Assembly: GCA_017303935.1 (NCBI GenBank)
Contig: JAFLBD010000001.1
Span: 620,001-684,000 of the forward strand
Reading direction: 5' to 3'
Source of the DNA: Armatimonadota bacterium
Lineage (GTDB): Bacteria; Armatimonadota; Fimbriimonadia; Fimbriimonadales; Fimbriimonadaceae
Length of the DNA stretch: 64,000 bases
The position numbers and the translations under genes are program-made. Under the pieces are notes generated by a model. The model ran no database searches. It worked only from the letters and a program-made list of their open reading frames with translations, and was not told the origin of the DNA. Positions 1 through 64,000 of this stretch are shown piece by piece; position 1 is the stretch's first letter, and every line of letters begins with the position of its first letter.

Positions 1-795
1 CTTGACCCGAATAATCCGTACTACGGCTACAAGTCTCTGGCCATGCCTGTACAGCTCGCCATCTCGCTCGGGACCATTCTGGTTGGAATGCTCGCCGGTT
101 GGAACATGTGGACGAAGACCGGGATGCAAGAGCCAACAAAGATATTCTTTGACCGTCCAAAGATGTTCTGGGTGCTCTCGTTCATCCTATTCTTCCGCTT
201 CGGCGAAGTGATGATCGGAACGATGAGCGGCCCGTTTCTCCAAGACCCGGCGGAGAAGGGTGGATTGGGCATTGATCTGGCTCAAGTAGGATTTATCAAC
301 GGCACGGTTGGCGTGATCGCGCTGGCGCTAGGTGGAATTTTGGGAGGCGTTGTGATCGGGAAATTCGGCATCAAAAAGGCCCTTTGGCCGATGGTGATGG
401 CGCTTAATATTCCGAATCTGTTTTACGTTTACGCCGCATTGACCAAGGTCAATCTTGAATTTGTTTATGGACTCATCGCCGTAGACCAGTTCGGCTATGG
501 GTTCGGATTCTCGGCGTATATGGTGTACTTGTTGTTCCTTTGCCGTGGCCGCAAAATGGAGACCGCTGTGTACGCCATCGCAACCGGTCTGATGGTGCTC
601 GGCGCAACGGTCGCTCGGCTTATCAGCGGAATGGTCTTTGACGTCGTCAAGTCGAACAACGCCACCAATCCGGCCGTGCACTACTCCACATTCTTCATCG
701 TGGTGGTGATCTGCTCGATTCCCGGGATGCTAACTTTGCCGTTCATTCCGATGGAAGGTGAGGATATTAAGGAAGCTCCGGTCGACATTGACTGA
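1..795 (+). CDS. AmpG-like MFS transporter, C-terminal part (5' cut by window edge)
   Basis: The frame is open from the first base, so the start lies outside the window; 264 residues are visible. About seven hydrophobic membrane segments can be counted. The segment around RFGEVMIGTMSGPFL and the later DQFGYGFGFSAYMVYLLFLC resemble the PAT/AmpG branch of the major facilitator superfamily, which imports muropeptides (GlcNAc-anhydroMurNAc peptides) for peptidoglycan recycling, or related substrates. The next gene is a beta-lactamase-family serine hydrolase that starts inside this gene's last codons, so both may be co-translated. Muropeptide import is inferred from family resemblance; another PAT-family substrate such as acetyl-CoA is possible. 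Confidence 0.7.
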   Translation, partial: LDPNNPYYGYKSLAMPVQLAISLGTILVGMLAGWNMWTKTGMQEPTKIFFDRPKMFWVLSFILFFRFGEVMIGTMSGPFLQDPAEKGGLGIDLAQVGFINGTVGVIALALGGILGGVVIGKFGIKKALWPMVMALNIPNLFYVYAALTKVNLEFVYGLIAVDQFGYGFGFSAYMVYLLFLCRGRKMETAVYAIATGLMVLGATVARLISGMVFDVVKSNNATNPAVHYSTFFIVVVICSIPGMLTLPFIPMEGEDIKEAPVDID

Positions 796-1819
796 AATCG
801 ATCTCGAATCATTGACGCGCCAGTGCGAATCTGCGGTGAAAGCCGGAGTTTTCCCTGGCGCATCATTCTGTGTGGGTACCGCCGATCGAGCTCATTTCGG
901 CACAGTTGGATGTTTGGATTACCAGCATGGGCAGTCTGTTTCGAAGAGCACGATTTATGATCTCGCCAGCTTAACGAAACCGATCTGCACGACGACAAGC
1001 GCGATGTGCTTCTTTCAGGATGGGGCGTTTGGACTCGGTTCGGAAGTTCGAAATTGGATTCCAGAGTTCCACCACGGAGTGACGATTGGCCACTTGCTCA
1101 CGCACACTTCCGGGCTGCCCGCTCATCGCGATTTTTGGAAGTTAGAGGGAACTTCCGACGACCGGCTCAGAGCAGTTCTCTCCGAACCATTAGTGCGTGC
1201 CCCCGGCTCGGGCACTGAATACAGCTGTGTCGGCTTTATTGTCCTCGCCACGGTTCTCCAGCGCATCTCTGGCGAGGTCTATCCCGAATCCTGGACATGG
1301 CCGTTCTTCAGAATTTGTGAGGCAACAGGGATGGAGTTTCAATTCAACCCTCCGGCAAGTTTGAGCTTGCAGATTGCTCCGACCGAAGAAGGCACTCCGA
1401 TTGGAGTTGTGCATGACGAAAATGCACGCTCTTTGGGCGGAATTTCGGGCAATGCTGGCCTGTTCGGCACTGCTGAAGACGTCGCTCGGTTTGCCCAGCT
1501 GATTCTTCGAGGCGGGGAAGGGTTTATTCGCCCCGAGGTCATTCAAGGCTGGACCAAGCAGCAATCCGCCGATTCCACCCGTGCGCTCGGGTGGGACACT
1601 CATTCAGGTTCCAGCGACTCCAGCGCCGGCGCATTGTTTAGTCCCGAGAGCTTCGGGCACACGGGGTTCACCGGAACCTCCCTTTGGATTGATCCGAACC
1701 TAGGAATTTTTGCGGGATTGCTCACCAATCGGGTGCATCCAACACGCGAAAACACGGCGATCATCGAGTTCCGACGGAAATTTCACGAGTCGGTCGTTGA
1801 GTCGATCATCGGATGTTGA
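788..1819 (+). CDS. Serine hydrolase of the class C beta-lactamase / penicillin-binding family
   Basis: The 343-residue product carries the three signatures of penicillin-recognising serine hydrolases: SLTK (catalytic Ser61 and Lys64), the Tyr of YSC near residue 145, and HTG near 291 in the place of the KTG triad. The late NRVHPTREN stretch is typical of this family. I chose the TTG at 788 because AAGGAAG lies 12 bases upstream; the GTG at 758 has no spaced ribosome site. It overlaps the AmpG-like gene by 8 bases. No signal peptide is evident, so a cytoplasmic esterase or peptidase is as likely as a beta-lactamase. Its 3' end overlaps the converging metH-like gene by 14 bases. Confidence 0.85.
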   Translation: MTEIDLESLTRQCESAVKAGVFPGASFCVGTADRAHFGTVGCLDYQHGQSVSKSTIYDLASLTKPICTTTSAMCFFQDGAFGLGSEVRNWIPEFHHGVTIGHLLTHTSGLPAHRDFWKLEGTSDDRLRAVLSEPLVRAPGSGTEYSCVGFIVLATVLQRISGEVYPESWTWPFFRICEATGMEFQFNPPASLSLQIAPTEEGTPIGVVHDENARSLGGISGNAGLFGTAEDVARFAQLILRGGEGFIRPEVIQGWTKQQSADSTRALGWDTHSGSSDSSAGALFSPESFGHTGFTGTSLWIDPNLGIFAGLLTNRVHPTRENTAIIEFRRKFHESVVESIIGC

Positions 1820-3458
1820 AGTACTTTGCGCTCGGGTGGTGCACGATGATCGCGCTGGTGCTCTGCTCGGGTACGAGCATAAATTCCTCGCTCAATTCGA
1901 TGCCAATCTTTTGCGGTTCCAGTAATTCGAATAGCTGCGCCTGATCTTCGAGATTTGGGCACGCAGGGTAGCCAAAACTGTACCGGCAACCCTGATATTT
2001 GACGCCGAACAGGGCTTTGACTTCTTCTGGATCATCTTGTGCGATTCCCATTTCTGCCCGGACAAGCTTGTGCCAATACTCGGCAAGGGCCTCGGCGGTC
2101 TCGACTCCCATCCCGTGAACATAGAGGTAATCCTGGAACTTGCCATCCGCGAACAGCTTTCTTTCGAGCTCGCTCACCTTGCTCCCGACGGTGACGATCT
2201 GAAATCCTACAACGTCGGGCTCGGAACTGCTAAAGAAGTCGCTAAGACATAGTCGCCTGCCATCGGATTGGCGAGAGAAGGTGAACCGGGTGCGCTCTGT
2301 TTTCTGATCCTCATTCAGGATAATGAGTGAGTTGCCTTCTGATCGGCACCAGAAGTATCCCCAAGCGACCTTGGGCTCAAGCACGGCCGCGAGTTCGCGC
2401 TGGAGCCGCTCTTCGATTGGCCCCGCGTTCTGCTCAAGATAAGTTTGGAACGCCAAGTTGTCCATTTCGGCCGGACGTTTGAACTGCCACTGACCTCGCC
2501 ACAACGCCGTTCGGTTGATGAACTTGTAGATTTCGAAAATGTCGAATTTTGTTTGGGTCCGCACTCCGTAAAAAGGTAACTGCGGGGTTCGCTCTGCGGG
2601 AGGAGTGTCACTCTTTGTGCCATCAAACTCATACAGATCCTGGCTCAGAGTATCGACGCGGTGCGACTTCACTCGGTCTGGGTTCGGTGCGGTTGCGACC
2701 TCAGCTGTGGAGGGGGAGCGCAGTTCTTCCATCAGCCGAAGACCTTCAAAAGCATCCTGTGCATATGCCACTCGACCGTTGTACAACTCTGCCAAATCTT
2801 GTTCAACATATCCTCGGGTCAGTGCCGCTCCGCCGAGAATCACCGGAATATTGTGCAGGTTGCGCTCGTTCATTTCGAGCAGATTGTCCTTCATGATCAA
2901 GGTGCTCTTTACGAGCAAACCGCTTAGTCCAATCACGTCGCAATTGTGTTCAGCTTGCTTCTCTAAAATTGCATTAATCGGTTGCTTGATACCGATATTC
3001 ACGACTCGGTAGCCATTATTCGAAAGGATGATATCGACCAAGTTTTTGCCAATATCATGCACATCCCCAGCGACGGTGGCCAACAGAATCGAGCCCTTCT
3101 CCGAACCCTCAGCCTTGTCCATTTTGGGTTCGAGATACCTCACAGAGGCCTTCATCACTTCGGCGCTTTGCAGCACGAATGGCAGCTGCATCTTTCCCGC
3201 TCCAAAGAGTTCGCCGACGGTTTTCATGCCGTCGAGCAGAATCTGGTTGATAATCTCTAGGGGGGCGTACGATTCCAGCGCGAGGTCTAAGTGCCGCTCC
3301 AGATTCTTCTTTACGCCGTCAGTGATATGCTTTTTGAGCTTATCTTCAACACTGAGTTCAGCGAATGCGTCCTCCGTGTCGGTCGTGAGCCGCAAGGTTT
3401 CAAACCGGTTCATCAACTCGATGAGCGGATCATAAGTGCACAGTTTATCTTGCGACAT
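1806..3458 (-). CDS. metH: Cobalamin-dependent methionine synthase, C-terminal half (B12-binding and activation domains only)
   Basis: The 550 residues align with the second half of MetH: the helical B12 cap (about 35-120), the cobalamin domain with DVHDIGKN (axial ligand His134) and GLSGL, and the S-adenosylmethionine activation domain (about 300-550) with RYSFGYPACP. The homocysteine and methyltetrahydrofolate domains (about 650 residues in full-length MetH) are absent. Upstream lie a strong terminator and glnA, so no missing N-terminal half or frameshift is nearby; those modules must be encoded elsewhere. The ATG at 3458 lacks a clear ribosome site; a weak CAAAAT sits 7 bases upstream. Methionine synthase function is inferred from domains and needs the partner protein. 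Confidence 0.9.
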   Translation of the reverse strand: MSQDKLCTYDPLIELMNRFETLRLTTDTEDAFAELSVEDKLKKHITDGVKKNLERHLDLALESYAPLEIINQILLDGMKTVGELFGAGKMQLPFVLQSAEVMKASVRYLEPKMDKAEGSEKGSILLATVAGDVHDIGKNLVDIILSNNGYRVVNIGIKQPINAILEKQAEHNCDVIGLSGLLVKSTLIMKDNLLEMNERNLHNIPVILGGAALTRGYVEQDLAELYNGRVAYAQDAFEGLRLMEELRSPSTAEVATAPNPDRVKSHRVDTLSQDLYEFDGTKSDTPPAERTPQLPFYGVRTQTKFDIFEIYKFINRTALWRGQWQFKRPAEMDNLAFQTYLEQNAGPIEERLQRELAAVLEPKVAWGYFWCRSEGNSLIILNEDQKTERTRFTFSRQSDGRRLCLSDFFSSSEPDVVGFQIVTVGSKVSELERKLFADGKFQDYLYVHGMGVETAEALAEYWHKLVRAEMGIAQDDPEEVKALFGVKYQGCRYSFGYPACPNLEDQAQLFELLEPQKIGIELSEEFMLVPEQSTSAIIVHHPSAKYFNIR

Positions 3459-3485
3459 AGTGCCTATTTTGAATCAATTGCAAAG

Positions 3486-3518
3486 AAAAAACCCTCCCCA
3501 CAGCAGATGGGGAGGGTT
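3486..3518 (-). terminator. Rho-independent terminator of glnA
   Basis: A perfect 10-bp stem (AACCCTCCCC at 3490-3499 pairing with 3509-3518) with a 9-base loop is followed, reading the minus strand, by six T residues (3491-3486). It lies between the stop of glnA and the start of the metH-like gene, so the latter needs its own promoter. Confidence 0.9.
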
Positions 3519-3540
3519 ACGCGAAAAACCTGGACGTTTC

Positions 3541-4947
3541 TCAGGCGTCGGCGTACATGAAGAACTCGTATGGATGCGGTCGAAGGTCGATCGCGTCGCA
3601 TTCGTTCTTGAGCTTGAAATCGATATAGGTCTCGATCAAGTCCGGCGTGAAAACATCACCCTTGAGCAAGTATTCATGATCATGGAGCAGGGCCTCAAGC
3701 GTTGCTCGTAGGGAACCTGGCGTCTGCGGAATGCCCTTCTTCTCCTCGGCTGGAAGCTCGTAGAGGTCCTTGTCAATCGGCTTGGCAGGCTCGATGCGGT
3801 TTTGAATTCCATCCAGCGCCGCCATCAGAATCGCCGTCATTGCCAAATAGCCGTTTGCGGTCGGATCTGGAGCGCGGAATTCGATTCGCTTAGCCTTCGG
3901 CGACTTGTTGTATGTCGGGATTCGGACACACGCAGATCGATTTCGGGATGAATAAATCAAGTTGATCGGAGCCTCATAGCCTGGCACGAGCCGTCGATAT
4001 GAATTCGTCGACGGTGCGCAGAAGGCAAGCAACGATGCGGCATGCTTCAGCACTCCGCCAACCATCCATCGAGCTTCGTCCGAAAGTCCAGCGTAGCCCG
4101 CCTCGTCGTACATGATCGTCTTGCTGTTCTTCCATAGCGAGATGTGTACGTGCATTCCGCTACCGTTATCGCCAAAGAGCGGCTTCGGCATGAATGTCGC
4201 CTGCATTCCGTATTGCGCGGCCACGTTTTTGACGACGTACTTGTACTTTTGGAGCTTGTCCGCCATGCTCACGAGAGTGTCGAAACGCATGTCGATTTCG
4301 CATTGTCCTGCAGTCGCGACTTCGTGATGATGCACTTCGATTGGGACACCAATCTCGATGAGCTTGAACATCATTTCGCTTCGGATGTCTTGCAGCTTAT
4401 CCACGGGAGCACAAGGGAAGTACCCGCCCTTTGGACCGATTGTCGAGCTATGCCCGCGAGTCCCGGAGTTCCAATGTCCTTCCACACTATCGATTTCAAA
4501 CCCAGTGTGGTGCGGGTGATTGGAGTAGGTCAGCGAGTCAAAAATAAAGAATTCAGCCTCAGGGCCAAAAAACGCGGTGTCAGCGATACCGGTTGATTTG
4601 AGATAGGCCTCGGCCTTCTTGGCGACGTACCGTGGATCACGGCTATATCGGAGTCGGGTGATCGGATCTTCGATGTCGCACATGATGACGGCGGTTTTGT
4701 ATTCGCCAAACGGGTCCACAAAAATCGACGCTGGGTCGGGCACCAGCAGCATGTCGCTTTCGTCGATGCTCTGGAATCCACGGATGCTGGACCCATCGAA
4801 TCCCAATCCATCTTCAAAGATCCCTTCTCCAAAATCGGAGGCTGGAATACTGAAGTGGTGCCACATTCCAAACAGGTCCGTAAATCGGATATCGACTAGC
4901 TCGCACCCGTTCTCCTTAACAAATTTAACAGCTTCTTTTGGCGTCAT
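3541..4947 (-). CDS. glnA: Glutamine synthetase type I
   Basis: Makes glutamine from glutamate, ammonia and ATP in the cytoplasm. The 468-residue product matches the length of enterobacterial GlnA. DGSSIRGF, FGPEAEFFIF, the NKSPKAKRIEFRAPD region and DLYELPAEE are all present. Tyr396 in the last motif corresponds to the adenylylated Tyr397 of E. coli, so covalent control of the GSI-beta type is possible, although no adenylyltransferase gene is in the window. I chose the ATG at 4947, 6-8 bases after AGAGAGGGAA; the upstream GTG at 4968 lies before that site. It is a single-gene unit ending in the terminator at 3486-3518. Confidence 0.97.
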   Translation of the reverse strand: MTPKEAVKFVKENGCELVDIRFTDLFGMWHHFSIPASDFGEGIFEDGLGFDGSSIRGFQSIDESDMLLVPDPASIFVDPFGEYKTAVIMCDIEDPITRLRYSRDPRYVAKKAEAYLKSTGIADTAFFGPEAEFFIFDSLTYSNHPHHTGFEIDSVEGHWNSGTRGHSSTIGPKGGYFPCAPVDKLQDIRSEMMFKLIEIGVPIEVHHHEVATAGQCEIDMRFDTLVSMADKLQKYKYVVKNVAAQYGMQATFMPKPLFGDNGSGMHVHISLWKNSKTIMYDEAGYAGLSDEARWMVGGVLKHAASLLAFCAPSTNSYRRLVPGYEAPINLIYSSRNRSACVRIPTYNKSPKAKRIEFRAPDPTANGYLAMTAILMAALDGIQNRIEPAKPIDKDLYELPAEEKKGIPQTPGSLRATLEALLHDHEYLLKGDVFTPDLIETYIDFKLKNECDAIDLRPHPYEFFMYADA

Positions 4948-5100
4948 TTTAGGTTCCCTCTCTTGCACTTTGTCCGACCTTCACAAACGACAAAATAGAG
5001 GCGCCCCGTTGCGCCGGATCCCGGTCTGGAAGTACTGGACTTATGGGGCAAAGCCCCAACGATGAGGACGCCTGAGCCCGACTATTCGCCGCACGATTCT

Positions 5101-6279
5101 TCAGGCATTTTCATATCGCTGGATCAATTCATTCCAAGAGCCGTTTTCGATGGCACTACGGATTTCGGACATCAGCCGCGAGTAGAACCAGAGGTTATGC
5201 AGTGAAGCCAGCCGCGCACCAAGCGGCTCTTTGGCTTTGAACAAATGCCGCAGGTAAGCCGCCGAAGTGTTACGTGTTGGATGAAAAACGCTGTCGGGAT
5301 CGTGTGGACCATCGAATTCAGACCATTTCTGATTCATCGCGTTCACGCGGCCACGAAGCGTATACAGAGTGGCGTGGCGAGCCATACGGGTCGGAAGCAC
5401 ACAATCAAACAGATCAACGCCGCTGGCAACGGCGTGCAAGATGTCTTTCGGATGCCCTACGCCCATCAAATAGCGGGCTTTTTGGGCAGGAAGCAAGGGA
5501 GCAGTGAACTGCACCACCGGGTACTGCATCTCTGTGGGTTCTCCCACGCTGACCCCGCCGATCGCCATCCCAGCGAATGGAAGCTCTGAGAGAAATTGTG
5601 CGGATTCGGTGCGCAAATCTTCATGGACACCGCCTTGGACAATGCCGAAGACGGCTTGATCTGGCTTAGCTGCGGCTAGATTTCGTGGTGCCCAGAGGTG
5701 GGTTCTTCGCATTGCTGCCGCCGCCTCATCTTTCGTACAGGGATAAGGCGGACACTCGTCCAAACACATGCTGATGTCCACACCAAGCTTGCCTTGAATC
5801 GTGATCGAGTCTTCAGGGCGCATCACGATCTCGTGACCATCGAGGTGAGACTTGAACCGGACTGATTCGTCGTTGATCTCACGCATCGAGCTCAGCGACA
5901 TCACTTGATAACCTCCAGAGTCGGTGAGAATAGAGCCCTCCCAATCCATGAACTTGTGCAGGCCACCCAGCCTCTGGACGAGCTCCTCTCCGGGTCGCAG
6001 GCTCAAGTGATAGGTGTTTGAGAGGATTTGTTGGAATCCCATCGCGCGAATTTCGTCAGAAGACACCGTTTTGACGGTGCCTTGAGTTCCGACGGGCATG
6101 AACGCAGGCGTTTCCACAACCCCGTGTGGCGTGTGCAGCCGTCCGCGCCGAGCTTTGGTGATCGGGCAAATCGAAAGCAGTTCGTAATGAACGCTCAGAA
6201 TCGAACCCCAATTTGCAGAAGCAGCTGATTCTGGCCTTGGTTGTGACCGACGGTGCCTGCATTCGAGATGTGATACCAA
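5101..6279 (-). CDS. tgt: Queuine/preQ1 tRNA-ribosyltransferase lacking the zinc-site cysteines
   Basis: Exchanges guanine-34 for preQ1 or queuine in GUN-anticodon tRNAs. The catalytic core is intact: LTDSGGYQV (Asp120 as general base), FGIVQGG, and FDCVLPTR (nucleophile Asp292). The C-terminal zinc site is not: where the family has Cys-x-Cys-x2-Cys before RNxSxAYLxHL, this protein has Ser330, Phe332 and Thr335, while the fourth ligand, His361 in LHNL, remains. Family similarity begins near residue 31, and no ATG, GTG or TTG exists there; the only in-frame conventional start is TTG 6279, inside the upstream PagL-like gene, otherwise ATT or CTG near 6198 would be used. Start is therefore uncertain. 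Confidence 0.9.
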   Translation of the reverse strand: MVSHLECRHRRSQPRPESAASANWGSILSVHYELLSICPITKARRGRLHTPHGVVETPAFMPVGTQGTVKTVSSDEIRAMGFQQILSNTYHLSLRPGEELVQRLGGLHKFMDWEGSILTDSGGYQVMSLSSMREINDESVRFKSHLDGHEIVMRPEDSITIQGKLGVDISMCLDECPPYPCTKDEAAAAMRRTHLWAPRNLAAAKPDQAVFGIVQGGVHEDLRTESAQFLSELPFAGMAIGGVSVGEPTEMQYPVVQFTAPLLPAQKARYLMGVGHPKDILHAVASGVDLFDCVLPTRMARHATLYTLRGRVNAMNQKWSEFDGPHDPDSVFHPTRNTSAAYLRHLFKAKEPLGARLASLHNLWFYSRLMSEIRSAIENGSWNELIQRYENA

Positions 6280-6725
6280 CGAAGACCCAGTTGGTAGGTC
6301 GCTCCAGCACGGTCAAAAATGATCCCACCACCTAATGTTGGCGTGCTATTGAGCCTCGAGTCCAGATCAAATGTGGACTCGTTGGCGAGGTGTAGTCCCC
6401 AACCGAGTTCGTAGAAGAATCCGCGCTTGCTAGGCCCGATCACTTCGTACCGAGCAAGGCCGAGACTCGCAATCGCCCATGCTTTGTCTCGGGGTCGCCG
6501 ATTCCAGCCGCCGCCATAGCTAAATGACAACTGAGATTCGAATACAAGATAGAGCCTGTGACCATTGAGCGTAAGCCGCTTTTCAGGATGCGCCCACTGG
6601 ATCCCCATGGTGATTCCGACTCGCTTGTCTTGCGACCCAATGATCGGCATGTTGACCATCGGTGCGATGTAGGCAGTTCTGACTTCGGAGTGCATTTCTG
6701 GTGGTTTGGAATCCAGTAATAGCAT
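6195..6725 (-). CDS. PagL-like lipid A 3-O-deacylase family protein
   Basis: The 176-residue product ends in an aromatic residue after alternating beta-strands, as outer-membrane barrels do, and its C-terminal part contains RWYHISNAGTVGHNQG, which matches the PagL active-site region (His152 and Ser154). PagL removes the 3-O acyl chain of lipid A in the outer membrane. Oddly, no signal peptide is seen: the only start in the frame is ATG 6725 and a stop lies 12 codons further upstream. The gene overlaps the extended form of tgt. Export by an unrecognised signal, a wrong start or a non-enzymatic barrel are open alternatives. Confidence 0.7.
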   Translation of the reverse strand: MLLLDSKPPEMHSEVRTAYIAPMVNMPIIGSQDKRVGITMGIQWAHPEKRLTLNGHRLYLVFESQLSFSYGGGWNRRPRDKAWAIASLGLARYEVIGPSKRGFFYELGWGLHLANESTFDLDSRLNSTPTLGGGIIFDRAGATYQLGLRWYHISNAGTVGHNQGQNQLLLQIGVRF

Positions 6726-6736
6726 GGGAACTTCGT

Positions 6737-6742
6737 AAGATA
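6737..6742 (-). promoter_or_regulatory. Candidate -10 element (TATCTT) of the PagL-like gene
   Basis: On the minus strand the hexamer reads TATCTT preceded by GG and ends 11 bases before ATG 6725. No Shine-Dalgarno sequence follows, so the transcript would be leaderless or nearly so. Confidence 0.45.
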
Positions 6743-6757
6743 CCTTGTCGGAGGCGG

Positions 6758-6763
6758 TATCCT
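6758..6763 (+). promoter_or_regulatory. Candidate -10 element (TATCCT) of der
   Basis: GG followed by TATCCT ends 11 bases before the GTG start of der at 6775. It faces the -10 of the divergent PagL-like gene, leaving only 49 bases between the two start codons. Confidence 0.45.
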
Positions 6764-6774
6764 ATAGGACTCCC

Positions 6775-8121
6775 GTGGCACTCAAATTACCTACAGTCGT
6801 AGTCGTAGGTCGGCCCAATGTCGGCAAAAGCACGCTCTTCAACAGAATCGTTGGAAAGCGTGTGGCCGTCGTTGAGGACCAACCTGGTGTCACCAGGGAT
6901 AGACTCTACGCCGAAACAGAGTGGCGCGGCAAGCGGTTCCTCTTGGTGGATACCGGCGGAATCCTGTTCGGCGATGAAGACCCGTTGGTGGAGCAGATTC
7001 GCCTCCAAGCCGAAATTGCGCTGCAAGAAGCTGAAGTCGTGATCTTTCTTGTGGACTGCGTAGACGGCCTTTCGATGGGCGATCGCGACCTTGCCGATCG
7101 GCTACGTAGCGCGAAGTCTAAGGTTATGGTCGTGGCGAACAAGGCCGACAACCCAAGCCGAGAAGGGCTTGCGACCGAATTCTACGAACTCGGATTTGAG
7201 CGTGTTTTTCCGGTCAGTGGCCTGAGCGGTCGAGGAGTCGCCGACGTCCTCGATGAGATTGTTGAATCATTGCCAGAATCGGAGCCGAAGGAAGAGCGGG
7301 AAGAGATTCGGCTGGCCATCATCGGACGACCAAATGTCGGGAAATCAAGTTTGCTGAACGCGTTTACCGGAGAAACTCGGTCGATTGTGAGCAACATCCC
7401 CGGTACGACACGAGACGCGATTGACACTTTGATCGAGTATCAGAATGAGTCGTTCCGGTTGATCGACACGGCGGGAATTCGGCGCCGGGGCAAGATTCAA
7501 GGCACGGTCGAGTATTACATGGCTCTGCGGAGTACCCGGGCCGTGGAGCGCGCCCAATGCTCGTTGCTCGTCATCGACGGCGACGAAGGGTTAACGGACC
7601 AAGACAAGCGGGTTGCGAAGATCAGCCACGATCTCGGCCGAGCCTTGGTGATCGCTGTCAACAAGTGGGACAAGAAGGAGCCACCAGACGGGTGCCCCCG
7701 CACCAAATCGGTCGAAAAGAAGGCGATGGAAAAGCGGATTCGGGATGAACTGCCGGATTGCGACTATGCGCCGATCGTGTTTACAAGTGCAATCGAAAGT
7801 GCTGGGCTCGAGCCGGTGCTGGATGCAGTCTTGTATAGCATCGACAACTGGATGTTCCGGATTTCGACCGGCCAGCTGAACCGACTGATTCAAGAAGCAG
7901 CGTTTCGACGGCCTTACACTAGCAAGGGCCGAGCCTTGAAGATTTACTACTCGACTCAGGTGACGACGAGTCCTCCGACGTTCCTGCTGTTTGTGAACGA
8001 TCCAGACACGATGCACTTTAGCTACAAGCGCTATTTGGAGAATCAGATTCGGAAGCAATACCCATTGCCTGGAACACCGATTCGAGTGTTTGTGCGAAGT
8101 AGCCATAGCAAGGACGAATAG
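6775..8121 (+). CDS. der: Ribosome biogenesis GTPase Der (EngA)
   Basis: The tandem-GTPase protein acts in 50S ribosomal subunit maturation. Two complete G domains are visible: the first opens with GRPNVGKSTLF and DTGG, the second with GRPNVGKSSLLN and DTAGIRRRG with NKWD, followed by a KH-like C-terminal domain with YYSTQ. The 448-residue length is typical. I chose GTG 6775, giving the usual short N-terminus before the first P-loop, with AGGA five bases upstream; the TTG at 6745 precedes the putative -10 element and would be untranscribed. It begins a run der, grpE, glmM. Confidence 0.95.
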   Translation: MALKLPTVVVVGRPNVGKSTLFNRIVGKRVAVVEDQPGVTRDRLYAETEWRGKRFLLVDTGGILFGDEDPLVEQIRLQAEIALQEAEVVIFLVDCVDGLSMGDRDLADRLRSAKSKVMVVANKADNPSREGLATEFYELGFERVFPVSGLSGRGVADVLDEIVESLPESEPKEEREEIRLAIIGRPNVGKSSLLNAFTGETRSIVSNIPGTTRDAIDTLIEYQNESFRLIDTAGIRRRGKIQGTVEYYMALRSTRAVERAQCSLLVIDGDEGLTDQDKRVAKISHDLGRALVIAVNKWDKKEPPDGCPRTKSVEKKAMEKRIRDELPDCDYAPIVFTSAIESAGLEPVLDAVLYSIDNWMFRISTGQLNRLIQEAAFRRPYTSKGRALKIYYSTQVTTSPPTFLLFVNDPDTMHFSYKRYLENQIRKQYPLPGTPIRVFVRSSHSKDE

Positions 8122-8170
8122 CCCCAATTTGGGTTCAATTTACTGTTATTTGACGTAGAAATTTAGAAGA

Positions 8171-8728
8171 ATGCAGATGCCAGAAGACATGACCAGCATT
8201 GAAACTGAACAGGCCTTTCAAGTGATTGAAGAGGTCGACGACGAACTTGGCGAATTTGACGACGACCTTTCGAGATTGTCGGAAGTAGAAGCCGAGCGAG
8301 ATCAACTTCGCGAGCAATTGATGCGCTCGCTCGCCGACTTACAGAACTTTCGGAAGCGCGCTGCACAGGAGCAAGAAAGCTCCCGGCGGTACTCCAACGA
8401 GGAGTTCATGCGCAGTTTGATCCCGGTTCTGGACAACTTTGAACGGACCGTTGCTTCGCTTTCCGCAGGAGCCGACCCAGCCGCAATTTTGCAGGGCATC
8501 ACGATGGTTAAAAAGCAGCTTCAATCGGTGCTTGAAAGCAACTCGATGACTCGGATTCCTGCCGTTGGTTCGCACTTTGATCCAGAGATTCACGACGCGA
8601 TCGCCGTCATTGAAACTACTGAATTTGAACCTGACACTGTTGTGGATGAAATCGAACCCGGGTACACGCTGTTTGGAAGAGTACTGCGGCCAGCACGGGT
8701 CCGGATTGCAAGGGCGCCAAGCGAATGA
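8171..8728 (+). CDS. grpE: Nucleotide exchange factor GrpE
   Basis: GrpE is the ADP-release co-chaperone of DnaK. The 185-residue protein has an acidic N-terminus, a long coiled-coil helix (about residues 30-80, with LADLQNFRKRAAQEQE) and the C-terminal beta-domain ending GYTLFGRVLRPARVRIA, the conserved family end. ATGs at 8171, 8177 and 8189 are all in frame; AGAAG just before 8171 is spaced better for 8177. Its last codons overlap glmM by ATGA, so the two are probably coupled. dnaK and dnaJ are not in the window, which is unusual for grpE. Confidence 0.93.
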   Translation: MQMPEDMTSIETEQAFQVIEEVDDELGEFDDDLSRLSEVEAERDQLREQLMRSLADLQNFRKRAAQEQESSRRYSNEEFMRSLIPVLDNFERTVASLSAGADPAAILQGITMVKKQLQSVLESNSMTRIPAVGSHFDPEIHDAIAVIETTEFEPDTVVDEIEPGYTLFGRVLRPARVRIARAPSE

Positions 8729-10107
8729 GCCCGATCAAGTTTGGGACGGACGGCGTTCGAGGAGTCGCCAACCAAGGCATCTTGCCGGAAGACGCTTTCG
8801 CAATTGGCTTGGCAGCAGGGCGCTACATCCAAGAGCAGAAGCTTAAAAATCGCGTAGTCGTTGGTCGAGACACCCGAAAGTCCGGATCGATGCTCGGCGC
8901 CGCACTCGCGGCGGGACTCTGTTCTGCCGGAGTCGATGTCGATACTCTTGGCGTGATTCCGACCGGAGCGATCAGCACGATTACCCGGCAAAACGGCTAC
9001 TCGCTGGGTTTCGTGATCTCGGCGAGTCACAATCCGGCACCAGATAACGGCATCAAAATTTTCGCTGGCAACGGAAAGAAGTTGCCCTCCGACGGCGAGA
9101 GTCGAATCGTCGCTCTGACTTCGGAACCTTTTGATGATCGGCCCCTAGGCGGGAGAGTTGGCCGAATTGAGCCCAACCCAACAGTCATCCAAGGCTATTT
9201 GCAGTTCCTAGAGAGCATCGTTCCAGAACGACTCGACGGGATGAAGATTGCGATCGACGCCGCGCATGGCGCCGGATATTTCTTTGGTGTCCAGATTTTC
9301 GAAAAGCTCGGTGCTCAGGTGATCGCCACCGGCGTGAACCCAGACGGGGTGAACATCAATGAAGAAGGCGGTGCCACGAAGCCAGAGACCATCCAGGAAC
9401 TCACCAAATCTTCTGGTGCCGTGATCGGAATTGCTTATGATGGCGACGCGGACCGCGCCGTCTTCAGCGACCGCCAAGGAAGGTTGATCAACGGCGACCG
9501 TACCATGGGAATTTGGTCGAGCCATTGGCGCGCAGCCGGGCAATTTGATCCGGCGATCATCGTGGGTACGGTGATGAGCAATGGTGCGTTTGAATCGTAC
9601 GTCCGGAACCACGGAGTCGAACTCCAGCGAGCGGATGTCGGCGACAAGTACGTCAGTGCGCTCATGGAAAAGCTTGGTGCGAAAGTTGGCGGCGAGCAAA
9701 GTGGTCACATCATTTTCAGCGAACGCGGCCCAACCGGCGATGGACTGGTCACCGCTTTGGAATTGGTTCGAGTCCTACGAAGAGAGGGAAGAGGCGCAGA
9801 TTCGTTCGTGGATGAATTTGAGAACCACCCCCAGCTACTGATCAATTTGAAAGTCGATCGGAAGGAAGGTTGGGACACAAATTCTGCGGTCATGGCAGTG
9901 ATTCAGGCCGGACAAGAACAGCTTGGCGACTCCGGACGCGTCAACGTCCGAGCCAGCGGTACGCAGCCGATCTTGCGGGTGATGGTGGAGTGCGCGGATG
10001 CAGAAAAGCGCGACCATGTCGCCTCTGAGATCGAATCAACTTTGCTCGACCAACTTGGCGGCAAGGTCTACTCGAAAGTGGACCTGACGCACGCTCTCGG
10101 CGACTAG
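8725..10107 (+). CDS. glmM: Phosphoglucosamine mutase
   Basis: Converts glucosamine-6-phosphate to glucosamine-1-phosphate on the way to UDP-GlcNAc for peptidoglycan and LPS. All four family loops are visible: the phosphoserine loop ISASHNPAPDNGIKIF, the metal loop YDGDADRAVF, the sugar loop GEQSGHIIF, and the phosphate loop RASGTQPILRVM. The 460-residue length is normal. The ATG overlaps the grpE stop codon by four bases. A hairpin terminator follows. Confidence 0.96.
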   Translation: MSPIKFGTDGVRGVANQGILPEDAFAIGLAAGRYIQEQKLKNRVVVGRDTRKSGSMLGAALAAGLCSAGVDVDTLGVIPTGAISTITRQNGYSLGFVISASHNPAPDNGIKIFAGNGKKLPSDGESRIVALTSEPFDDRPLGGRVGRIEPNPTVIQGYLQFLESIVPERLDGMKIAIDAAHGAGYFFGVQIFEKLGAQVIATGVNPDGVNINEEGGATKPETIQELTKSSGAVIGIAYDGDADRAVFSDRQGRLINGDRTMGIWSSHWRAAGQFDPAIIVGTVMSNGAFESYVRNHGVELQRADVGDKYVSALMEKLGAKVGGEQSGHIIFSERGPTGDGLVTALELVRVLRREGRGADSFVDEFENHPQLLINLKVDRKEGWDTNSAVMAVIQAGQEQLGDSGRVNVRASGTQPILRVMVECADAEKRDHVASEIESTLLDQLGGKVYSKVDLTHALGD

Positions 10108-10126
10108 AAATCTGCTGAAACAGAAA

Positions 10127-10158
10127 AGCCCGGTTCCTCGTGGTAACCGGGCTGTTTT
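10127..10158. terminator. Bidirectional hairpin terminator between glmM and the caspase-fold gene
   Basis: AGCCCGGTT at 10127-10135 pairs perfectly with 10145-10153 around a 9-base loop; a run of T follows on the plus strand and an A-rich stretch precedes it, so it can serve both glmM and the converging gene that ends at 10175. Confidence 0.9.
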
Positions 10159-10174
10159 TGTCATTGAACTCAGA

Positions 10175-11485
10175 TTAGAATCGTTCGTCAGAGAGCATGT
10201 TCACGATGACCGGGAGAGTCATAACTTGCTGACTTCCGGTACCGGAATCGCCATTGCGTCCGCCGCGCATCCAGTCGAAAACTCTCCAGCCGAATTCGGT
10301 GATTGGCACTTGGTTCGATCGGAACTCACCGAGCACGCCACCAATCGCGTCGCTGAACAATCCGACTTCCTGACCGTTTCGCACAACGCTATAAACCGAT
10401 CCATTCGGAATGGTGGCCTGAGTTTGGGCGATGGAACCCACCATCGGAGTTTCCAGGCCGAAGTATCGACCGGCAACCACTGGGCGGCTCACTTGGAAGA
10501 AAGCAAAGATCTTGCAACCCTTCGATACGAACAACTTGTAGAAGTCGCCCTTAGAGTACATCGAAGCGGAATCTGTCGAAGACTTCGCGTCGATTCCAGC
10601 CAAAAAGTCCTTACCGTCGAGGTTTGATCCTCCGCCGGAGAAGAACAAGAACACCGTGGCGCCATTGGTGACTCGTTGTGCAAATGCTTCAGCCGACGCC
10701 TTCATCTGTGCTGCGCCTGCGTTCGAGATAACGTCGATGTTCGCTTGGCCATAGCCAGCGTATTGAACCAACTTTTCTCGGAGGAACAGAACGTCTGATG
10801 CTGCGAAAGGAACTTTCATTCCCTCGACACGAGATTCAGAGTTTCCGATTAACAATGCGTACTTGTCGGCCATCACTCGGGCAGGGCCAGCGTCACCGAT
10901 GGTGGTCGTTGTTGTGCCTCCGTTGGAGTTGATGACGTCGGTGTTTCCGGTCAGTTGACCCAGAGCGGCCTTATCTTCTTGCGTGAAGAACTCGCCATCA
11001 ACCTTCCAATCGAACTTGCCGTTCTTGCCTTGGTACTTGGTTTCGAGTTCTTGCTGCTTGGCGACATCTCGAAGATTCGAGTAGGCCATGCTCAAGAAGT
11101 AGTAGGTTTCTCGGCTGTCTTGACCCTTCGCAACGAGCGCTTCGAACTCACCAGCGACTTGCTTCAGCAATGCGGTTTTGTCTGCATCCGAGGTGATCTC
11201 GTTTGTGAGCTTCAGTCCGCAATATGCTGCAGCGAAATTAGGTGAGTAGGGTGCGCCGTTTCGCCAAAACCGTCGCTCGGTGGCAGGTCCGGGAAGCTTG
11301 GTCGAGCCTGAGTAGTCCTCAGCCCTCAAGGAAGCTGCGCGAACAAATGCTTCGCGAGCCTCGCCCCACTTGAGGCTTTTCGCGCTCTTGAGACCCGCGT
11401 TGTATGCATCTGACCATGCTTGGCCAAATGCGACGCTTGCCGCAAGGACTGCAACTAAACTGAGTCCAATCCGTGAAAACTTCAT
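10175..11485 (-). CDS. Exported caspase-fold protein with apparently inactive catalytic site
   Basis: A signal peptide (about 1-22) is followed by a helical TPR-like region (about 25-160), a Thr-rich linker (about 190-200) and a C14/metacaspase-like domain (about 206-436). The first strand KYALLIGNSES, the A-x-D-V-x-x-L helix and the strand FLFFSGGGS match the fold, but Gly285 replaces the catalytic His of SGHG, and QVS (331-333) replaces the D-A-C that carries the catalytic Cys. It is therefore probably a pseudo-peptidase with a binding or scaffolding role. It is last in a three-gene minus-strand set of exported proteins, 35 bases after a PorV-like barrel gene. The caspase assignment is pattern-based. 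Confidence 0.65.
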   Translation of the reverse strand: MKFSRIGLSLVAVLAASVAFGQAWSDAYNAGLKSAKSLKWGEAREAFVRAASLRAEDYSGSTKLPGPATERRFWRNGAPYSPNFAAAYCGLKLTNEITSDADKTALLKQVAGEFEALVAKGQDSRETYYFLSMAYSNLRDVAKQQELETKYQGKNGKFDWKVDGEFFTQEDKAALGQLTGNTDVINSNGGTTTTTIGDAGPARVMADKYALLIGNSESRVEGMKVPFAASDVLFLREKLVQYAGYGQANIDVISNAGAAQMKASAEAFAQRVTNGATVFLFFSGGGSNLDGKDFLAGIDAKSSTDSASMYSKGDFYKLFVSKGCKIFAFFQVSRPVVAGRYFGLETPMVGSIAQTQATIPNGSVYSVVRNGQEVGLFSDAIGGVLGEFRSNQVPITEFGWRVFDWMRGGRNGDSGTGSQQVMTLPVIVNMLSDERF

Positions 11486-11520
11486 GCTAATCTTCTTTTT
11501 TGCCCCTCAAAGATATCTAT

Positions 11521-12678
11521 TTATTTGAATCGGTAGGTGAGTGAGAGCGAAAGATCGCTTGCTCCTCGGTCCGAGCTACCAAAATCTAGGTCGATGGCGT
11601 AGTTCGAGCCATCTGGCGCATAGCCAAAACCGAATGTGAAATGGTTGGTTTGGCTAAATCCGTCTCCGCCTTTGCCCACGTTTCGGAATCCGATCCGGAT
11701 AGGCATGGTACCTCCACGGTATCGGAAAGCGTATTCCGCGCCGACTCCGAGAGCAAGCTGGTTGTTCTTTCGGTGAATGATGCCAGCTGAGCTACCTCCG
11801 AAGAAGTAATCCATTTGCGCACCGACCAACAGCGAGTCATCTTCGGTTCGAACGGAATCCATGCGGCGAGCGATGCCAGCGGAGAATTTGCCTGGAATCC
11901 GCTTGTAATAATCTTCCACTGCGGCGTCGCCAGAGAGTTCGATCGGAGTTCGCAAGCTAAAGCCGAAACTTGTGTTCGCATCTGGGTTGAACTGCAACCC
12001 CACCACAGCTCCAAGTCCGAACAGGGTGCCCGAATTCTCGAGCGGTGTCACTGGGATCTGAGTATCGTCGCCCGTGTCAGGAGTTCCGTTGCTATTGAAC
12101 AGTTGATAGGTCTGGTTGTTGCGCGTGTTGTGGCTCGCCATGATCACACCCGCACCAAAGGACTGCTTAAAGTCTCCGGAGGCCTTGCCGTAGGAGATCG
12201 CGAAGAAGTCGGTCTTGGCTCGAAGCAACTCATTGTAGTTTCGATAAACCAGGTTGCCGTCGGTCAAGTTTGTGCCAGTCTTTCGATCCCGAATATAGCC
12301 GCCAACCGAATACGCCAGGCCAAGCGAAGCGTTCTTGCCCAGCGGCTTGATGTATCCAAGGTGGGTGATGACCCGCTTACCACTCGTGCCGCTCACTTCG
12401 TAGTCCGGATCAACAAAGCTATTGCTGATCTTAGTCTCAGACTCGGTCAGGTTCCGAGCGGTCATGTTGAACTGAGCTTGCGAACTGTATCCCAAGCCGG
12501 CCGGGTTGGTGATCGCAGATTGAGTGTTACTGCCACTCGCTCCGAGTGTTGAGCCAAGACCCAAGGATCGTCCGCCCGCATCAAATGCAGTCAGAAGATC
12601 AGGAATTTGGCTGTAGCCAGCGGCGCCGACAAGTAGCGCAGACGCGCAAGTGATGGTTCGCAAATTTACTCGATTCAA
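11521..12678 (-). CDS. PorV/FadL-like outer-membrane beta-barrel protein
   Basis: After a signal peptide the mature protein begins with GGRSLGLGSTLGASG and SAITNPAGLG, which resembles the N-terminal region of the PorV/PorQ/UPF0164 relatives of FadL. Alternating beta-strands run to the C-terminal LSLSLTYRFK, a typical barrel end. I chose TTG 12678 because GGAGGT lies 4 bases upstream, within the codons that would follow the ATG at 12690. Family members bring or hold exported proteins at the outer membrane or transport hydrophobic compounds; which applies here is unknown. It sits between the Ig-like and caspase-fold genes. Confidence 0.7.
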   Translation of the reverse strand: MNRVNLRTITCASALLVGAAGYSQIPDLLTAFDAGGRSLGLGSTLGASGSNTQSAITNPAGLGYSSQAQFNMTARNLTESETKISNSFVDPDYEVSGTSGKRVITHLGYIKPLGKNASLGLAYSVGGYIRDRKTGTNLTDGNLVYRNYNELLRAKTDFFAISYGKASGDFKQSFGAGVIMASHNTRNNQTYQLFNSNGTPDTGDDTQIPVTPLENSGTLFGLGAVVGLQFNPDANTSFGFSLRTPIELSGDAAVEDYYKRIPGKFSAGIARRMDSVRTEDDSLLVGAQMDYFFGGSSAGIIHRKNNQLALGVGAEYAFRYRGGTMPIRIGFRNVGKGGDGFSQTNHFTFGFGYAPDGSNYAIDLDFGSSDRGASDLSLSLTYRFK

Positions 12679-12716
12679 TGGGACCTCCATGTAGTGACGT
12701 AATGATCGAAAGAATT

Positions 12717-13682
12717 TTATCTGAGATTTACAGTGACCTGTTGCGTTGTCGCAGGATTTCCAGCGCGGTCAATCGCGGTGACCCTCAAATAGAATTGTCG
12801 AGGAAGGACTCGGGTGTTTCGAATCCGTCCAGTCCAATTCAGATTGTTGCCGCTGTTTCGGGCGGAAATTCGTGCGACCCTGCCAATCAAAACGTTGCCT
12901 GTGGTGTACATCGAAACGTCCACAGCAAGCGGAGTCACCGATCCAGAGAACTGGTCAAGAATATCGACGGCAACTGGAATTGTTGCGCCTGGGCGGAATG
13001 CGGTCGATGTTGGCGACAGGATTTGGATCGATGGAGCCACTCGGTCGAGCGTGACATTGATCCCCTTATTCGCTGAGTTCTTCGCTTTGTCGTCTACTTT
13101 GATGTTGATCGACTGTGAACCGTCGCGTTCGATGGCAGCGGTGTCCCAGGTGACGTTGACGGTCGAAGTATTGCCGGTGTTGTTTGGAATGTCAGTTCCA
13201 TTCACCTGCACGCGCCACTCTTCAATGTTGTTCTCTTGAAGACTAAGTTGAATTGGAACCAATCCGCGGACGAAAGTACCGCTCAAAGGATTGCTGTCCA
13301 AAAACTTCGGTTCGACCACGTCGATGGTGACATTGCTGATCGTGGTCACAGGGTAGCTGTTTCCGGGTTCAGTGACCGTCACAACGATCGTGTACAGACC
13401 TTCTGGAGTCGATCGGTCAAAGTTCAAATCAAGGTTGCCGGTGATCTTGTTTTCGTCGTTTGGGTCGAAGTCGCCTTGCTTGGTGAACCGGATCAACGGG
13501 TTGGCTACGTTGGTGATCGTAGCGGCCACACGGGCTTGAGCAAAGGAGTTGGTGGTGGTGAACTTAAGCTGGTTCGTTCGCCCCAAAAAGTCGCCAGTTC
13601 TCGGCGAAGTAATCTGAATAGTTCCTGCCCACGCGCCCGAGGCAAGAACGGTCGTCACACCGATCCAAAGAAATCTTTTCAT
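12717..13682 (-). CDS. Exported protein with tandem Ig-like beta-sandwich domains
   Basis: The signal peptide MKRFLWIGVTTVLASGAWAG precedes about three beta-sandwich repeats (20-117, 118-217, 218-321), with linkers such as VEPKFLDSNPLSGTF and the closing YLRVTAIDRAGNPATTQ, a pattern common in bacterial Ig-like or cadherin-like domains. I do not recognise an enzymatic motif. It is the first of three minus-strand genes separated by 35-40 bases, followed by the PorV-like barrel and the caspase-fold protein, so it may be a surface or periplasmic partner of them. Function unknown. Confidence 0.65.
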   Translation of the reverse strand: MKRFLWIGVTTVLASGAWAGTIQITSPRTGDFLGRTNQLKFTTTNSFAQARVAATITNVANPLIRFTKQGDFDPNDENKITGNLDLNFDRSTPEGLYTIVVTVTEPGNSYPVTTISNVTIDVVEPKFLDSNPLSGTFVRGLVPIQLSLQENNIEEWRVQVNGTDIPNNTGNTSTVNVTWDTAAIERDGSQSINIKVDDKAKNSANKGINVTLDRVAPSIQILSPTSTAFRPGATIPVAVDILDQFSGSVTPLAVDVSMYTTGNVLIGRVARISARNSGNNLNWTGRIRNTRVLPRQFYLRVTAIDRAGNPATTQQVTVNLR

Positions 13683-13693
13683 ATCAGCTCACT

Positions 13694-13710
13694 AATGCTA
13701 TGCATGCATT
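13694..13710. repeat. Small inverted repeat upstream of the Ig-like gene
   Basis: AATGC and GCATT flank a 7-base centre in the leader of the Ig-like gene, 12 bases from its ATG. It could be an operator or a weak hairpin; nothing further supports a function. Confidence 0.3.
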
Positions 13711-13813
13711 GTCGCAGATTTTAGACGACCAATGCAGTCCTTTCGATCTCGTGGTTCTGCAAAACGACCTCAATTCTGCACAAAAAACCGCAAAGAACCA
13801 GTGGTTTTCCTCA

Positions 13814-13841
13814 TAAAGTTGTCAGGGTGAATCTCCGAACA
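13814..13841 (+). promoter_or_regulatory. Sigma-28-like flagellar promoter before cheW
   Basis: TAAAGTTG (13814-13821), 12 bases, then TCCGAACA (13834-13841) resembles the flagellar sigma factor consensus TAAAGTTT-N11-GCCGATAA: seven of eight bases match in the -35 part and five of eight in the -10 part. It lies 21 bases upstream of the cheW start, ahead of four motility and chemotaxis genes. No fliA gene is in the window. Confidence 0.5.
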
Positions 13842-13862
13842 TATGACTTAGAGGTTCATTCT

Positions 13863-14306
13863 ATGGCTGAGAATACTGAGTTCACCACCGAACAACAAAT
13901 GGTTGTCTTCACCTTGGGCGAAGAAAATTACGGCATCGACATCTTTCAAATCAACGAAATCATTCGCCTTCCTGAGGTCACTTCCATTCCGCGAACAGAG
14001 AGCCACCTGCGAGGTTTGGTGAATCTTCGAGGCAAGACAATTCCAGTGATCGACCTGAACAAACGGTTCGGTCAATACACGAAAGAAGACTGCGACGACA
14101 CCCGAATCATCGTGGTCGATTCGGCAGATGGCGTGGTCGGCATTGTTGTGGACGCTGTTAGCGAGGTCATCACCCTCGATCCGGAACAGGTAGAGCCAGC
14201 ACCGGCATTGGTCGCAGACCAAGACTGCCAGTTCGTTAGAGGAGTGGCGAAGACCGAACATGGATTGATCACGCTTATCGACTTGAACCTTATCCTCGCC
14301 GCTTAA
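13863..14306 (+). CDS. cheW: Chemotaxis coupling protein CheW
   Basis: CheW links chemoreceptors to the kinase CheA. The 147-residue single-domain protein contains YGIDIFQINEIIRLPEVT, LRGLVNLRGKTIPVIDLNKRF and GIVVDAVSEVITL, all typical of the family. I chose ATG 13863, preceded by AGAGG at a good distance; the GTG at 13827 lies inside the putative promoter. It is first in cheW-cheA-HDOD-fliD, 28 bases before cheA. Confidence 0.96.
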   Translation: MAENTEFTTEQQMVVFTLGEENYGIDIFQINEIIRLPEVTSIPRTESHLRGLVNLRGKTIPVIDLNKRFGQYTKEDCDDTRIIVVDSADGVVGIVVDAVSEVITLDPEQVEPAPALVADQDCQFVRGVAKTEHGLITLIDLNLILAA

Positions 14307-14334
14307 GCCTCGACACCACTAGAAGAACAATTTC

Positions 14335-16443
14335 ATGAGCTACGAACTCGATATGTCGCAATACATCGGGTTGTTCTTGCAGGAAGCGCGAGAACAACTC
14401 GAGGTGCTTGAAGCCGAGACGCTGAAGCTGGAGACGGATCCTTCCGTTGAACGTCTTCAGGTGATCTTCCGCGCCGCCCACACGCTCAAGGGCTCCGCTC
14501 GCGCGATGGGATTCACCCACATGGCTGAACTCACCCACGAGATGGAGAATGTCCTGGACAACCTGCGTAACGGCGTCATCCAGATGGAAGCTCGGATCGC
14601 GGACTCTCTATTGAGCTGCCAAGATTTCTTGGCGCAGATGATCGACTCGATCGAGGCTGGGACCGGAGACCAGGTCGAATGCGATCTGCTGGTGCGACAA
14701 CTGCAAGGCTTTGTGGGCGGAACTTCAGCCCCAACCCAGACCGACTCCTCTGGCGGAGATCAGGCTGTTCAAGATACGGCTTCTGGGTTTGAGTCAAAGC
14801 TCACTGAAGAAGATATTCAACTCCTGACCGAGGCATCGGCGGATTCGAAGCTGTTCCACGCCAAGTTCCGGTTGGTGGCCGACTGCGCGATGAAATGGGT
14901 TCGAGCGTTCATGGCGATCAGTGCTGTGCAAGAAACAGGTGAACTCCTCGTCGCCAAGCCGAGCTTAGAAGCACTTGAAGAAGAACAGTTTGAACTCGAA
15001 TTTGAACTCGTATTCCAAAGTACAGAACTACAAGAAAATTTAGCGAAGAAACTCTCCGAAATCAGCGAGATGGAATGGAGCCACGTCGGCCCCTGGACCG
15101 CCGCTACCGAACAATCCTCTTCTGCCCAAGCAGAAACCAAACCCCAATCCGAAGCGAGCAACGTCGTTGATGCCACGGCTGCAATTGTCGCCAAGGAAGA
15201 AACTGCTGCCGCGCCGACTGCGCCGGCAGGGCCCGTAAAGAAGCTCGAAACCGGTCAAACGGTTCGCGTCGATGTGACCCGGCTCGACAACCTGATGAAC
15301 TTGGTCGGGGAATTAGTCATTGATCGAACGCGAATTGCCCAAATCGGCTCAGACCTTGGTACCAAATTTGGTGATCACCATATCGAAGCGCTCACCGAGA
15401 CGGTGAGCCACATCCATCGAATCACCAGCGACCTTCAAGATCAGATCATGAAGGCGCGAATGACTCCGATCGAAACCGTTTTCAACCGTTTCCCTAGGGT
15501 CGTCCGAGATCTTGCCCAAAAGCTTGGCAAAGACGTCAAGCTCGAGATCACGGGAGGAGAGACCGAACTCGATCGAAGCGTCATTGAAGTGATCGGCGAT
15601 CCGCTACTGCACATTCTTCGAAATAGTATCGATCACGGCCTCGAAATGCCTGACGAGCGCGCAAAGCGCGGAAAGCCGTCTAGTGGATCGGTTTGGCTAA
15701 GCGCAAAGCACCAAGAAAACCATATCGTCATCGAAATCGTTGATGACGGTAACGGAATTGATGTTGAGCGGGTCAAATCGAAGGCTATTCAGTCGGGCTT
15801 GCTGACTAAGGACGCAGCTGACCGCCTCACGGATAAAGAAGCACTCCAACTCATTTTCGCAAGCGGACTAAGCACCGCACAAGAAGTAAGCGAGGTCAGT
15901 GGACGTGGCGTCGGAATGGACATCGTCCGGTCCAACATCCAAAAGCTTGGCGGAATCATTGATCTCGAATCCACTCTGGGGCAAGGCACCAAATTTAGTC
16001 TGCGACTCCCGCTGACCTTGGCGATCATCCGTGGGTTGTTGGTCGAGCTCAACTCGAACGTCTATGTTGTCCCACTTGGCTCGGTCATAGAGACTTTGTT
16101 GGTCGACGAAAAGCAGATCGAACGGGTCAATGGCAGGCAAGTGATTGTTATCCGTGGACTAACAACTCCGTTCATAGACCTGAATAATGTGCTGGAGTCC
16201 GCAAAATCTCCTAACGAATCAAGGCTTGGAGGCCAAAGATATGTAGTGGTCGTAGGTTTAGCCGAGCAACGAGTCGGTCTAGCTGTCGACAAACTGATTG
16301 GTGAGCGTGAAGTCGTCATCAAATCGCTAAGCCAGTTCTGCGGAGAAATCCCTGGAATCAGCGGAGCGACCATCTTGGGAGATGGCAATGTGGCGCTAAT
16401 TTTGGATGTCAACGGGCTCGTTGACAAAAATCGGAATAGTTAA
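14335..16443 (+). CDS. cheA: Chemotaxis histidine kinase CheA
   Basis: The 702-residue protein shows the standard order: Hpt domain with AAHTLKGSARAMG (phosphorylated His49), a poorly conserved middle domain (about 155-250) in the P2 position, an Ala/Glu-rich linker, the dimerisation helices starting VTRLDNLMNLVGELVI, the ATPase domain with RNSIDHGLE, DDGNGID and GRGVGMD, and a C-terminal CheW-like domain. It autophosphorylates and passes phosphate to response regulators, but no cheY, cheB or receptor gene is nearby. Five bases separate it from the HDOD gene. Confidence 0.96.
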   Translation: MSYELDMSQYIGLFLQEAREQLEVLEAETLKLETDPSVERLQVIFRAAHTLKGSARAMGFTHMAELTHEMENVLDNLRNGVIQMEARIADSLLSCQDFLAQMIDSIEAGTGDQVECDLLVRQLQGFVGGTSAPTQTDSSGGDQAVQDTASGFESKLTEEDIQLLTEASADSKLFHAKFRLVADCAMKWVRAFMAISAVQETGELLVAKPSLEALEEEQFELEFELVFQSTELQENLAKKLSEISEMEWSHVGPWTAATEQSSSAQAETKPQSEASNVVDATAAIVAKEETAAAPTAPAGPVKKLETGQTVRVDVTRLDNLMNLVGELVIDRTRIAQIGSDLGTKFGDHHIEALTETVSHIHRITSDLQDQIMKARMTPIETVFNRFPRVVRDLAQKLGKDVKLEITGGETELDRSVIEVIGDPLLHILRNSIDHGLEMPDERAKRGKPSSGSVWLSAKHQENHIVIEIVDDGNGIDVERVKSKAIQSGLLTKDAADRLTDKEALQLIFASGLSTAQEVSEVSGRGVGMDIVRSNIQKLGGIIDLESTLGQGTKFSLRLPLTLAIIRGLLVELNSNVYVVPLGSVIETLLVDEKQIERVNGRQVIVIRGLTTPFIDLNNVLESAKSPNESRLGGQRYVVVVGLAEQRVGLAVDKLIGEREVVIKSLSQFCGEIPGISGATILGDGNVALILDVNGLVDKNRNS

Positions 16444-16448
16444 GAGTT

Positions 16449-17330
16449 ATGGCATTTCAACTTAATCCTCAGATTATCAAGGACACGCTTTCGAAGGCAA
16501 CTCAAGAGTTGCCTCCGTTGCCGAACGTTCTTGTGAAAATTTTGCAATTGACGGAGTCTTCGAATAGCGGTACGGTCGGTGAAATCGAGCAATTGATTCG
16601 GTCCGACCAGGCGATTTCTTCAAAGCTGTTGCGCGTGGTCAATTCGGCCTATTTTGGCTTGAGTGGGCAAGTGGCTTCGGTGAACCAAGCTGTAGTCATG
16701 CTGGGTTACCAACAAGTCCGTAACTTGGTGCTTTCCGTGACCATGATTTCGAGCTTTAGCGCAGTGGGAACGCAGGCCAAAGACGCCCAGATGCGATGCT
16801 GGGAAATGGCCTTTGCGACAGCTTCGGCCGCTCAGTGGATTGCCCGCAAGAAGCGATTTGACGCGAAAGAAGTTGAGCTTGCTTTCGTGGGAGGATTGCT
16901 CCAAAACATCGGCTGCTTGTTCATGCTGAGCCAACTTTCGCGAAGTTATTTGAGCGTGTTGGAAGAAGCAGAGAACTCGCAGAGCAGAATTTTTGATGTC
17001 GAGAATCTTCGACTACAGACAAACCACGCTGAAGTTGGATTTGATCTGATGGTCAAGTGGAAATTGCCGGAAAACCTTTGCCTCTTGGTCAAGCGGCACG
17101 AAGACAGCTTCGATGGCGATCCAATCGACTCTCTGTATGCCGTCCATGTCGGTGAGCGAATTGCCGAACTGTTGGTTCACGGCAAGGAAGTCAGCTTCGA
17201 GGCACTCGAGCTTTCCGAACAAGTCGTCAATTGGCTCGGCTTCACTGAAGAGCAATTGCAAGAATTGTACGAAAACGCAAAGATCAAGGTCGACGCCGCA
17301 ATGGAATTGATCGGAAGCCTCAAAGATTAA
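16449..17330 (+). CDS. HDOD-domain signalling protein
   Basis: The 293-residue product begins its HDOD domain with LPPLPNVLVKILQLTESS and continues with SKLLRVVNSAYFGLSGQV and VMLGYQQVRNLVLSV. HDOD proteins resemble HD phosphohydrolases but lack the metal-binding residues, and act in signalling networks, often beside chemotaxis genes. No additional output domain is seen; the C-terminal half is the continuation of the helical fold. Its tight spacing after cheA indicates co-transcription, and a stable hairpin separates it from fliD. Confidence 0.88.
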   Translation: MAFQLNPQIIKDTLSKATQELPPLPNVLVKILQLTESSNSGTVGEIEQLIRSDQAISSKLLRVVNSAYFGLSGQVASVNQAVVMLGYQQVRNLVLSVTMISSFSAVGTQAKDAQMRCWEMAFATASAAQWIARKKRFDAKEVELAFVGGLLQNIGCLFMLSQLSRSYLSVLEEAENSQSRIFDVENLRLQTNHAEVGFDLMVKWKLPENLCLLVKRHEDSFDGDPIDSLYAVHVGERIAELLVHGKEVSFEALELSEQVVNWLGFTEEQLQELYENAKIKVDAAMELIGSLKD

Positions 17331-17345
17331 CGAGCTAGCAATTTT

Positions 17346-17372
17346 CCAGGTGCCAATTCGGTTGGTACCTGG
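17346..17372 (+). other. Stable stem-loop between the HDOD gene and fliD
   Basis: An 11-bp stem (17346-17356 with 17362-17372, one G-U pair) carries a five-base TTCGG loop. No T run follows, so it is more likely an RNA-processing or stability element, or a weak attenuator that lowers or separates fliD expression, than a true terminator. Confidence 0.6.
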
Positions 17373-17400
17373 AATAAATCCTTAAAGTGGGGATTTGAAC

Positions 17401-19665
17401 ATGGCTGTAGGTAGTAGTACAGGAATTACGTTTAGCGGATTGGCGAGTGGGATCGATACTGATTCCATCGTTTCGCGGTTGATCGAACTCGAATCACAAC
17501 CGATTCAGCGGATCAAGCAGCAGCAAGCGATCCTCCAGAACCGCAAATCGGCCTACGATCAGCTTCGAAATCAGATCGTCAGCTTCAATTCCACCATTGC
17601 CGCATTCAACAGTCCGCTCTCGTTTTCAGGAATGAAGACGACCAGCTCGGACACCTCTTTGGCGACAGTCACAGCGACATCTGGTGGCGACGAAGGCGTC
17701 CACGATCTCATCGTCAAGAAGCTCGCCACAGCCCATAAATTGGCTTCGAAGGCTCAAACGAATCCTACTTCAACACTGGGCTTGGCCGGGTCATTTAAGG
17801 TCAACGATGCTTCGATTTCAGTTTCAGCATCTGACACTCTCACTTCGATTGCGCAAAAAATCAATGACGCTAACGTTGATGTCACCGCTTCGATCATCAA
17901 CGGCGGAACTGGCAAGGCTTATCTAAGCTTGACGAGCAAAAAGACCGGCCTTGAGAACGCGATCGAATTGCAAGATGTTGTTGGAACTACAGCTCGCGCA
18001 CGCCATAACGGCGTGCTAGCAAAGCTTGGATTGATCGACGTTGCCGCGGAGACCGAAGTCGAGAACGGCGTTCACTCTAGAACATTTGCAAATCCCACCG
18101 ACCCACTGGCGATGCTTGATGGCGGATTGAGCGAGATCAAGCTCGGTGTGAACGGTACTGAGTTTGCTTTTGACGCTTCTACGAAGTCCCTTAACGATAT
18201 CGTGAACGACATCAACGCACAGAACATTCCCGGTGTTCTGGCGGACGTCGAAGGAAACGCAACCGATGGGTACCGACTGCGCATCGCAGGTATTCCTGAT
18301 CCGACAATCACTCTCGGCGACGAGTTTGGATTTACGGCAACCACCCGATCGACAAATTACTCGGCGATCAACGACACAGTTTTGGTCAGCGCCGCAGATG
18401 CCGAATTCTCGGTAGACGGCATTAATTTCACCTCAGCAGAGAATACAAACACGTCGATCATTGGCGGCGCCACCATCAATTTTGTGAAGGCGGATCCAAC
18501 CAAGTCGGTGGCGATTTCTGTGAGTAAGGACACGGACGCCTCCGTTGGATTGGTCAAGAGCTTTGTGACTGCGTACAATCGGTTGAATTCGTTCATCCGG
18601 GACAACGCTAAGTTCGACTCAGACACGTTTGAATCCGGAATTTTCTTCAGCGACAACGTGGCGAATACGGTGCTAAATCAGTTGTCGAACATGCTTTTCA
18701 CGCCGGTATCTGGGTTGTCAAGCTCAATGAACAACCTGACCCAGCTTGGGATCACTTTTGACTCCAACGCAGCTTTGAAGCTGGATGAATCAGTCTTGAA
18801 ATCGAAGCTCGAGTCAGACACTACGGGCACCGCAAATATTCTCCGCACATTTGGAACTTCTGCAAACAACGAACTCAAATTTGTGTCCAGTGGAAGCAAG
18901 ACCAAGAGCTCATCTGGCGATGGCTACGATGTCAATATCACTCAGGTCGCCAAGAAGACTCAGTTCACTTCTTCGGTCGCGCAATCCGGACTTTCGGCTG
19001 CCGAAGAGACATTGACTTTCACAGGCACAGTTTTTGGCTCGACACCGATAAGCATCAACCTATCTGCTGGCAGTTCGGCGAGCGATACGGTATCGAGAAT
19101 CAATGCGGACTCCCGTCTCAACGGCAACGTTGAGGCCGAGTTGGTGGATGGAAAGATCGTTGTTCGTAGCAAGCGATACGGTGCTGCAGCAGATTTTCTG
19201 GTCACGAGCAACCTCTCCGCAGCGAGCAACAACTCTGGAATTGGAACCTTTGGACAAGCAACTAAGATCACCGGAACAGACGTTCAAGGCACGATCAATG
19301 GTGAAGCCGCAACCGGCTCCGGGCAGTTCTTGCTCGGGAAAGCAGACAATGCGACAACCGAAGGGTTGCAAATTCAATACACGGGCACTGCAACCGGTGC
19401 GATCGGCAAATTGAAGGTCACAAAAGGCGTGGGATCGATGCTTCTCGACATCGTTGACTCGCTTACGAATACAACCAACGGACTTTTCACGACGAGCAAC
19501 ACTGGGCTGGATTCGCAGATCAACGAAATGACAGACCAGATCAAGTCGATGCAAACTCGAATCTCTGAGCGGACCGTCGAACTGAAGACGAAGTTCGCTG
19601 CGATGGAATCTGCGATGGCGGCGTCTCAGCAGCAGTTAGCGCGTCTGCAGCAGATGCTCAAGTAG
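17401..19665 (+). CDS. fliD: Flagellar hook-associated protein 2 (filament cap FliD)
   Basis: The N-terminus TFSGLASGIDTDSIVSRLIE is the FliD signature, and the C-terminus carries the matching coiled-coil (about 700-754, with QINEMTDQIKSMQTRISERT). The protein caps the growing filament and helps flagellin fold outside the cell. At 754 residues it is long for the family; the extra length is in the surface-exposed Ser/Thr-rich centre, where two hook-IN-like repeats are visible (DTLTSIAQKIND and DTVSRINADS). ATG 17401 follows GGGGA. It overlaps the converging dapF by 8 bases. No flagellin or hook gene accompanies it. Confidence 0.94.
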   Translation: MAVGSSTGITFSGLASGIDTDSIVSRLIELESQPIQRIKQQQAILQNRKSAYDQLRNQIVSFNSTIAAFNSPLSFSGMKTTSSDTSLATVTATSGGDEGVHDLIVKKLATAHKLASKAQTNPTSTLGLAGSFKVNDASISVSASDTLTSIAQKINDANVDVTASIINGGTGKAYLSLTSKKTGLENAIELQDVVGTTARARHNGVLAKLGLIDVAAETEVENGVHSRTFANPTDPLAMLDGGLSEIKLGVNGTEFAFDASTKSLNDIVNDINAQNIPGVLADVEGNATDGYRLRIAGIPDPTITLGDEFGFTATTRSTNYSAINDTVLVSAADAEFSVDGINFTSAENTNTSIIGGATINFVKADPTKSVAISVSKDTDASVGLVKSFVTAYNRLNSFIRDNAKFDSDTFESGIFFSDNVANTVLNQLSNMLFTPVSGLSSSMNNLTQLGITFDSNAALKLDESVLKSKLESDTTGTANILRTFGTSANNELKFVSSGSKTKSSSGDGYDVNITQVAKKTQFTSSVAQSGLSAAEETLTFTGTVFGSTPISINLSAGSSASDTVSRINADSRLNGNVEAELVDGKIVVRSKRYGAAADFLVTSNLSAASNNSGIGTFGQATKITGTDVQGTINGEAATGSGQFLLGKADNATTEGLQIQYTGTATGAIGKLKVTKGVGSMLLDIVDSLTNTTNGLFTTSNTGLDSQINEMTDQIKSMQTRISERTVELKTKFAAMESAMAASQQQLARLQQMLK

Positions 19666-20443
19666 CGCTGAACTCGCCCGTAAATACAAATCTAGCCGGA
19701 CCAGCCATTTCCAATTGCTGGTCCGAAATCTTTCTGATATGAAGTGTTCCGCCTGGTAATCGGATCGATACGGTTGGGTCGAGCCGGCCGAGTTGCCATC
19801 CCACAAACGCTACTGCGCAAGCTCCTGATCCGCAGGCTAGCGTCGCACCGGCACCACGTTCCCAAGTGAGCATGGTGGCTTCAGTCGGGGAATCGATGCG
19901 CGCGAAATGGACGTTGGTGCGATGCGGGAACATCGAATGGACCTCTAGTTCAGGACCAAAAGCCAAATGTTGGTCGTGGAGTTCATCCACAAAAATGACC
20001 AGATGCGGGTTCCCAACCCATGCCGTGGAACCGTAAAACTCATTTGATCCTAAGCTAAACGATTGATCTGTTAACGAGCAGTCTTGGGTTTCAGCGACAG
20101 GCATCGGGAACAAGATGTTCGCTTGATGGTGGTGCACCCGGGTGGGATATTGATTCCCACTCATCAAGATGTTGAATTCATCTCCGGCCCCGCGCTCGTG
20201 GTACCAAATCGCAGCACATCTCAATCCGTTGCCGCACATCCCGCTCTCGGACCCATCCGGGTTGAACATCTGAAGAGAAGGAGATCGGGGATCGTCTACA
20301 ACCAAAAGTCCGTCTGCACCAACCCCAGTGTGGCGGTTGCAGACGGACTTTGAAAATGCCGAAAGATCAAGGTGTTCAACTTCATTTCCTCGAACGAGGA
20401 CGAAGTCGTTGCCGATGCCTTCACATTTCTCGAATGGAATCAA
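19658..20443 (-). CDS. dapF: Diaminopimelate epimerase
   Basis: Interconverts LL- and meso-diaminopimelate for lysine and peptidoglycan synthesis. Both catalytic cysteines are present in [12 protein letters not shown] and [10 protein letters not shown], and the N-terminal [11 protein letters not shown] is typical. It has 261 residues, slightly short. The start is TTG 20443, overlapping the hfq stop codon as TTGA, so translation is probably coupled to hfq. It is last in the minus-strand run from apt through miaA and hfq. Confidence 0.95.
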
Positions 20444-20706
20444 TTTTCGTCGTGTGCTGGCTCTTCGTGATCGTCTCGGTGGTGCTGTCCGCCACCAATT
20501 GGCCGAGAGGGAACAATGCTCGTGATCGCGTGCTTGTACACGAGTTGCGTAGGTTTGCCGGGAGTATCCAGCATAACGGTGAATGCATCAAAACCGCGAA
20601 CTTGACCGCGCAGTTGAACGCCACCCATCAGATAAATTGTAACACCAATGTTCTCTTTTCGAACCTGGTTCAAAAACATGTCTTGGAGATTAATTGACTT
20701 TCCCAT
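20440..20706 (-). CDS. hfq: RNA chaperone Hfq
   Basis: The 88-residue Sm-like protein has the Sm1 segment [20 protein letters not shown], a [18 protein letters not shown] strand pair and the Sm2 motif YKHAI followed by VPSRP. It forms hexamers that pair small RNAs with mRNAs. The C-terminal tail is short and His/Asp-rich. The miaA-hfq order is widespread in bacteria and supports the call. It is 14 bases after miaA and overlaps dapF. Confidence 0.96.
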
Positions 20707-20720
20707 TTGTATCCTGTTGT

Positions 20721-21608
20721 TTACTTGCTTATTTGATTTAGGATAGTTTCTATTGATTTCGAAATAGGCAATCCGATTTCAGAAATATCTAACCATAGAA
20801 GTTTTGGCTCTTTTCGCAGCCACGCACGTTGACGTTTTGCGTACCGGCGTGTGCTCGTAAAGATGGAGTCTGAAAGCGCTTCAAAACAGTCTGACCCACT
20901 CTCCAGAAACTCGTAAATTTCAGAATACCCAATCGCTCGAAAGGCAGGGCAACTCGGATCGAAACCTTGCGTAGAGAGCGCACGGACCTCCTCAATCCAC
21001 CCGTTATTGAGCATTTCAATGAGGCGAGTTTTGATATTGTGATCCAGCGCTGAAGTGGGCACATCAAGCCCAAATTTAGTAACTTGAAACGGTGGAATTT
21101 CGAATTTGAGCGGCTTGGATTTGGACTCAGCACGCTCAAGCGCTCGTTTGACTCGGATCGGATTCAACCGGTCGACGTTGGTTCCCGGTGCGACCTGATC
21201 AAGGCGAGAAAGCGCTTCTTCTAATGACAGGGTTGCGAGTTCTTCCCGCAATCCGTCTGGCGGTGGTGGATAGAGCGCGTCGAAGCCTTCTAGGAGCGCA
21301 CGAATGTAAAAACCGGTGCCGCCAACAAGCACCACGTTCTGCCGCGTTTCCCAACAATTTTCTAGAACTCGAACAGCGTCGAGCACGAATTCACCCGCGC
21401 CGTACGAATCAGCCGGATACTTGATGTCGATGAGGGCGTATCTGCTTCGTGAATCTGGCTTGTTGGTGCCGATATCCAGTCCGCGATAGACTTGAAAAGC
21501 ATCCGCAGAGATCAGCTGAGCATCGAGTTGGGCAGCAAGAGATTCTGCGATGGCGCTCTTGCCAGACGCAGTCGGCCCCATAATCGCAACGAGTTTGGGG
21601 CCGGACAT
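20721..21608 (-). CDS. miaA: tRNA dimethylallyltransferase
   Basis: Adds the dimethylallyl group to A37 of tRNAs that read codons starting with U. The P-loop [15 protein letters not shown], the [19 protein letters not shown] substrate motif and [16 protein letters not shown] are all present in 295 residues, a normal length. ATG 21608 lies three bases after the stop of the small exported protein gene, so it belongs to the apt-miaA-hfq-dapF operon. Confidence 0.96.
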
Positions 21609-21611
21609 GGC

Positions 21612-22007
21612 TTACGACTTTGGCTTTGGCAACAGCTTGACGCCGTACTTCTTGCCTTCTTTCTTGGAGATGTCGATTTCGTTCTTAAAGGTCTGGGTGC
21701 CAACCTTCTTTTCGGCGGCAAACTGACCGGTGACCACCACGAGGTCATCATTCTTGACTGGCTTTGCCATGTGGTCGCGCATATAGACGCTGAGTTCCTT
21801 GTTCTCGCCCTTCAGCTTAAAGACGGTGTACTTGTTGCCGGCCTTGCTGGTCTTGGCCTTGAACTCAGAGACCGTTCCTTTGACCACAACATCTTTGCCA
21901 TCGTATTTCTTAGGCTCCTTGATGACTTGACCGACGGTTAACGGAGCCGCCGCATAAGCGACCAAAACTGCGCCCAGCGCGAGAATCGAAATGAATTTTG
22001 TTTTCAT
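21612..22007 (-). CDS. Exported OB-fold-like small protein
   Basis: A signal peptide (MKTKFISILALGAVLVAYAAA) precedes about 110 residues with a five-strand pattern: PKKYDGKDVVVKGTVSEF, then YTVFKLKGENKELSVYM and NDDLVVVTGQF. This resembles the OB folds of bacterial exported NirD- or tRNA-anti-like proteins that bind ligands or nucleic acid. The C-terminus is Lys-rich. I chose ATG 22007, one base after the apt stop codon, since the longer ORF would place a signal peptide internally. Function unknown. Confidence 0.65.
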   Translation of the reverse strand: MKTKFISILALGAVLVAYAAAPLTVGQVIKEPKKYDGKDVVVKGTVSEFKAKTSKAGNKYTVFKLKGENKELSVYMRDHMAKPVKNDDLVVVTGQFAAEKKVGTQTFKNEIDISKKEGKKYGVKLLPKPKS

Positions 22008-22008
22008 A

Positions 22009-22530
22009 TCAGTAAGTAATGAGTGAGTCGACGGTGTAGCCCAAAAGGTTCTTGCGTCCTTCCAGAAATTCAAGTTCAACCATGAACCCGATGCCACAGA
22101 CGTTGCCATTCAAGCGCTCGACGAGCCGTGCGCTCGCAGCAGCAGTGCCGCCGGTCGCCAACAAGTCGTCAACGATGTAGGCTCGTTGCCCCGGGTTGAT
22201 CGAGTCGGTGTGCATTTCGATAGTGTTCGTGCCGTACTCGAGCGCATATTCCTCGGTGACTCGCTCGTAGGGAAGTTTGCCCAGTTTGCGAGTCAGTACA
22301 AAGGGAAGTCCCAAACTCATTGCGATTGGCACCCCAAAAATGAATCCGCGGCTTTCGATCCCAACGATGACATCTGGTTGATGTTGACGAGCCAACGCCA
22401 CCAGGCCGTCAATGGCTTCGGCAAAGGCTGCCGGGTGTTGAAGAACAGGGGTGATGTCTTTAAACATGATCCCTGGCTTCGGAAAATCGGGCACATCCCG
22501 AATCAAAGAATGCGCAAGATACTCGCTCAT
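22009..22530 (-). CDS. apt: Adenine phosphoribosyltransferase
   Basis: Salvages adenine to AMP with PRPP in the cytoplasm. The PRPP-binding loop VDDLLATGGTAAA and the N-terminal IRDVPDFPKPGIMFKDITPVL are diagnostic; 173 residues is normal. It opens a minus-strand operon and is divergent from the ferredoxin gene with just 37 bases between the start codons. A -10-like TATCAT ends nine bases before the ATG and no ribosome site is present, so its mRNA may be leaderless. Confidence 0.96.
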   Translation of the reverse strand: MSEYLAHSLIRDVPDFPKPGIMFKDITPVLQHPAAFAEAIDGLVALARQHQPDVIVGIESRGFIFGVPIAMSLGLPFVLTRKLGKLPYERVTEEYALEYGTNTIEMHTDSINPGQRAYIVDDLLATGGTAAASARLVERLNGNVCGIGFMVELEFLEGRKNLLGYTVDSLITY

Positions 22531-22539
22531 TTCGGGGGC

Positions 22540-22545
22540 ATGATA
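22540..22545 (-). promoter_or_regulatory. Candidate -10 element (TATCAT) of apt
   Basis: Read on the minus strand it is GGG then TATCAT, ending nine bases before ATG 22530. The transcription start would fall within a few bases of the start codon. Confidence 0.5.
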
Positions 22546-22553
22546 CCCTACGG

Positions 22554-22559
22554 TATGCT
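22554..22559 (+). promoter_or_regulatory. Candidate -10 element (TATGCT) of the ferredoxin gene
   Basis: GG then TATGCT ends eight bases before ATG 22568 with no Shine-Dalgarno between. Its -35 region would lie over the apt -10 and the apt start codon. Confidence 0.5.
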
Positions 22560-22567
22560 AGCGGCTT

Positions 22568-22891
22568 ATGCCAAAGCACTCAATTGAGGTTGTTGGATTC
22601 GGCACATTTGAAGTCGAAGCCGGAAAGAAATTGGTGAAAGCCATCGAAGAAAATGGCGTTGACATCAGCCACCGATGCGGGGGAAATGCGCGATGCACAA
22701 CTTGCAACGTGAAATTCCACTCAGACGAGCCAGAGATGGGGCAGGTGGAACACGATTCGCTCGAAGAAGACGGCGTCCTCGGTCAATTTAGGCTGAGCTG
22801 CCAGATTCGAGTGGATCGGGATATGAAGGTCGAACCGCTGACCTTATGCTCAGCAAAGGGCTGGACTCCAGGCGAGGATGTCGAAGACTGA
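22568..22891 (+). CDS. [2Fe-2S] ferredoxin
   Basis: The 107-residue protein has the plant-type cluster motif RCGGNARCTTC (Cys-x5-Cys-x2-Cys) and the fourth ligand in RLSCQIRV, with GFGTFEVEAGKKLVKAIEENG before it. It should carry electrons in the cytoplasm; the spacing suits the vertebrate/adrenodoxin-like or bacterial general ferredoxins, and the redox partner cannot be told. It overlaps the following peptidase gene by 14 bases. Confidence 0.9.
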   Translation: MPKHSIEVVGFGTFEVEAGKKLVKAIEENGVDISHRCGGNARCTTCNVKFHSDEPEMGQVEHDSLEEDGVLGQFRLSCQIRVDRDMKVEPLTLCSAKGWTPGEDVED

Positions 22892-24017
22892 GCTGATGGT
22901 AAACGAACAGCGGCTGGTCAAGCTTTTTAAGGACCTCGTGCTGATCAACGCGCCCGCACTCCAGGAAAAGGAGTGTTTCGACTTTGTTCGGGCGGAGTTG
23001 GAGACGATGGGTTTGGAAGTTTGGGAAGACGACGCTGGATCCCAAATCGGCGGGAATTGCAACAACTTGATTGCAGTACTTCGCGGCAACGATTCCAGCG
23101 CACCGAAAATTTTCTTTTCGGCTCACCTCGACACCGTTGAGCCGACTGCAGGACTCAAATTGGTCGAAAAAGATGGCGTCATCTATTCGGACGGCACGAC
23201 GATTTTGGGCGCAGACGATAAGGCTGGCATGGCCCCGGCGATCGAGTGCATACGTCTTTTGCAACAGCACAAGCCCGCTCACGGTGATGTCTATCTCCTG
23301 TTTTCCGTTGCAGAAGAGATCGGGCTAAAGGGCGCATTCGCGCTAAAGATTGAAGATCTCGGGCTCGATTTCGGATACGTATTGGACACAGGTCCTCCAG
23401 TCGGTAGCTTCGTCAACCGCACTGCTACTCACGACAAGCTTGATATTGAGGTGATCGGCAAACCTGCGCATAGCGGCAAAGATCCAGAGAAGGGAATCAA
23501 CGCCATTGTGGTCGCAGCGCACGCGATTTCAAAGATGAAAGTGGGCAGGATTAGCCCGGAAACAACTTCGAACTTGGGGATCATCGAAGGCGGCACCGCA
23601 ACCAACGTGGTATGTCCATCAGTTCGTATCTGGGCAGAGGCTCGGAGCACCAATGTCGAAGAGCTTGATGTCCAAACCGCCCACATGATCGAGTGTTTTG
23701 AGCAAGCGGCCGCGCAGTTCGGGACAGTGGTCAATATCCACCACGATCGGCACTACAAAGCCTACACGGTGCCAGAAGAATCTAAGGTGATTCAAATCGC
23801 AAAGCGTGCGAGCGAGGCTCTTGGCCTAGACCCTGTGATGCGGACGACTTTGGGAGGAAGTGATGCCAATGCCTATAACGCTAAAGGTGTGCCCACCATC
23901 GTTGTCGCAACCGGTATGGACAAGATTCACACCCATCAAGAATTCGTGCCTATCAAAGACTTGGTGGAGCTGACAAAGCTCTGTTATCAGATCGTGATTG
24001 AGGCACAAAAGGCCTAG
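22878..24017 (+). CDS. M20 family metallopeptidase, PepT-like
   Basis: A two-zinc aminopeptidase of the tripeptidase-T branch. Metal and catalytic motifs are visible: SAHLDTVEP (His and the catalytic Asp), GADDKAGMAP (bridging Asp), FSVAEEIGLKGA (catalytic Glu pair), DTG and the C-terminal HTHQEFVPI. The 379-residue length fits. GTG and ATG alternatives exist; ATG 22878 overlaps the ferredoxin end and ATG 22896 is a shorter option. It probably completes breakdown of short peptides in the cytoplasm. Confidence 0.92.
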   Translation: MSKTELMVNEQRLVKLFKDLVLINAPALQEKECFDFVRAELETMGLEVWEDDAGSQIGGNCNNLIAVLRGNDSSAPKIFFSAHLDTVEPTAGLKLVEKDGVIYSDGTTILGADDKAGMAPAIECIRLLQQHKPAHGDVYLLFSVAEEIGLKGAFALKIEDLGLDFGYVLDTGPPVGSFVNRTATHDKLDIEVIGKPAHSGKDPEKGINAIVVAAHAISKMKVGRISPETTSNLGIIEGGTATNVVCPSVRIWAEARSTNVEELDVQTAHMIECFEQAAAQFGTVVNIHHDRHYKAYTVPEESKVIQIAKRASEALGLDPVMRTTLGGSDANAYNAKGVPTIVVATGMDKIHTHQEFVPIKDLVELTKLCYQIVIEAQKA

Positions 24018-24074
24018 GATTGGAAATTCCAGGCGGAAATGAAATAGTATAAAGACAGTTCGGATAATCCGTTA

Positions 24075-24129
24075 GGCATTTGCGTGAGCGGTTGGAAACT
24101 TTAGGAAAGTAGCCAGGATCGCAAACTCC
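24075..24129 (+). promoter_or_regulatory. Structured RNA leader upstream of the barrel-protein gene
   Basis: Nested pairing is visible: TTTGCG (24079-24084) with CGCAAA (24120-24125), inside it GGTT (24090-24093) with AGCC (24111-24114), and inside that ACTTT (24098-24102) with AAAGT (24106-24110) around a three-base loop. GG 24075-24076 can also pair with CC 24128-24129. The element ends 35 bases before the ATG. It could be a riboswitch, protein-binding leader or stability element; I cannot match it to a known class. Confidence 0.45.
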
Positions 24130-24163
24130 AGCACGGATTTATCCTGAATTGTTGAGGAGAATC

Positions 24164-24730
24164 ATGAAGAAGACCCTGCTATTAACTTTGTGCGGTTTGG
24201 CCGCTTTGACTTCGACCGCGTTCGCCGCAGGTAACCCTGTCGGTGGCACCGTTCGACTTGGACTTTTCCGACCTAACGATGGCGATACACGAGACGTCAC
24301 CGCTGATTCGTGGTTCGGATTTGGCTTGGATTACAAACTCCGAGATGTACAGTTTGGCAATTCGCCAATGAAGTACTCGTACATGATCTCGCTGGACTAT
24401 TTGAACAAGTCTGCTGACTTCGGTTCATTGTCGGGCGACATGCGCACCATGCCGATCCTGTTCAACGTAGTCGCTTCAATGGATAACGGCTTCTACTACA
24501 TGGCCGGCGCCGGTGTCGCGTTTACGCGATTCTCGGGCTTGGTACTCACTGCTCCAGAAGCAAGAGGAACATCCTCGGTTGTCACCGAAAATCGAACCAA
24601 GTTCGCTTACCAAGTTGGCGTTGGCTACAACCTTCCTGGTCAAACTCCACTCAGCATTGACTTGCGATACATGGGCAACGGAGACAAGGAACTCAGCGGT
24701 TTTGGCCTGTTCCTCGGCTACAAGTTCTAA
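24164..24730 (+). CDS. Outer-membrane beta-barrel protein
   Basis: A signal peptide (MKKTLLLTLCGLAALTSTAFA) leads into 165 residues of alternating strands, ending FGLFLGYKF with the terminal aromatic residue of outer-membrane barrels. YYMAGAGVAFTRFSG and YQVGVGYNLPG look like OmpW/OmpA-type small barrels. ATG 24164 is preceded by GAGGAG. It is a single-gene unit with a structured leader and a strong terminator, as expected for an abundant or controlled envelope protein. Substrate unknown. Confidence 0.75.
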   Translation: MKKTLLLTLCGLAALTSTAFAAGNPVGGTVRLGLFRPNDGDTRDVTADSWFGFGLDYKLRDVQFGNSPMKYSYMISLDYLNKSADFGSLSGDMRTMPILFNVVASMDNGFYYMAGAGVAFTRFSGLVLTAPEARGTSSVVTENRTKFAYQVGVGYNLPGQTPLSIDLRYMGNGDKELSGFGLFLGYKF

Positions 24731-24753
24731 TCTAAGAACGACCTATCAAGTTC

Positions 24754-24788
24754 AAAAAGCCCGGCAGTAATGCCGGGCTTTTTGTCAA
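24754..24788 (+). terminator. Rho-independent terminator after the barrel-protein gene
   Basis: A perfect 13-bp stem (24754-24766 with 24771-24783) with a GTAA loop; the stem ends in five T residues and is preceded by five A residues. Confidence 0.93.
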
Positions 24789-24870
24789 TTATTCCTGCTG
24801 TTGGCATAAATGCTAGGGTGCTCGCCTTCCGAAATCTGGAACCCCCTGTGTAGGGACAAGGATTGTGGAA

Positions 24871-25077
24871 ATGGCGGGAAAACAGTTGAAGGTAGTAAAA
24901 CTTCTGGAGCCGGAACTCTGCTTAGAATGTCGATTTGGGCACAAAGCTCAAGTCGAAATGAGCGATGGCCGAATGCAAACCATGGTGTATTGCAAGCGAC
25001 TCGACTGCGACAACTGGGACTATTCCAGCGCCGAACCCGCAAAAAACGTCGAGATTTCTGAAGAAGACGCTGCATAA
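24871..25077 (+). CDS. Small zinc-ribbon-like protein of unknown function
   Basis: The 68-residue protein has two cysteine pairs, LCLEC and YCKRLDC, separated by 23 residues with a His between, which suggests a zinc-binding knuckle. The C-terminus is acidic. ATG 24871 follows AAGGA by nine bases, better than the GTG at 24865. It lies 33 bases before accD, but accD has its own candidate promoter. I do not recognise a named family. Confidence 0.6.
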   Translation: MAGKQLKVVKLLEPELCLECRFGHKAQVEMSDGRMQTMVYCKRLDCDNWDYSSAEPAKNVEISEEDAA

Positions 25078-25096
25078 GCCAATCAAGATGTCGGGG

Positions 25097-25102
25097 TATC
25101 CT
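25097..25102 (+). promoter_or_regulatory. Candidate -10 element (TATCCT) of accD
   Basis: GGGG then TATCCT ends eight bases before ATG 25111 and no ribosome site lies between. Confidence 0.5.
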
Positions 25103-25110
25103 GACACCCT

Positions 25111-25923
25111 ATGCTCTTCGGACGCGGAAGATCCTCCGAACTCGATGGCGCTTTTGTGCAGTGTTCTGGTTGCAAAAAGACGCTATTCCGCCGCGAATTC
25201 GAAGAGAATTTATGGGTCTGTCCCCAATGCGGCCACCATCATCGCCTGACCCATCAACAGCGAATTGAAATCACCTTTGACGAAGGTAGCTTCGTTGAAC
25301 AAGATTCTGAACTCCAGAGCCTAGATCCACTTCAATTTCCAGATTATCGCGACAAGCTCGAAGGCGCGATGAAGAAGACTGGGATCAATGACAGCATCAT
25401 CTGCGGAATGGCCACCATCGACGGCCGAAAGGTCAGCGCGGCTGTTGCAGATTTTCACTTCATGGGCGGTTCCATGGGGAGCGTTGCAGGTGAGAAGATC
25501 ACCCGCACCCTAGAGCGAGCCGCTGACCAAAAAGTGCCTGCAGTGATCTTTTGCGCCTCAGGTGGAGCGCGCATGCAAGAAGGCTTGCTCAGTTTGATGC
25601 AGATGGCAAAGACCACTGCCGCAGTTGGGCGGTGTCGATCTGCCGGAGTACCGTTTATCGCCGTCTTTACTGATCCCACCATGGCAGGTGTGTTGGCGTC
25701 TTACGCTAGCGTAGCGGACATCATCATTGCCGAGCCTCGCGCCCAAGTTGGATTCGCCGGGGCACGTGTCAGCGCCCAGGCCCAAGTGAGTAAGGTGCCG
25801 GATGATTTTCAGAAGGCGGAATTCGTGCTGAGAAGCGGCATGATCGACAAGATCGTCGAGCGACGGATTCTCAAGAGCACTTTGGGCACGCTAGTCAAGA
25901 TCTTCTCGGAGGCGGTGAACTAA
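25111..25923 (+). CDS. accD: Acetyl-CoA carboxylase carboxyltransferase subunit beta
   Basis: Forms the carboxyltransferase with AccA, making malonyl-CoA. The N-terminal zinc ribbon is intact (VQCSGCKKTL and WVCPQCGHHH), followed by the crotonase-like core with FCASGGARMQEG and TDPTMAGVLASYA. The 270-residue length is normal. It starts accD-accA and overlaps accA by one base (TAATG). Confidence 0.96.
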   Translation: MLFGRGRSSELDGAFVQCSGCKKTLFRREFEENLWVCPQCGHHHRLTHQQRIEITFDEGSFVEQDSELQSLDPLQFPDYRDKLEGAMKKTGINDSIICGMATIDGRKVSAAVADFHFMGGSMGSVAGEKITRTLERAADQKVPAVIFCASGGARMQEGLLSLMQMAKTTAAVGRCRSAGVPFIAVFTDPTMAGVLASYASVADIIIAEPRAQVGFAGARVSAQAQVSKVPDDFQKAEFVLRSGMIDKIVERRILKSTLGTLVKIFSEAVN

Positions 25924-26909
25924 TGGCAAAAAGTTGGAAAGAATGGGAGAAGCCCCTTCTCGAAATCGACGAAGCTTTGGCCAAAGCCAAGGAGATCGCA
26001 AAAAACTGCGCCGCTGAAGAGCGCGCAGCGGCTGAAGAACGAATCGCTTACTACGAGCAACGCCGAGACAACATCATCAAAGTGATGTACAGCAGGCTCG
26101 GTGCATGGGAGAAAGTTCTCGTCGCCAGAGCTGAGCCTCGGCCCTATGCACTCGACTACATTGGCGGAATTTGCACCGACTTCGTGGAACTCGGCGGCGA
26201 TCGCCGAATTGGGGATGACCATGCCGTCGTGGGTGGTCCGGCGATGTTTAACGGTCGCCCCGTGATGATTTTGGGCCAACAAAAGGGCCGCAACATTCAG
26301 GATCGGCAGTATCGAAATTTCGCAATGGCCAAGCCTGAAGGGTATCGAAAGGCGATCCGGCTGATGGAGATGGCCAATCGGTGCAAAATGCCGGTTCTCT
26401 CGTTTGTTGATACTCCCGCAGCGGACCCTGGTGTCGAAAGCGAATCGCGCGGCATCAGCGAAGCGATTGCCGCCAGCATCCTCGCCATGTTCGACCTGGA
26501 AGTTCCAAGCATCGCCGTGATCATCGGTGAAGGCGGTTCCGGTGGCGCGATCGGGCTTGCTGCGGCCAGCAAAGTATTGATGCAAGAGCATGCCGTGTAT
26601 TCCGTCATCCCGCCAGAAGGTTGCGCCGCAATCCTTTGGCGACAGCCCGCAGAGGGTGCTAAAGCCGCCGCAGCGCTACGCCTTACAGCACAGAACGCAT
26701 TGGAATGGGGACTGATTGACGGCATCATCAACGAGCCGTTCGGTGCTGCTCACCGAGACTGGAATGAAGCGATGTCTAACGTCAAAACCGCAGTGCAAGA
26801 TGCGTTTTTGAGCCTAGAAGGACTGAGCGGAGACCAGATCAAAGCGCAGCGATACGAAAAGTTTAGAAAGATGGGCCAATTTGTTGATGGGCTCGTTGGC
26901 ACAAACTAA
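25923..26909 (+). CDS. accA: Acetyl-CoA carboxylase carboxyltransferase subunit alpha
   Basis: The partner of AccD. An N-terminal helical segment is followed by YIGGICTDFVELGGDR, GRNIQDRQYRNFAMAKPEGYRKA, FVDTPAADPGVESESRG and GEGGSGGAIGLA, all conserved in the alpha subunit. The 328-residue length is normal. accB and accC are not in the window. A promoter for pdhA follows within 45 bases. Confidence 0.96.
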   Translation: MAKSWKEWEKPLLEIDEALAKAKEIAKNCAAEERAAAEERIAYYEQRRDNIIKVMYSRLGAWEKVLVARAEPRPYALDYIGGICTDFVELGGDRRIGDDHAVVGGPAMFNGRPVMILGQQKGRNIQDRQYRNFAMAKPEGYRKAIRLMEMANRCKMPVLSFVDTPAADPGVESESRGISEAIAASILAMFDLEVPSIAVIIGEGGSGGAIGLAAASKVLMQEHAVYSVIPPEGCAAILWRQPAEGAKAAAALRLTAQNALEWGLIDGIINEPFGAAHRDWNEAMSNVKTAVQDAFLSLEGLSGDQIKAQRYEKFRKMGQFVDGLVGTN

Positions 26910-26950
26910 GCGATTTTTCGGTTCAAACTCTCGTCTGAATAGCAGGGGAT

Positions 26951-26959
26951 TGGTATACT
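26951..26959 (+). promoter_or_regulatory. Extended -10 promoter of pdhA
   Basis: TGG directly followed by TATACT fits an extended -10 element. No good -35 is seen. The leader to the GTG start would be about 85 bases. Confidence 0.45.
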
Positions 26960-27052
26960 CGACTCAATTGCGCGCATGTCTTCAACGGCGCAGACGCCGC
27001 GACGCAACGTAGGATTTTGTAAACCAAGATCTATTCAAGGAGAAGACTTCGC

Positions 27053-28069
27053 GTGGCGAAACCAGCGCATATCAACAAGCAGGAATCCCCTGCAAACCTC
27101 GAAAAATACTACCGACAGATGCTCGAAATCCGAGCATTCGAAACTCGGTGCAACCAGATTTATCGTTCGGGCAAGGCCGGCGGCTACCTCCACGTCTACA
27201 TCGGCATGGAAGCTCTTGCTGTGGGTTGGATCAACAGCATCAAAGTCGGCTACGACTATGTGATCACCGCCTACCGAGACCACGCCCAGCCATTGCTCAT
27301 GGGTAGCGATCCAGTGAAACTGTTCGCCGAGATCATGGGCCGCAAGGATGGCTACAGCCAAGGCAAGGGCGGTTCGATGCACATCTATGATCTAGAACGA
27401 AACTTCTTTGGCGGATGGGGCATTGTCGGGGGCCACACCCCTCTCGGCGCCGGACTAGCCTTCGCGGCAAAGTATCGCAAAGAAGATCGGGTAACGATTT
27501 GCTACCTCGGCGACGGTGCCTCAAACGCGGGCGTGTTCTTTGAAACTTTGAACATGGCGGCTCTTTGGAACCTGCCTGTGATCTTCATCATCGAGAACAA
27601 CGAATTCGCGATGGGTACTCGGTTGGAATACCACGCCGCAGATACCGAACTGTACAAGCGCGGTTTGCCGTTCGGCATCAAGAGCGAGCGAGTAGACGGT
27701 ATGGATGTTCTCCAAGCCAAAGAAGATGCCCAGCGCATCGTGGATTGGGTCCGAACCAACCAAAAGCCATACATCGTTGAGATCATGAGCTACCGATTTG
27801 CAGGTCACGGCGCGGCGGACAACGATCGCCAGCTCTACCGAACTCGGGAAGAAGAGATCGAGAACGAAAAGCGCGACCCGATCGCCAGACTCGAGAAGTT
27901 CATGAAGTCGAACAACATCATGACGGAAGAGAAGATGGAAGCCATCCGAGAGGAGATCGAGGATTGGGCAGACGCCAAGCTCGAAGAGGCCGACAAATCG
28001 CCGTTCCCAGATGTCCAAGACGTCTACGACCACGTTTACACCGACATGGAACCGGAGAAGGGCCACTAA
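27053..28069 (+). CDS. pdhA: Pyruvate dehydrogenase E1 component, alpha subunit
   Basis: With PdhB it decarboxylates pyruvate (or a related 2-oxo acid) on thiamine diphosphate. GKGGSMHIYD and the cofactor motif GDGASNAGVFFETLNMAALW with IIENN are diagnostic; RFAGHGAADN is the phosphorylation-loop region of E1 alpha. The GTG at 27053 follows AAGGAGAAG by a suitable distance. The E1 substrate (pyruvate versus branched-chain or acetoin) is not fixed by these motifs, but the adjacent acetyl-CoA carboxylase genes favour pyruvate. Confidence 0.92.
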   Translation: MAKPAHINKQESPANLEKYYRQMLEIRAFETRCNQIYRSGKAGGYLHVYIGMEALAVGWINSIKVGYDYVITAYRDHAQPLLMGSDPVKLFAEIMGRKDGYSQGKGGSMHIYDLERNFFGGWGIVGGHTPLGAGLAFAAKYRKEDRVTICYLGDGASNAGVFFETLNMAALWNLPVIFIIENNEFAMGTRLEYHAADTELYKRGLPFGIKSERVDGMDVLQAKEDAQRIVDWVRTNQKPYIVEIMSYRFAGHGAADNDRQLYRTREEEIENEKRDPIARLEKFMKSNNIMTEEKMEAIREEIEDWADAKLEEADKSPFPDVQDVYDHVYTDMEPEKGH

Positions 28070-28073
28070 GACA

Positions 28074-29054
28074 ATGCCAATTCAAGAAATGACTTATCGT
28101 GACGCTCTGCGTCAATGCATCATCGAAGAAATGGATGCCGATCCTGAAGTGTTCGTCATGGGCGAAGACATCGGGCGATATCAAGGCACCTTCCGCGTGA
28201 CCCAAGGATTGTTCGAAAAATACGGCGGAGATCGAATCATCGATACTCCGATCGTTGAACCTGGTTTCACCGGTATTGCCATTGGTGCGGCGATGACTGG
28301 GCTTCGTCCAATTGTCGAAATGATGACGATGTCGTTCAGCATCCTTGCTCTCGACCAGATCATCAACCACGCTGCAAAGATTCACTATATGACCGGCGGT
28401 CAGGCCAGTGTGCCTCTCGTCGTTCGTGGTCCTGGCGGCGCCGCTAATCAGCTCAGTGCTCAACACAGCCACTCGATCGAGGGATGGTATGCGCACGTTC
28501 CAGGCTTGAAGGTCGTGGCACCAGCAACGGCAGAAGACGCCTACGGAATGCTCCGAACTGCGATTCGCGACAACAACCCAGTGATCTTCACCGAAAACCC
28601 GGGTCTGTATAGCATCAAGGGAGAAGTGAACATTGGCGAAGGTGTCTCCGTTCTGTTCGGCAAGGCGCGAATCGCCCGCGAGGGTACCGACATCACTTTG
28701 GTGGCCTATAGCCGAATGGTGCATGTTTCACTCGCTGCGGCAGAAAAGCTGGCCGAAGAAGGCATTTCCTGCGAAGTTGTAGATGTCCGATCTCTGCTTC
28801 CACTGGATACCGAAACGATCTTCAATAGCGTTCGAAAGACACATCGAGCAGCCGTTGTCTATGAAGATTGGAAGAGCGGTGGATTCGGCTCTGAGATCGC
28901 AAGCAGGATCAACGAAAACTGCTTCGATGATCTCGATGCGCCGGTTGGACGTGTCGGAGGACTCAATGTCCCGATGCCGTACACTCGAAACCTCGAGCTG
29001 GAGTGCATTCCGAACGATTCCGACGTGATTGACGCGATTCGTAAGCTAATCTAA
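28074..29054 (+). CDS. pdhB: Pyruvate dehydrogenase E1 component, beta subunit
   Basis: The 326-residue partner of PdhA. MTYRDALRQCIIEEMDADP, FVMGEDIGRYQGTFRVTQGL, DTPIVEPGFTGIAIGAAMTG and VRGPGGAANQLSAQHS are typical of E1 beta chains. ATG 28074 comes four bases after the pdhA stop. E2 and E3 genes do not follow; a long hairpin ends the unit at 29075-29109. Confidence 0.93.
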   Translation: MPIQEMTYRDALRQCIIEEMDADPEVFVMGEDIGRYQGTFRVTQGLFEKYGGDRIIDTPIVEPGFTGIAIGAAMTGLRPIVEMMTMSFSILALDQIINHAAKIHYMTGGQASVPLVVRGPGGAANQLSAQHSHSIEGWYAHVPGLKVVAPATAEDAYGMLRTAIRDNNPVIFTENPGLYSIKGEVNIGEGVSVLFGKARIAREGTDITLVAYSRMVHVSLAAAEKLAEEGISCEVVDVRSLLPLDTETIFNSVRKTHRAAVVYEDWKSGGFGSEIASRINENCFDDLDAPVGRVGGLNVPMPYTRNLELECIPNDSDVIDAIRKLI

Positions 29055-29074
29055 CACTAGAATTAGCCAATAGT

Positions 29075-29109
29075 AACAAATCCCTTCAGAAATTCTGGAG
29101 GGATTTGTT
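29075..29109 (+). terminator. Long hairpin after pdhB
   Basis: AACAAATCCCT (29075-29085) pairs with 29099-29109, and CAGA/TCTG extend the stem inward around an AAT loop. Only a weak T-rich stretch follows. Confidence 0.75.
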
Positions 29110-29169
29110 CATTTACCACTACCGAAATGGCACGATTTCGCATAAAATGATCGTGCAGCGGTGCTATCC

Positions 29170-29565
29170 ATGAGGGATTTTTGTCAGTTATCAGGACCTT
29201 GGGCGGGATTCTCGGTTCAGCACCTTTTTCGAATCAACGAGACTATCCAGCTTCGAATCGACCAGACCACAATCGTTGGGACAGGCTCAGACTATGATGG
29301 TCACTTCGAACTCTCGGGGGATTATGACGTCAAAACGCAAAAAGTCACGCTGACTCGGCGTTACACGTGGACCACCGAGGTCAGCCAGGAAGGTGTTGGA
29401 ATTCCATATCATTACGATGGTCATTGGAACGGAGTCATGGTTTCAGGGCGATGGTACGTGCGAAGTAATCCCGAGATGGGCGGCGAATTCGAAATGTGGC
29501 CGAACAGTGAGGAGGATCGGAAGTTGCTGATGATCGACTTACTTGAATTGTCTACGCGCGCTTAG
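29170..29565 (+). CDS. Hypothetical beta-rich protein
   Basis: A 131-residue protein with no signal peptide and a pattern of antiparallel strands, for instance FELSGDYDVKTQKVTLTRRY and GHWNGVMVSGRWYV, in a layout like small lipocalin- or glycan-binding-type sandwiches. I do not recognise the family. The ATG at 29170 was preferred to the GTG at 29161. It precedes secDF by 62 bases and may be co-transcribed with it. Confidence 0.55.
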   Translation: MRDFCQLSGPWAGFSVQHLFRINETIQLRIDQTTIVGTGSDYDGHFELSGDYDVKTQKVTLTRRYTWTTEVSQEGVGIPYHYDGHWNGVMVSGRWYVRSNPEMGGEFEMWPNSEEDRKLLMIDLLELSTRA

Positions 29566-29591
29566 CGTTGAAGGGTAGACTGTTGGACTGC

Positions 29592-29607
29592 CTCAGCCTC
29601 GGCTGAG
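29592..29607 (+). other. Hairpin just upstream of the secDF ribosome site
   Basis: CTCAGC and GCTGAG pair around a CTCG loop, four bases before the AAAGGAG ribosome site. It may influence translation of secDF or end the preceding transcript weakly. Confidence 0.35.
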
Positions 29608-29627
29608 CATCAAAGGAGTCGTCGGCT

Positions 29628-32150
29628 TTGCAGTCACAGTCGCAAAAAGGTTATCTTTTCTTATTACTCGTCATCGTTCTGGCAGGACTCTCCGGCTGGT
29701 TGTTCCAGCGCGAGAAGTTTCTGTACGGGCTAGACGTCCAGGGAGGCATTCGCCTTTCTTACGGAATTCAGTTCGATTCCGATCCAAAGAAGGCGCAAGA
29801 GCAGCGCGATAAGCTGCCGCTGATCCGCCGTAACTTGGTTCGAATTCTACAAAACCGATCCTCTGGCGCGTTGGGCGTTGCCGAGCCGAGCGTTCAAGCT
29901 AAAGGTGAGACTGAATTCATCGTCGAGATTCCAGGCTTTAAGAATCTCGAAGAAGCACGGCAAGTGCTGGGTTCTACCGCGAAACTCGAAGCCTATCACG
30001 CGACGACTGTGGTTTCTAGAAGTGCGAGCTATCGAACGTACACTGCTGGCGGAATCAAGAAGGGCGAAGACGGCAACTACTACGAAGTCTTCATCGACAA
30101 GAACAACCCGAGTAAGGAAGTCGTCCCTTCGGATCCTGCCTACCGGCAAATGATTGCCGGCTGGACGAAGATTCTGGATGGCGACGAGCTTGCTCAAGCC
30201 TCTATTCAAAACTTGAATAGCGGTCAGGCGATTCCGACTTTCAAGTTTAGTGAGTCTGGCGCACGCAAGATGGGGGCATGGTCTCGATCGGTGATGAACC
30301 GTGGTGAGAGCCTCGCATTCGTTCTTGACGGTCGCGTGATCAGCATCGCACCATTGAAGGATGGCGCTGTGCTTGAAGGCGATGCCGTCATCGAGGGTCA
30401 ATTCGAACCCGCCTACGTTCGTAACTTGGTTGAGCTGTTGAATGCTGGTGCGCTTCCAGTTCAGCTCGTCGAAACAAGTTCGATGACGGTGGACCCAACG
30501 ATCGGTAGCAAGGCACTCACACAGATGGTCACCGCCGGTGCCGTGAGCTTTGCCGTGATCGGCCTGTTCTTGCTGGTGTACTACATCTTCCCAGGATTTG
30601 TGGCCTTGGTGGCGTTGTTGCTGTACATGCTGTTCACCCTGACGGTGCTCAAGCTGACCAACGCAACCTTCTCGCTCGCCGCGATTGCTGGCTTTATCCT
30701 TTCGGTTGGTATGGCGGTTGACGCCAACATCCTCGTTTTTGAACGGGTGAAGGAAGAAATGCGGGACGGCCGATCGCTCATGACGGCGGTCGAACTCGGA
30801 TTCAAACGCGCCTTCCCGGCGATTTTGGACTCGAACGCTTGTACGATTCTCACCTCGATTACACTCAGCATTTTCGGCACGGGACCTGTTAAAGGTTTTG
30901 CCAGCACGCTGATCATCGGTGTGGCGATTTCGATGTTTACCGCCGTTGTGATCACTCGGTCGCTGCTCGTCTTCTTGGTCGGTTCCGGCATCGGAAACAA
31001 TCCGAAGCTGTTCGGCTTGGAGCGATCCTGGTTCGGCGAAAAGTACGAGCTGACCGCTGACGAGAATCCTTGGCCGATCATGAAGGGGACCAAGAAGTGG
31101 TTCTTGATTTCCTTGGTCACGATCATCCCAGGTCTCATTTGCGTGGGCATGGGCGGCATCAAGCCAAACGTGGAATTCAGCGGTGGCGCTGAAGCTGTGT
31201 TCATCCTGCCTGCGAACAGCACGGCAACTTCCGCTTCGATCACAAAGTCATTTGAGACCAATGGATTCCCAGGAAGTGTTGTCAAGATCGCTTCGGACGG
31301 AACAAATAAGCTCGCATATGCGACCATTCCGCCGCACAAGGGCGTCGATCTGAATTCTGAGGGAATCCGCGAAGAGGTTGGCAAGGCTTCCGGCCTAAAT
31401 GCCGTTCCTTCGAACTTCTCTACCGTTGGTCCGACCGTTGCGCAAGAGACGATTGATAACGCCGTGAAAGGTGTTGTGATCAGCTCGCTGCTGATCGTCT
31501 TCTACCTGGCGGCACGATTTGGTGTTGCGCTTGGTGGATTAAAGAACGGTCTCAAGTTTGGCCTTTCCGCTATCGGTGCCTTGGTCCACGACGTTCTGTT
31601 TGTGGTCGGTGTGGCTGGCGCGGTTGGTTCGATCTGGGGCTGGGAAGTCAGCGCGCTGTTTATCACGGCGATGCTCACTGTCATCGGTTTCTCGGTTCAC
31701 GATACGATCGTGATCTTCGACCGAATTCGTGAAAACCTCCACCGTCCACAACCAGGCGAAACGTTCGAGCACCTTTGTGACCGATCGGTCACTCGGTCGT
31801 TCGCACGGTCGCTGAACACCTCGATGACGGTGATCGCGACTCTCGCGATCTTGGTTGCTTTTGGAACTGCGACGCCTGATCTCAAGTTCTTCTGCGTCAC
31901 GATGCTTGCTGGAATTCTGTCTGGAACGTACTCGTCGATCTTCAATGCGACGCCAATTCTGTGGCTCTGGGATAAATCGACCGTGCGACGAAAGGGTGAG
32001 ACCGCTGGATTCATCGGCGCCGCTGTTCAAGATCAAGCACGCATCCGAGCGATTCAGAACGCAGCTGTGGCAGAGACTGCCGCTGGCAACTATGGCACCG
32101 TGAAGCGACGCGACCGCGTCCGAGATCGAGCCCGAAAGGATATTGACTAA
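29628..32150 (+). CDS. secDF: Protein translocase subunits SecD and SecF fused in one chain
   Basis: The 840-residue membrane protein uses proton motive force to complete Sec export. The SecD half has FLYGLDVQGGIRLSY, the periplasmic domain and the AVDANILVFERVKEEM transmembrane motif; the SecF half starts near residue 490 with a membrane helix, NVEFSGGAEAVF and later VHDTIVIFDRIRENL. Fusion is known in several phyla. The start is TTG 29628, nine bases after AAAGGAG. yajC is not adjacent. Confidence 0.96.
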   Translation: MQSQSQKGYLFLLLVIVLAGLSGWLFQREKFLYGLDVQGGIRLSYGIQFDSDPKKAQEQRDKLPLIRRNLVRILQNRSSGALGVAEPSVQAKGETEFIVEIPGFKNLEEARQVLGSTAKLEAYHATTVVSRSASYRTYTAGGIKKGEDGNYYEVFIDKNNPSKEVVPSDPAYRQMIAGWTKILDGDELAQASIQNLNSGQAIPTFKFSESGARKMGAWSRSVMNRGESLAFVLDGRVISIAPLKDGAVLEGDAVIEGQFEPAYVRNLVELLNAGALPVQLVETSSMTVDPTIGSKALTQMVTAGAVSFAVIGLFLLVYYIFPGFVALVALLLYMLFTLTVLKLTNATFSLAAIAGFILSVGMAVDANILVFERVKEEMRDGRSLMTAVELGFKRAFPAILDSNACTILTSITLSIFGTGPVKGFASTLIIGVAISMFTAVVITRSLLVFLVGSGIGNNPKLFGLERSWFGEKYELTADENPWPIMKGTKKWFLISLVTIIPGLICVGMGGIKPNVEFSGGAEAVFILPANSTATSASITKSFETNGFPGSVVKIASDGTNKLAYATIPPHKGVDLNSEGIREEVGKASGLNAVPSNFSTVGPTVAQETIDNAVKGVVISSLLIVFYLAARFGVALGGLKNGLKFGLSAIGALVHDVLFVVGVAGAVGSIWGWEVSALFITAMLTVIGFSVHDTIVIFDRIRENLHRPQPGETFEHLCDRSVTRSFARSLNTSMTVIATLAILVAFGTATPDLKFFCVTMLAGILSGTYSSIFNATPILWLWDKSTVRRKGETAGFIGAAVQDQARIRAIQNAAVAETAAGNYGTVKRRDRVRDRARKDID

Positions 32151-32163
32151 TAAAGGTCAGTAG

Positions 32164-32208
32164 AAAAAAAAAGAACTCCCCACGGAAATCGAGGGGAGTT
32201 CTTTTTTT
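32164..32208. terminator. Bidirectional terminator between secDF and the SIS-domain gene
   Basis: A 16-bp stem (32166-32181 with 32193-32208) with A-rich and T-rich flanks, so it works on both strands. It includes the first base of the SIS gene's stop codon region (32207-32209). Confidence 0.95.
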
Positions 32209-33151
32209 ACAGGGTCATCGTGACTTTACTGAGGAACCTTGGATCGTCAGGGTTTAGTCCTCGAGCGCGAGCCGCGAGTAACGCGATCCATTGCCCAAAG
32301 AAGATTTCGGCAATTGGGGAATCTGCGGCATCCGAATACTCCGGAGCGCTGACCACCAAGCACCCTTGTGCTTCGATGTCCTCTGGCCGGGGACCAAAGA
32401 CCAAAGCGCAAGTGCCGTGACCCGCAAGAGCTTTGGGCCCGTGCTGGAAGTCCGCCGTCGAATAACTCTTGCAAGGCAACAGCGCACACTCCATGAGTTT
32501 CAGGGCGGTTTCTTGCGCAGTGCTGAAGTTGTATCCGCGGGCCAGAGAGAATAGGATCGTGGATCGGAGCACCGGTCCGAGCGCTTCTTGGGCAGCCTCG
32601 CGAGTCAAGTTCGCCCAACTGCTTGAGGGAAGGTTCGGCGCAGGAAGGTCTGCCCCCAGAGCGCGTACAAGCTGGTACATCGCCAGAAGGGAAGAAGAAT
32701 ACGTTTTGGTCGCGGCAACGGCTTGCTCTGTTCCGGCTTCAAGGAGAAGGCAGTGCTCCGCTTCTTCGTGCATCCTTGATCCGGCGGTGTTCGTGATGGC
32801 TAAAGTCGAATGCCCCTGCGCCTTCATCCTGGCGAGAACCTCGGCCACATCTGGTGCAGCCCCGGATTGAGAAATACCGATCGCCAGACATTTCGGATAC
32901 TTGATGTCACTCTTGTAGCGCGTCAGTGTGGATGGTGCGGCAAGCACGACTGGAATTCGAAGGTGAATCTCGATCAGGTACCGGGCATAGAGTGCGGCGT
33001 TGTCGCTAGAACCCCGCGCGGCAATCAGCACCATCTCGTACTTTTGTCCGCCAACCATCGATGAAAGCTGGTCAAGGTAACCGGAAGATCGCGACGCGAG
33101 CAAATCAGGTTGCGACAAGATCTCAGATTCCATCAGGTTGCCAAGTTGCAT
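32207..33151 (-). CDS. SIS-domain sugar-phosphate isomerase/deaminase, GlmS-isomerase-like
   Basis: The 314-residue product contains two SIS domains: LIAARGSSDNAALYARYL and ISQSGAAPDVAEVLARM in the first, FSLARGYNFSTAQETALKLMEC and the catalytic-loop region STADFQHGPKAL in the second, with the C-terminal DPRFLSKVTMTL resembling GlmS. The glutaminase domain of GlmS is absent, so glucosamine-6-phosphate deaminase (NagB-II type) or another aminosugar isomerase is likely. It could feed the amino-sugar pool used by GlmM. Confidence 0.82.
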   Translation of the reverse strand: MQLGNLMESEILSQPDLLASRSSGYLDQLSSMVGGQKYEMVLIAARGSSDNAALYARYLIEIHLRIPVVLAAPSTLTRYKSDIKYPKCLAIGISQSGAAPDVAEVLARMKAQGHSTLAITNTAGSRMHEEAEHCLLLEAGTEQAVAATKTYSSSLLAMYQLVRALGADLPAPNLPSSSWANLTREAAQEALGPVLRSTILFSLARGYNFSTAQETALKLMECALLPCKSYSTADFQHGPKALAGHGTCALVFGPRPEDIEAQGCLVVSAPEYSDAADSPIAEIFFGQWIALLAARARGLNPDDPRFLSKVTMTL

Positions 33152-33157
33152 AGGTTC

Positions 33158-33163
33158 ATTTTA
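33158..33163 (-). promoter_or_regulatory. Candidate -10 element (TAAAAT) of the SIS-domain gene
   Basis: On the minus strand TAAAAT ends six bases before ATG 33151, with no ribosome site. Confidence 0.5.
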
Positions 33164-33174
33164 GCGGCAAGCGG

Positions 33175-33180
33175 TATGCT
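33175..33180 (+). promoter_or_regulatory. Candidate -10 element (TATGCT) of the histidine kinase gene
   Basis: GG then TATGCT ends six bases before ATG 33187. Together with the SIS -10 it occupies most of a 35-base divergent gap. Confidence 0.5.
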
Positions 33181-33186
33181 GTTGCC

Positions 33187-34908
33187 ATGATCCCTGCCGA
33201 CGTATTTGCCAGTTTGGCCCAGACGGCGGCGCAGGCAAAGACTCAAACCATCGCCCTGGAACTGCTTGTCAACGCGGCGATGAAGCTCACCGATAGTCGA
33301 AATGCGCTTCTAGCGGTTGTCGATGAAGATGAAGGTTGGGTCGAACTGCGGCATGGTTGTGGAAGCGATTGGTCCGACAACTTGAACGCGCTGCGGTTCC
33401 AGCCCAGTGAGACCAACAGCTTAGGAATCGTGGGCGCGGTCGCGATGCTGGGCGAATCGGTGCGGCTTGGTGATGTGGACAAAGACCCGCGTTACCGAGA
33501 GCTCTTCTCGAATTCGCAGAGTGAAGTCGCCGTCCCCGTCAAGGATCGACACGGCCGGATTGTCGCTGTTCTCAATGTCGAGAGTGATCGCAAGAATCAC
33601 TACACCGCGCTCCATCAAAAGATGGCAGAAGGTGTGGCGCATCTCGCGTCGGTGATCTTCGATAGGGAAGAGCGGGAGCGAAGGGAACAGGCGCTCATGC
33701 AGATTGGTAACGCACTGGACCGAGCCGATACCGAAGAGAGCCTTATTTCTCAGATTTTGGATGTCGCTGAGGAAGTGCTCAACTTCCACTCATTCACCGT
33801 TTTTCTACTCGACCGAGATCGAGACGAATACATTTTGAAGGGAGCGACTGGGTCGCTTCGCGCGAAAGTCGGAGAGGCGAGCTATCGCGCTGGAGAAGGG
33901 CTAACCGGATGGGTCTGCCAAACCGGAGAGAGTTTGCTTCTCAACAAGCCGCAGTCTGATCCACGGTGGGTGGGGAAGTTCACCGAGATTCCGAGCGATC
34001 AAGTAGCGAGCTATCTGGCCGTACCGATCATGTTGCGCGGGATTCCAATCGGCGCGCTCCGTCTGTTGCGCGGCAAGAATGACAACCCCTTGGTGGACAT
34101 GCGGTTCACCGACGATGATCTGCGTTTGTTGGAATCAATATCGGACCAAACCGCTGCAGGGCTCGACCGGATTGGTTCGATTCGCCGCACGATCAAGGTG
34201 GAGCGCATGGCGGCTTGGGGTGAGATGAGCGCTAAGAGCAGCCACATGATCGGCAACCGGATGTTTGCGCTCAAGGGAGAAGTCAATGAACTTGGCTTTC
34301 TGCTGAAAGAGAGTTCGCCGGACCTTCATTCTATTGCAGAAATTCATCGCAATCTGGAGATTCAGGTTCTTCGAATCGATGAGCTGCTACAGGAGTTTCG
34401 TGACTACGTGTCTGCGTCGCAAGTCTCACTCGTCCGAGCAGATTTGAACTTTGTGGTCAAAGAAAGCGTGACGGAAGTCTTTCCGAAGCGGTCGGAAGTG
34501 GAGCTGCAGATGGAGCTCAGCGAAGACATTCCAGAAGTCGAACTTGACGTTCGAAAGTTCCGAAGATCGGTCAGCGAACTCGTGGAAAATGCATTGAGCT
34601 ACATTTCGTCGGGAAATCTGACGGTGCGAACGAGGCTCGCGACGAAGGACGACATACAAATATCCCGGATGGTCCCCCACGTCCAATACGCGGTGATCGA
34701 GGTTGAGGACACCGGCCCCGGAGTGCCGGAGTCGCAAAAAGATGTAATTTTTCAGCCGTTTTTCAGCAGTCGTGTTAAGGGAATGGGACTCGGCCTTTCG
34801 ATCGTCAAGGGCATCGCAGAGGCGCATGGAGGTACCGTAGTAGAACGCGGAGTCGAGGGCAAGGGTGCCAAGTTCGTGATGCTGGTGCCCGTTGCCAATC
34901 GTCCGTAA
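33187..34908 (+). CDS. GAF-GAF sensor histidine kinase
   Basis: Two GAF domains (about 20-165 and 175-335) precede a dimerisation helix pair and a HATPase domain. ATP-binding boxes are clear: ELVENALSYI (N box), EDTGPGVP (G1), VIFQPFF (F box) and GMGLGLSIVKGIAEAHGG (G2). The H-box reads SSHMIGNRM, with Met where most HisKA kinases have Glu or Asp after the His. No membrane segment is visible, so it is cytosolic. No response regulator gene is adjacent; the following genes are wall- and tRNA-related. Confidence 0.88.
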   Translation: MIPADVFASLAQTAAQAKTQTIALELLVNAAMKLTDSRNALLAVVDEDEGWVELRHGCGSDWSDNLNALRFQPSETNSLGIVGAVAMLGESVRLGDVDKDPRYRELFSNSQSEVAVPVKDRHGRIVAVLNVESDRKNHYTALHQKMAEGVAHLASVIFDREERERREQALMQIGNALDRADTEESLISQILDVAEEVLNFHSFTVFLLDRDRDEYILKGATGSLRAKVGEASYRAGEGLTGWVCQTGESLLLNKPQSDPRWVGKFTEIPSDQVASYLAVPIMLRGIPIGALRLLRGKNDNPLVDMRFTDDDLRLLESISDQTAAGLDRIGSIRRTIKVERMAAWGEMSAKSSHMIGNRMFALKGEVNELGFLLKESSPDLHSIAEIHRNLEIQVLRIDELLQEFRDYVSASQVSLVRADLNFVVKESVTEVFPKRSEVELQMELSEDIPEVELDVRKFRRSVSELVENALSYISSGNLTVRTRLATKDDIQISRMVPHVQYAVIEVEDTGPGVPESQKDVIFQPFFSSRVKGMGLGLSIVKGIAEAHGGTVVERGVEGKGAKFVMLVPVANRP

Positions 34909-34917
34909 TCCAGAGCT

Positions 34918-35961
34918 ATGATCAGCACTTTGATTTCTTTGTTGGCGATGAGTCCTGCGCCGGTGGTCGCTGACACCAAGACCTATATCAGCCAGCCGCA
35001 CGGCGTCTCGATGGAAGTTCCGACGAACTGGAAGATATCGAAGGACAAAGTGAAGCAGCGGTTCACCATGCCGAGCGGAGCTTACGTAGACGTCTTTGAA
35101 ACCAACTTCCAAAAGACAGGAGATGAATGGCAAGGGCTTCAAAAGCAAGTCAACGAAGATATGAAGCGGACCGTCGATCGCCAATGGGATGAAGAAATCT
35201 TGGGCGTGCCGCTATTGATGACTTCTGTGCTGTATTCGGACCGGAAGTTGGGCGATCAAGGCTTGTTGATCGGAATTCTCTTCAGCAACACGGCGAACAA
35301 GTTTCATTTCCGGCTTCAATCGCCTCGACCCGCGTTCAGCGATTCAGAAGCGGCCTGGCGTGGAGTTCTAGCCACGATGCGACCCGTCGACGGCGTTTTG
35401 CCCACTCCAGAGGATGGGATTACCAACGCCCCGATCAAACCAGCTGATCGACCCGTTGTCACTCAAGCCGTGAGCTTGGCGCCGACCGGACCAAAAACCA
35501 ATGCGCTTGGCCCGGTCAAGGTTCCGTTTTCTGCGGCCAATCGGCCCGGCGTACTTCGACTGCCAAAGGGCTGGGATGTTGCTGGTACTGGACCGTTTAC
35601 CGTCAAGCACCAAAAAATGGGATTCGAATTCAAGCTAGAAGTTTTCAGCTCGCTCGACAGCCCAATCCCCGGAGTCGCGCTGATGAAGATGGTGGATTCT
35701 GACCTCGACAAACTTTCTCAAGTGGAGATGCGCGAGAACATCGGACCAAAGGCGAACGCGATTGGAATCCAAACAATTGCGATCTTCCGAACAGGTGCGG
35801 TTAGTGGAAACGCGATCATGCAGTTCTACGGCGCAGCGGATGGAGCGGCCAACTACTACATTTTGTCCGGAACCTACGGCGACAAATCAAAATTCAAGGC
35901 GGTTAAGAAGGAGTTGCTGACCTTCATCAACGCCACCGGGTTTGAACCCGAACCGAAATGA
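34918..35961 (+). CDS. Exported protein with two PsbP/DcrB-like domains
   Basis: A short signal peptide (about 1-18) is followed by two similar units, about 22-155 and 195-345, each with a strand like GVSMEVPTNWKIS or GVLRLPKGWDVAG, a central helix and a closing strand set with IGIQTIAIFRTG. This resembles the DcrB/PsbP/Mog1-type fold; the two units are joined by a Pro/Ala/Thr linker. No catalytic motif. It overlaps tsaB by ATGA, so it is co-translated. Confidence 0.6.
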   Translation: MISTLISLLAMSPAPVVADTKTYISQPHGVSMEVPTNWKISKDKVKQRFTMPSGAYVDVFETNFQKTGDEWQGLQKQVNEDMKRTVDRQWDEEILGVPLLMTSVLYSDRKLGDQGLLIGILFSNTANKFHFRLQSPRPAFSDSEAAWRGVLATMRPVDGVLPTPEDGITNAPIKPADRPVVTQAVSLAPTGPKTNALGPVKVPFSAANRPGVLRLPKGWDVAGTGPFTVKHQKMGFEFKLEVFSSLDSPIPGVALMKMVDSDLDKLSQVEMRENIGPKANAIGIQTIAIFRTGAVSGNAIMQFYGAADGAANYYILSGTYGDKSKFKAVKKELLTFINATGFEPEPK

Positions 35962-36506
35962 TCTGTTGCGTCAGCACTTCGAGCCCATTGGTCAGCGCCG
36001 CAGTTTTCAATGGCGAGGGCTTGGTGTCCGAAGCAAGTGTATACGCCCCACGAAATGCTAGCGGCCAGTTGATCAAGTTGCTTGAACAGCTTGAAGTTGA
36101 TTTGGATCGTGTAGAAACTTTTGTGGCGGACATCGGGCCCGGATCTTTCAGCGGCACCCGAGTCGGAGTGATGATGGCGAAAACTTGGGCCTGGACAACC
36201 GGCGCAAAAATCGGCGGAATCCTGAGTTTTGATCTGATGGCGGCTGACGGTGTTGCTAGCGTTCCGTTCAAGAAAGATCGTTGGCTCGTCCGCACATCAT
36301 CGGGCGACATCGTGGAATCAGACTCACTCGAAGGTTGCGGGTACACCAGCCTCGACCCTGATGGTGGCACCTTTCCAAAAGCGGCGAACCTGACCCAGGT
36401 TTTCGACCGAATCAAGTGGGCGACCGCTGTTGACCTCGTACCAGAATACGTTTTGCTCCCGAGTATCAGCCGACCCAAAAAGGTGAGCGGGGGTCTCAAG
36501 CCGTGA
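35958..36506 (+). CDS. tsaB: tRNA threonylcarbamoyladenosine biosynthesis protein TsaB
   Basis: The scaffold subunit of the TsaBDE complex that makes t6A37 in ANN-decoding tRNAs. The signature DIGPGSFSGTRVGV is intact and the N-terminal strand ICCVSTSSPLVSAAVF fits the ASKHA fold. At 182 residues it is shorter than E. coli TsaB (231), with a reduced second domain. It overlaps the gene before it (ATGA) and murB (GTGA). tsaD and tsaE are not in the window. Confidence 0.86.
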   Translation: MICCVSTSSPLVSAAVFNGEGLVSEASVYAPRNASGQLIKLLEQLEVDLDRVETFVADIGPGSFSGTRVGVMMAKTWAWTTGAKIGGILSFDLMAADGVASVPFKKDRWLVRTSSGDIVESDSLEGCGYTSLDPDGGTFPKAANLTQVFDRIKWATAVDLVPEYVLLPSISRPKKVSGGLKP

Positions 36507-37444
36507 GTCCCGTACGTGAATCCGTTTGTCTCGCACCGTTCTGCACTCTCCGCACGGGTGGCAATGCCGATCGATTTGTGCGCGTGCACACGATGCCAGA
36601 TCTGATCGAAGCGGTCAATGAGGGGCTTGCTTCTGACCAGCCGATGCGCGTGATGGGACGCGGGAGCAACATGCTCCCCGCAGATGAGGGCGTGCCCGGA
36701 CTCGTGATCTTGAACAGCGTTCAGACGATGAAGTTTGGGGAGAGTGGAGAAGTTGAGTGTTCCACAGGGGTCGATTTTCAAGACCTGTTTTTGGCCACTG
36801 CACAACGCGGTCTAGGCGGACTGGAATTCGCAGTAGGCATCCCTGGCTCGGTCGGGGGCGCGTTGGTGAGCAATGCTGGAGCGTACCGAAGCAATGTCAG
36901 CGAGTTCTTGACCGAGCTAGAAATCCTCGATGAATCTGGCCAGCGATGGGTATCCCCCGATTGGATGGGATTTTCTTATCGAGATTCCAAATTGCGGCAA
37001 GACCTCAGCTTGAAGGCAGTCGTTCTCAAAGTGCGCATGAAACTTCCTCGGCGGGAGAAGGCCGCTATCTACAACGAGGCGCGGAATTATCAACGCCAGC
37101 GAATTGGGAAGCAGCCGCCTCCCGCGAGTGCAGGTTCATTTTTCAAAAATGTTGTCAATTTTGAACTTGCCCAAAGCATTGAAGGCTTGACCGAGGGCAT
37201 GCGAACGGCGGGCGTGATTCCGTCCGGTTTCCTGATCGAAGCGGTCGGCATGAAGGGTTACCGGCACGAACGATGTATGTTCAGCAAGAAGCATGCAAAC
37301 TTCATGTTGAACACAGGCGGCGCAACGTCAACAGCAATTTACGAACTGGCTCAGAAGGCAAAGTCCGCTGTTTTCGAGAAGTTCGGCGTGACCCTCGAAG
37401 AAGAAGTTCTCTATGTGGGGCGATGGCCCCATTTGAGTTCTTAG
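36503..37444 (+). CDS. murB: UDP-N-acetylenolpyruvoylglucosamine reductase
   Basis: Reduces UDP-GlcNAc-enolpyruvate to UDP-MurNAc with FAD and NADPH. Visible motifs are FCTLRTGGNADRF, VMGRGSNML, FAVGIPGSVGGALVSNAGAY, SYRDSKL, ASAGSFFKN (the catalytic Ser) and the C-terminal LEEEVLYVGRW (catalytic Glu). The 313-residue form lacks the type I insertion, so it is a type II-like enzyme. The start is GTG 36503 inside the tsaB stop. Its stop overlaps converging guaB by four bases. Confidence 0.95.
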   Translation: MSPVRESVCLAPFCTLRTGGNADRFVRVHTMPDLIEAVNEGLASDQPMRVMGRGSNMLPADEGVPGLVILNSVQTMKFGESGEVECSTGVDFQDLFLATAQRGLGGLEFAVGIPGSVGGALVSNAGAYRSNVSEFLTELEILDESGQRWVSPDWMGFSYRDSKLRQDLSLKAVVLKVRMKLPRREKAAIYNEARNYQRQRIGKQPPPASAGSFFKNVVNFELAQSIEGLTEGMRTAGVIPSGFLIEAVGMKGYRHERCMFSKKHANFMLNTGGATSTAIYELAQKAKSAVFEKFGVTLEEEVLYVGRWPHLSS

Positions 37445-38913
37445 TCGCCTACTTTTGCCCAAGGACTGCTGTAGTTTGGTGGTTCCTTTGTGATGACCAC
37501 ATCGTGCGGATGGCTTTCGAGCAGGCCGGCGTTGGTGATTCGGATAAATGTCGCGGAATCCTGAAGCTCTTTAAGGCTATTTGCACCGCAATACCCCATT
37601 CCCGATCGCAAGCCACCCATCATCTGAGCCACCGTTTCGCTCAGAGGGCCCTTGTACGGAACTCGGCCTTCGATACCTTCTGGCACAAGCGCGGCAGGAT
37701 TATCCTTGATCTGGAAGTAGCGGTCTGAAGACCCCTCTTTCATCGCCGAAATCGAACCCATTCCACGATAAACTTTGTAGGCGCGGTTTCGATAAATTTC
37801 GATGTCGCCGGGCGATTCATCGCATCCGGCAAACATGTTGCCCATCATAACGCTCGTTCCGCCGGCGGCCAACGATTTAACCAGATCGCCACTGAATCGA
37901 ACACCTCCGTCTGCGATGGTTGGAATTCCCAAATCCTTCGCGGCCTTCGCACAATCCTGAACAGCCGTGAATTGGGGAACTCCGATGCCAGCGACGACAC
38001 GAGTCGTGCAGATCGAACCTGCGCCGATGCCAACCCGAAGTCCATCTGCGCCGAGCTTGGCTAGGTCCTTGACGCCTTGAGCCGTCGCCACCGAACCGGC
38101 GATCACCTTGAGCTCAGGAAGCTTGTCTTTGAGCATTTTGAGGCAATTCATCACGCCTGCTGAATGGCCGTGTGCGGCGTCAATCACGATGAAATCGACC
38201 CCTGCTTCCAACAGCGCCTTGGCGCGCTCATACGGATCGCGAAGTGCGCCGATCGCCGCACCGACGATCAACCGCCCCTTTTCATCCTTTGTAGCCATCG
38301 GATGCCGCTTGACCTTGAGGATGTCTTTGATCGTGATCAGGCCCATCAGATGGCCGTGATCATCAACGATTGGCAGCTTTTCGATTCGGTGTTCGGCGAG
38401 GATCGCCTCAGCTTGCTCCAAGGAAGTGCCAACGTGGGTGGTGATCAGCTTCTTCTTGGTCATTCGCTCGCGAATCGGCTTGCTGAAATCGGTTTCAAAT
38501 CGGATATCGCGATTAGTGAGGATGCCGACCAATCGATTGGCGTTGTTGACAATCGGCACGCCGCTGATGTGGTAGCGATCCATAAGTGCAATCGCTTCAG
38601 AAATCGTCTTTTCGGGCGAGAGCTTGATCGGGTTCGTAATAACGCCGTGTTCCGACCGCTTGACCCGATCCACTTCTTCGGCCTGACGGTCGATGGACAT
38701 ATTGCGATGGATTACGCCGACGCCGCCTTCTCGGGCAATGGCGATTGCCAGCCGGCTTTCGGTCACTGTATCCATTGGCGCGCTGACGATTGGAGCGCGC
38801 AGGGTGATACCGGGCAAAAATTGGGTTGAAGTATCAACCTCGCTGGGAAGGACTTCGGTCCGGTTGGGAATGAGGAGTACGTCGTCGAAGCTAAGTCCTT
38901 CTTTGAAATCCAT
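37441..38913 (-). CDS. guaB: Inosine-5'-monophosphate dehydrogenase
   Basis: Oxidises IMP to XMP, the committed step to GMP. The barrel domain has the catalytic-Cys loop [15 protein letters not shown], and two CBS domains are inserted (about 95-205; for example [23 protein letters not shown]). [19 protein letters not shown]-like and GMGYCGA segments complete the 490-residue enzyme. A CATAAT element ends five bases before ATG 38913 and there is no ribosome site, so a leaderless message is likely. Confidence 0.97.
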
Positions 38914-38918
38914 GTTTG

Positions 38919-38924
38919 ATTATG
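38919..38924 (-). promoter_or_regulatory. Candidate -10 element (CATAAT) of guaB
   Basis: On the minus strand CATAAT ends five bases before the guaB ATG. Confidence 0.45.
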
Positions 38925-38964
38925 AGCTTTTGGAGCAAAGGATCGCATCGGGGGCAGGCTCATT

Positions 38965-39441
38965 TTGTGCGCTGTTCTCGTCAATCAGAATATGGATTCA
39001 CCTGCAGGGCACTCGTTCCCCTCGATTACCAACATCAACGAGCAGATGGCGTCAAAGCTCACTCGGGGCGAACGTGTCGCTGACAAGATCTCGGCCGTTA
39101 TTGGGAGTTGGCCGTTCATCATCATCCAGAGTTGCATTCTGCTCGCTTGGATTAGTTTCAATGTCTTTTTGATGATCAACCCTTCGGCGATAAAGGCTTT
39201 TGACCCCTATCCGTTCATCCTGCTCAATCTTGCTCTGAGTTTTCAGGCCGCTTACACAGGTCCGATTGTTCTAATGAGCGAAAATCGGCAGGCAAAGCGA
39301 GATCGAATGGTCGCCGAGAACGACTACACCACCAACGTTAAGGCGGAGAAGGAGATTCGGCAGATCATGGAACACCTGCGTCGGCAGGACGCGATGATGC
39401 AAGAAGTCCTAGCCAAGCTGGAAGCTCAAAAACCTAGTTGA
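38965..39441 (+). CDS. DUF1003 family membrane protein
   Basis: Two membrane helices (FIIIQSCILLAWISFNVFLMI and the segment with FILLNLALSFQAAYTGPIVL) with DPYPFILLNL between, and the highly conserved MSENRQAKRDR motif after them, identify DUF1003. The C-terminal part is a charged coiled coil. Function unknown. TTG 38965 has GGCAGG upstream; ATG 38992 is the shorter alternative, still ahead of the conserved part. It overlaps the lysA end by eight bases. Confidence 0.85.
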   Translation: MCAVLVNQNMDSPAGHSFPSITNINEQMASKLTRGERVADKISAVIGSWPFIIIQSCILLAWISFNVFLMINPSAIKAFDPYPFILLNLALSFQAAYTGPIVLMSENRQAKRDRMVAENDYTTNVKAEKEIRQIMEHLRRQDAMMQEVLAKLEAQKPS

Positions 39442-40708
39442 GCTCGCGAGCGAAAAGGTCTTCAAACGATTCGCGTCTCTGGATGATTTTGGGTTCGTCA
39501 CTTGAAGTGATGAGCACTGTTGGCGGCCTCAAGAACCTGTTGTAATTGCTCGACATCATCGTGTTATACGCGCCTGTGCAGAGCACTTGGATGTAGTCGC
39601 CAGGCTCGGTATCGGCGGGCAATTGAACGTCTGCAAAAAGCGTGTCGGTCTCGCAATGCTTGCCGCTCACAGTAAAAGTGGACATCTGGTCAGAACTTCG
39701 CGAGGCGTTCAGGACGGTGTACTTGGCTCCGTACAACACGACCCGGGGGTTGTCGCTCAGACCGCCATCGACCGAAAGATAGGTCTTTTCGCCGTTGACG
39801 GTCGGCACGGTTTTCTTTGCTAAGACTTGATAGAGAGTCACGCCTTGCTCGCCGATCAGGGACCGACCCGGTTCTTGCGTGATGACCGGTTTGATTGGCG
39901 TTGGTGCTAGCAGATCGAGAACTGGTCTACAGACGGATTCGCAATATTCGTCGATGGAAATTGGCGACTCGCCACGAACATACTCCACGCCAAGTCCACC
40001 TCCAAAATTCAGTTCCTTGGTTAGGAATTGAGTTTGGTTGTAGATGTCTATCGCGAATTGCGCAAGCTGCATCGCGCCCACGCGTTGAGCTTCGGGATCG
40101 AGCAATTGTGATCCGACATGGCAGTGAAAGCCGTGAACATTGAGTTTCGCGTCGAGCGCCATCTTCACCGCTTTAAGTGCGGAACCGTCGCCGATATTGA
40201 AACCGAACTTAGTGTCTGCCTGTCCGGTCGAGATCGCTTCGTGAGTTTTGGGATCGACTCCAGGTGCCAGCCTGAACATCAGTTCCGAAGGCGTTTGATG
40301 TTTGATGTGCCAGTTGAGCTCTTGGAAATTGTCGACCATGATCTGTCCGATTCCGGATTTGATCGCGAACTGAAGCTCTGTGCGGCCCTTCGCATTTCCA
40401 TGAAAATGACAATCGCTGGCGGGGATGCCTGCGTGGAGAGCAGCGCGAAGTTCGCCCTCGCTTGCGACGTCGATCAGGCACCCTTCCTCGTGCGCGATCT
40501 TCAAGATTTGGATGAGGGAATTGGCTTTGCTAGCGAAAGTCAGCGTCACCGACGGGGCGGCTGCACGAAACGCTGCGAGATAGTGCCGAATTCTATTCCG
40601 AAAGCACTGCTCATCAATCACGTAGAGCGGAGTGCCAAATCTCTCCGCTAGTTCAGCAGCTTGTGAATGGTCAAGGATGAGTTTTTCGGAGGGAGCCAAG
40701 TTTTCCAT
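39434..40708 (-). CDS. lysA: Diaminopimelate decarboxylase
   Basis: Last step of lysine synthesis, meso-DAP to lysine with PLP. FASKANSL carries the PLP lysine, HCHVGSQLLD, NFGGGLGVEY, EPGRSLIGE and the HCETDTLF and GAYNTMMSSNYNRF motifs complete the fold-III decarboxylase signature. The 424-residue form begins at ATG 40708; the upstream TTG 40747 falls within a terminator-like hairpin. No ribosome site precedes the ATG, so initiation or regulation is unusual. Confidence 0.94.
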   Translation of the reverse strand: MENLAPSEKLILDHSQAAELAERFGTPLYVIDEQCFRNRIRHYLAAFRAAAPSVTLTFASKANSLIQILKIAHEEGCLIDVASEGELRAALHAGIPASDCHFHGNAKGRTELQFAIKSGIGQIMVDNFQELNWHIKHQTPSELMFRLAPGVDPKTHEAISTGQADTKFGFNIGDGSALKAVKMALDAKLNVHGFHCHVGSQLLDPEAQRVGAMQLAQFAIDIYNQTQFLTKELNFGGGLGVEYVRGESPISIDEYCESVCRPVLDLLAPTPIKPVITQEPGRSLIGEQGVTLYQVLAKKTVPTVNGEKTYLSVDGGLSDNPRVVLYGAKYTVLNASRSSDQMSTFTVSGKHCETDTLFADVQLPADTEPGDYIQVLCTGAYNTMMSSNYNRFLRPPTVLITSSDEPKIIQRRESFEDLFARELN

Positions 40709-40712
40709 GAAG

Positions 40713-40753
40713 CAAAACAAAAACGCGGCTGGACCGGAAGAGTCCAAACCGCG
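40713..40753 (-). terminator. Terminator-like hairpin between the small gene and lysA
   Basis: On the minus strand CGCGGTTTGGAC pairs with GTCCAGCCGCG (40753-40742 and 40734-40724) with a small internal mismatch, then TTTTTGTTTT. It ends only five bases before the lysA ATG, occupying the place of a ribosome site. It may terminate the small upstream gene or act as an attenuator of lysA. Confidence 0.8.
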
Positions 40754-40776
40754 CTAAGTTTACTTCGAACCCAGCG

Positions 40777-40980
40777 TTAACCGAGCGGAGCAACTGGTTG
40801 GCCAGCGCGCGAAGTTGCCTCCGCTGCTACCATCCGTGTTCGGCAGAATTCTGCCAGTTTATGTATTGCTTTTTCTGAAGTTGGATCGAGCTTGTTTGGA
40901 CTTGTAATACACAAGCCAAGCAAAGCAAACGCTTCTTCTTCCGTAAGTTCCAACCCCTTTCTCATAGTATCAATGGACAT
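40777..40980 (-). CDS. Small protein of unknown function
   Basis: A 67-residue, mostly helical protein, with LELTEEEAFALLGLCITSPN and a second helix SEKAIHKLAEFCRTRM, ending in a flexible tail. The ATG at 40980 follows GGAGG by six bases, strong evidence that it is translated. No family recognised; the acidic helix pair could be an adaptor or regulator. It is followed by the hairpin before lysA. Confidence 0.6.
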   Translation of the reverse strand: MSIDTMRKGLELTEEEAFALLGLCITSPNKLDPTSEKAIHKLAEFCRTRMVAAEATSRAGQPVAPLG

Positions 40981-41129
40981 TTGATCCTCCAATGTCATTC
41001 AATTAGACGAGCCAAAGCTCGAGCTGTTCAGACAATACGGAATTATTGGCAAAAACATCTCCCATTTAGACCCAAAGTCCCAGGTTCGGGTTGAAATGGG
41101 ACCGAAGTTAGCCGGAACGAAGGCCTAGG

Positions 41130-41135
41130 TACAAT
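41130..41135 (+). promoter_or_regulatory. Candidate -10 element (TACAAT) of the DUF1385 gene
   Basis: GG then TACAAT overlaps the first ATG of the frame (41134) and ends seven bases before the GTG at 41143, which argues for GTG as the start. Confidence 0.45.
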
Positions 41136-41142
41136 GCCGTTT

Positions 41143-42165
41143 GTGCCAAAGGGCGAATATCTGCAGTACGGCGGGCAAGCAATCATCGAAGGAGTGATGA
41201 TGCGGTCGCCAAAGTTTTTTAGCATTGCGTGCCGTGCACCAAATGGCACGATCGTCCGCACCACGGAAGCGATCGAAAAGACTTGGATCGGAAGGCAAAA
41301 ATGGCTTCAAAAGCCGTTTTTGCGAGGAACTTTTGCGCTTCTGGATTCGATGGCGCTGGGGATCAAGGCGATGCGCTTCGCCGCGCAGGTTCAAACTGAC
41401 CCCGAACACGGCACAGCTGAATCGAACAAGGAAGCAGAAAAGCTGCCAACAAAGGCAGTGCAAGATTTGGTGATTGCTGGCACGATGATCGTGTCCTTAG
41501 GGATCGGCATTCTGGTTTTCAACGTGATGCCAAACGCTCTTGCAGAGATGTTGCGAGCGGCCAAGGTCACCAACGGCACTCTGATCAACTACGTCAGCGA
41601 ACTGATCAAGGTCATCATTTTCTTCGCTTACATTTACGGCATTAGCTTCATGCCAGAGATCAAGGAAGTGTTCCGATACCACGGTGCCGAACACAAAGCA
41701 ATCAATGCGATGGAGCGCGACCAGGAATTGTCGATCGACAATTGCATCCAGATCACGCGAATTCATCCGAGGTGTGGGACCTCATTCGCGGTCATCGTGC
41801 TTCTGGTCGGATTCCTTTTGATGCCATTAGTGCCGCGCTATCCGATCACTGGGCACCAAGGAAACTTCTTTATTGATGTTCCGGTTCGCATCGTGATCGA
41901 GCTTTGTTTGTTGCCGTTGATTGCGGGCGTGAGCTATGAACTACTGCGACTCGCTGGAAAGATGCGCGATGAAAAGTGGGTGAACATTGCCTTTAAGCCT
42001 GGCATGTGGACCCAATTGATCACGACAAAGGAGCCAGCAGAAGAGCATGTGGAAGTCGCGATCGCTGCGCTCAACGGCGTGTTGGATGCCGAACAACGAG
42101 AATCCGGTGCCGTAACAGGCCTAGAAATTTTGCCTAAATCGAGCTACACAAAGAAAGGTGACTGA
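41143..42165 (+). CDS. DUF1385 (YqhQ-like) membrane protein
   Basis: YGGQAIIEGVMMRSP, FLRGTFALLDS, RYHGAEHKAINAME and the ITRIHPRCGTSFA motif identify this widely conserved family of four- to six-helix membrane proteins with a probable metal-binding His/Cys cluster. Function is not established; in many bacteria it is near translation or cell-envelope genes. I chose GTG 41143 because the ATG at 41134 is inside the putative -10 element and neither has a ribosome site. 35 bases later comes the ECF sigma gene. Confidence 0.88.
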   Translation: MPKGEYLQYGGQAIIEGVMMRSPKFFSIACRAPNGTIVRTTEAIEKTWIGRQKWLQKPFLRGTFALLDSMALGIKAMRFAAQVQTDPEHGTAESNKEAEKLPTKAVQDLVIAGTMIVSLGIGILVFNVMPNALAEMLRAAKVTNGTLINYVSELIKVIIFFAYIYGISFMPEIKEVFRYHGAEHKAINAMERDQELSIDNCIQITRIHPRCGTSFAVIVLLVGFLLMPLVPRYPITGHQGNFFIDVPVRIVIELCLLPLIAGVSYELLRLAGKMRDEKWVNIAFKPGMWTQLITTKEPAEEHVEVAIAALNGVLDAEQRESGAVTGLEILPKSSYTKKGD

Positions 42166-42199
42166 ACAAATCAGCATGAAATGCGTTTAGCTGATTAGA

Positions 42200-42808
42200 A
42201 TGTCTGCCTTTGTTGGAGCACAACGCTTGACCAATCGCGAAAACCTGGAGCCGTATGCCGAACAGGCGCTCATCGAGCAATGCCGTCGGAACAATCTCGA
42301 GGCGTTTGGCCGATTGGTGGATGCGTACCAAGCCCGAATCCACGGATTTGTCCGTCGGACGGTATCCAGTGCTGACGAAGCAGAGGATTTGACACAAGAA
42401 GTTTTCATCCGTGCGTTTCAGAACCTTTCCAAGTTTGATGGGCGGTCTAGCCTGAGAACCTGGCTGTTTCGGATTGCACACAATCTATGCATCGACGCCG
42501 CTAGGAAGCGGGGAAGAAGCATCGCCGAAGTTCGAGACACCGACGAATCTGGCGAACTGATTGACGCTCAGGACAATCGCTACAGCCCCGAGTCGCTGGC
42601 GATGAACCGAGAATTGATGGATGTCGTGGAAGACGCGATTGCTGGGTTGAGCGAAAAGCTCCGGTCGGTACTTCTGCTCCACGATAAGGAAGAATTAGAG
42701 TATGAGGAGATCGCGAATGTCTTGGATATTCCGATCGGAACCGTAAAGAGTCGGCTGTTTTTGGCCCGCGCTGCAGTGCAAAAGGCACTGGAGGAGTATC
42801 GAAAGTGA
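42200..42808 (+). CDS. ECF RNA polymerase sigma factor
   Basis: A SigE/SigW-type sigma-70 protein: region 2 with DEAEDLTQEVFIRAFQNLSKFDGRSSLRTWLFRIAHN and region 4 with LRSVLLLHDKEELEYEEIANVLDIPIGTVKSRLFLAR, 202 residues. The ATG 42200 overlaps a TAGAAT that looks like a -10; TTG 42227, after TTGGAG, is a plausible true start. The final codons overlap the anti-sigma gene (GTGA), followed by an RseB-like gene, the usual arrangement for envelope-stress sigma systems. Confidence 0.92.
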   Translation: MSAFVGAQRLTNRENLEPYAEQALIEQCRRNNLEAFGRLVDAYQARIHGFVRRTVSSADEAEDLTQEVFIRAFQNLSKFDGRSSLRTWLFRIAHNLCIDAARKRGRSIAEVRDTDESGELIDAQDNRYSPESLAMNRELMDVVEDAIAGLSEKLRSVLLLHDKEELEYEEIANVLDIPIGTVKSRLFLARAAVQKALEEYRK

Positions 42809-43266
42809 TCGAATTGAATGAACTTGAAAGGAAGCTGTTGAACGACGAAGCGCTGACCGCCGATGAAATGGCCGCGCTCGATGCGGCATTGGGCTCTACT
42901 TCGGTTTCTTCGGTCGTGCGGGAAATCGAAAATGAAGTGCCAAGTTTGCAATGGCGCAGTCAGCTCAATGAAAAGCTGAACAGTTTGGCAAAGCCTGTAA
43001 AGCGACGCCGAACCCCTTGGCTGGTTTTTGCAGTGCCTGCAACAGCCGCAATGGTGGCGGGTTTGATGCTGGTGACGCAACCGAAATCAGTATCGGGGAC
43101 ATCCAATTTTGCAAGTAAGCCAGCGAACGAGGAGTTGTTGCTGGCGGCGCATGAGAGTATGATTTTTGCATCGGACACGGGGACGGGCGATGGCGCGGAG
43201 CCAACCCAGAAGCCCGTGAATGACGGGGTGATCTATTGGACCGAAGACGAACTGCGATCCTTCTGA
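42805..43266 (+). CDS. Probable anti-sigma factor with one membrane helix
   Basis: The 153-residue protein has a helical cytosolic N-terminus (about 1-65), one transmembrane segment (about 71-92, WLVFAVPATAAMVAGLMLV) and an extracytoplasmic tail. It lacks the zinc HxxxCxxC motif of ZAS anti-sigma factors. The role is inferred from topology and from its position: it overlaps the ECF sigma gene by four bases and the RseB-like gene by 31. Confidence 0.75.
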   Translation: MIELNELERKLLNDEALTADEMAALDAALGSTSVSSVVREIENEVPSLQWRSQLNEKLNSLAKPVKRRRTPWLVFAVPATAAMVAGLMLVTQPKSVSGTSNFASKPANEELLLAAHESMIFASDTGTGDGAEPTQKPVNDGVIYWTEDELRSF

Positions 43267-44243
43267 CGTCGCTTTCGACGATCGTGCTTGTTGCCTGTGC
43301 TGGAGCACAGCGCGGGCCTTCGCATCAAGGGCCTCCTAATGGTCGCGGGCAGATGGCCGAATTGCCGCCACTCCTTGCTCGCGCGATGCGCGAACAACAG
43401 AGATTGCGCTTCACCGGAACTCGCCGAGTTCTTGTTCGCATCGGCCCCGAGTCGAGCCTCTCAACCGAGCGCGTCTGGAAGGATAGCAATCAAATGCGGA
43501 TCGAGTTCGGCAACACCGGTGCTCAGCGCGGGCAAGTCGTGTTGTTCCGCGACGGTAAGAGATTTCATTACTTCCCTGAAACCAACGAGATTCAAGTTCG
43601 ACCGGCAAGACTGGAAGACCCGATGTTGCGATTGACCGACTTGGTGCGCAATCGCCGAGGGGAAAAGGGACCCGCCGTGAAAGAAGCAGATGGTGGAGAA
43701 ATCGCCCGAATTCCTACTCGGCTGCTGATTTTCAGCGATCCGCGCGGCAACGTTGTCGGGCGACTTTGGGTTTCGCCGCAGAATGCGATGGTGCTCAAAA
43801 GAGAACTGCTCGACCCAGCTGGCCGAGTCATCGGCAGCATGGAGTACACCGAAGTCAACCTGAATCCGAACTTCAAACCTGGAGATTTTGAAATCAATCG
43901 CAAGGGCGCGAAGATCGTGACCATGGACGAAGTGCTCGATAAGCTGGCATCGAAGAACGGTTTACGAGCTGTCAGGCTACGAACTGGCGATTACCAACTT
44001 GAAAACGTACGGATGATCGATCTGAACGGAGATGGCAAAGCTCTGGCTCAATCTTACGTGAGCCGAACGGGTAGCCGATTGACGCTTTTTGTGCTTCGAG
44101 ATAAAGTGAATGCTCAGCGATTGGAGCAACTCAGTTCGCGCGAGATCAACACCGCTGTGCGCGTTTCAAATGGCCTGCGATTTATCCTCGTGGGGCCACT
44201 GCCGCAGAATCAATTGGCTGATTTGTTAAGTCGCGTGAACTAA
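43236..44243 (+). CDS. RseB/MucB-like exported regulator
   Basis: TTG 43236 gives a clear signal peptide (MDRRRTAILLTSLSTIVLVACAGA). The mature 310 residues form a LolA/RseB-like N-terminal domain (RFTGTRRVLVRIGPESSLSTERVWKD to LNPNFKPGDFEI, a MucB-like half-barrel) and a C-terminal domain (about 235-335) like that of RseB. RseB protects the anti-sigma factor from cleavage and may sense lipid or LPS. Its position in the operon supports this; binding partner inferred. Confidence 0.75.
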   Translation: MDRRRTAILLTSLSTIVLVACAGAQRGPSHQGPPNGRGQMAELPPLLARAMREQQRLRFTGTRRVLVRIGPESSLSTERVWKDSNQMRIEFGNTGAQRGQVVLFRDGKRFHYFPETNEIQVRPARLEDPMLRLTDLVRNRRGEKGPAVKEADGGEIARIPTRLLIFSDPRGNVVGRLWVSPQNAMVLKRELLDPAGRVIGSMEYTEVNLNPNFKPGDFEINRKGAKIVTMDEVLDKLASKNGLRAVRLRTGDYQLENVRMIDLNGDGKALAQSYVSRTGSRLTLFVLRDKVNAQRLEQLSSREINTAVRVSNGLRFILVGPLPQNQLADLLSRVN

Positions 44244-44283
44244 AGGTCCTAGTAATAGGAACGGCTTTGCCCTTTGGTGGAGT

Positions 44284-44289
44284 TATACT
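44284..44289 (+). promoter_or_regulatory. Candidate -10 element (TATACT) of the PBP1A gene
   Basis: TATACT ends nine bases before GTG 44299 with no ribosome site; it would allow wall-synthesis genes to be expressed apart from the sigma module. Confidence 0.45.
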
Positions 44290-44298
44290 AGTTGACAC

Positions 44299-46494
44299 GT
44301 GGCTACTCGAACGTCTCCAGCTCCGCGGAAGGTGATCACCCGCCGTAAGTCCAGCCCCTGGCGGAAGACAAAGATTGTGCTGTCGGTGGTATTTATGCCG
44401 CTGGCCATCGCAGTGATGTTGGTGGGGCTCGCGTTCTCGTTTGAGCTCAACAAAGCTGCCGAAAAGATCCCGAAGCTCGCGACCATCATGGAGTCGCTCA
44501 AATCCGGACCAACTCGGATCATGAGCGCGGACGGCAAAGTACTGTACGAGAGCCTTGCTGAATACCGAATCCCGATTGAGATCGATGACGTGCCACAAAC
44601 GGTCATCAAGGCAACGCTCGCAGCTGAAGATAAGCGGTTTTACACCCATGACGGCGTGGATTATTGGGCAGTCGCACGGCAATTGGTTACAAACGTCCGC
44701 GAGAAGAGAATGGCGGGCGGCGCAAGTACGCTGACCATGCAGCTTGCAAAACGGATTTATACGAATTCGGAGCAAACCATCAATCGAAAAATTCAAGACG
44801 CTGCTCTTGCGATTGAGATTGAACGATCGTTGACCAAGAAGCAGATTCTAGAACTGTATCTGAACCAAGTTTTTTATGGATCGGGTGCGTACGGAATTGC
44901 CGCCGCCGCCAAAACCTATTTCGACAAAGACCTCGACGAACTGACCATCGCCGAGGCGGCGCTTTTGGCCCGTTGCGTACGTCGCCCGAGCGATGAAAAT
45001 CCATTCTATGATCTGAAGGCGGCGGTAGCCAACCGAAACGATGTTCTTCAAATCATGAAGGATGAGGGCATGATCACCGGGGCAGAATACGCTCAGGCAA
45101 AGTCAGAAGAAGTCCACCTCAAGAAAGCGGAAGAGCGAACGCGTTCTACCATCAAAGCGGCGCCATATTTTGTGAGCTACGTTCTGGATCAGGTTCGGAA
45201 GGACATTGGCCCGGAAGTCACTGACGGTGGCTACACGATCGAAACTACGATCAATTTGAGTCTGCAAGAGTACGCAGAAGATCGCGCGAAGAACCTTGTC
45301 GCGAACTACCGTGGCTCCGGCGTTCGAACCGCAGCAATGATGATCATGAATCGTCAAGGCGAAATCTTGGCGATGGTTGGCGGTGCAGATTATCAGCGAA
45401 ACCAGTTCAATGTGATCACACAGGGCCTGCGTCAACCGGGGTCCTCGTTCAAGCCTTTGGTCTATTCCGCTTGCTTCGAGCAAGGACTGCTTTCGCCGTA
45501 TGATCCGATTCGAGCAGACACATTCCGCGAGAATGTCGGCGGCGAAAATTGGGAAGTGGAAGGGCGTGGTGGAGTCACCACCGTCCACAGCGCAATCGCG
45601 TTTTCGATGAACGCACCAGCCGTCCGCGCCATGATGATGCTCCGGCCCAGCGTGTTTGTGCGCGGCTATGCCAGGCCCGTTTTTGGATTGTCGACGGTGA
45701 CTCAGGCGTTCCCATCCATGGTTTTGGGCGGCGTTGAAGTACACCCTATTGAACTTGCAGAAGCATATACGGTGTTCCAGCATCGCGGCGACCGCGTCAA
45801 GCCGTTCGGCATCAGCCGAGTTTTGACTTCAGACGGCAAACTCGTTCGAAAGTACGAAGCCGTGATCACTCGCAACGTCATGAGCACGGGTTCGACCGAG
45901 GACATCGACCGATGTTTGAGAGAAGTTGTGACTTCAGGGACGGGAAGTTCTGCGAGTGGCGTGCGCCGAGCGCGTGGCAAGACTGGCACCACCAACGAGA
46001 ACAAGGATGCATGGTTCGTCGGTTACACCGATAACTATCTCGCAGTCGCTTGGGTCGCCAATGAGCAATACGACGAAGAGCGAAAGCGGTGGACCTATAC
46101 GCCGATGTCCAGCTGGGTCATGGGTGGCAAAGTTCCGATTCGCCTTTGGCGCGAGGTGATGCTCCGTGCCCAATCGAAGTTTGGCGAGCCGACAGTCAAG
46201 GACACACTCGATGATGGAGACTTCAGCGCGAAGATCGATATTAACGACGAAGATGGACCAGGATTAAAGGAACGACGCCCAACTCGACCGACTGACGAAA
46301 CTCCAGAGGAAGACACACCAGCGGCTCCAGAAGAAAATCCAGTGCCGAGTGTCGATCGAGATCCGAATGAGCAACCAGCTACCGAGCCGCCGAAGCGGAA
46401 CGATCCTCCTCCGCGCAATGATCCGCCGCCTTCAAACGGTCCTGATCCGAGCCTGCCAGACGGCCCAGAAGGGCTCCCAGAAGGCCCTGGCTAA
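44299..46494 (+). CDS. Class A penicillin-binding protein 1A
   Basis: A bifunctional peptidoglycan polymerase. After a basic cytosolic tail and one membrane anchor (about 26-48) comes the glycosyltransferase-51 domain with AAEDKRFYTHDG (catalytic Glu) and GGASTLTMQLAKR, then the transpeptidase domain with QPGSSFKPL (active Ser), FSMNAP and RGKTGTTNENKDAWFVGYT. A Pro/Asn-rich tail (about 670-731) ends the protein. Translation starts at GTG 44299. The PBP2 gene follows after three bases. Confidence 0.96.
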   Translation: MATRTSPAPRKVITRRKSSPWRKTKIVLSVVFMPLAIAVMLVGLAFSFELNKAAEKIPKLATIMESLKSGPTRIMSADGKVLYESLAEYRIPIEIDDVPQTVIKATLAAEDKRFYTHDGVDYWAVARQLVTNVREKRMAGGASTLTMQLAKRIYTNSEQTINRKIQDAALAIEIERSLTKKQILELYLNQVFYGSGAYGIAAAAKTYFDKDLDELTIAEAALLARCVRRPSDENPFYDLKAAVANRNDVLQIMKDEGMITGAEYAQAKSEEVHLKKAEERTRSTIKAAPYFVSYVLDQVRKDIGPEVTDGGYTIETTINLSLQEYAEDRAKNLVANYRGSGVRTAAMMIMNRQGEILAMVGGADYQRNQFNVITQGLRQPGSSFKPLVYSACFEQGLLSPYDPIRADTFRENVGGENWEVEGRGGVTTVHSAIAFSMNAPAVRAMMMLRPSVFVRGYARPVFGLSTVTQAFPSMVLGGVEVHPIELAEAYTVFQHRGDRVKPFGISRVLTSDGKLVRKYEAVITRNVMSTGSTEDIDRCLREVVTSGTGSSASGVRRARGKTGTTNENKDAWFVGYTDNYLAVAWVANEQYDEERKRWTYTPMSSWVMGGKVPIRLWREVMLRAQSKFGEPTVKDTLDDGDFSAKIDINDEDGPGLKERRPTRPTDETPEEDTPAAPEENPVPSVDRDPNEQPATEPPKRNDPPPRNDPPPSNGPDPSLPDGPEGLPEGPG

Positions 46495-46497
46495 GAC

Positions 46498-48333
46498 ATG
46501 ATTCATCAAGAACGCGGTAATTCGATCGACCTACGCCAGCTGATTTTCCCGGCGGTGGTTGTTGTCGCGTTCAGCTTCTTCCTGTTCCGGCTTTGGATGC
46601 TCCAAGTGGTTCAGGCCGAAGAACTCCAAACCAAAGTGGAGCGACTGAAATCTACAATGGTCGAAGTCGAAGCACCTAGGGGGTTGATCGTGGATCGCCA
46701 AGGCCGCACATTGGCCGGGGTCCGTTCGGAATACATCGTTACGGCGATTCCACAGGTGATGAAGAAGCATCCCGAAATGCTGGAAAAGCTAGCCTTTTTG
46801 ACCGGGGCGACCGTCGACGAGATCAACAAAAACCTTTCCGAGGGGTATTGGCGCCCGTCGATTCCGGTTCCGGCGGTGAACAACATCACGGTCGCGCAGG
46901 CAACAAAACTCATCGAAGCAAAAGACTTGATGGGAGTGGACGTTTTGCCCCAACCTAGCCGCTTCTATAGCGAACCAAAGATGTTTAGCCACATCCTCGG
47001 ATATGTTCGCACTCCGGACAAGAAGGACGTTGAGCGATTCCAAAAGATGGAAAAGGAAGTCCCAGATTTAGTTGGCAAGATGGGGCTCGAGTATTCGCAC
47101 GATCGGGATCTATCGGGTGACAAGGGACGGCTAGAAGTCGTGATGGATGGCAAGAACAAGCCCGCCCGGGTCGCCGAAGAAACGCCGGCCATGCCTGGAG
47201 ACAAGTTGGTCCTTGGACTCGACTACGATGTCCAGAAGGCCGCTTACGAAGCCCTCGGAGATCGAAACGGCGCTGTGGTCGCGATCGAACCCAAGACCGG
47301 CGTCATTCTTTGCTTTGTGTCGGCACCAACATACGACATCACGAAATGGCTGCGAGGACTCTCCAAACCCGAATATCAGGCTCTAATTGATGATGAGCGA
47401 AAGCCGTTGCTGAACCGCGCAGTGGCAACTCCATACATGCCGGGCTCCACGTTCAAGATCGTGACGACGATTGCGGCACTCATCGCGGGGAAGTTTGATC
47501 CGAATCGGACGGTCTATTGCGCGCACGGTTTGAAAATCGGTAAGCGAATGCTACGATGCACCGGTTTTCATTCCAGTGTTTCTTTTCACCGTGCATTCCA
47601 ATCTTCTTGCAACGCTTACTTCGCAGATTTGGGCTTGCGAGCTGGGCCAGACGCGCTCCGAAAAGCTGCCGAGATGTGCGGCCTAGGGACAAAGAGCGGC
47701 ATTGATCTGCGTGGCGAACGGAGCGGAAACGTGCCGACCGACGAATGGATGAAGCGAGCCTACGACCGAGGCTGGTATCCAGGCGACACCGCGAACTTTG
47801 CGATTGGGCAGGGCGGGATCACGGCTACGCCGCTTGAGCTGGCAAACATGGTTTCGCTGGTGGCGAATCGGGGCAAAATGTATCAGCCGACCTTCATTCG
47901 CACGGTCATCCATGCCAACGGGCAACAGGAATCGGTGAAGCCGATCGAGATTCACCACAGCGATGCGCCCGACAGTTTCTGGGACATTTTGCAAAGCGCG
48001 ATGGCTTCGGTTATGTCCGCAGGAACAGGAAAGCGGGGCCGAATCAACGGCTTAGAATGGGCGGGCAAAACCGGTTCCGCCGAAAACCGTCGTGGTAGCA
48101 AAACCGACTCAGCTTTTGTCGGATATGCACCGCTCAATGATCCCAAGATCGCGATCGCCGTTGTCGTGGAGAATGCCGGACATGGCGGAGAAGTTGCCGT
48201 TCCAATCGCCGCCAAGGTCATCGAAACCTATCTGTTCCCGCCAAAGCCGAATCAAATTCCTTTGGGCGGAGCGAATTCCGAAGCAAAGCCTTCGACTTCG
48301 GCGGCCTTAGAAGGCTCGCCAAGTGCACGGTAG
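46498..48333 (+). CDS. mrdA: Penicillin-binding protein 2 (elongation-specific transpeptidase)
   Basis: One N-terminal membrane helix (about 15-35), the dimerisation domain with APRGLIVDRQGRTLA, and the transpeptidase domain with MPGSTFKIVTT (active Ser), FQSSCNAYF and WAGKTGSAEN identify a class B PBP of the MrdA/PBP2 group. It cross-links glycan during side-wall growth, normally with RodA, which is not nearby. Its last 82 bases overlap the antisense 3' end of the ligase gene. Confidence 0.9.
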   Translation: MIHQERGNSIDLRQLIFPAVVVVAFSFFLFRLWMLQVVQAEELQTKVERLKSTMVEVEAPRGLIVDRQGRTLAGVRSEYIVTAIPQVMKKHPEMLEKLAFLTGATVDEINKNLSEGYWRPSIPVPAVNNITVAQATKLIEAKDLMGVDVLPQPSRFYSEPKMFSHILGYVRTPDKKDVERFQKMEKEVPDLVGKMGLEYSHDRDLSGDKGRLEVVMDGKNKPARVAEETPAMPGDKLVLGLDYDVQKAAYEALGDRNGAVVAIEPKTGVILCFVSAPTYDITKWLRGLSKPEYQALIDDERKPLLNRAVATPYMPGSTFKIVTTIAALIAGKFDPNRTVYCAHGLKIGKRMLRCTGFHSSVSFHRAFQSSCNAYFADLGLRAGPDALRKAAEMCGLGTKSGIDLRGERSGNVPTDEWMKRAYDRGWYPGDTANFAIGQGGITATPLELANMVSLVANRGKMYQPTFIRTVIHANGQQESVKPIEIHHSDAPDSFWDILQSAMASVMSAGTGKRGRINGLEWAGKTGSAENRRGSKTDSAFVGYAPLNDPKIAIAVVVENAGHGGEVAVPIAAKVIETYLFPPKPNQIPLGGANSEAKPSTSAALEGSPSAR

Positions 48334-50381
48334 CTAGCGGCCAACAGCTCAATAGTCTTGAGCCCTTTTTGCATCGTCTCGGCGCAATCGTCCAACGTCT
48401 CGCCAGCAAATCCATCAGGACCAGGGCCAAGTTGCTCGATTCGCGGCTTGGTGATCTGGGAGTATTGCCGCAATGTCGCTAGCGTGTTAGTGAGAATCGA
48501 GACTCTCTGATCCGCGCTCACAGCCGGCATTTGACAATATTCGAGCTCAGCGAGCGCGATTTCTGTGGGCACGAGTTCCGGTACCGCCCGAACTGTGAAG
48601 TAGGGGGATTCTCGTACGGCCCACATCTGCTTGAGATAGCCCAGCGCGGCGATCGACTCATCGCTTTCACGCGATGGCGACTGCAGTTCTGGATGAGCTG
48701 TGGCGAAATATGACACGCCGTAGCCGAGCGCGAGAAGATTGTTGGGGTCTCGAATTGCGGCTTGGCTCAGGGCGTACTTCACCCCTTCGTCGTTCTGCTT
48801 CAGGGCAGCGAGCCTCGCCATCGCGCGCCAGTTTCGTGGACTCGGGCTGAGTTCCGAAGCCTTTGCTAGGTCCGATTCCATCGTATTGCGATCCACTTGC
48901 GCACGAAGGGCATACGCTTCGCCATCGGTGGGATTGATCGAAATCGCTCTGTTCGCGCATTCGATGGCGCGTTCGGTTTGCTGAAGCGCGATGGCAGTTG
49001 TTGCGTCTGATTTGGCCATTTCAGAAACTATCGCCCGCTGGTTAAGGATGAGCAGGATGGCACTGTAGATCGCGACGAACGTCGTCCGCGTCGATTGGGG
49101 GATGAATTCTGGAGTTCCACCATCAACTGCTAGTTGCAACCCGATTCCGAGTAACGCAAAGAACACGATCCCGATCCCGAAATGCTGCCATTGGGAATCA
49201 AAGAGGTTTCCGACACCGCAAGCAACTACCGCGGAAAGAACTCCGGCCAGAAGAATCGCACGATTGTCATTGAGTGATCTTGCGCCAGAAAGAACCTTTT
49301 TGAACCAGAAACCGCCAAAAATCAGGAACGCAAGCAAGCCCGCCACGCCCGCCTCAAAACCGATCTGTAAGTAGCCTTGGTGCGCAAAATGAGTCGGTGC
49401 GGTCAACCCACTGCGAGTCCCTTCGTAGCGAAAAGTGCCGAGGCCGTATCCGATTGGGTTCTCTTTGATGAGTTCGAACGTGCCCTTCCACAATAGCTTG
49501 CGAAACTGCTCGCTGTGCGAAGTCGTGGCGTCTCCGGTTCGGCTGAGCGCGGCTTTCGCAGGGCTTGCGGCTCCGCCTGCGGGCTTTGTACTCGCTTGTA
49601 GTCCGACAAACATCACCGCCAAAATTCCGATTGGAACGAGGAGTCCTGTGAGCTTCTTCGACTGCTTGAAACTCGCGAGGAGGATTGCCAGCGTAACAAG
49701 CCCGACTATCACAGACAGCCAGGTTCCTCGGGACTGCGTCAAAAGGAGGGCCAGCCCGATCAAAACCACGCCGGAATAGGCTAGGAGTGCTTGCAATCGA
49801 TCAGAGCAGATCAGCGCGATCACCAGAAGGCTGAAGAATCCCAGCGCGAGCATTCCCCCAAGAGCGTTGGACTGCACCCAGAATGAGAAGATGCGCCATG
49901 TTGGGTCGATCGCTCGCATTTGCCCATATTCCAAAATGCCGTAGATCGCGACTAATGTGCACGAGGCTCCGATCACGCTGAGTGCAATCTTTGGACCCAA
50001 GTTTCGGCCCAACAGCGCGACGCTGGCAAGCATTGCGACTCCATAACTGAGCCATTCGAGGCAAGTCGCAAGGCTCAAGGACTTAAAGGACGAGAACGCA
50101 ACAGAGAGTATAAGAATCGCAAAGAAAAATCCAAACGAGCACAAGAAGCTAAAGGGCAAAACTTGTACAACTTTGCGAACAAAGAAGACATAACAAAGTG
50201 AAACGATGAAGATCATGCCAACGATGGCATGTGCCGTAATTGGAAGGTTTGGAGTAATCAACTCGGTCAACCAGGGGCCAGAAAGTGGCCTTGGACCGAT
50301 GTTTAATTGACCCCCAATGATAGGTGCCAAGAACAAAGCGAAAAAGTATAAGAACTGCGGTACTTTTTCAGACTTCATCAT
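48252..50381 (-). CDS. O-antigen ligase-like membrane protein with C-terminal TPR region
   Basis: About ten to twelve membrane segments span residues 1-410, with the Wzy/WaaL signature LLLTQSRGTWLSVIVG and the following loop ending NPIGYGLGTFRYEG and THFAHQGYLQIGFEAGVAG. A soluble region (about 440-700) has TPR-like helix pairs (AIALQQTERAIECANRAISI). Ligases join polysaccharide to lipid A or protein; the TPR tail is seen in some family members. I chose ATG 50381, after GGAGG, overlapping the upstream glycosyltransferase stop. Confidence 0.82.
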   Translation of the reverse strand: MMKSEKVPQFLYFFALFLAPIIGGQLNIGPRPLSGPWLTELITPNLPITAHAIVGMIFIVSLCYVFFVRKVVQVLPFSFLCSFGFFFAILILSVAFSSFKSLSLATCLEWLSYGVAMLASVALLGRNLGPKIALSVIGASCTLVAIYGILEYGQMRAIDPTWRIFSFWVQSNALGGMLALGFFSLLVIALICSDRLQALLAYSGVVLIGLALLLTQSRGTWLSVIVGLVTLAILLASFKQSKKLTGLLVPIGILAVMFVGLQASTKPAGGAASPAKAALSRTGDATTSHSEQFRKLLWKGTFELIKENPIGYGLGTFRYEGTRSGLTAPTHFAHQGYLQIGFEAGVAGLLAFLIFGGFWFKKVLSGARSLNDNRAILLAGVLSAVVACGVGNLFDSQWQHFGIGIVFFALLGIGLQLAVDGGTPEFIPQSTRTTFVAIYSAILLILNQRAIVSEMAKSDATTAIALQQTERAIECANRAISINPTDGEAYALRAQVDRNTMESDLAKASELSPSPRNWRAMARLAALKQNDEGVKYALSQAAIRDPNNLLALGYGVSYFATAHPELQSPSRESDESIAALGYLKQMWAVRESPYFTVRAVPELVPTEIALAELEYCQMPAVSADQRVSILTNTLATLRQYSQITKPRIEQLGPGPDGFAGETLDDCAETMQKGLKTIELLAASYRALGEPSKAAEVEGFASEFAPPKGI

Positions 50382-51271
50382 CGCGACCTCCGTATTCTGT
50401 CGACCTGATTCTTTACTAAGAATAGCGAAGCGCGTAAGAAGAGCGCACCACCCGCTGCCCAATAGACAAATGGTCGAATTGGCCACCAATATTGGCTAAG
50501 TTGATGTTTCTTGAAGAAAAGGTGCATCGAGCGGTGGAATCGCCAAATCATACGATTCGGCGATTTACTTGTACTTGCGCCGATCTTATGTGTAATCACC
50601 GCGCCAGGAAAGTACATTACATCAAAACCGGCCTGATGAGCGCGGTAGCACACGTCAACGTCTTCGCAAAACATGAAGAAGTCTGGATCGAGTCCTCGAA
50701 CGAATGAGAGACAATCCTCGCTTATCAGAAGTGCGGCGCCACTGACCCAATCGACGGGTCGGGGACTCGAATGGTCCCAATCGGACATGAGGTATTCCTG
50801 CGTAAACTTGTTCTTTGGAAAGAGCTTTCCAAGCGGCGTATTCCTAAAGAGCGCCGCAATTGGGTTAGGGAACTTTCGGCAAGAAAATTGCAAAGAACCA
50901 TCGGTATTGAGTAGCTTTGGGCCAATAATCCCGTACTTAGGGTTAGAGTTCAAGAAATCGAGCAAAGCTTGAATACTCCCTTCATGGGCGATCGTATCTG
51001 AGTTCAAAAGAAGAGCGTGCCGCCCCTTACGAACGCCGAGGCCAAAGTTGTTTCCACCTGTGAAACCAAGATTCCGGTATTGAGGATAAAGTGCGACCCA
51101 CGGAAACTCATTGGCGACCATATCTTGACTACCATCTTCGCTGTTGTTGTCGACGACGATAACTTCAATCGACTTGCCCTCGACTTCTGGTAGCAACGAT
51201 TGTAAACAGGCGCGTAAGTCCGTCAGAGTGTTCCAGCTGCAAATGAGAATACTAAGCTCTAAATCCTTCAT
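50378..51271 (-). CDS. Family 2 glycosyltransferase
   Basis: The 297-residue enzyme starts with the GT-A nucleotide-sugar fold (LSILICSWNTLTDLRACL, VIVVDNNSEDGSQDMV) and the DxD-type NSDT motif, with RNLGFTGGNNFGLG. It resembles rhamnosyltransferases of the WbbL type. Acceptor unknown. ATG 51271 follows AAGGGG. It overlaps the preceding glycosyltransferase gene by 20 bases and the ligase gene by four. Confidence 0.9.
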   Translation of the reverse strand: MKDLELSILICSWNTLTDLRACLQSLLPEVEGKSIEVIVVDNNSEDGSQDMVANEFPWVALYPQYRNLGFTGGNNFGLGVRKGRHALLLNSDTIAHEGSIQALLDFLNSNPKYGIIGPKLLNTDGSLQFSCRKFPNPIAALFRNTPLGKLFPKNKFTQEYLMSDWDHSSPRPVDWVSGAALLISEDCLSFVRGLDPDFFMFCEDVDVCYRAHQAGFDVMYFPGAVITHKIGASTSKSPNRMIWRFHRSMHLFFKKHQLSQYWWPIRPFVYWAAGGALFLRASLFLVKNQVDRIRRSR

Positions 51272-52112
51272 ATTTCCCCTTTGCCCTAACCCACGCGCCG
51301 ATAAGAATCAATTGACAAACTAACGCGCGAAATATTGAACTTCCAATCCGGTGCTTTGCAAGATAGCGCACAAGTGATTGATGCGATTCCCAAATCATCG
51401 ATTTGCGCACTTGCTTCGTGCTCATTCCGCCAAGGTGCCTTACTTTCGTCTCAGCGGTGTACCAGCAATTTTGCCCGGCGAGTTTGAGCCGATAGAGCAG
51501 ATCAACTTCATTAAAGAAGATAGGAAATTGCTCGTCGAACGCTTTCGGCATTTCAGAAACCTGCTCCAAAGCAGACCGCTTGAAAAGCAAGTAAGTTCCC
51601 ATCGGTTGTGGCGCAATCTGGCTTCGAGCATAGTCAAAGTTCCTTAGCCGGTAGCTGCCGAGTGCAGAATTTGGCCACCATTTCGATGCGCCGATAACGT
51701 CTCCTAGGATGCCAGCCAAGGTCGGGAATCCGCGAACACTTGCCTGCGCTTGGCCATCTGGCCCAACGAGTTTGCAGGCCACTACGCCAACTTCGGGCCT
51801 GGAAAACTCAGCCAGCGTGGCATCGAGGGTGTTTGGGAGAACTTCTGTGTCTGGGTTCAATGTGAGAAGAAAGTCCCCCTTTGCTGAAGCAATAGCCAAG
51901 TTATTTCCAGCGGCATAGCCGAGGTTCGAATTCGAGCGAATCAAAATCACTTCGGGAAATTCTGCGGCAACCATGTCCGCCGATCCGTCCGTACTATGGT
52001 TGTCGACGACAATGACCTCGGTTTCGCCCTGAGAAGGGTGGGCGCGCAGGCTGGCCAGGCATGCCCTAAGGCAGTCCTTTGTGTTCCAGTTTACGATCAA
52101 AATCGAGAGCAT
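51252..52112 (-). CDS. Family 2 glycosyltransferase (paralogue of its neighbour)
   Basis: A 286-residue GT2 enzyme with LSILIVNWNTKDCLRACLASL, VIVVDNHSTDGSADMVAAEF, SNLGYAAGNNLAIA and the NPDT metal motif. It shares the DGS-x-DMVA-x-EFP stretch and overall layout with the next gene, so the pair likely arose by duplication and may act in sequence on a surface polysaccharide assembled with the ligase. ATG 52112 has no evident ribosome site. Confidence 0.9.
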   Translation of the reverse strand: MLSILIVNWNTKDCLRACLASLRAHPSQGETEVIVVDNHSTDGSADMVAAEFPEVILIRSNSNLGYAAGNNLAIASAKGDFLLTLNPDTEVLPNTLDATLAEFSRPEVGVVACKLVGPDGQAQASVRGFPTLAGILGDVIGASKWWPNSALGSYRLRNFDYARSQIAPQPMGTYLLFKRSALEQVSEMPKAFDEQFPIFFNEVDLLYRLKLAGQNCWYTAETKVRHLGGMSTKQVRKSMIWESHQSLVRYLAKHRIGSSIFRALVCQLILIGAWVRAKGKYEGFRA

Positions 52113-52149
52113 TTGAAGTCGAAATCACAGGGTACCCGCCCTCGTCAAC

Positions 52150-52179
52150 TTGACTTGGAAAGGGGCCGCCGGGTATCTT
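52150..52179 (+). promoter_or_regulatory. Sigma-70 promoter of the NlpC/P60 gene
   Basis: TTGACT (52150-52155), an 18-base spacer and TATCTT (52174-52179) preceded by GGG. Transcription would give a 65-base leader with AAAGGAGG. Confidence 0.6.
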
Positions 52180-52252
52180 AGTTCCCAGTCAGGGATCGTC
52201 GTGGTTTCTCACGGCACTAGGATTCCAGGCACCAAAGGAGGTTAGTCGAAAT

Positions 52253-53539
52253 TTGAAGACCATCGCCTTATGGGCCTGCTTGCTACTAGTAAGCGTGTCC
52301 TTCGCGAACCGAACGCACGTCGTTCAAAAGGGAGACAACGATCATACGATCGCCCGAAAATATGGGATCTCGGTTGCAGAATTGCATAAGAGTAATCCAA
52401 ACGTAAATTGGAATCGAATCCAAATCGGCCAAAAGTTGACAGTTCCAAAGTCGGGATCAACTGCCAGCCGAGAAACAGGTTCGAAGTCCAGCCGTTCTGC
52501 AGTCGCTTCCAAACCAACAGCGGTTCACACCGTTGTCGCAGGAGAATCGGATTGGAGCATTGCACGAAAGTACGGCATGACCGTTGAGGCACTAAAAGCA
52601 CTCAACCCATCAGTCAGTTTTTCGCCGCTGAAAGCAGGAGCGAAGGTCAAGGTGCATGCTGCGGCCGCAACTCCAACTCGAACGGCATCCAAACCGGTTG
52701 AAGTCGTGAAGTCGGCGCCGACCAAGGCAACTACATCCAAGTATCCAGAAGTAACCACGGTTAATGCCGAGATTGCTAAGGCGTCGGTGATTGTTCGCAC
52801 AGAAGCAAGCACCAACTCCGGCAAGGTTGTTGTTGTGGATAAGGGCACTGTCGCTCGTGTCGTCGATCGAAAGAACGAATGGTACAAGCTCGTGTTCTCG
52901 GGTGGTAAGTCCGGTTGGGTCCGGGCAGACATGCTCAAGAACACAGACAAGCAGGTTACTGCACTCGCCAAGCCTGCGCCAGCCGCCACCAAGCCTGCAA
53001 CAAAGCCAGCTGTCGCAAGCAAGAGCACGCCGACCGCAAGCGGAAACGCTTTGATCAATACGGCATACACCTGCCTTGGTATTCGCTATGTTTATGGCGG
53101 AACCAGCCGAAGCGGATTTGATTGCTCAGGATTTGTGGGTTGGGTTTATCGCCAGCACGGCATCAACCTTCCACGAACGGCTGCTCAAATGTGGGGAGTG
53201 GGACGTTCGATTTCTAGGTCAGAACTTCGGTCAGGAGACCTGTTGTTCTTCCGCACTCGCGGTTCGCGAATCAGCCACGTCGGCATGTACATCGGCAACA
53301 ATCGGTTCATCCATGCTAGCTCGGGCGGAGGCAGAATCCGAGTCAACGATCTGTCGGGATATTACGCTCAACGCTATGCTGGCGCACGTCGCATCAGCGA
53401 TAAGTTCAGCAGCACCGTCGATCAAACGAACTGGGACAAGATTGCTTCGCAAACTCCAGTTGAAGAACCTCCATTTGATGTGGATCCAGAACCGGAACCC
53501 GTTCCAACTCAGGTCGGAACGGACATCACTCAAGACTGA
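52253..53539 (+). CDS. Exported LysM-LysM-SH3-NlpC/P60 peptidoglycan hydrolase
   Basis: Signal peptide (1-18), two LysM domains (about 20-67 and 90-135), an Ala/Thr/Lys-rich spacer, an SH3b domain (about 170-230, with VIVRTEASTNSGKVV), another Ala/Lys-rich spacer, and the NlpC/P60 peptidase (about 267-383) with FDCSGFVGWVY (catalytic Cys), ISHVGMYIG (His) and the following FIHAS. Such enzymes cut D-Glu-DAP bonds. The TTG start at 52253 lies 11 bases after AAAGGAGG. It is followed by a terminator and tRNA-Glu. Confidence 0.95.
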   Translation: MKTIALWACLLLVSVSFANRTHVVQKGDNDHTIARKYGISVAELHKSNPNVNWNRIQIGQKLTVPKSGSTASRETGSKSSRSAVASKPTAVHTVVAGESDWSIARKYGMTVEALKALNPSVSFSPLKAGAKVKVHAAAATPTRTASKPVEVVKSAPTKATTSKYPEVTTVNAEIAKASVIVRTEASTNSGKVVVVDKGTVARVVDRKNEWYKLVFSGGKSGWVRADMLKNTDKQVTALAKPAPAATKPATKPAVASKSTPTASGNALINTAYTCLGIRYVYGGTSRSGFDCSGFVGWVYRQHGINLPRTAAQMWGVGRSISRSELRSGDLLFFRTRGSRISHVGMYIGNNRFIHASSGGGRIRVNDLSGYYAQRYAGARRISDKFSSTVDQTNWDKIASQTPVEEPPFDVDPEPEPVPTQVGTDITQD

Positions 53540-53559
53540 TTCGTCAGCTCAAAAACTCC

Positions 53560-53597
53560 AAAGCTCTTGATCGGGAATTCCGGCCAAGAGCTTTTTT
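53560..53597 (+). terminator. Rho-independent terminator of the NlpC/P60 gene
   Basis: A 10-bp stem AAAGCTCTTG (53560-53569) with 53585-53594, an inner CGG/CCG pairing and a run of six T residues. Confidence 0.9.
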
Positions 53598-53641
53598 GTG
53601 CGAATTGATGCCGCTACCCCCAAGAAATTTGCTCATAACTT

Positions 53642-53650
53642 TGTCATAAT
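53642..53650 (+). promoter_or_regulatory. Extended -10 promoter of tRNA-Glu
   Basis: TGT then CATAAT ends 12 bases before the tRNA 5' end; no clear -35 is seen. Confidence 0.4.
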
Positions 53651-53662
53651 AGAGCTTCGGTT

Positions 53663-53738
53663 GGCCCGGTGGTCTAGCGGTTAGGACGCCGCTCTTTCAC
53701 AGCGGAGATCGCGGGTTCAAGTCCCGTCCGGGCTACCA
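53663..53738 (+). tRNA. tRNA-Glu (anticodon TTC)
   Basis: A full cloverleaf: acceptor GGCCCGG with CCGGGCT (first pair G-U), D arm with GGTTAGGA, anticodon stem CCGCT/AGCGG holding CTTTCAC (anticodon TTC), T arm GCGGGTTCAAGTCCCGT and an encoded CCA. Its last six bases overlap the stop codon of the converging Nif3-like gene. Confidence 0.97.
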
Positions 53739-54809
53739 AGTTTTTCCACCAAACTGAATTGGGTGCACGACGTGCCATTCGATCTCAGACATTTCCTCGG
53801 CTAGCCTTGCGCGAAGGATATTCATCGCAGGTGCCTCGGTGGCAAAATGTCCTCCCAGAATCATTGGGAATTTGGCAAATCCAGCATCCACCAGAGTCGA
53901 GTGCTTTGCTTCTCCGGTTATATAGACGTCCGCTCCTGCCTGCTTTGCGGATTGCCATTCGTCCCCAGCCGCCCCTCCGATCACCGCGACCTTCTGGACC
54001 AATTGGTCCGGATCACCCATCACTTGTGGCGCGGTTCCGAGAATACGATGCATGTTGTCGGCAAACTCTGTGAGGGAAATTGGATTTTGTAGCTCTCCGA
54101 TCCGGCCTATGGCGAGCTCCGCGCGATTAGTGAGAGGGATAAATTCATATGCAGGCTCTTCATAGGGATGCGCCGCTCGTAGTGCGGCCTCCACGGTCCG
54201 AACCGCTGCATTTGGCACCAGCATTTCCATTCGAAACTCGTTGACATGCTCCCGCTCGCCGGGCTGACCGATTGCAGGATTGGCGGACAGACTCGGCTCG
54301 AAGGTGCCTACCCCTTCAGCATAGTATGCGCACCGTTCATACTCGCCCAGCGACCCGCCGCCCGCCGCACTGATGGCATCGATGACAACATCGAGGCTCG
54401 GCTTCGGGACGAAGGTCACCAGCTTCACCAATTTGGATTCTGGTGTCACACCGAACGGCGAAACATTTTCTAGACCGAGAAGGTTGGCCAGAGTGTCGTT
54501 GACGCCACCTTGCGCGACATCCCAATTCGTATGGCAAGCGATGAAGCTCGCGCCCGACCTCGCGAGGTTCAGGAGTCGCTTGTCGCAAAGATTCTTGATC
54601 GGGTCCCAGATGATCGGGTGGTGGGCAACGACTACGGACCCGGGCCTGCACCGATCAATAACTTCCGGGGTCACATCGAGGCAGACATAGCCTTCGGCGA
54701 CTTCGTCCGACGGAGATCCGACTTGCAATCCGATTTTGTCAAACGAGAACGCAAGTCTTGACGGTGCAATTTGCTCGATCGCATTGAGGACATCGGAAAC
54801 GGTTGGCAT
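53733..54809 (-). CDS. Nif3-like dinuclear metal-centre hexameric protein
   Basis: The 358-residue protein has the Nif3/YbgI halves separated by an inserted domain (about 125-230): VVVAHHPIIW and ACHTNWDVAQGGVNDTL supply metal ligands at the N-terminal end, and VYITGEAKHS with GGHFATEAP at the C-terminal end. Members are annotated as GTP cyclohydrolase I type 2 homologues but the reaction is not settled. It has a candidate leaderless promoter and overlaps tRNA-Glu at its stop. Confidence 0.9.
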   Translation of the reverse strand: MPTVSDVLNAIEQIAPSRLAFSFDKIGLQVGSPSDEVAEGYVCLDVTPEVIDRCRPGSVVVAHHPIIWDPIKNLCDKRLLNLARSGASFIACHTNWDVAQGGVNDTLANLLGLENVSPFGVTPESKLVKLVTFVPKPSLDVVIDAISAAGGGSLGEYERCAYYAEGVGTFEPSLSANPAIGQPGEREHVNEFRMEMLVPNAAVRTVEAALRAAHPYEEPAYEFIPLTNRAELAIGRIGELQNPISLTEFADNMHRILGTAPQVMGDPDQLVQKVAVIGGAAGDEWQSAKQAGADVYITGEAKHSTLVDAGFAKFPMILGGHFATEAPAMNILRARLAEEMSEIEWHVVHPIQFGGKTW

Positions 54810-54815
54810 GAATTT

Positions 54816-54821
54816 AGGTTA
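54816..54821 (-). promoter_or_regulatory. Candidate -10 element (TAACCT) of the Nif3-like gene
   Basis: On the minus strand GG then TAACCT ends six bases before ATG 54809. Confidence 0.45.
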
Positions 54822-54843
54822 CCTTTCATAATTCAGAAGCACC

Positions 54844-56001
54844 ATGAACCGCGAGACAGAACTGCAACACTTAGGAGAAGAGAAATCTGGCACGGGCCCG
54901 GTCGTTCCGCCCATCGTACAGACGTCGCTTTTCGTCTATCCAGACTTCGACAGCTTCTGGGGAACGATGTTCGATCACTCGGCGGACAACGAACGATTTA
55001 TCTATAGCCGAGTAGGCAATCCTAACCTCAGCGTGGTTGAAAAGAAACTCGCCATGCTCGAGAAGACCGAGACTTGCAAGATCTTCACAAGTGGAATGGC
55101 GGCAATCACTGCCGGAATTTTGTGCAGTGTAAAGGCAGGTGACCATATCGTTGCGGTGGACACGATGTACGGCCCAACCAAAGAATTCATTTTGAAGTGG
55201 TTGCCAAGGTTTGGAGTCACGCACACCCTCGTGACCGGCAATGATCCCGCCGAAATTGAGGCGGCATGTACGGCTGAAACGAAGCTGATCTATCTTGAAT
55301 CGCCGAGTAGCATCCTGTTCAGATTCCAAGATTTGGAGGCAGTGGCGAGATTCGCCAAGTCCAAAGGGATTCGGACGATGGTAGACAACTCATATGCTTC
55401 GCCGCTCTTCTCACAGCCAGCGACATTTGGGATCGACCTCATCGTTCATAGCGCCACGAAATATATCGGTGGGCATAGCGACGTTGTGGCGGGAGCCTTG
55501 TGCGGTTCGCGCGAGCATTTGGACGCGATGATGGCCGAAGAAGGGCAGTGGTTGGGTGCGCTATTGCCGCCATTCCCAGCTTGGCTACTGATGCGGGGCT
55601 TGCGCACGCTGCCAATGCGGATGGAGCACTCACAAAGAACGGCCTTCGAGATTTTCGAATATCTCAAATCGCGGTCTGAAGTGGATGAGATTTTCTTCGC
55701 GGGCGATCCGGATCATCCACAGAATGACCTCTTCAAGAAGCAAATGAGCGGGGCGACTTCGTTGCTGAGTTTCGCGCCAAAGGTTCAAGAAATGGAAAAG
55801 GTTAAGGCCTTTGTGGAGTCCTTGAACCTCTTCCAAATCGGTGTGAGTTGGGGTGGCTTTGAGAGCCTAGCTGTGATCATCCCCGCGCATCCGATGAACT
55901 GGAGCGAGCCTCGATGGGTCGTGCGGCTATATTGCGGTTTTGAACACGTCGACGACCTCAAAGCGGACCTTACCCAGGGCTTTGAAGCCCATCTGGCTTA
56001 G
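54844..56001 (+). CDS. Cys/Met metabolism PLP-dependent enzyme
   Basis: A fold-I enzyme of the cystathionine gamma-synthase/lyase, methionine gamma-lyase and O-acetylhomoserine sulfhydrylase group. It has YSRVGNPNLSVVEKKLAMLE, FTSGMAAITA, VDNSYASP, and the PLP lysine in SATKYIGGHSD. The 385-residue length is normal; sequence alone does not separate synthase from lyase. A synthase role would supply homocysteine to MetH, in line with the metH-like gene in the window. The last four bases overlap converging gspE-like gene. Confidence 0.92.
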   Translation: MNRETELQHLGEEKSGTGPVVPPIVQTSLFVYPDFDSFWGTMFDHSADNERFIYSRVGNPNLSVVEKKLAMLEKTETCKIFTSGMAAITAGILCSVKAGDHIVAVDTMYGPTKEFILKWLPRFGVTHTLVTGNDPAEIEAACTAETKLIYLESPSSILFRFQDLEAVARFAKSKGIRTMVDNSYASPLFSQPATFGIDLIVHSATKYIGGHSDVVAGALCGSREHLDAMMAEEGQWLGALLPPFPAWLLMRGLRTLPMRMEHSQRTAFEIFEYLKSRSEVDEIFFAGDPDHPQNDLFKKQMSGATSLLSFAPKVQEMEKVKAFVESLNLFQIGVSWGGFESLAVIIPAHPMNWSEPRWVVRLYCGFEHVDDLKADLTQGFEAHLA

Positions 56002-57263
56002 TCCATCGCTTGGGTATAGACCGCTCGGATCACCTCATCTGGGACTGTCCAGCCGTTGAGTACTTTGAACTTGCCGTCATCGAGCATGGTTCGGAACCCT
56101 TGCTTGCGCGAAGCCTCGGCCAAGGAGTCATAGTCCGCGCCTTTGGCAATCGCTTGCTTCAAGTCATGGGTGCCCGCGACGAGTTCGAAAATACCGACGC
56201 GGCCCTTGAGTCCGGTACCACGGCATTCAGGACATCCTCGACCCTTCATGAATTTGCCTCGTTCCAGCTCCTCGGGGGTCAAGCGCAGCATCTCAATCTC
56301 CTCTTTTTCGGGCCGGCACGGCTCGATGCACTTGGGACAATTTAATCGGATGAGGCGCTGGGCGAGAATTGCCACCGCAACGCCGGCGATAAGATATGGC
56401 TCTGCGCCCATATCGACCATTCGCCCGACGGTTTCGAGCGCATTGTTGGTGTGAAGCGTGCTCAGAACCAAGTGGCCAGTTAGGGCGGCCTGAATCCCGA
56501 TAGCGAGCGATTCTGGGTCACGCATTTCACCCACCATCATCACGTCCGGGTCCTGCCGCAAGAACGACCGCATGACGCGGGGGAATGTCATTTTCTCGGT
56601 GACTTGGACTTGTGCGACGTTCTTGTCGAATTCGTATTCGATTGGATCTTCGACGGTCACGATGTTTCGAGTCTTGCTGTCGAGGGTCAGCAGGGAAGCA
56701 TACAGCGTGGAGGTCTTACCGCTACCCGTCGGACCTGTGACCAAGACCATCCCGTAGGGCGAACTGATCGCGCGCTTCCAGTTCTTGATCACTTCTTCAG
56801 GCATACCCAGCTTGTTCATGTCGACTTTCATCGCACCTGGGTCCAGAAGTCGCATCACCATCTTTTCGCCGGAAAGACAGGGGACGCAAGAAGCACGTGC
56901 CGCCAGACGACGACCATTGAATTCCATGTCAATACGGCCGTCTTGGGTTTCGCGCTGTTCGTCGATTCTCATGCCAGCGCACAGCTTTAGACGCGCAATC
57001 ACGTTACTCGCGGTTTCCGGTGGGAGCTGACCGCCATCCACGAGAACACCGTCTTGGCGGAACCGAATTTTGAGCTGCTCGCGCTCTGGCTGGAGGTGGA
57101 TATCGCTCGTTCCAGATTCAAGAGCCTGGACAAAAATGTTGTCAACAATTCCTACGGCGACTGACATTTCATCGCCGCCCATATCCCGGCTGGTCGAGCC
57201 TTCCCTCAGGATCAGGCGGAATCGCTTAGCCGCGCCGTAGTTGTAATTATCGTTGTAAGACAT
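55998..57263 (-). CDS. GspE/PilB-type secretion or pilus assembly ATPase, short form
   Basis: The N2 domain (about 30-140, with SDIHLQPEREQLKIRFRQDG) and the ATPase domain with Walker A GPTGSGKTST, the Asp box TVEDPIEYEFD, Walker B DVMMVGEMRDPES and the His box LSTLHTNNA are all intact, and a CPKC/CPEC zinc motif is at about 300-350. The N1 domain of PilB/GspE (about 150 residues) is absent in this 421-residue protein. It should power a type IV pilus or type II system, but no other such gene is here. Confidence 0.92.
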   Translation of the reverse strand: MSYNDNYNYGAAKRFRLILREGSTSRDMGGDEMSVAVGIVDNIFVQALESGTSDIHLQPEREQLKIRFRQDGVLVDGGQLPPETASNVIARLKLCAGMRIDEQRETQDGRIDMEFNGRRLAARASCVPCLSGEKMVMRLLDPGAMKVDMNKLGMPEEVIKNWKRAISSPYGMVLVTGPTGSGKTSTLYASLLTLDSKTRNIVTVEDPIEYEFDKNVAQVQVTEKMTFPRVMRSFLRQDPDVMMVGEMRDPESLAIGIQAALTGHLVLSTLHTNNALETVGRMVDMGAEPYLIAGVAVAILAQRLIRLNCPKCIEPCRPEKEEIEMLRLTPEELERGKFMKGRGCPECRGTGLKGRVGIFELVAGTHDLKQAIAKGADYDSLAEASRKQGFRTMLDDGKFKVLNGWTVPDEVIRAVYTQAMD

Positions 57264-57323
57264 GGTCGTTTAACTTGATGGGTTGCGTTTAGGGACGGAA
57301 ATCCGAAGGAATTGTGTTCGTGA

Positions 57324-57683
57324 TTATTTTTTGAGAAAGAGATAGCAGGCTACGCAAACCAGGAAGCCAGCGAAGATCTTGCGCATGATCGCCGGGTCTA
57401 CTCCCACAGCGATCTTAGAGCCGATGTAGGCGCCCGCGAACAACCCGAGCGCGATCCATCCGCCCTTGGCCCAGTCGATCATCTGATTGTCGTAGTAGTT
57501 CTTTACGGCGAGCAGTCCGACCGGAGCGAGGAGCACCAATAGGGAAGTGCCTTGCGCCTTTTGCTGCTGCATTTGGAACGCCAAGATCAGAAGCGGGACG
57601 ATGACGATGCCGCCACCGATTCCAAACAATCCACTTCCGACACCTGCGGCAAGCCCAATCAAAAGGCACAGAGCGATTTCCAT
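57324..57683 (-). CDS. Half-size TauE/SafE family membrane protein
   Basis: Four membrane helices in 119 residues, with LIGLAAGVGSGLFGIGGGIVIVPLL, the typical first half of the TauE/SafE (DUF81) repeat. Full family members have about 250 residues in two such repeats, so this protein must form dimers or pair with another half. The family exports sulfoacetate or sulfite and related anions; substrate unknown. It has its own -10 and starts 23 bases after trpS ends. Confidence 0.88.
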   Translation of the reverse strand: MEIALCLLIGLAAGVGSGLFGIGGGIVIVPLLILAFQMQQQKAQGTSLLVLLAPVGLLAVKNYYDNQMIDWAKGGWIALGLFAGAYIGSKIAVGVDPAIMRKIFAGFLVCVACYLFLKK

Positions 57684-57691
57684 ATCGCCCT

Positions 57692-57697
57692 AGGTTA
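57692..57697 (-). promoter_or_regulatory. Candidate -10 element (TAACCT) of the half-size TauE gene
   Basis: On the minus strand GG then TAACCT ends eight bases before ATG 57683, overlapping the end of the trpS unit. Confidence 0.45.
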
Positions 57698-57705
57698 CCG
57701 AGTTT

Positions 57706-58704
57706 CTAGATCAATAGCCGCATGGCGCGCTTCGCCTCGGTGAGAGTCTGGCTTGCAACTTCGCGAGCCTTCTCTTTTCCTTCTGCCAATATCTTGGAGA
57801 TTGTGGCGTCGTCGAGCTGTGCCCTGCGCTCACGAATAGGCCTCAGGTACTCGTTCATGACCGCGATCAGTTCTGTCTTGTTCTGCATGCAGCCGCGCTC
57901 GCCTTTGCGGTCTTCATCCCACTGCTGTTCCCAGTTTGGAGAATAGAGCTTCAGGTACTGGCAAACGGCGCATCCTTCGGGAATGCCAGGATCGGTTTTG
58001 CGCATCTTTGTCGGAGTGGTGAATGCGCTCTTGATCTTTTCTGCGGTGCCTTCCTCAGTGTCGTTGAGCCAGATACAGTTCCCGTAGGACTTGGACATCT
58101 TGCGCATGTCGAGACCTGGAAGCTTGCTGCGCGATTCGTCTGGATCGATGATGTTGACGAATTCTGGGAAGACCTCGCCAAAAAGTGCATTGAACGACCT
58201 GCCGATCTCACGGCTGACTTCGAGGTGGGGCGCTTGGTCTTTGCCGACCGGCACACCGTACGGCTTGTAGAGCAGAATATCGCTCGCTTGCAAGACAGGA
58301 TAGCCAAGCAGACCATATGATACGATTCGGTCTCCTTGAACTTCGGCGGCCTTCTCTTTGAACGTAGGTACCGATTGGAGCTTGCCAACTCCAACGACCA
58401 TCCCGAAGAGTAGCGCTAATTCGGCGTGCTCTGGCACTTGGCTCTGCACGAAGATCGCGCACTTCGACGGATCAAGCCCTGCCGCAACAAAGTCCTTCGC
58501 TACTTCAAGGCTGGCGCGCTCGATATTCTGCGGGGAAGGGTCGTCTGCTGCGGTTGTCAGCACGTGAAGGTCGGCAACCATGCAGAACATCTCGTACTCG
58601 CTTTGCAGTTCGACCCACTTGCGAAGTGCGCCTTCGTAGTTACCAATGTGAAGTCGGTCAGAAGTCGGCCTCATGCCGCTCAAAATGCGTTTTCTTGATT
58701 CCAT
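57706..58704 (-). CDS. trpS: Tryptophanyl-tRNA synthetase
   Basis: Charges tRNA-Trp. The class I HIGH-type motif is LHIGNYEGAL and the KMSKS loop is DMRKMSKSYGN; GDRIVSYGLLGYPVLQASDILLY is the conserved tryptophan-pocket region. The 332-residue length is normal. An insertion of about 20 residues with CAVCQYL and GCMQNK (two Cys and one more Cys) near 265-295 is worth noting. ATG 58704 has no good ribosome site. Downstream is the TauE half gene. Confidence 0.96.
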   Translation of the reverse strand: MESRKRILSGMRPTSDRLHIGNYEGALRKWVELQSEYEMFCMVADLHVLTTAADDPSPQNIERASLEVAKDFVAAGLDPSKCAIFVQSQVPEHAELALLFGMVVGVGKLQSVPTFKEKAAEVQGDRIVSYGLLGYPVLQASDILLYKPYGVPVGKDQAPHLEVSREIGRSFNALFGEVFPEFVNIIDPDESRSKLPGLDMRKMSKSYGNCIWLNDTEEGTAEKIKSAFTTPTKMRKTDPGIPEGCAVCQYLKLYSPNWEQQWDEDRKGERGCMQNKTELIAVMNEYLRPIRERRAQLDDATISKILAEGKEKAREVASQTLTEAKRAMRLLI

Positions 58705-58716
58705 AAAATGAAGTTC

Positions 58717-59346
58717 TTAAAGCAGGATGTTCTGCAAGTAATTTCTGAGAGGACCGATGACGACCGAAACCATGCTTCGACCATCGATCACCGGCAAGAT
58801 CATGAAGATGAAGAGTGCTTGCCCGTAGGTCAAATTCCAGCGGGTCCATTTCAGGCGGTTCTGCTCATTCATAAAAGTGCCCGCAATCCACATGCCATCC
58901 AGTGGTCCGAGTGGCAAGAGATTGAAGAGGAATAGCGATATGTTGATCAGAATCCCATACGCAAAAACCAGCAACAAGATTGACATTTGACCTGGCATCG
59001 CGATCATGACGACCCTGAGCAATATGGCGTACACGATCGCCTGGATAAGATTGGAGAGTGGCCCACCGATCACCGCCCAGAAATGATCCCAGCGCGGGTT
59101 TCGCATTTTGCGAGGGTCCATCGGGACCGGCTTTCCCCAGCCAAAACCGACTCCCGCCAAGCTCGACATGATGATAAACAAGGTTCCGAAAGGATCGAGG
59201 TGCTTGAGTGGGTTCATGGTCACCCGACCATAAAACCCTGGCGTTGGGTCACCCGCCGCGTCGGCGAGCTTCGCATGGGCATATTCATGGATCGCGATCG
59301 ACAAAAGTACGATCGGGACGATGATAAACAGTGATTCTATATCCAT
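58717..59346 (-). CDS. M50 site-2 protease family membrane protein
   Basis: A 209-residue zinc metalloprotease of the short S2P class: HEYAH in the first membrane segment supplies the zinc ligands and general base, and NLLPLGPLDG the third ligand in a later helix. There is no PDZ domain. S2Ps cut regulatory proteins, such as anti-sigma factors, within the membrane; the substrate here is unknown. ATG 59346 has no ribosome site, but a -10 ends nine bases upstream. Confidence 0.9.
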   Translation of the reverse strand: MDIESLFIIVPIVLLSIAIHEYAHAKLADAAGDPTPGFYGRVTMNPLKHLDPFGTLFIIMSSLAGVGFGWGKPVPMDPRKMRNPRWDHFWAVIGGPLSNLIQAIVYAILLRVVMIAMPGQMSILLLVFAYGILINISLFLFNLLPLGPLDGMWIAGTFMNEQNRLKWTRWNLTYGQALFIFMILPVIDGRSMVSVVIGPLRNYLQNILL

Positions 59347-59355
59347 GCGCAATTG

Positions 59356-59361
59356 ATTTTA
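59356..59361 (-). promoter_or_regulatory. Candidate -10 element (TAAAAT) of the M50 protease gene
   Basis: On the minus strand TAAAAT ends nine bases before ATG 59346. The rpoD terminator lies just upstream, so the gene needs its own promoter. Confidence 0.45.
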
Positions 59362-59390
59362 CGTTCAAACCATGCGAAATTTCTTGAACA

Positions 59391-59424
59391 AAAATGGCCC
59401 TAGGCAGAAATGCCTCGGGCCATT
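59391..59424 (-). terminator. Rho-independent terminator of rpoD
   Basis: AATGGCCC (59393-59400) pairs with 59417-59424 and an inner AGGCA/TGCCT helix carries a four-base loop; reading the minus strand a T-rich run follows. Confidence 0.9.
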
Positions 59425-59443
59425 AACTTTGTCGTTCTAGAGT

Positions 59444-60586
59444 TTAGTTCGGCGAAGGAGTAACTGAGAACCCTTGCGAGCTCAGTTCTTGTCCGATGTG
59501 CCGCAACTTCTTCATCGCGCGGAGTTCGATTTGTCGAACGCGCTCTCGAGTGACGTTGAGTGCGCTGCCCACTTCTTCCAAAGTTCGGCTGCGGCCGTCG
59601 TCGAGTCCGAATCGGAGTCGCACTACATCGCGCTCACGCAACGTCAACCGGCCCAAAATTCCATCAATCTCCTCGCGCCGGATCAGCGACCAGGTCACGT
59701 CACCAGGGGTTGGCATATTGTTGGAAGGAATGAAGTCGCCGATGCTCGAGTTGTCCTTTTCGCCAACTGGAGTTTCCAAAGAAAGTGGCTCGACCGCAAC
59801 CCGCATCATCTCTTGAACGCGGTCTGGAGACATTCCGACCTTTTCCGCAACCTCTTCAGGTGTTGGCTCCCGGTGCAATTCTTGCTGCAACTGGTTAGCC
59901 GTCTTCATCACCTTGTTGATGAGTTCAGCCACGTAAACCGGAATTCGAATCGTTCGTCCCTGGTTGATGATCGCGCGCGCAATTGCACGGCGAATCCACC
60001 ATGTCGCGTAGGTCGAGAATCGGAATCCTTTTCGCCAGTCAAACTTCTCAACAGCGCGGATCAAACCGAGATTGCCTTCTTGAATCAAGTCAGCAAGAGG
60101 GATGCCACGAGCGTTGTACTTTTTGGCGATCGAAACCACCAGTCGCAAGTTCGATTCGATCAGGTGCTGCTTGGCGTAAATGCCTTGCTTCACGATGTCC
60201 CGAATGTCGTACTCGTCAAAATCAGCGTTTGCACGGTTGAGGAGCTTGGCAAGTTCCTTGAGCTTCCCAGCTTCGGCAAGATCGCGAGCCTGAACCTTCT
60301 TTGCGAGGTCTTCTTCCTGAGCAGGAGTCAATAGGTGGGCGCGACGAGTTTGTCGCATCCACATTTCCAGCTCTTCGCCGTCATCGTGCGTGGGGGCAGC
60401 TTCGGTTTCGTCAACCTCGTCTTCAGCTTCGACGAGATCCAACAACTCGTCATCTACTGGTTCCGCGTTTGGGTCATCCACCAAAACGTGTGCAGCCGCC
60501 GAGCTGTAATTTGCTCGAGCCGCGGTTCGCACTGTAATTGGCTTTCCTCGCCGTGCGGTAGGTTGTATTCCGTTTTCTACTGCCAT
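59444..60586 (-). CDS. rpoD: Primary RNA polymerase sigma factor (sigma-70)
   Basis: Regions 1.2-4.2 are complete: region 1.2 with [14 protein letters not shown], region 2 with [51 protein letters not shown], region 3 and region 4 with [20 protein letters not shown]. The 380-residue form has a short acidic N-terminus and no large region 1 insertion, like the SigA of many phyla. It gives the -10 reader for the TANNNT promoters described here. ATG 60586 follows AAGGAA by 11 bases. Confidence 0.95.
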
Positions 60587-60612
60587 CAAAATTCGATTTC
60601 CTTAATTGGACG

Positions 60613-60740
60613 CGCCACGGTCTTGTTTCGTGTGCTAGAAATTGGTAATCTTGCGCTGAAGACACAGCTCAATCACCAACTCCTGTAACGAAATACGTAT
60701 TCGCCACGGTCGTCGTTCCTATTTACTAGTAACACGAAAC
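60613..60740. repeat. Repeated elements in the rpoD leader
   Basis: CGCCACGGTC occurs at 60613-60622 and again at 60702-60711, and GTTTCGTGT (60625-60633) is the reverse complement of 60732-60740. The second copy of each lies in or next to the rpoD promoter spacer. The arrangement suggests two operator half-sites about 90-100 bases apart. Confidence 0.45.
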
Positions 60741-60754
60741 GCGATTTCTGTCAA
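60726..60754 (-). promoter_or_regulatory. Promoter of rpoD with consensus -35
   Basis: On the minus strand a perfect TTGACA (60754-60749), a 17-base spacer and TACTAG (60731-60726), within the palindrome TTACTAGTAA. The leader to the rpoD ATG would be about 130 bases. The remainder of the 60590-60863 gap shows no gene. Confidence 0.6.
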
Positions 60755-60863
60755 GAACTTTCTTAAAACAGGGGGCATCCAGGATAAATTGGAAGCAAGA
60801 TTCGTGCCAACAAGGTTAGACGCAAATCTTTTGTGAAAGGTTTCGGTTCCGCAATATTATTGC

Positions 60864-61916
60864 TCAGTTCCTTAGGTTCTGTACGACCTTAACCAATGCA
60901 TCCATGAGTTTGCTGGTCGAATCCAGCGTATTTTCGGGGTGAAAACTGATGCGAATTGCCCCTTTTTGATGCTGAGCTGAATATCCAAGTGCTTCCAGTG
61001 TTCGGCTTGGTTTTCCAGACTCGGCGCCGCATGCCGCTCCACTTGATATTGCAAATCCTAGATTATCGAGTTCGACAACAATCGCTTCACCCTGAACATC
61101 ATCAAATGCCAGGTGCAAAATATGCGGCGACCTCGTATGCGCCGGGTCTGTCACCCAGCCTGAAACGCCCTGCATTGCATCCAGTGCCGCGTGTCGAAGT
61201 GTCGAGAAATGGTGCAATCGTTGATCGAGTTCGTCTACCGCGAGTTGAACGGCTTTCGCAAGACCAACGATGCCGGCGACGTTGAGCGTTCCAGCGCGAA
61301 GACCAAACTCATGACCTCCGCCGAGCACCCAGGGTTGCAAATGAGTAGGGTCCTTTGCGATCAGTACGCCCACGCCTAACTGGCCGCCGAGTTTGTGACC
61401 GCCAAAGGTCGCGAAATCCACATCTTCGAGATCGAGTGGAATGTGTCCGACCGCTTGGGTGATATCGCGGTGAACCAATGCTCCCTGAAGATTGGGAGCA
61501 GAAATCACCGCGCCGGTTTCGTTGCTGACGAGCACCACACTTACAAGCCGGTGCTGGCCCTGGGTATCGACTACGTAATTACGATTTGGGAGAATCGCGA
61601 AATTCAATTCAAGACCGGGTTCTAGGACGGAGCTGTGTTCAAAGGGAGAGATTGCTCCTTCGCCGAAATTCCGAAGGATCCAATTGTTGCCTTCCGTTGC
61701 ACCAGATGTGAAAAGGACTTGTTCAGGCGCGTCAAGCCCCAAAGAAGTGGCGATTTGTTCCCGAGATGCATCCACCGCATGCCGGGCATCGCGACCGTAG
61801 GAATGGATGGAAGAAGCGTTTCCGAAATTCTCGCCCAGCCAAGGCAACATCGCCTCCCGAACTCTCGAATCGAGAGGGCAGGAGGCGGCGGCGTCAAAGT
61901 AGTTTTGGCGATTCAA
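60864..61916 (-). CDS. Cysteine desulfurase, NifS/IscS family
   Basis: Mobilises sulfur from cysteine for Fe-S clusters or thiolation. The 350-residue fold-I PLP enzyme has FDAAASCPLDSRV, FTSGATEGNNW, the PLP lysine in FGGHKLGG and the catalytic Cys in SSGAACGAESGKPSRT, though most homologues read SSGSACSS. It is short for the family (about 385-400). TTG 61916 follows TAAGG by ten bases. It lies 12 bases after sucD, so they are probably co-transcribed. No scaffold protein gene is adjacent. Confidence 0.9.
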   Translation of the reverse strand: MNRQNYFDAAASCPLDSRVREAMLPWLGENFGNASSIHSYGRDARHAVDASREQIATSLGLDAPEQVLFTSGATEGNNWILRNFGEGAISPFEHSSVLEPGLELNFAILPNRNYVVDTQGQHRLVSVVLVSNETGAVISAPNLQGALVHRDITQAVGHIPLDLEDVDFATFGGHKLGGQLGVGVLIAKDPTHLQPWVLGGGHEFGLRAGTLNVAGIVGLAKAVQLAVDELDQRLHHFSTLRHAALDAMQGVSGWVTDPAHTRSPHILHLAFDDVQGEAIVVELDNLGFAISSGAACGAESGKPSRTLEALGYSAQHQKGAIRISFHPENTLDSTSKLMDALVKVVQNLRN

Positions 61917-61928
61917 TAACGGTTGGCC

Positions 61929-62810
61929 TTAGGCCGTGACTTTGCCCATGACTTTCTTGACCAGGCTCGGGACGTCACTAGTCTGATCGGCAACGAGGGC
62001 GCCCGCAGCAAGAAGGGCGTCCACCTTGCTCTGCGGGGTACCCATGCCACCGCTGATGATCGCACCGGCGTGGCCCATGCGCTTGCCTGGAGGAGCTGTT
62101 CGGCCAGAGATAAAGCTGACCACAGGCTTGGTCATCGACTTGATGAATTCGGCGCCCTCTTCTTCGTCCGAACCACCGATTTCGCCGACCATCACGACGG
62201 CCTCAGTCTTTGGATCAGCCTCAAACATTTGGAGGACTTCTTTAAATCGGGTACCCGGAAGTGGGTCGCCGCCAACACCGACGCACGTTGTTTGACCGAG
62301 GCCGGCTTGGGTCAGCTCCCAAACGATTTCGTAGGTAAGGGTGCCAGAGCGGGAAACCATTCCGATTGGTCCGGGAGCAAAAATGTGCCCCGGCATAATG
62401 CCCATTTTGCATTCGCCCGGTGTGATGATCCCGGCGCAGTTGCCGCCAAGCAATCTCGATTTTCCGTTCTTTGCGATGATGTTCACCATGCGCTGAGAAT
62501 CCAAAATCGGGAGGCCTTCAGTGATCAAGGTGATAAACGGAACTCCAGCGTCTTCCAATTCGAGCACTGCGTCCATCGCGTACGGAGCGGGAACGAAAAC
62601 GATCGCAGCATCGGCGCCAGTTTGGCGAACCGCTTCGACTGCCGTATTGAAAACTGGAACGCCCAAATGGACTGTCCCGCCTTTGCCCGGGGTGATTCCT
62701 CCGACTACCTTCGTGCCGTAGTCAATCATCTGTTGGGTGTGGAAGGTGCCTTCGCGGCCGGTCATGCCCGAAACGAGCACTTTACTGTTCTTGTTGATCA
62801 AGATCGCCAT
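61929..62810 (-). CDS. sucD: Succinyl-CoA synthetase subunit alpha
   Basis: The CoA-binding, phosphohistidine-bearing subunit of the citric-acid-cycle enzyme. [15 protein letters not shown] at the N-terminus, [29 protein letters not shown] and the phosphohistidine loop GHAGAIIS are present in 293 residues. The partner sucC, usually directly upstream, is not there: the gene upstream is divergent. It is read towards nifS. Confidence 0.96.
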
Positions 62811-62821
62811 GGGTTTGATAC

Positions 62822-62827
62822 AGGATA
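62822..62827 (-). promoter_or_regulatory. Candidate -10 element (TATCCT) of sucD
   Basis: On the minus strand GG then TATCCT ends 11 bases before ATG 62810; no ribosome site follows. Confidence 0.45.
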
Positions 62828-62919
62828 CCAGGGTGAATCTGAGTTAGTACTCGAAAGAATTCAGCACAAGAAATAGTCCTGTATTGCTAGGACTGCAACT
62901 TGGACAAACGCGATTCCGT

Positions 62920-62925
62920 TATCAT
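62920..62925 (+). promoter_or_regulatory. Candidate -10 element (TATCAT) of the small membrane protein gene
   Basis: TATCAT ends 13 bases before ATG 62939, giving a leader of only about six bases; it excludes the TTG at 62900 as the start. Confidence 0.35.
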
Positions 62926-62938
62926 AGTTGAAGAAGCT

Positions 62939-63175
62939 ATGGCCATCCTGGCAAACATTCTAATTTTCGCGGTCGCACTCTTCGTCCTCTACGCGACTGT
63001 CAGATATCTTCTACTTCCGTTGATTCGAAATGCCGAGAGCAAGATGGACAGTCGCGACCGAGTCGAAGCTGAGCTTGCGAAAATGAGGCAAAGAGAACGG
63101 GAAGAAGAAGAACGAATGCGGGCCCAAGCCGAAAGGGAACTGGCCAATGAAATGGGAGATGATCCAAAACAATGA
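62939..63175 (+). CDS. Small membrane protein with one N-terminal helix and a charged coiled coil
   Basis: The 78-residue product has one membrane helix (about 2-30, LANILIFAVALFVLYATVRYL) followed by a highly charged Glu/Arg-rich helix. I do not recognise a family. It overlaps the band-7 gene by ATGA, and a role as a partner of that protein is a reasonable guess, but not shown. The start is the ATG at 62939. Confidence 0.6.
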   Translation: MAILANILIFAVALFVLYATVRYLLLPLIRNAESKMDSRDRVEAELAKMRQREREEEERMRAQAERELANEMGDDPKQ

Positions 63176-64000
63176 GCGAAAATAAACCACCTGTAATCGC
63201 CAAAAGCAAATTTAGATTTCGAAAGCGACTTGCCATCGGCGTTGGCGTCGTGGCGATCGCCGGGTTGTGGGCATACAGCCGCCTCGAGTGGATTCCTGCC
63301 GGTTATGTGGGCGTCATCTACAACGCCTCGGGCGGATTGCAGCAACGCGTCTACAAGCCACAGAGATTGTGGGTTGGCCCATTCCAGACACTGTATTTGT
63401 ATCCAACAAAATTGCAGGCGGCGATCTATTCGCAGGACCCGAATTTTGGAGAAGTCGCTTCGGCAGATGGAATTCAGATTACTTCCAGCGATACGGCCAC
63501 CACGATCTTCAATGTCGCGGTGTATTACCGGGTCTTGCCAGAAAATGTCTTCCGAGCCTTCCAAGCATTTGGTACATTACCAATCGAAGAAATTCAAAGG
63601 CAACACATTCGGCGGGCGATGCGCGATGCTGCGAACTCCGTTGGAACTCAATACGAAGTTTTCGATCTGATGGGCCAGAAGCGGCAGGAAGTGAGCGAGA
63701 AATTCCGCATCGAACTCCAAAGAGTGCTCGCACCAAAAGGGATCACGGTTGAACACTGCCTTTTGTTGGGCGCGACACCGCAAGGCGACCTCGATTCTAA
63801 GATTACGAGCCGAGTGAACAGCTATACCCAGCTCACTATCTCCAGGCTGCAATCTCAAATCGCGGAGATCAATCGTCAAACAGCGATTATTCGCGCGGAC
63901 GCCGAGAGCAAGGCGCGTAATCTTCAAGCCACGACAACGAAAGAGAAGTCTCTCGAACTGCTCGAACTCGAACTGCAGGAACAAGCGGTAGACGCTTGGA
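63172..64000 (+). CDS. SPFH/band 7 (prohibitin-like) membrane protein, 3' end cut by window edge
   Basis: The frame is open from ATG 63172 to the last base, 276 codons, with no stop. A basic N-terminus and one membrane helix (about 20-35, LAIGVGVVAIAGLWAYS) are followed by a band-7 domain (about 40-210): WIPAGYVGVIYNASGG, GIQITSSDTATTIFNVAVYYRV, and a long helical region near 225-276. Such proteins form ring-like assemblies on the membrane and often work with a partner protease or NfeD. It overlaps the preceding small gene (ATGA). Confidence 0.85.
   Translation, partial: MSENKPPVIAKSKFRFRKRLAIGVGVVAIAGLWAYSRLEWIPAGYVGVIYNASGGLQQRVYKPQRLWVGPFQTLYLYPTKLQAAIYSQDPNFGEVASADGIQITSSDTATTIFNVAVYYRVLPENVFRAFQAFGTLPIEEIQRQHIRRAMRDAANSVGTQYEVFDLMGQKRQEVSEKFRIELQRVLAPKGITVEHCLLLGATPQGDLDSKITSRVNSYTQLTISRLQSQIAEINRQTAIIRADAESKARNLQATTTKEKSLELLELELQEQAVDAW

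Follow-up and report, generated by a model that had tools for sequence, protein, structure and literature searches.

What places a promoter-like hexamer within a few nucleotides of the start codons of so many neighbouring genes? The question is raised by a stretch of 64,000 nucleotides (hereafter the window; coordinates count from its first letter) in the 2.56-Mb genome of a fimbriimonad of the phylum Armatimonadota. The initial annotation named fourteen genes in which a -10-like hexamer ends 5–11 nt before the start codon, and direct reading of the starts confirmed that spacing in all fourteen. Pfam backs thirteen of the gene names at these starts, and Der is named by NCBIfam. The fourteen boxes are as follows.

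6737..6744, minus strand: GG-TATCTT, 11 nt upstream of the ATG at 6725 of a PagL-like gene (PagL by Pfam)
6756..6763, plus strand: GG-TATCCT, 11 nt upstream of the GTG at 6775 of der
22540..22547, minus strand: GG-TATCAT, 9 nt upstream of the ATG at 22530 of apt (Pfam)
22552..22559, plus strand: GG-TATGCT, 8 nt upstream of the ATG at 22568 of a ferredoxin gene (Pfam)
25095..25102, plus strand: GG-TATCCT, 8 nt upstream of the ATG at 25111 of accD
33158..33163, minus strand: TAAAAT, preceded by GC, 6 nt upstream of the ATG at 33151 of a SIS protein gene (Pfam)
33173..33180, plus strand: GG-TATGCT, 6 nt upstream of the ATG at 33187 of a GAF kinase gene (Pfam)
38919..38924, minus strand: CATAAT, with C at -12, 5 nt upstream of the ATG at 38913 of guaB
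41128..41135, plus strand: GG-TACAAT, 7 nt upstream of the putative GTG at 41143 of a DUF1385 gene (Pfam)
44284..44289, plus strand: TATACT, preceded by GT, 9 nt upstream of the putative GTG at 44299 of a PBP1A gene (Pfam)
54816..54823, minus strand: GG-TAACCT, 6 nt upstream of the ATG at 54809 of a Nif3-like gene (Pfam)
57692..57699, minus strand: GG-TAACCT, 8 nt upstream of the ATG at 57683 of a half-TauE gene (Pfam)
59356..59361, minus strand: TAAAAT, preceded by CG, 9 nt upstream of the ATG at 59346 of an M50 protease gene
62822..62829, minus strand: GG-TATCCT, 11 nt upstream of the ATG at 62810 of sucD

Direct reading finds GG ahead of the hexamer in ten of the fourteen, as had been counted. 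The hexamer is TANNNT in thirteen; guaB, with CATAAT, departs from the proposed pattern. A Shine-Dalgarno (SD) sequence had been thought absent except for the AGGA of der. This holds for twelve genes, but the Nif3-like gene also has an SD-like AAGG, which touches its box. The GTG starts of DUF1385 and PBP1A are not backed by homologs, and the DUF1385 hexamer shares bases with an in-frame ATG at 41134.

A motif as short as TANNNT, together with starts picked to fit it, could have produced such a pattern by chance. The window alone gives this some footing, since TANNNT at coding-only starts is not significant there (6/51 against 4.1 ± 1.9 in shuffles). The GG-led form GGTANNNT is significant in the same set (5/51 against 0.2, maximum 3 in 1,000 shuffles). 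The genome-wide comparison with shuffled upstream sequences that had been suggested gave an excess for both motifs. In an 864-kb sample of the genome with 643 coding-only starts, GGTANNNT ends 5–11 nt upstream of 33 starts, where shuffles gave 3.1 (at most 7 in 200), and TANNNT upstream of 108, where they gave 52.5 ± 6.6 (at most 70 in 200). Raw counts of motif plus ATG have low power. Among all candidate ATGs near called starts, with the box 5–12 nt upstream, TANNNT precedes 173 of 933 in-frame ATGs and 60 of 1,059 out-of-frame ones, and GGTANNNT 40 and 5, respectively. Orientation matters as well, with 89 sense against 6 antisense occurrences of GGTANNNT at spacings of 5–12 nt, and no net excess at 18–40 nt (28 sense, 31 antisense). 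GTG and TTG candidate starts gave no clear spacing peak. Strong CA[AT]A[AC]T forms, to which the guaB box belongs, are enriched near starts; CANNNT as a general class is not. An expectation-maximization (EM) start model recovered GG[T/C]ANA[A/C]T in the source genome, in its f1 relatives and in families f2 and f17, and did not recover it from five shuffled sets. Shuffles, out-of-frame and antisense controls, and the orthologs and tRNA promoters described below all disagree with chance, and because of these controls we find it hardly credible for GGTANNNT.

The frequency of the pattern had been called notable. Taken as a floor, the surplus of boxes before in-frame ATGs (about 120 in 621 genes) puts the share at about a fifth of genes. 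The EM gene shares (0.29–0.35) were dropped as estimates, being unreliable because shuffled upstream sequences yield larger ones (0.36–0.49).

The boxes occupy the place of an SD sequence, seemingly instead of it, and might be a translation signal of the mRNA, a non-SD ribosome site, rather than promoters. An SD-like match accompanies 5 of 89 near-spaced GGTANNNT genes compared with 325 of 1,191 genes overall, a deficit that arises partly because the short space leaves little room. Yet the GG[T/C]A...T box of the near-start genes is also found in tRNA promoters, one of which lies in the window.

53641..53650, plus strand: promoter box TTGTCATAAT of tRNA-Glu (53663-53738; locus L319), with C at -12, 12 nt upstream of the tRNA

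The sucD orthologs also speak against a ribosome site. Among the fourteen genes, footprints were usable only for der, sucD, accD and the M50 protease, because most fetched stretches lacked the orthologous start. GGTANNNT lies upstream of sucD in 19 of 21 orthologs, at 6–11 nt in thirteen, at 19–33 nt in six and nowhere between; five of those six have an SD-like match between box and start. GGTA...T precedes der in 8 of 11 orthologs with a readable start, GGTATTCT is kept at accD in the same-genus relative L229, and the same-genus M50 protease ortholog shows GGTAACCT at the box site. Gene context points the same way, with boxes at spacers of 6–11 nt rarer at genes that have a codirectional neighbour no more than 25 nt away (14 at 164 genes) than at divergent genes (58 at 237). 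Against a promoter role, codirectional genes more than 80 nt from their neighbour, often first genes too, have only 14 boxes in 151. We consider a translation signal very unlikely.

The boxes have the features of a -10 element. G at -14 is enriched in the source-genome sites and T at -15 is not. A -35 element is undetectable: among 171 assigned sites, 18% reach 4/6 of TTGACA, the same as in the control (18%). Together, the data establish the enrichment and position of the box and its GG, that some strong boxes have C at -12, and that tRNA genes are preceded by the box as well. They support a real -10 element, GG included, that lies unusually near many starts, mostly with no SD sequence and no detectable -35.

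The GG had been tied to leaderless genes. It is indeed part of a real -10 but is a general element rather than a leaderless-specific one, since it also occurs in tRNA promoters and ahead of sucD orthologs that have an SD sequence. GG is present in 14 of 29 tRNA promoters of the source genome, 10 of 14 in G011 and 9 of 10 in G017, and in other families in 2 of 14 (f12) and 4 of 13 (f8).

How widely does the pattern extend? The GG form is present in six of seven sampled relatives from the order of the source genome; in G006 (f1), GGTANNNT scored 0/44 in 46 kb. Across eight fimbriimonads, 90 of 298 near-start TANNNT boxes carry GG, compared with 6 of 113 out of frame; the figures are 4 of 29 in Deinococcus (out of frame 1/8) and 1 of 11 at actinobacterial loci. 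The box sits 5–12 nt from the start in f1 and f2 and is narrowly placed only in f17 (0.82 of the weight at 5–7). The EM model found no -10 near starts in f8 and f12, and recovered one only weakly in f5. The trait spans the class Fimbriimonadia and is patchy across the phylum.

What reads the box? The initial annotation had suggested the primary sigma factor, an inference to which an unusual sigma encoded in the window lends support.

59444..60586, minus strand: sigma factor of the primary type, carrying R/A/Y at the places of E. coli 437/440/455 (...PVY); candidate reader of GG[T/C]A

Like RpoD/SigA, this protein has sigma-70 regions 2, 3 and 4 (Pfam) and is strongly conserved within its class. 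It differs in R437, A440 and Y455, in the lack of a match to region 1.1 (Pfam, E 1e-5; the classical sigma of f8 has this region) and in belonging to one Armatimonadota clade (RR clade, 100/100). Every one of the 27 readable fimbriimonad loci, and L029 too, has R at the place of Q437, which is Q in 51 of 51 comparison loci; the place of T440, A in the clade of the window sigma, is T in 49 of the 51. Both residues are conserved across the phyla examined in published work (PMC8407463). The E. coli substitutions Q437H and T440I suppress a T-to-C change at -12, and E. coli H455/E458 act on G at -14 (PMC2613000). Between the source genome and its own genus, identity is 91% for the RR sigma and 56% for the dnaG-linked sigma, which, judged by its sequence, is diverged in the source genus. 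The old sigma was not lost everywhere: G010 still encodes one related to the classical sigma of f8 (61% identity). One Q-type sigma, L038, on a contig labelled Candidatus Nitrosymbiomonas (Armatimonadota), we took as misplaced because it is 91–99% identical to sigmas on ANGP1, Bacillota and other bacterial contigs. A stand-alone CarD was not found in the source genome, where the CarD family match sits in a 1198-aa frame.

We propose that the fourteen boxes are -10 elements of the fimbriimonad housekeeping RNA polymerase, of the form G(-14) G(-13) [T/C](-12) A N A [A/C] T(-7). Transcription would start 6–7 nt downstream of the box. Given spacings of 5–12 nt, many genes that stand alone or come first would then have leaders of 0 to about 6 nt, and ribosomes would initiate on a 5'-terminal AUG. 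Y at -1, sought as a start-site signature, is about as frequent in the near class (63%) as in SD genes (61%), and so offers no separate support for placing +1 at the A of ATG. The window sigma, a clade-specific paralog with R437/A440 in place of Q/T, would read the box; it would have taken over housekeeping as the dnaG-linked ancestral rpoD diverged. Taken whole, from housekeeping -10 and near-leaderless genes to replacement of dnaG-linked rpoD by the RR sigma, we judge this explanation probable.

Alternatively, the near-start promoters are real, GG and the C at -12 are the ordinary extended -10 of any RpoD, and the sigma residues reflect unrelated drift. The extended -10 of E. coli is TGn and works with little or no -35. 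The fimbriimonad box shares its G at -14, the classical extended -10 base, and its small need for a -35, and most RR sigmas retain E458. The tRNA promoters of f8 and f12 likewise prefer G at -13 (10/13 and 8/14). Against the RR sigma as reader, both families have it and lack the GG leaderless class. C at -12 need not indicate an RR sigma, because in binding tests Deinococcus RpoD was tolerant of T1C in its -10 motif (PMC12340547). However, the fimbriimonad box adds G at -13 and shows no preference for the T at -15 of the classical element, GG is rare in the Deinococcus and actinobacterial boxes, and Q437 and T440 are conserved elsewhere. We regard ordinary RpoD reading as a real but minority possibility, and prefer the RR sigma as the reader.

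Leaderless genes led by a TA-type box are known in Deinococcus-Thermus and Actinobacteria (Zheng 2011, PMC3160421; PMC12340547), with a leaderless share of a third or more of genes in Deinococcus and about 20% in Actinobacteria. The likeness is close: a TANNNT-type box about 10–12 bp upstream, little SD and no -35 needed. The fimbriimonad boxes differ in their GG, in spacings of 5–12 nt rather than mainly 6–7 nt as in Deinococcus (PMC12340547), in phylum and in sigma paralog. SD shares of 25% in Fimbriimonadia and 70% in Chthonomonadetes (PMC10783764, Table 1) agree in direction with our counts; the accessible text of that paper offers no promoter explanation. Armatimonadota are absent from the main text of PMC5397173 and PMC9581028. 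Our searches, which mostly did not reach subscription papers and supplements, found no literature joining Armatimonadetes with leaderless genes and Shine-Dalgarno, or Fimbriimonas with leaderless, and none on GGTANNNT or on an armatimonad primary sigma factor. Leaderless TANNNT genes are already known; the clade, the GG box and the sigma link appear to be new.

The broadest form of the proposal is that displacement of dnaG-linked RpoD by the R437/A440/Y455 paralog gave a genome-wide GG[T/C]ANNNT grammar with little need for a -35, which in turn would have made room for leaderless expression on a large scale and for divergent gene pairs whose two promoters fit into less than 40 bp. We offer this chain tentatively, at somewhat short of an even chance. 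Q437 and T440 have changed together across a whole class, alongside a visible change in its promoters (GG, and some C at -12). Should this link prove real, it would unite the evolution of a housekeeping sigma factor with the weakening of the -35 box and with leaderless expression in one system, and would improve the annotation of gene starts in a poorly annotated phylum.

Many genes of this organism have a −10-like box, GG[T/C]A...T, close to the start codon, with C at −12 in some; the same box stands before tRNA genes, and the organism has an unusual sigma factor. The source organism is taken as a fimbriimonad (Armatimonadota), with a genome of 2.5575 Mb. Genes were called without any upstream signal, in the window plus 40 stretches. 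The initial annotation had placed a TANNNT-like hexamer 5–11 nt before the start codon of fourteen genes, ten with GG directly before it, and we found exactly that (14/14 and 10/14); one hexamer, that of guaB, is CATAAT. The names of the fourteen genes agree with Pfam and NCBIfam, one gene being short of its model:

57324–57683, TauE/SafE gene, covering only about half of the Pfam model

The pattern had also been proposed as genome-wide. Against shuffled upstream sequences GGTANNNT is enriched (33/643 versus 3.1), as is TANNNT (108/643 versus 52.5). Near called starts, TANNNT precedes 173 of 933 in-frame ATGs versus 60 of 1,059 out-of-frame ones, and the GG form 40/933 versus 5/1,059. At spacings of 5–12 nt, eight fimbriimonad genomes gave 89 sense versus 6 antisense boxes. 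The shuffle, frame and antisense controls agree. In the window alone, the GG form is significant (5 versus 0.2 in shuffles) and TANNNT is not (6/51 versus 4.1). GTG and TTG starts show no clear peak of box position. The excess over out-of-frame ATGs, about 120 in 621 genes, is a floor because GTG starts, boxes with C at −12 and wrong starts escape the count.

Modelling starts by EM, with one promoter and one Shine-Dalgarno (SD) component, gave for the own genome G.58 G.49 [T.61/C.34] A.90 N A.63 [A/C] T.96 at spacers of 5–12, with almost no weight beyond. The same motif was recovered independently from relatives in the own family (f1), from f2 of the same order and from the further family f17, with a broad spacing in f1 and f2 and a narrow one (5–7) in f17. 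The model found a weak version in f5, likewise of the order, none near starts in f8 and f12, and no such motif in five dinucleotide-shuffled sets. Of boxes with C at −12, the strong form CA[AT]A[AC]T is enriched, lying 5–12 nt before 37/933 in-frame versus 14/1,059 out-of-frame own-genome ATGs; CANNNT in general is not enriched there. The 171 assigned own sites show no −35 box (18% versus 18% in the control), matches being at 6% versus 17% in the 54 with GG and 24% versus 19% in the 117 without.

Promoters of tRNA genes, which lack a start codon, allow the box to be examined independently of gene-start calls. We used the best 30 of 46 own tRNAs and 15 each of 46–50 in four other genomes, excluding tRNAs close behind another. 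De novo EM on the 30 own upstreams returned G.84 G.69 [T.65/C.33] ATAAT, and GG(G)TA also emerged from genomes G011 (n=14) and G017 (n=12). With the −10 chosen blind to −14/−13, GG was counted at 14/29 own promoters, 10/14 in G011, 9/10 in G017, 2/14 in G042 (f12) and 4/13 in G063 (f8); a TTGACA-like −35 was present at 11/29, 4/14, 2/10, 8/14 and 7/13, respectively. A weak −35 is thus retained at tRNA promoters, while near-start mRNA promoters show none.

TANNNT at spacers of 6–11 is found at 58 of 237 divergent genes and, among codirectional genes, at 14/164 with the neighbour nearer than 26 nt, 15/76 at 26–80 nt and 14/151 beyond 80 nt. The last figure is low; wrong starts are likely in that group. 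Four divergent pairs in the window have only 34–49 bp between starts (6726–6774, 22531–22567, 33152–33186 and 54810–54843). Three have two opposed boxes; at the last, Nif3/54844, the other box is assigned by the start model only. Of the 16 divergent pairs less than 60 bp apart in the own sample, 14 have both genes in the near-promoter class by EM assignment, which is inflated.

The box is kept in most sucD and der orthologs. Where the start of a sucD ortholog could be read, GGTANNNT lies upstream in 19 of 21 (the exceptions are loci L022 and L027), at 6–11 nt in 13 and 19–33 nt in six, with none between; none of 25 sucD loci outside the order has it within 12 nt. At least 4 nt matching AGGAGGTGA occur in 5/6 far-box and 3/13 near-box orthologs, the match in L012 sitting within the box itself. 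The empty interval from 11 to 19 nt is compatible with two modes of translation, the leader being either too short to matter or sufficiently long to hold an SD. Eleven der orthologs had a start that could be read; GGTA...T is kept before 8 of them and is absent from L131, L132 and L186. The set excludes L134, which is a fragment, L027, at 30% identity, and further copies from a genome already counted.

GGTANNNT 5–12 nt before ATG across the phylum, in-frame versus out-of-frame, by genome (G) or family (f)
G003: 7/73 versus 0/107
G006: 0/44 versus 0/38
G009: 7/179 versus 0/199
G011: 10/166 versus 1/154
G017: 17/110 versus 0/84
G018: 4/97 versus 0/119
G020: 5/104 versus 0/112
G033 (f17): 11/166 versus 0/198
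G060 (f17): 1/22 versus 0/32
f8: 0/94 versus 0/100
f9: 0/58 versus 0/87
f12: 1/92 versus 1/92
f19: 1/57 versus 0/50
f26: 2/73 versus 3/74
f28: 0/21 versus 0/72
f29: 0/52 versus 0/63

G033 (L197–L201, L243–L246) thus represents another family, distant within Armatimonadota, with near-start GG promoters, here at 5–7 nt, and it has further sigma paralogs. SD matches are frequent in families f8 (67% of candidates) and f12 (57%), versus 12% out-of-frame; our counts agree in direction with the SD shares given by PMC10783764, 25% in Fimbriimonadia and 70% in Chthonomonadetes. Deinococcus plasmid stretches also have near-start TANNNT (29/139 ATGs versus 8/135 out-of-frame), but only 4 of these 29 carry GG.

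The window encodes a sigma factor of what we call the RR type, with R and A at the positions of E. coli Q437 and T440:

59444–60586, minus strand, sigma factor gene; best-matching contigs mostly titled Fimbriimonadaceae, Fimbriimonadia, Fimbriimonadales or Armatimonadetes, a few Chthonomonas and one (L011) Methanoregulaceae

It differs from three aligned SigA chains in the compared 26-residue stretch. R occupies the first changed position in 27/27 readable fimbriimonad loci (L004–L028, L032, L066; L031, unreadable, was left out) and in Armatimonadetes L029; the other 51 sigma loci have Q in 51/51 and T as well in 49. In a tree thinned from 127 to 73 rows, a branch supported at 100/100 separates the RR rows from the others. 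Of 37 Armatimonadota genomes queried, 25 yielded an RR-type sequence (f1–f5, f8, f12, f17, f26, f28); the best match is a Q-type sigma in six, four have no sigma match at 1e-60, G022 was read from one Q-type match and G045 is without any read sequence. Two titles do not fit: L011, titled Methanoregulaceae, carries a fimbriimonad RR sigma, and L038, titled Nitrosymbiomonas, one of the Q type that resembles sigmas on unrelated contigs.

PMC2613000 reports Q437H and T440I of E. coli as suppressors of a T-to-C change at −12, with H455 and E458 acting on G at −14; Q437, T440 and R441 are conserved in the phyla compared by PMC8407463. Deinococcus RpoD tolerated T1C in binding, according to PMC12340547, which speaks against a simple link between sigma and box. 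Moreover, the RR sigma alone is not enough for the box class: f8 and f12 have it. A stand-alone CarD was not found in the whole own genome, the only CarD-type match lying in a 1,198-aa, Mfd-sized frame.

Several RR families additionally carry a classical QAITR sigma; the one in f8 contains regions 1.1 and 1.2, and its gene adjoins a primase gene. The primase-linked sigma of the own genome has diverged, is 305 aa long and reads WWIRQSISR; this usual rpoD place (contig C3, ∼511.6–513.9 kb, L003) holds a fast-evolving sigma, not a conserved primary one. Between the own and a same-genus genome, identity is 91% for the RR sigma core and 56% for the dnaG-linked sigma; in f8 both are at 92–93%. Searched with the classical sigma of f8, G008, G009, G011, G016, G018 and G020 gave nothing above 39–47% besides the RR sigma; G010 gave 61%, G015 56%, G003, G000 (the own genome) and G014 53%, and G006 a 61% fragment. 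Given these 53–61% matches, displacement of the old sigma would be a trend rather than a complete loss.

Leaderless TANNNT genes are already known (PMC3160421 and PMC12340547). We found no paper treating such promoters in Armatimonadota in a search of mostly open-access literature. According to its genome paper, F. ginsengisoli has three rpoD genes; the word 'promoter' is absent from the main text of that paper. From the position of the box, transcription would start 6–7 nt downstream of it, leaving leaders of 0–6 nt and initiation at a 5′-AUG, and the RR type may have taken over from the classical sigma.

Follow-up and report, generated by a model that had tools for sequence, protein, structure and literature searches.

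The three genes described here are proposed to constitute a dedicated surface-protein anchoring cassette, resembling operons of the SprB-SprF-PorE type and lacking a detected type IX secretion channel, a reading to which we assign a probability of about 45%. They lie in the window (the whole stretch of 64,000 nucleotides that was analysed, from a Fimbriimonadaceae genome of the phylum Armatimonadota) as three minus-strand open reading frames forming a single unit, which encodes an Ig-like protein, a barrel protein, and a protein with a caspase fold, respectively. All three proteins would exit the cytoplasm by the Sec route, as judged from their N-termini; the barrel, assigned to the outer membrane by its fold, would hold the Ig-like protein via the C-terminal domain of the latter (D3), presumably at the cell surface; and the third protein may bind either the barrel or the Ig-like protein and act without catalysis, as a scaffold or as an assembly factor. 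A route for the Ig-like protein across the outer membrane was not found in these analyses.

The first gene (12717-13682, minus strand) encodes the exported Ig-like protein of 321 aa with a Big_13 domain. The second gene (11521-12678, minus strand), encoding a barrel of predicted FadL superfamily membership with PorV/PorQ-like sequence, is assigned a TTG start at 12678, which is preceded by GGAGG 5 bases upstream; from the first ATG, the frame would span 11521-12690 and encode 389 aa. The third gene (10175-11485, minus strand) encodes a 436 aa protein, in which a catalytically dead C14 caspase domain is combined with a TPR-like domain. The genes share a direction, as reported in an earlier, sequence-only reading of this DNA, and the gaps of 35-38 bases given there are right provided that the barrel starts at the TTG codon: the gaps are then 38 bases between the Ig gene and the barrel gene (26 bases if the first ATG at 12690 is used) and 35 bases between the barrel and caspase genes. 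An intrinsic terminator (10127-10153, minus strand) lies 3' of the caspase gene, with the stem GCCCGGTT/AACCGGGC at approximately 10153-10127 followed by TTTTCTG, and the folded region of its hairpin has a value of -18.8 kcal/mol. By sequence reading, all three proteins start with a Sec-type signal peptide, and none has a lipobox. The genes upstream of the trio, on the opposite strand, encode CheW, CheA, an HDOD protein and FliD, and a phosphoglucomutase-family gene is located downstream. An apparent upstream neighbor (cluster c3) was rejected as a mixture of antisense open reading frames and a HAD phosphatase gene, and two downstream candidates, pantothenate kinase-like (c7) and helix-hairpin-helix-like (c12), were judged unrelated from the sequence reading. 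In another part of the window, positions 6195-6725 (minus strand) encode a PagL-like lipid A 3-O-deacylase (PF09411, E 2.2e-12).

The existence of a three-gene exported cluster, claimed previously, is confirmed by the open reading frames, the export signals and a gene order that recurs in dozens of genera; because of this recurrence, the cluster is beyond chance. The trio is likewise conserved together in other Armatimonadota, the ordered arrangement of Ig protein, barrel and caspase being present in 37 of 44 named loci from the order Fimbriimonadales; all of these loci are titled Armatimonadota, save one titled "bacterium" and one titled "Methanoregulaceae archaeon", which we took as mislabelled. 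Of the seven loci without the full ordered trio, four are located at contig ends, two (L110 and L121) lack both the Ig and barrel genes, and in the last one a stretch of N connects both genes. Among 61 genomes (the source and 60 relatives), the barrel was identified in 39, the caspase in 42, and the Ig protein in 38, and the fetched loci of the relatives repeat the same gene order. For the four families that carry the trio (95 genomes), a count made by hand from the phylum profile searches gave both barrel and caspase in 76 genomes, the caspase only in 5, the barrel only in 1 and neither in 13 (Fisher p 3e-11, uncorrected for relatedness of the genomes). In L110, L121, G024, and G034, the Ig and barrel genes are jointly missing and the caspase is kept. 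The fixed order, the co-occurrence of barrel and caspase and the joint loss of Ig protein and barrel all argue for the anchoring cassette, whereas the few genomes that keep the caspase without the barrel or the Ig protein speak against it. In the phylum profile searches, the trio is missing from another family of the same order (f2); entire families, as well as complete genomes within the same family, also lack it. An apparent barrel-caspase fusion in one genome (G010; loci L060 and L103) was dismissed because a run of N joins the frames, pointing to an assembly gap and no fusion. At L060 (6457-8985), the barrel and the caspase are read through this run as a single frame of 842 aa.

The Ig-like protein consists of a signal peptide (approximately residues 1-19) and three domains, D1 (22-122), D2 (123-214), and D3 (215-321), with mean pairwise identities of 0.38, 0.48, and 0.40, respectively, in the order-wide alignment; its match to Big_13 (E 9e-6) scores 26.6 bits vs. 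a cut-off of 27. The D3 domain (12720-13040, minus strand) is Ig-like and invariably the last one: the D3 model matches strongly only once, at the C-terminal end, and does so in the multi-Ig homologs of 816 and 718 aa (G038 and G039) as well, and D2-type domains repeat in a variable number among homologs while D3 stays fixed. Where the D3 profile is present, it has one strong copy per genome, found in the trio only, with weak partial matches elsewhere, and a single-sequence search of this genome for shared C-terminal domains returned the trio alone. This distribution suggests that D3 is a dedicated partner domain, presumably binding the barrel, and no general sorting tag. The protein previously described as Ig-like does have a real Ig-like C-terminal domain, and the idea of an Ig-like C-terminal signal shared with other exported proteins is not supported, since D3 occurs once per genome and in the trio only. 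The restriction of this distinct C-terminal domain to the trio, while the D2-type repeats vary, supports the anchoring model; against the model, the similarity between D3 and the C-terminal domains of Ig proteins from two families outside the order (f12 and f28) is not significant.

By sequence, the closest NCBIfam family of the barrel is PorV/PorQ (NF033709), which is matched by 34 of 35 barrel homologs and, below the cut-off, by the window barrel itself (E 1.4e-7, 31 bits vs. a cut-off of 90). The Toluene_X model (PF03349) is matched by 8 of the 35 homologs at E 0.001; it matched neither the window barrel nor anything in its own genome, though the controls rang. A search of the genome contigs with the single barrel sequence found nothing. 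The AF2 model of the barrel (pLDDT 85, pTM 0.81) places it in the FadL superfamily and suggests its insertion into the outer membrane; its function is not given by the fold alone. This model matches FadL with Z 34, Bacteroidota BAM complexes containing a FadL-type subunit with Z 29-30, and PorV with Z 26, the closest solved folds being FadL and TodX (Z 29-34). The earlier description of the barrel as PorV-like is thus right as to the nearest family by sequence, but the score is below the cut-off and the fold is nearest to FadL.

The difference in fold scores (Z 34 for FadL vs. 26 for PorV) makes it possible that the barrel transports small molecules, which counts against anchoring. Under this alternative, the trio would comprise an ordinary FadL-type transporter of hydrophobic molecules and two exported accessory proteins that aid its assembly or gather its substrate. 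The trio barrel shares the 14-stranded fold of FadL/TodX transporters (PF03349) and the NPAG hatch motif, which is common to FadL; however, most of its homologs match the family model weakly or not at all and nearly all match PorV/PorQ, and the barrel has conserved Ig and caspase neighbors, its linkage to Ig proteins extending to multi-Ig proteins outside the order. To our knowledge, linkage to Ig proteins is not typical of FadL, and we regard the transporter alternative as unlikely. A far less probable alternative is that the trio assists the machinery that assembles the outer membrane as an accessory module, similar to BamG and the surface lipoprotein BamH of Bacteroidota (PMC12611786), where a FadL-type barrel also provides the docking platform for an extracellular protein. 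It is favored by the match to the Bacteroidota BAM complexes, which scores above PorV, and by a weak match of one barrel from family f28 to the BamG model of NCBIfam (E 6.5e-6); the same model (NF053685) is absent among the matches of the window barrel at E 1 and among those of the 35 homologs. However, BamG-BamH belongs to an essential assembly machine and contains no caspase, whereas the trio is missing from whole families and from complete same-family genomes, which would be odd for such a machine; also, BamH is a lipoprotein, and the Ig protein has no lipobox. Barrels of the FadL or PorP type hold surface proteins in BamG-BamH (PMC12611786), PorV (PMC5562754), and SprF (PMC12618676, PMC9143113), which is a further argument for the anchoring reading. 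As FadL-related barrels (PorV and BamG) have repeatedly been used for holding surface proteins in Bacteroidota, finding such an operon conserved in a phylum far removed from them would show either that barrels served this purpose before type IX secretion and more widely than in it, or that the use has arisen twice.

The third protein comprises a signal peptide, a TPR-like helical domain (approximately residues 23-178), and a C14 caspase domain (approximately residues 204-436) with an above-cut-off match to Peptidase_C14 (PF00656, E 2.6e-5); among its homologs, 23 of 32 have a C14 match and a few have TPR matches. MALT1 is both the best solved relative of its profile and a close structural match of its AF2 model (pLDDT 88; Z 23, rmsd 3.0 over 211 residues), in agreement with Foldseek. 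The MALT1/metacaspase group (C14) thus provides the best match of the C-terminal half in fold and sequence; unlike these proteins, the gene 3 product has its catalytic His and Cys replaced, is exported, and is fused to a TPR-like domain. The earlier parallel with the C25 sortase PorU is not supported in this respect, as the domain is C14/paracaspase-like, and its designation as a pseudo-caspase is upheld, the caspase fold being real and both catalytic residues being missing. In an alignment of 84 rows, some of which share a genome, 83 rows have a letter at the catalytic columns, and none of these shows either residue; position 331 is Gln or Glu, and 334 is always Arg. With neither catalytic residue left, the gene 3 product cannot act as a cysteine sortase in this trio. 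The dN/dS values of the caspase half are 0.008 and 0.014 in two close genome pairs; therefore, the dead domain is not decaying and is under very strong purifying selection. A dead caspase fold has been kept across dozens of genera after the loss of its catalytic residues. Six other exported caspase-domain proteins from trio-bearing relatives were inspected, of which five keep GHG and DAC and one keeps GHG only. Large exported proteins with an N-terminal caspase domain carrying GHG and DACR recur in Fimbriimonadaceae (L226-L229; the frames read are roughly 760-975 aa long and truncated where the stretches end).

Related cassettes are found elsewhere in the phylum. Outside the order, a multi-Ig gene immediately precedes the barrel in all five matches with E < 1e-30 (that of L202 being cut by the contig end), vs. 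one of nine weaker matches, and the arrangement of a multi-Ig gene before the barrel occurs in two other families, f12 and f28. The third gene of f12 has a C14 domain at its end, and both complete cases, L199 and L203, show FAGHG and DACR there. These f12 genes are related to gene 3 by profile-profile comparison (85.8%, E 5e-6), whereas a direct HMM search with the gene 3 domains against them was not significant. The upstream multi-Ig genes in five of five strong matches, the relatedness of the intact f12 caspases to gene 3 and the selection on the dead caspase half all count in favor of the anchoring model. The apparently intact caspase in the related cassette of another family makes it possible that the caspase of gene 3 had an active processing enzyme as its ancestor, and the f12 version offers a direct handle on whether surface proteins can be processed by C14 caspases. 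An extended proposal, which we consider unlikely, is that Armatimonadota have their own type IX-independent surface display, in which an Ig protein and a PorV-like barrel would be served by an Ig-processing C14 caspase that lost catalysis in Fimbriimonadales and became a dedicated scaffold. A decayed sortase complex, where the caspase formerly cleaved the Ig protein and attached it in the manner of PorU but now has only a holding role in a PorU-PorV-like attachment complex of Fimbriimonadales, is likewise considered unlikely. The intact His and Cys in f12 and the relatedness of the third genes would favor such decay, but the caspase is C14-like and not C25, no C25 was found in the source genome, and we know of no sortase chemistry for the C14-like family. 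A further point in favor of decay is the PorU-PorV attachment complex of Porphyromonas gingivalis (PMC5562754). In f28, other genes follow the barrel and no caspase was seen; hence the caspase is not a fixed part of the barrel cassette, and this observation weighs against the anchoring model. A second cassette in G039 (L076, 1-6774) encodes an Ig-repeat protein and a PorV-like barrel, followed by a third protein at least 1077 aa long; the N-terminus of the latter weakly resembles gene 3, and its available part contains no caspase.

Among known systems, the SprB-SprF-PorE type operon of T9SS type B substrates in Bacteroidota (PMC12618676, PMC9143113) appears to be a better parallel for the anchoring cassette than PorU-PorV. 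There too, a surface protein with a C-terminal binding domain has its own barrel encoded immediately after it, and the operon also includes a partner with TPRs; the trio differs in that its barrel is PorV/PorQ-like and not PorP/SprF, a dead caspase takes the place of the propeller and peptidoglycan-binding domain in its third protein, and no T9SS channel was detected with it. The PorU-PorV-PorQ-PorZ attachment complex (PMC5562754) shares the FadL-type barrel, a caspase-like fold and Ig-like C-terminal domains; however, PorU is an active C25 sortase whereas the caspase of the trio is C14-like and dead, and the Ig C-terminal domain of the trio is not common to many cargo proteins. The SprA/Sov translocon model (PF14349) had no match in the 61 genomes or in 291 genomes of the phylum, and no control genome rang either. 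The type IX-like attachment parallel drawn by the sequence-only reading can thus be kept in part: the trio is conserved, its barrel is nearest to PorV/PorQ, the caspase and Ig folds are real, and an apparently intact caspase version exists elsewhere in the phylum, but D3 is no shared tag, and neither a C25 sortase nor the type A tail was found in the source genome. Among the papers searched, none covers PorV together with Armatimonadetes. The PorU model of the C25 sortase (PF01364) found none in the source genome, and the same search matched four relatives; strong C25 peptidase matches were observed in G038 (E 9e-59) and G051 (E 6e-49) at L051 and L052, which shows that the model is effective. 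The T9SS type A tail model (TIGR04183) had no match in the source genome at E 0.001 (four candidates scored). Weak matches to this model occur in some relatives (L242 and L243; G050, E 1.4e-10), including genomes without a C25 match.
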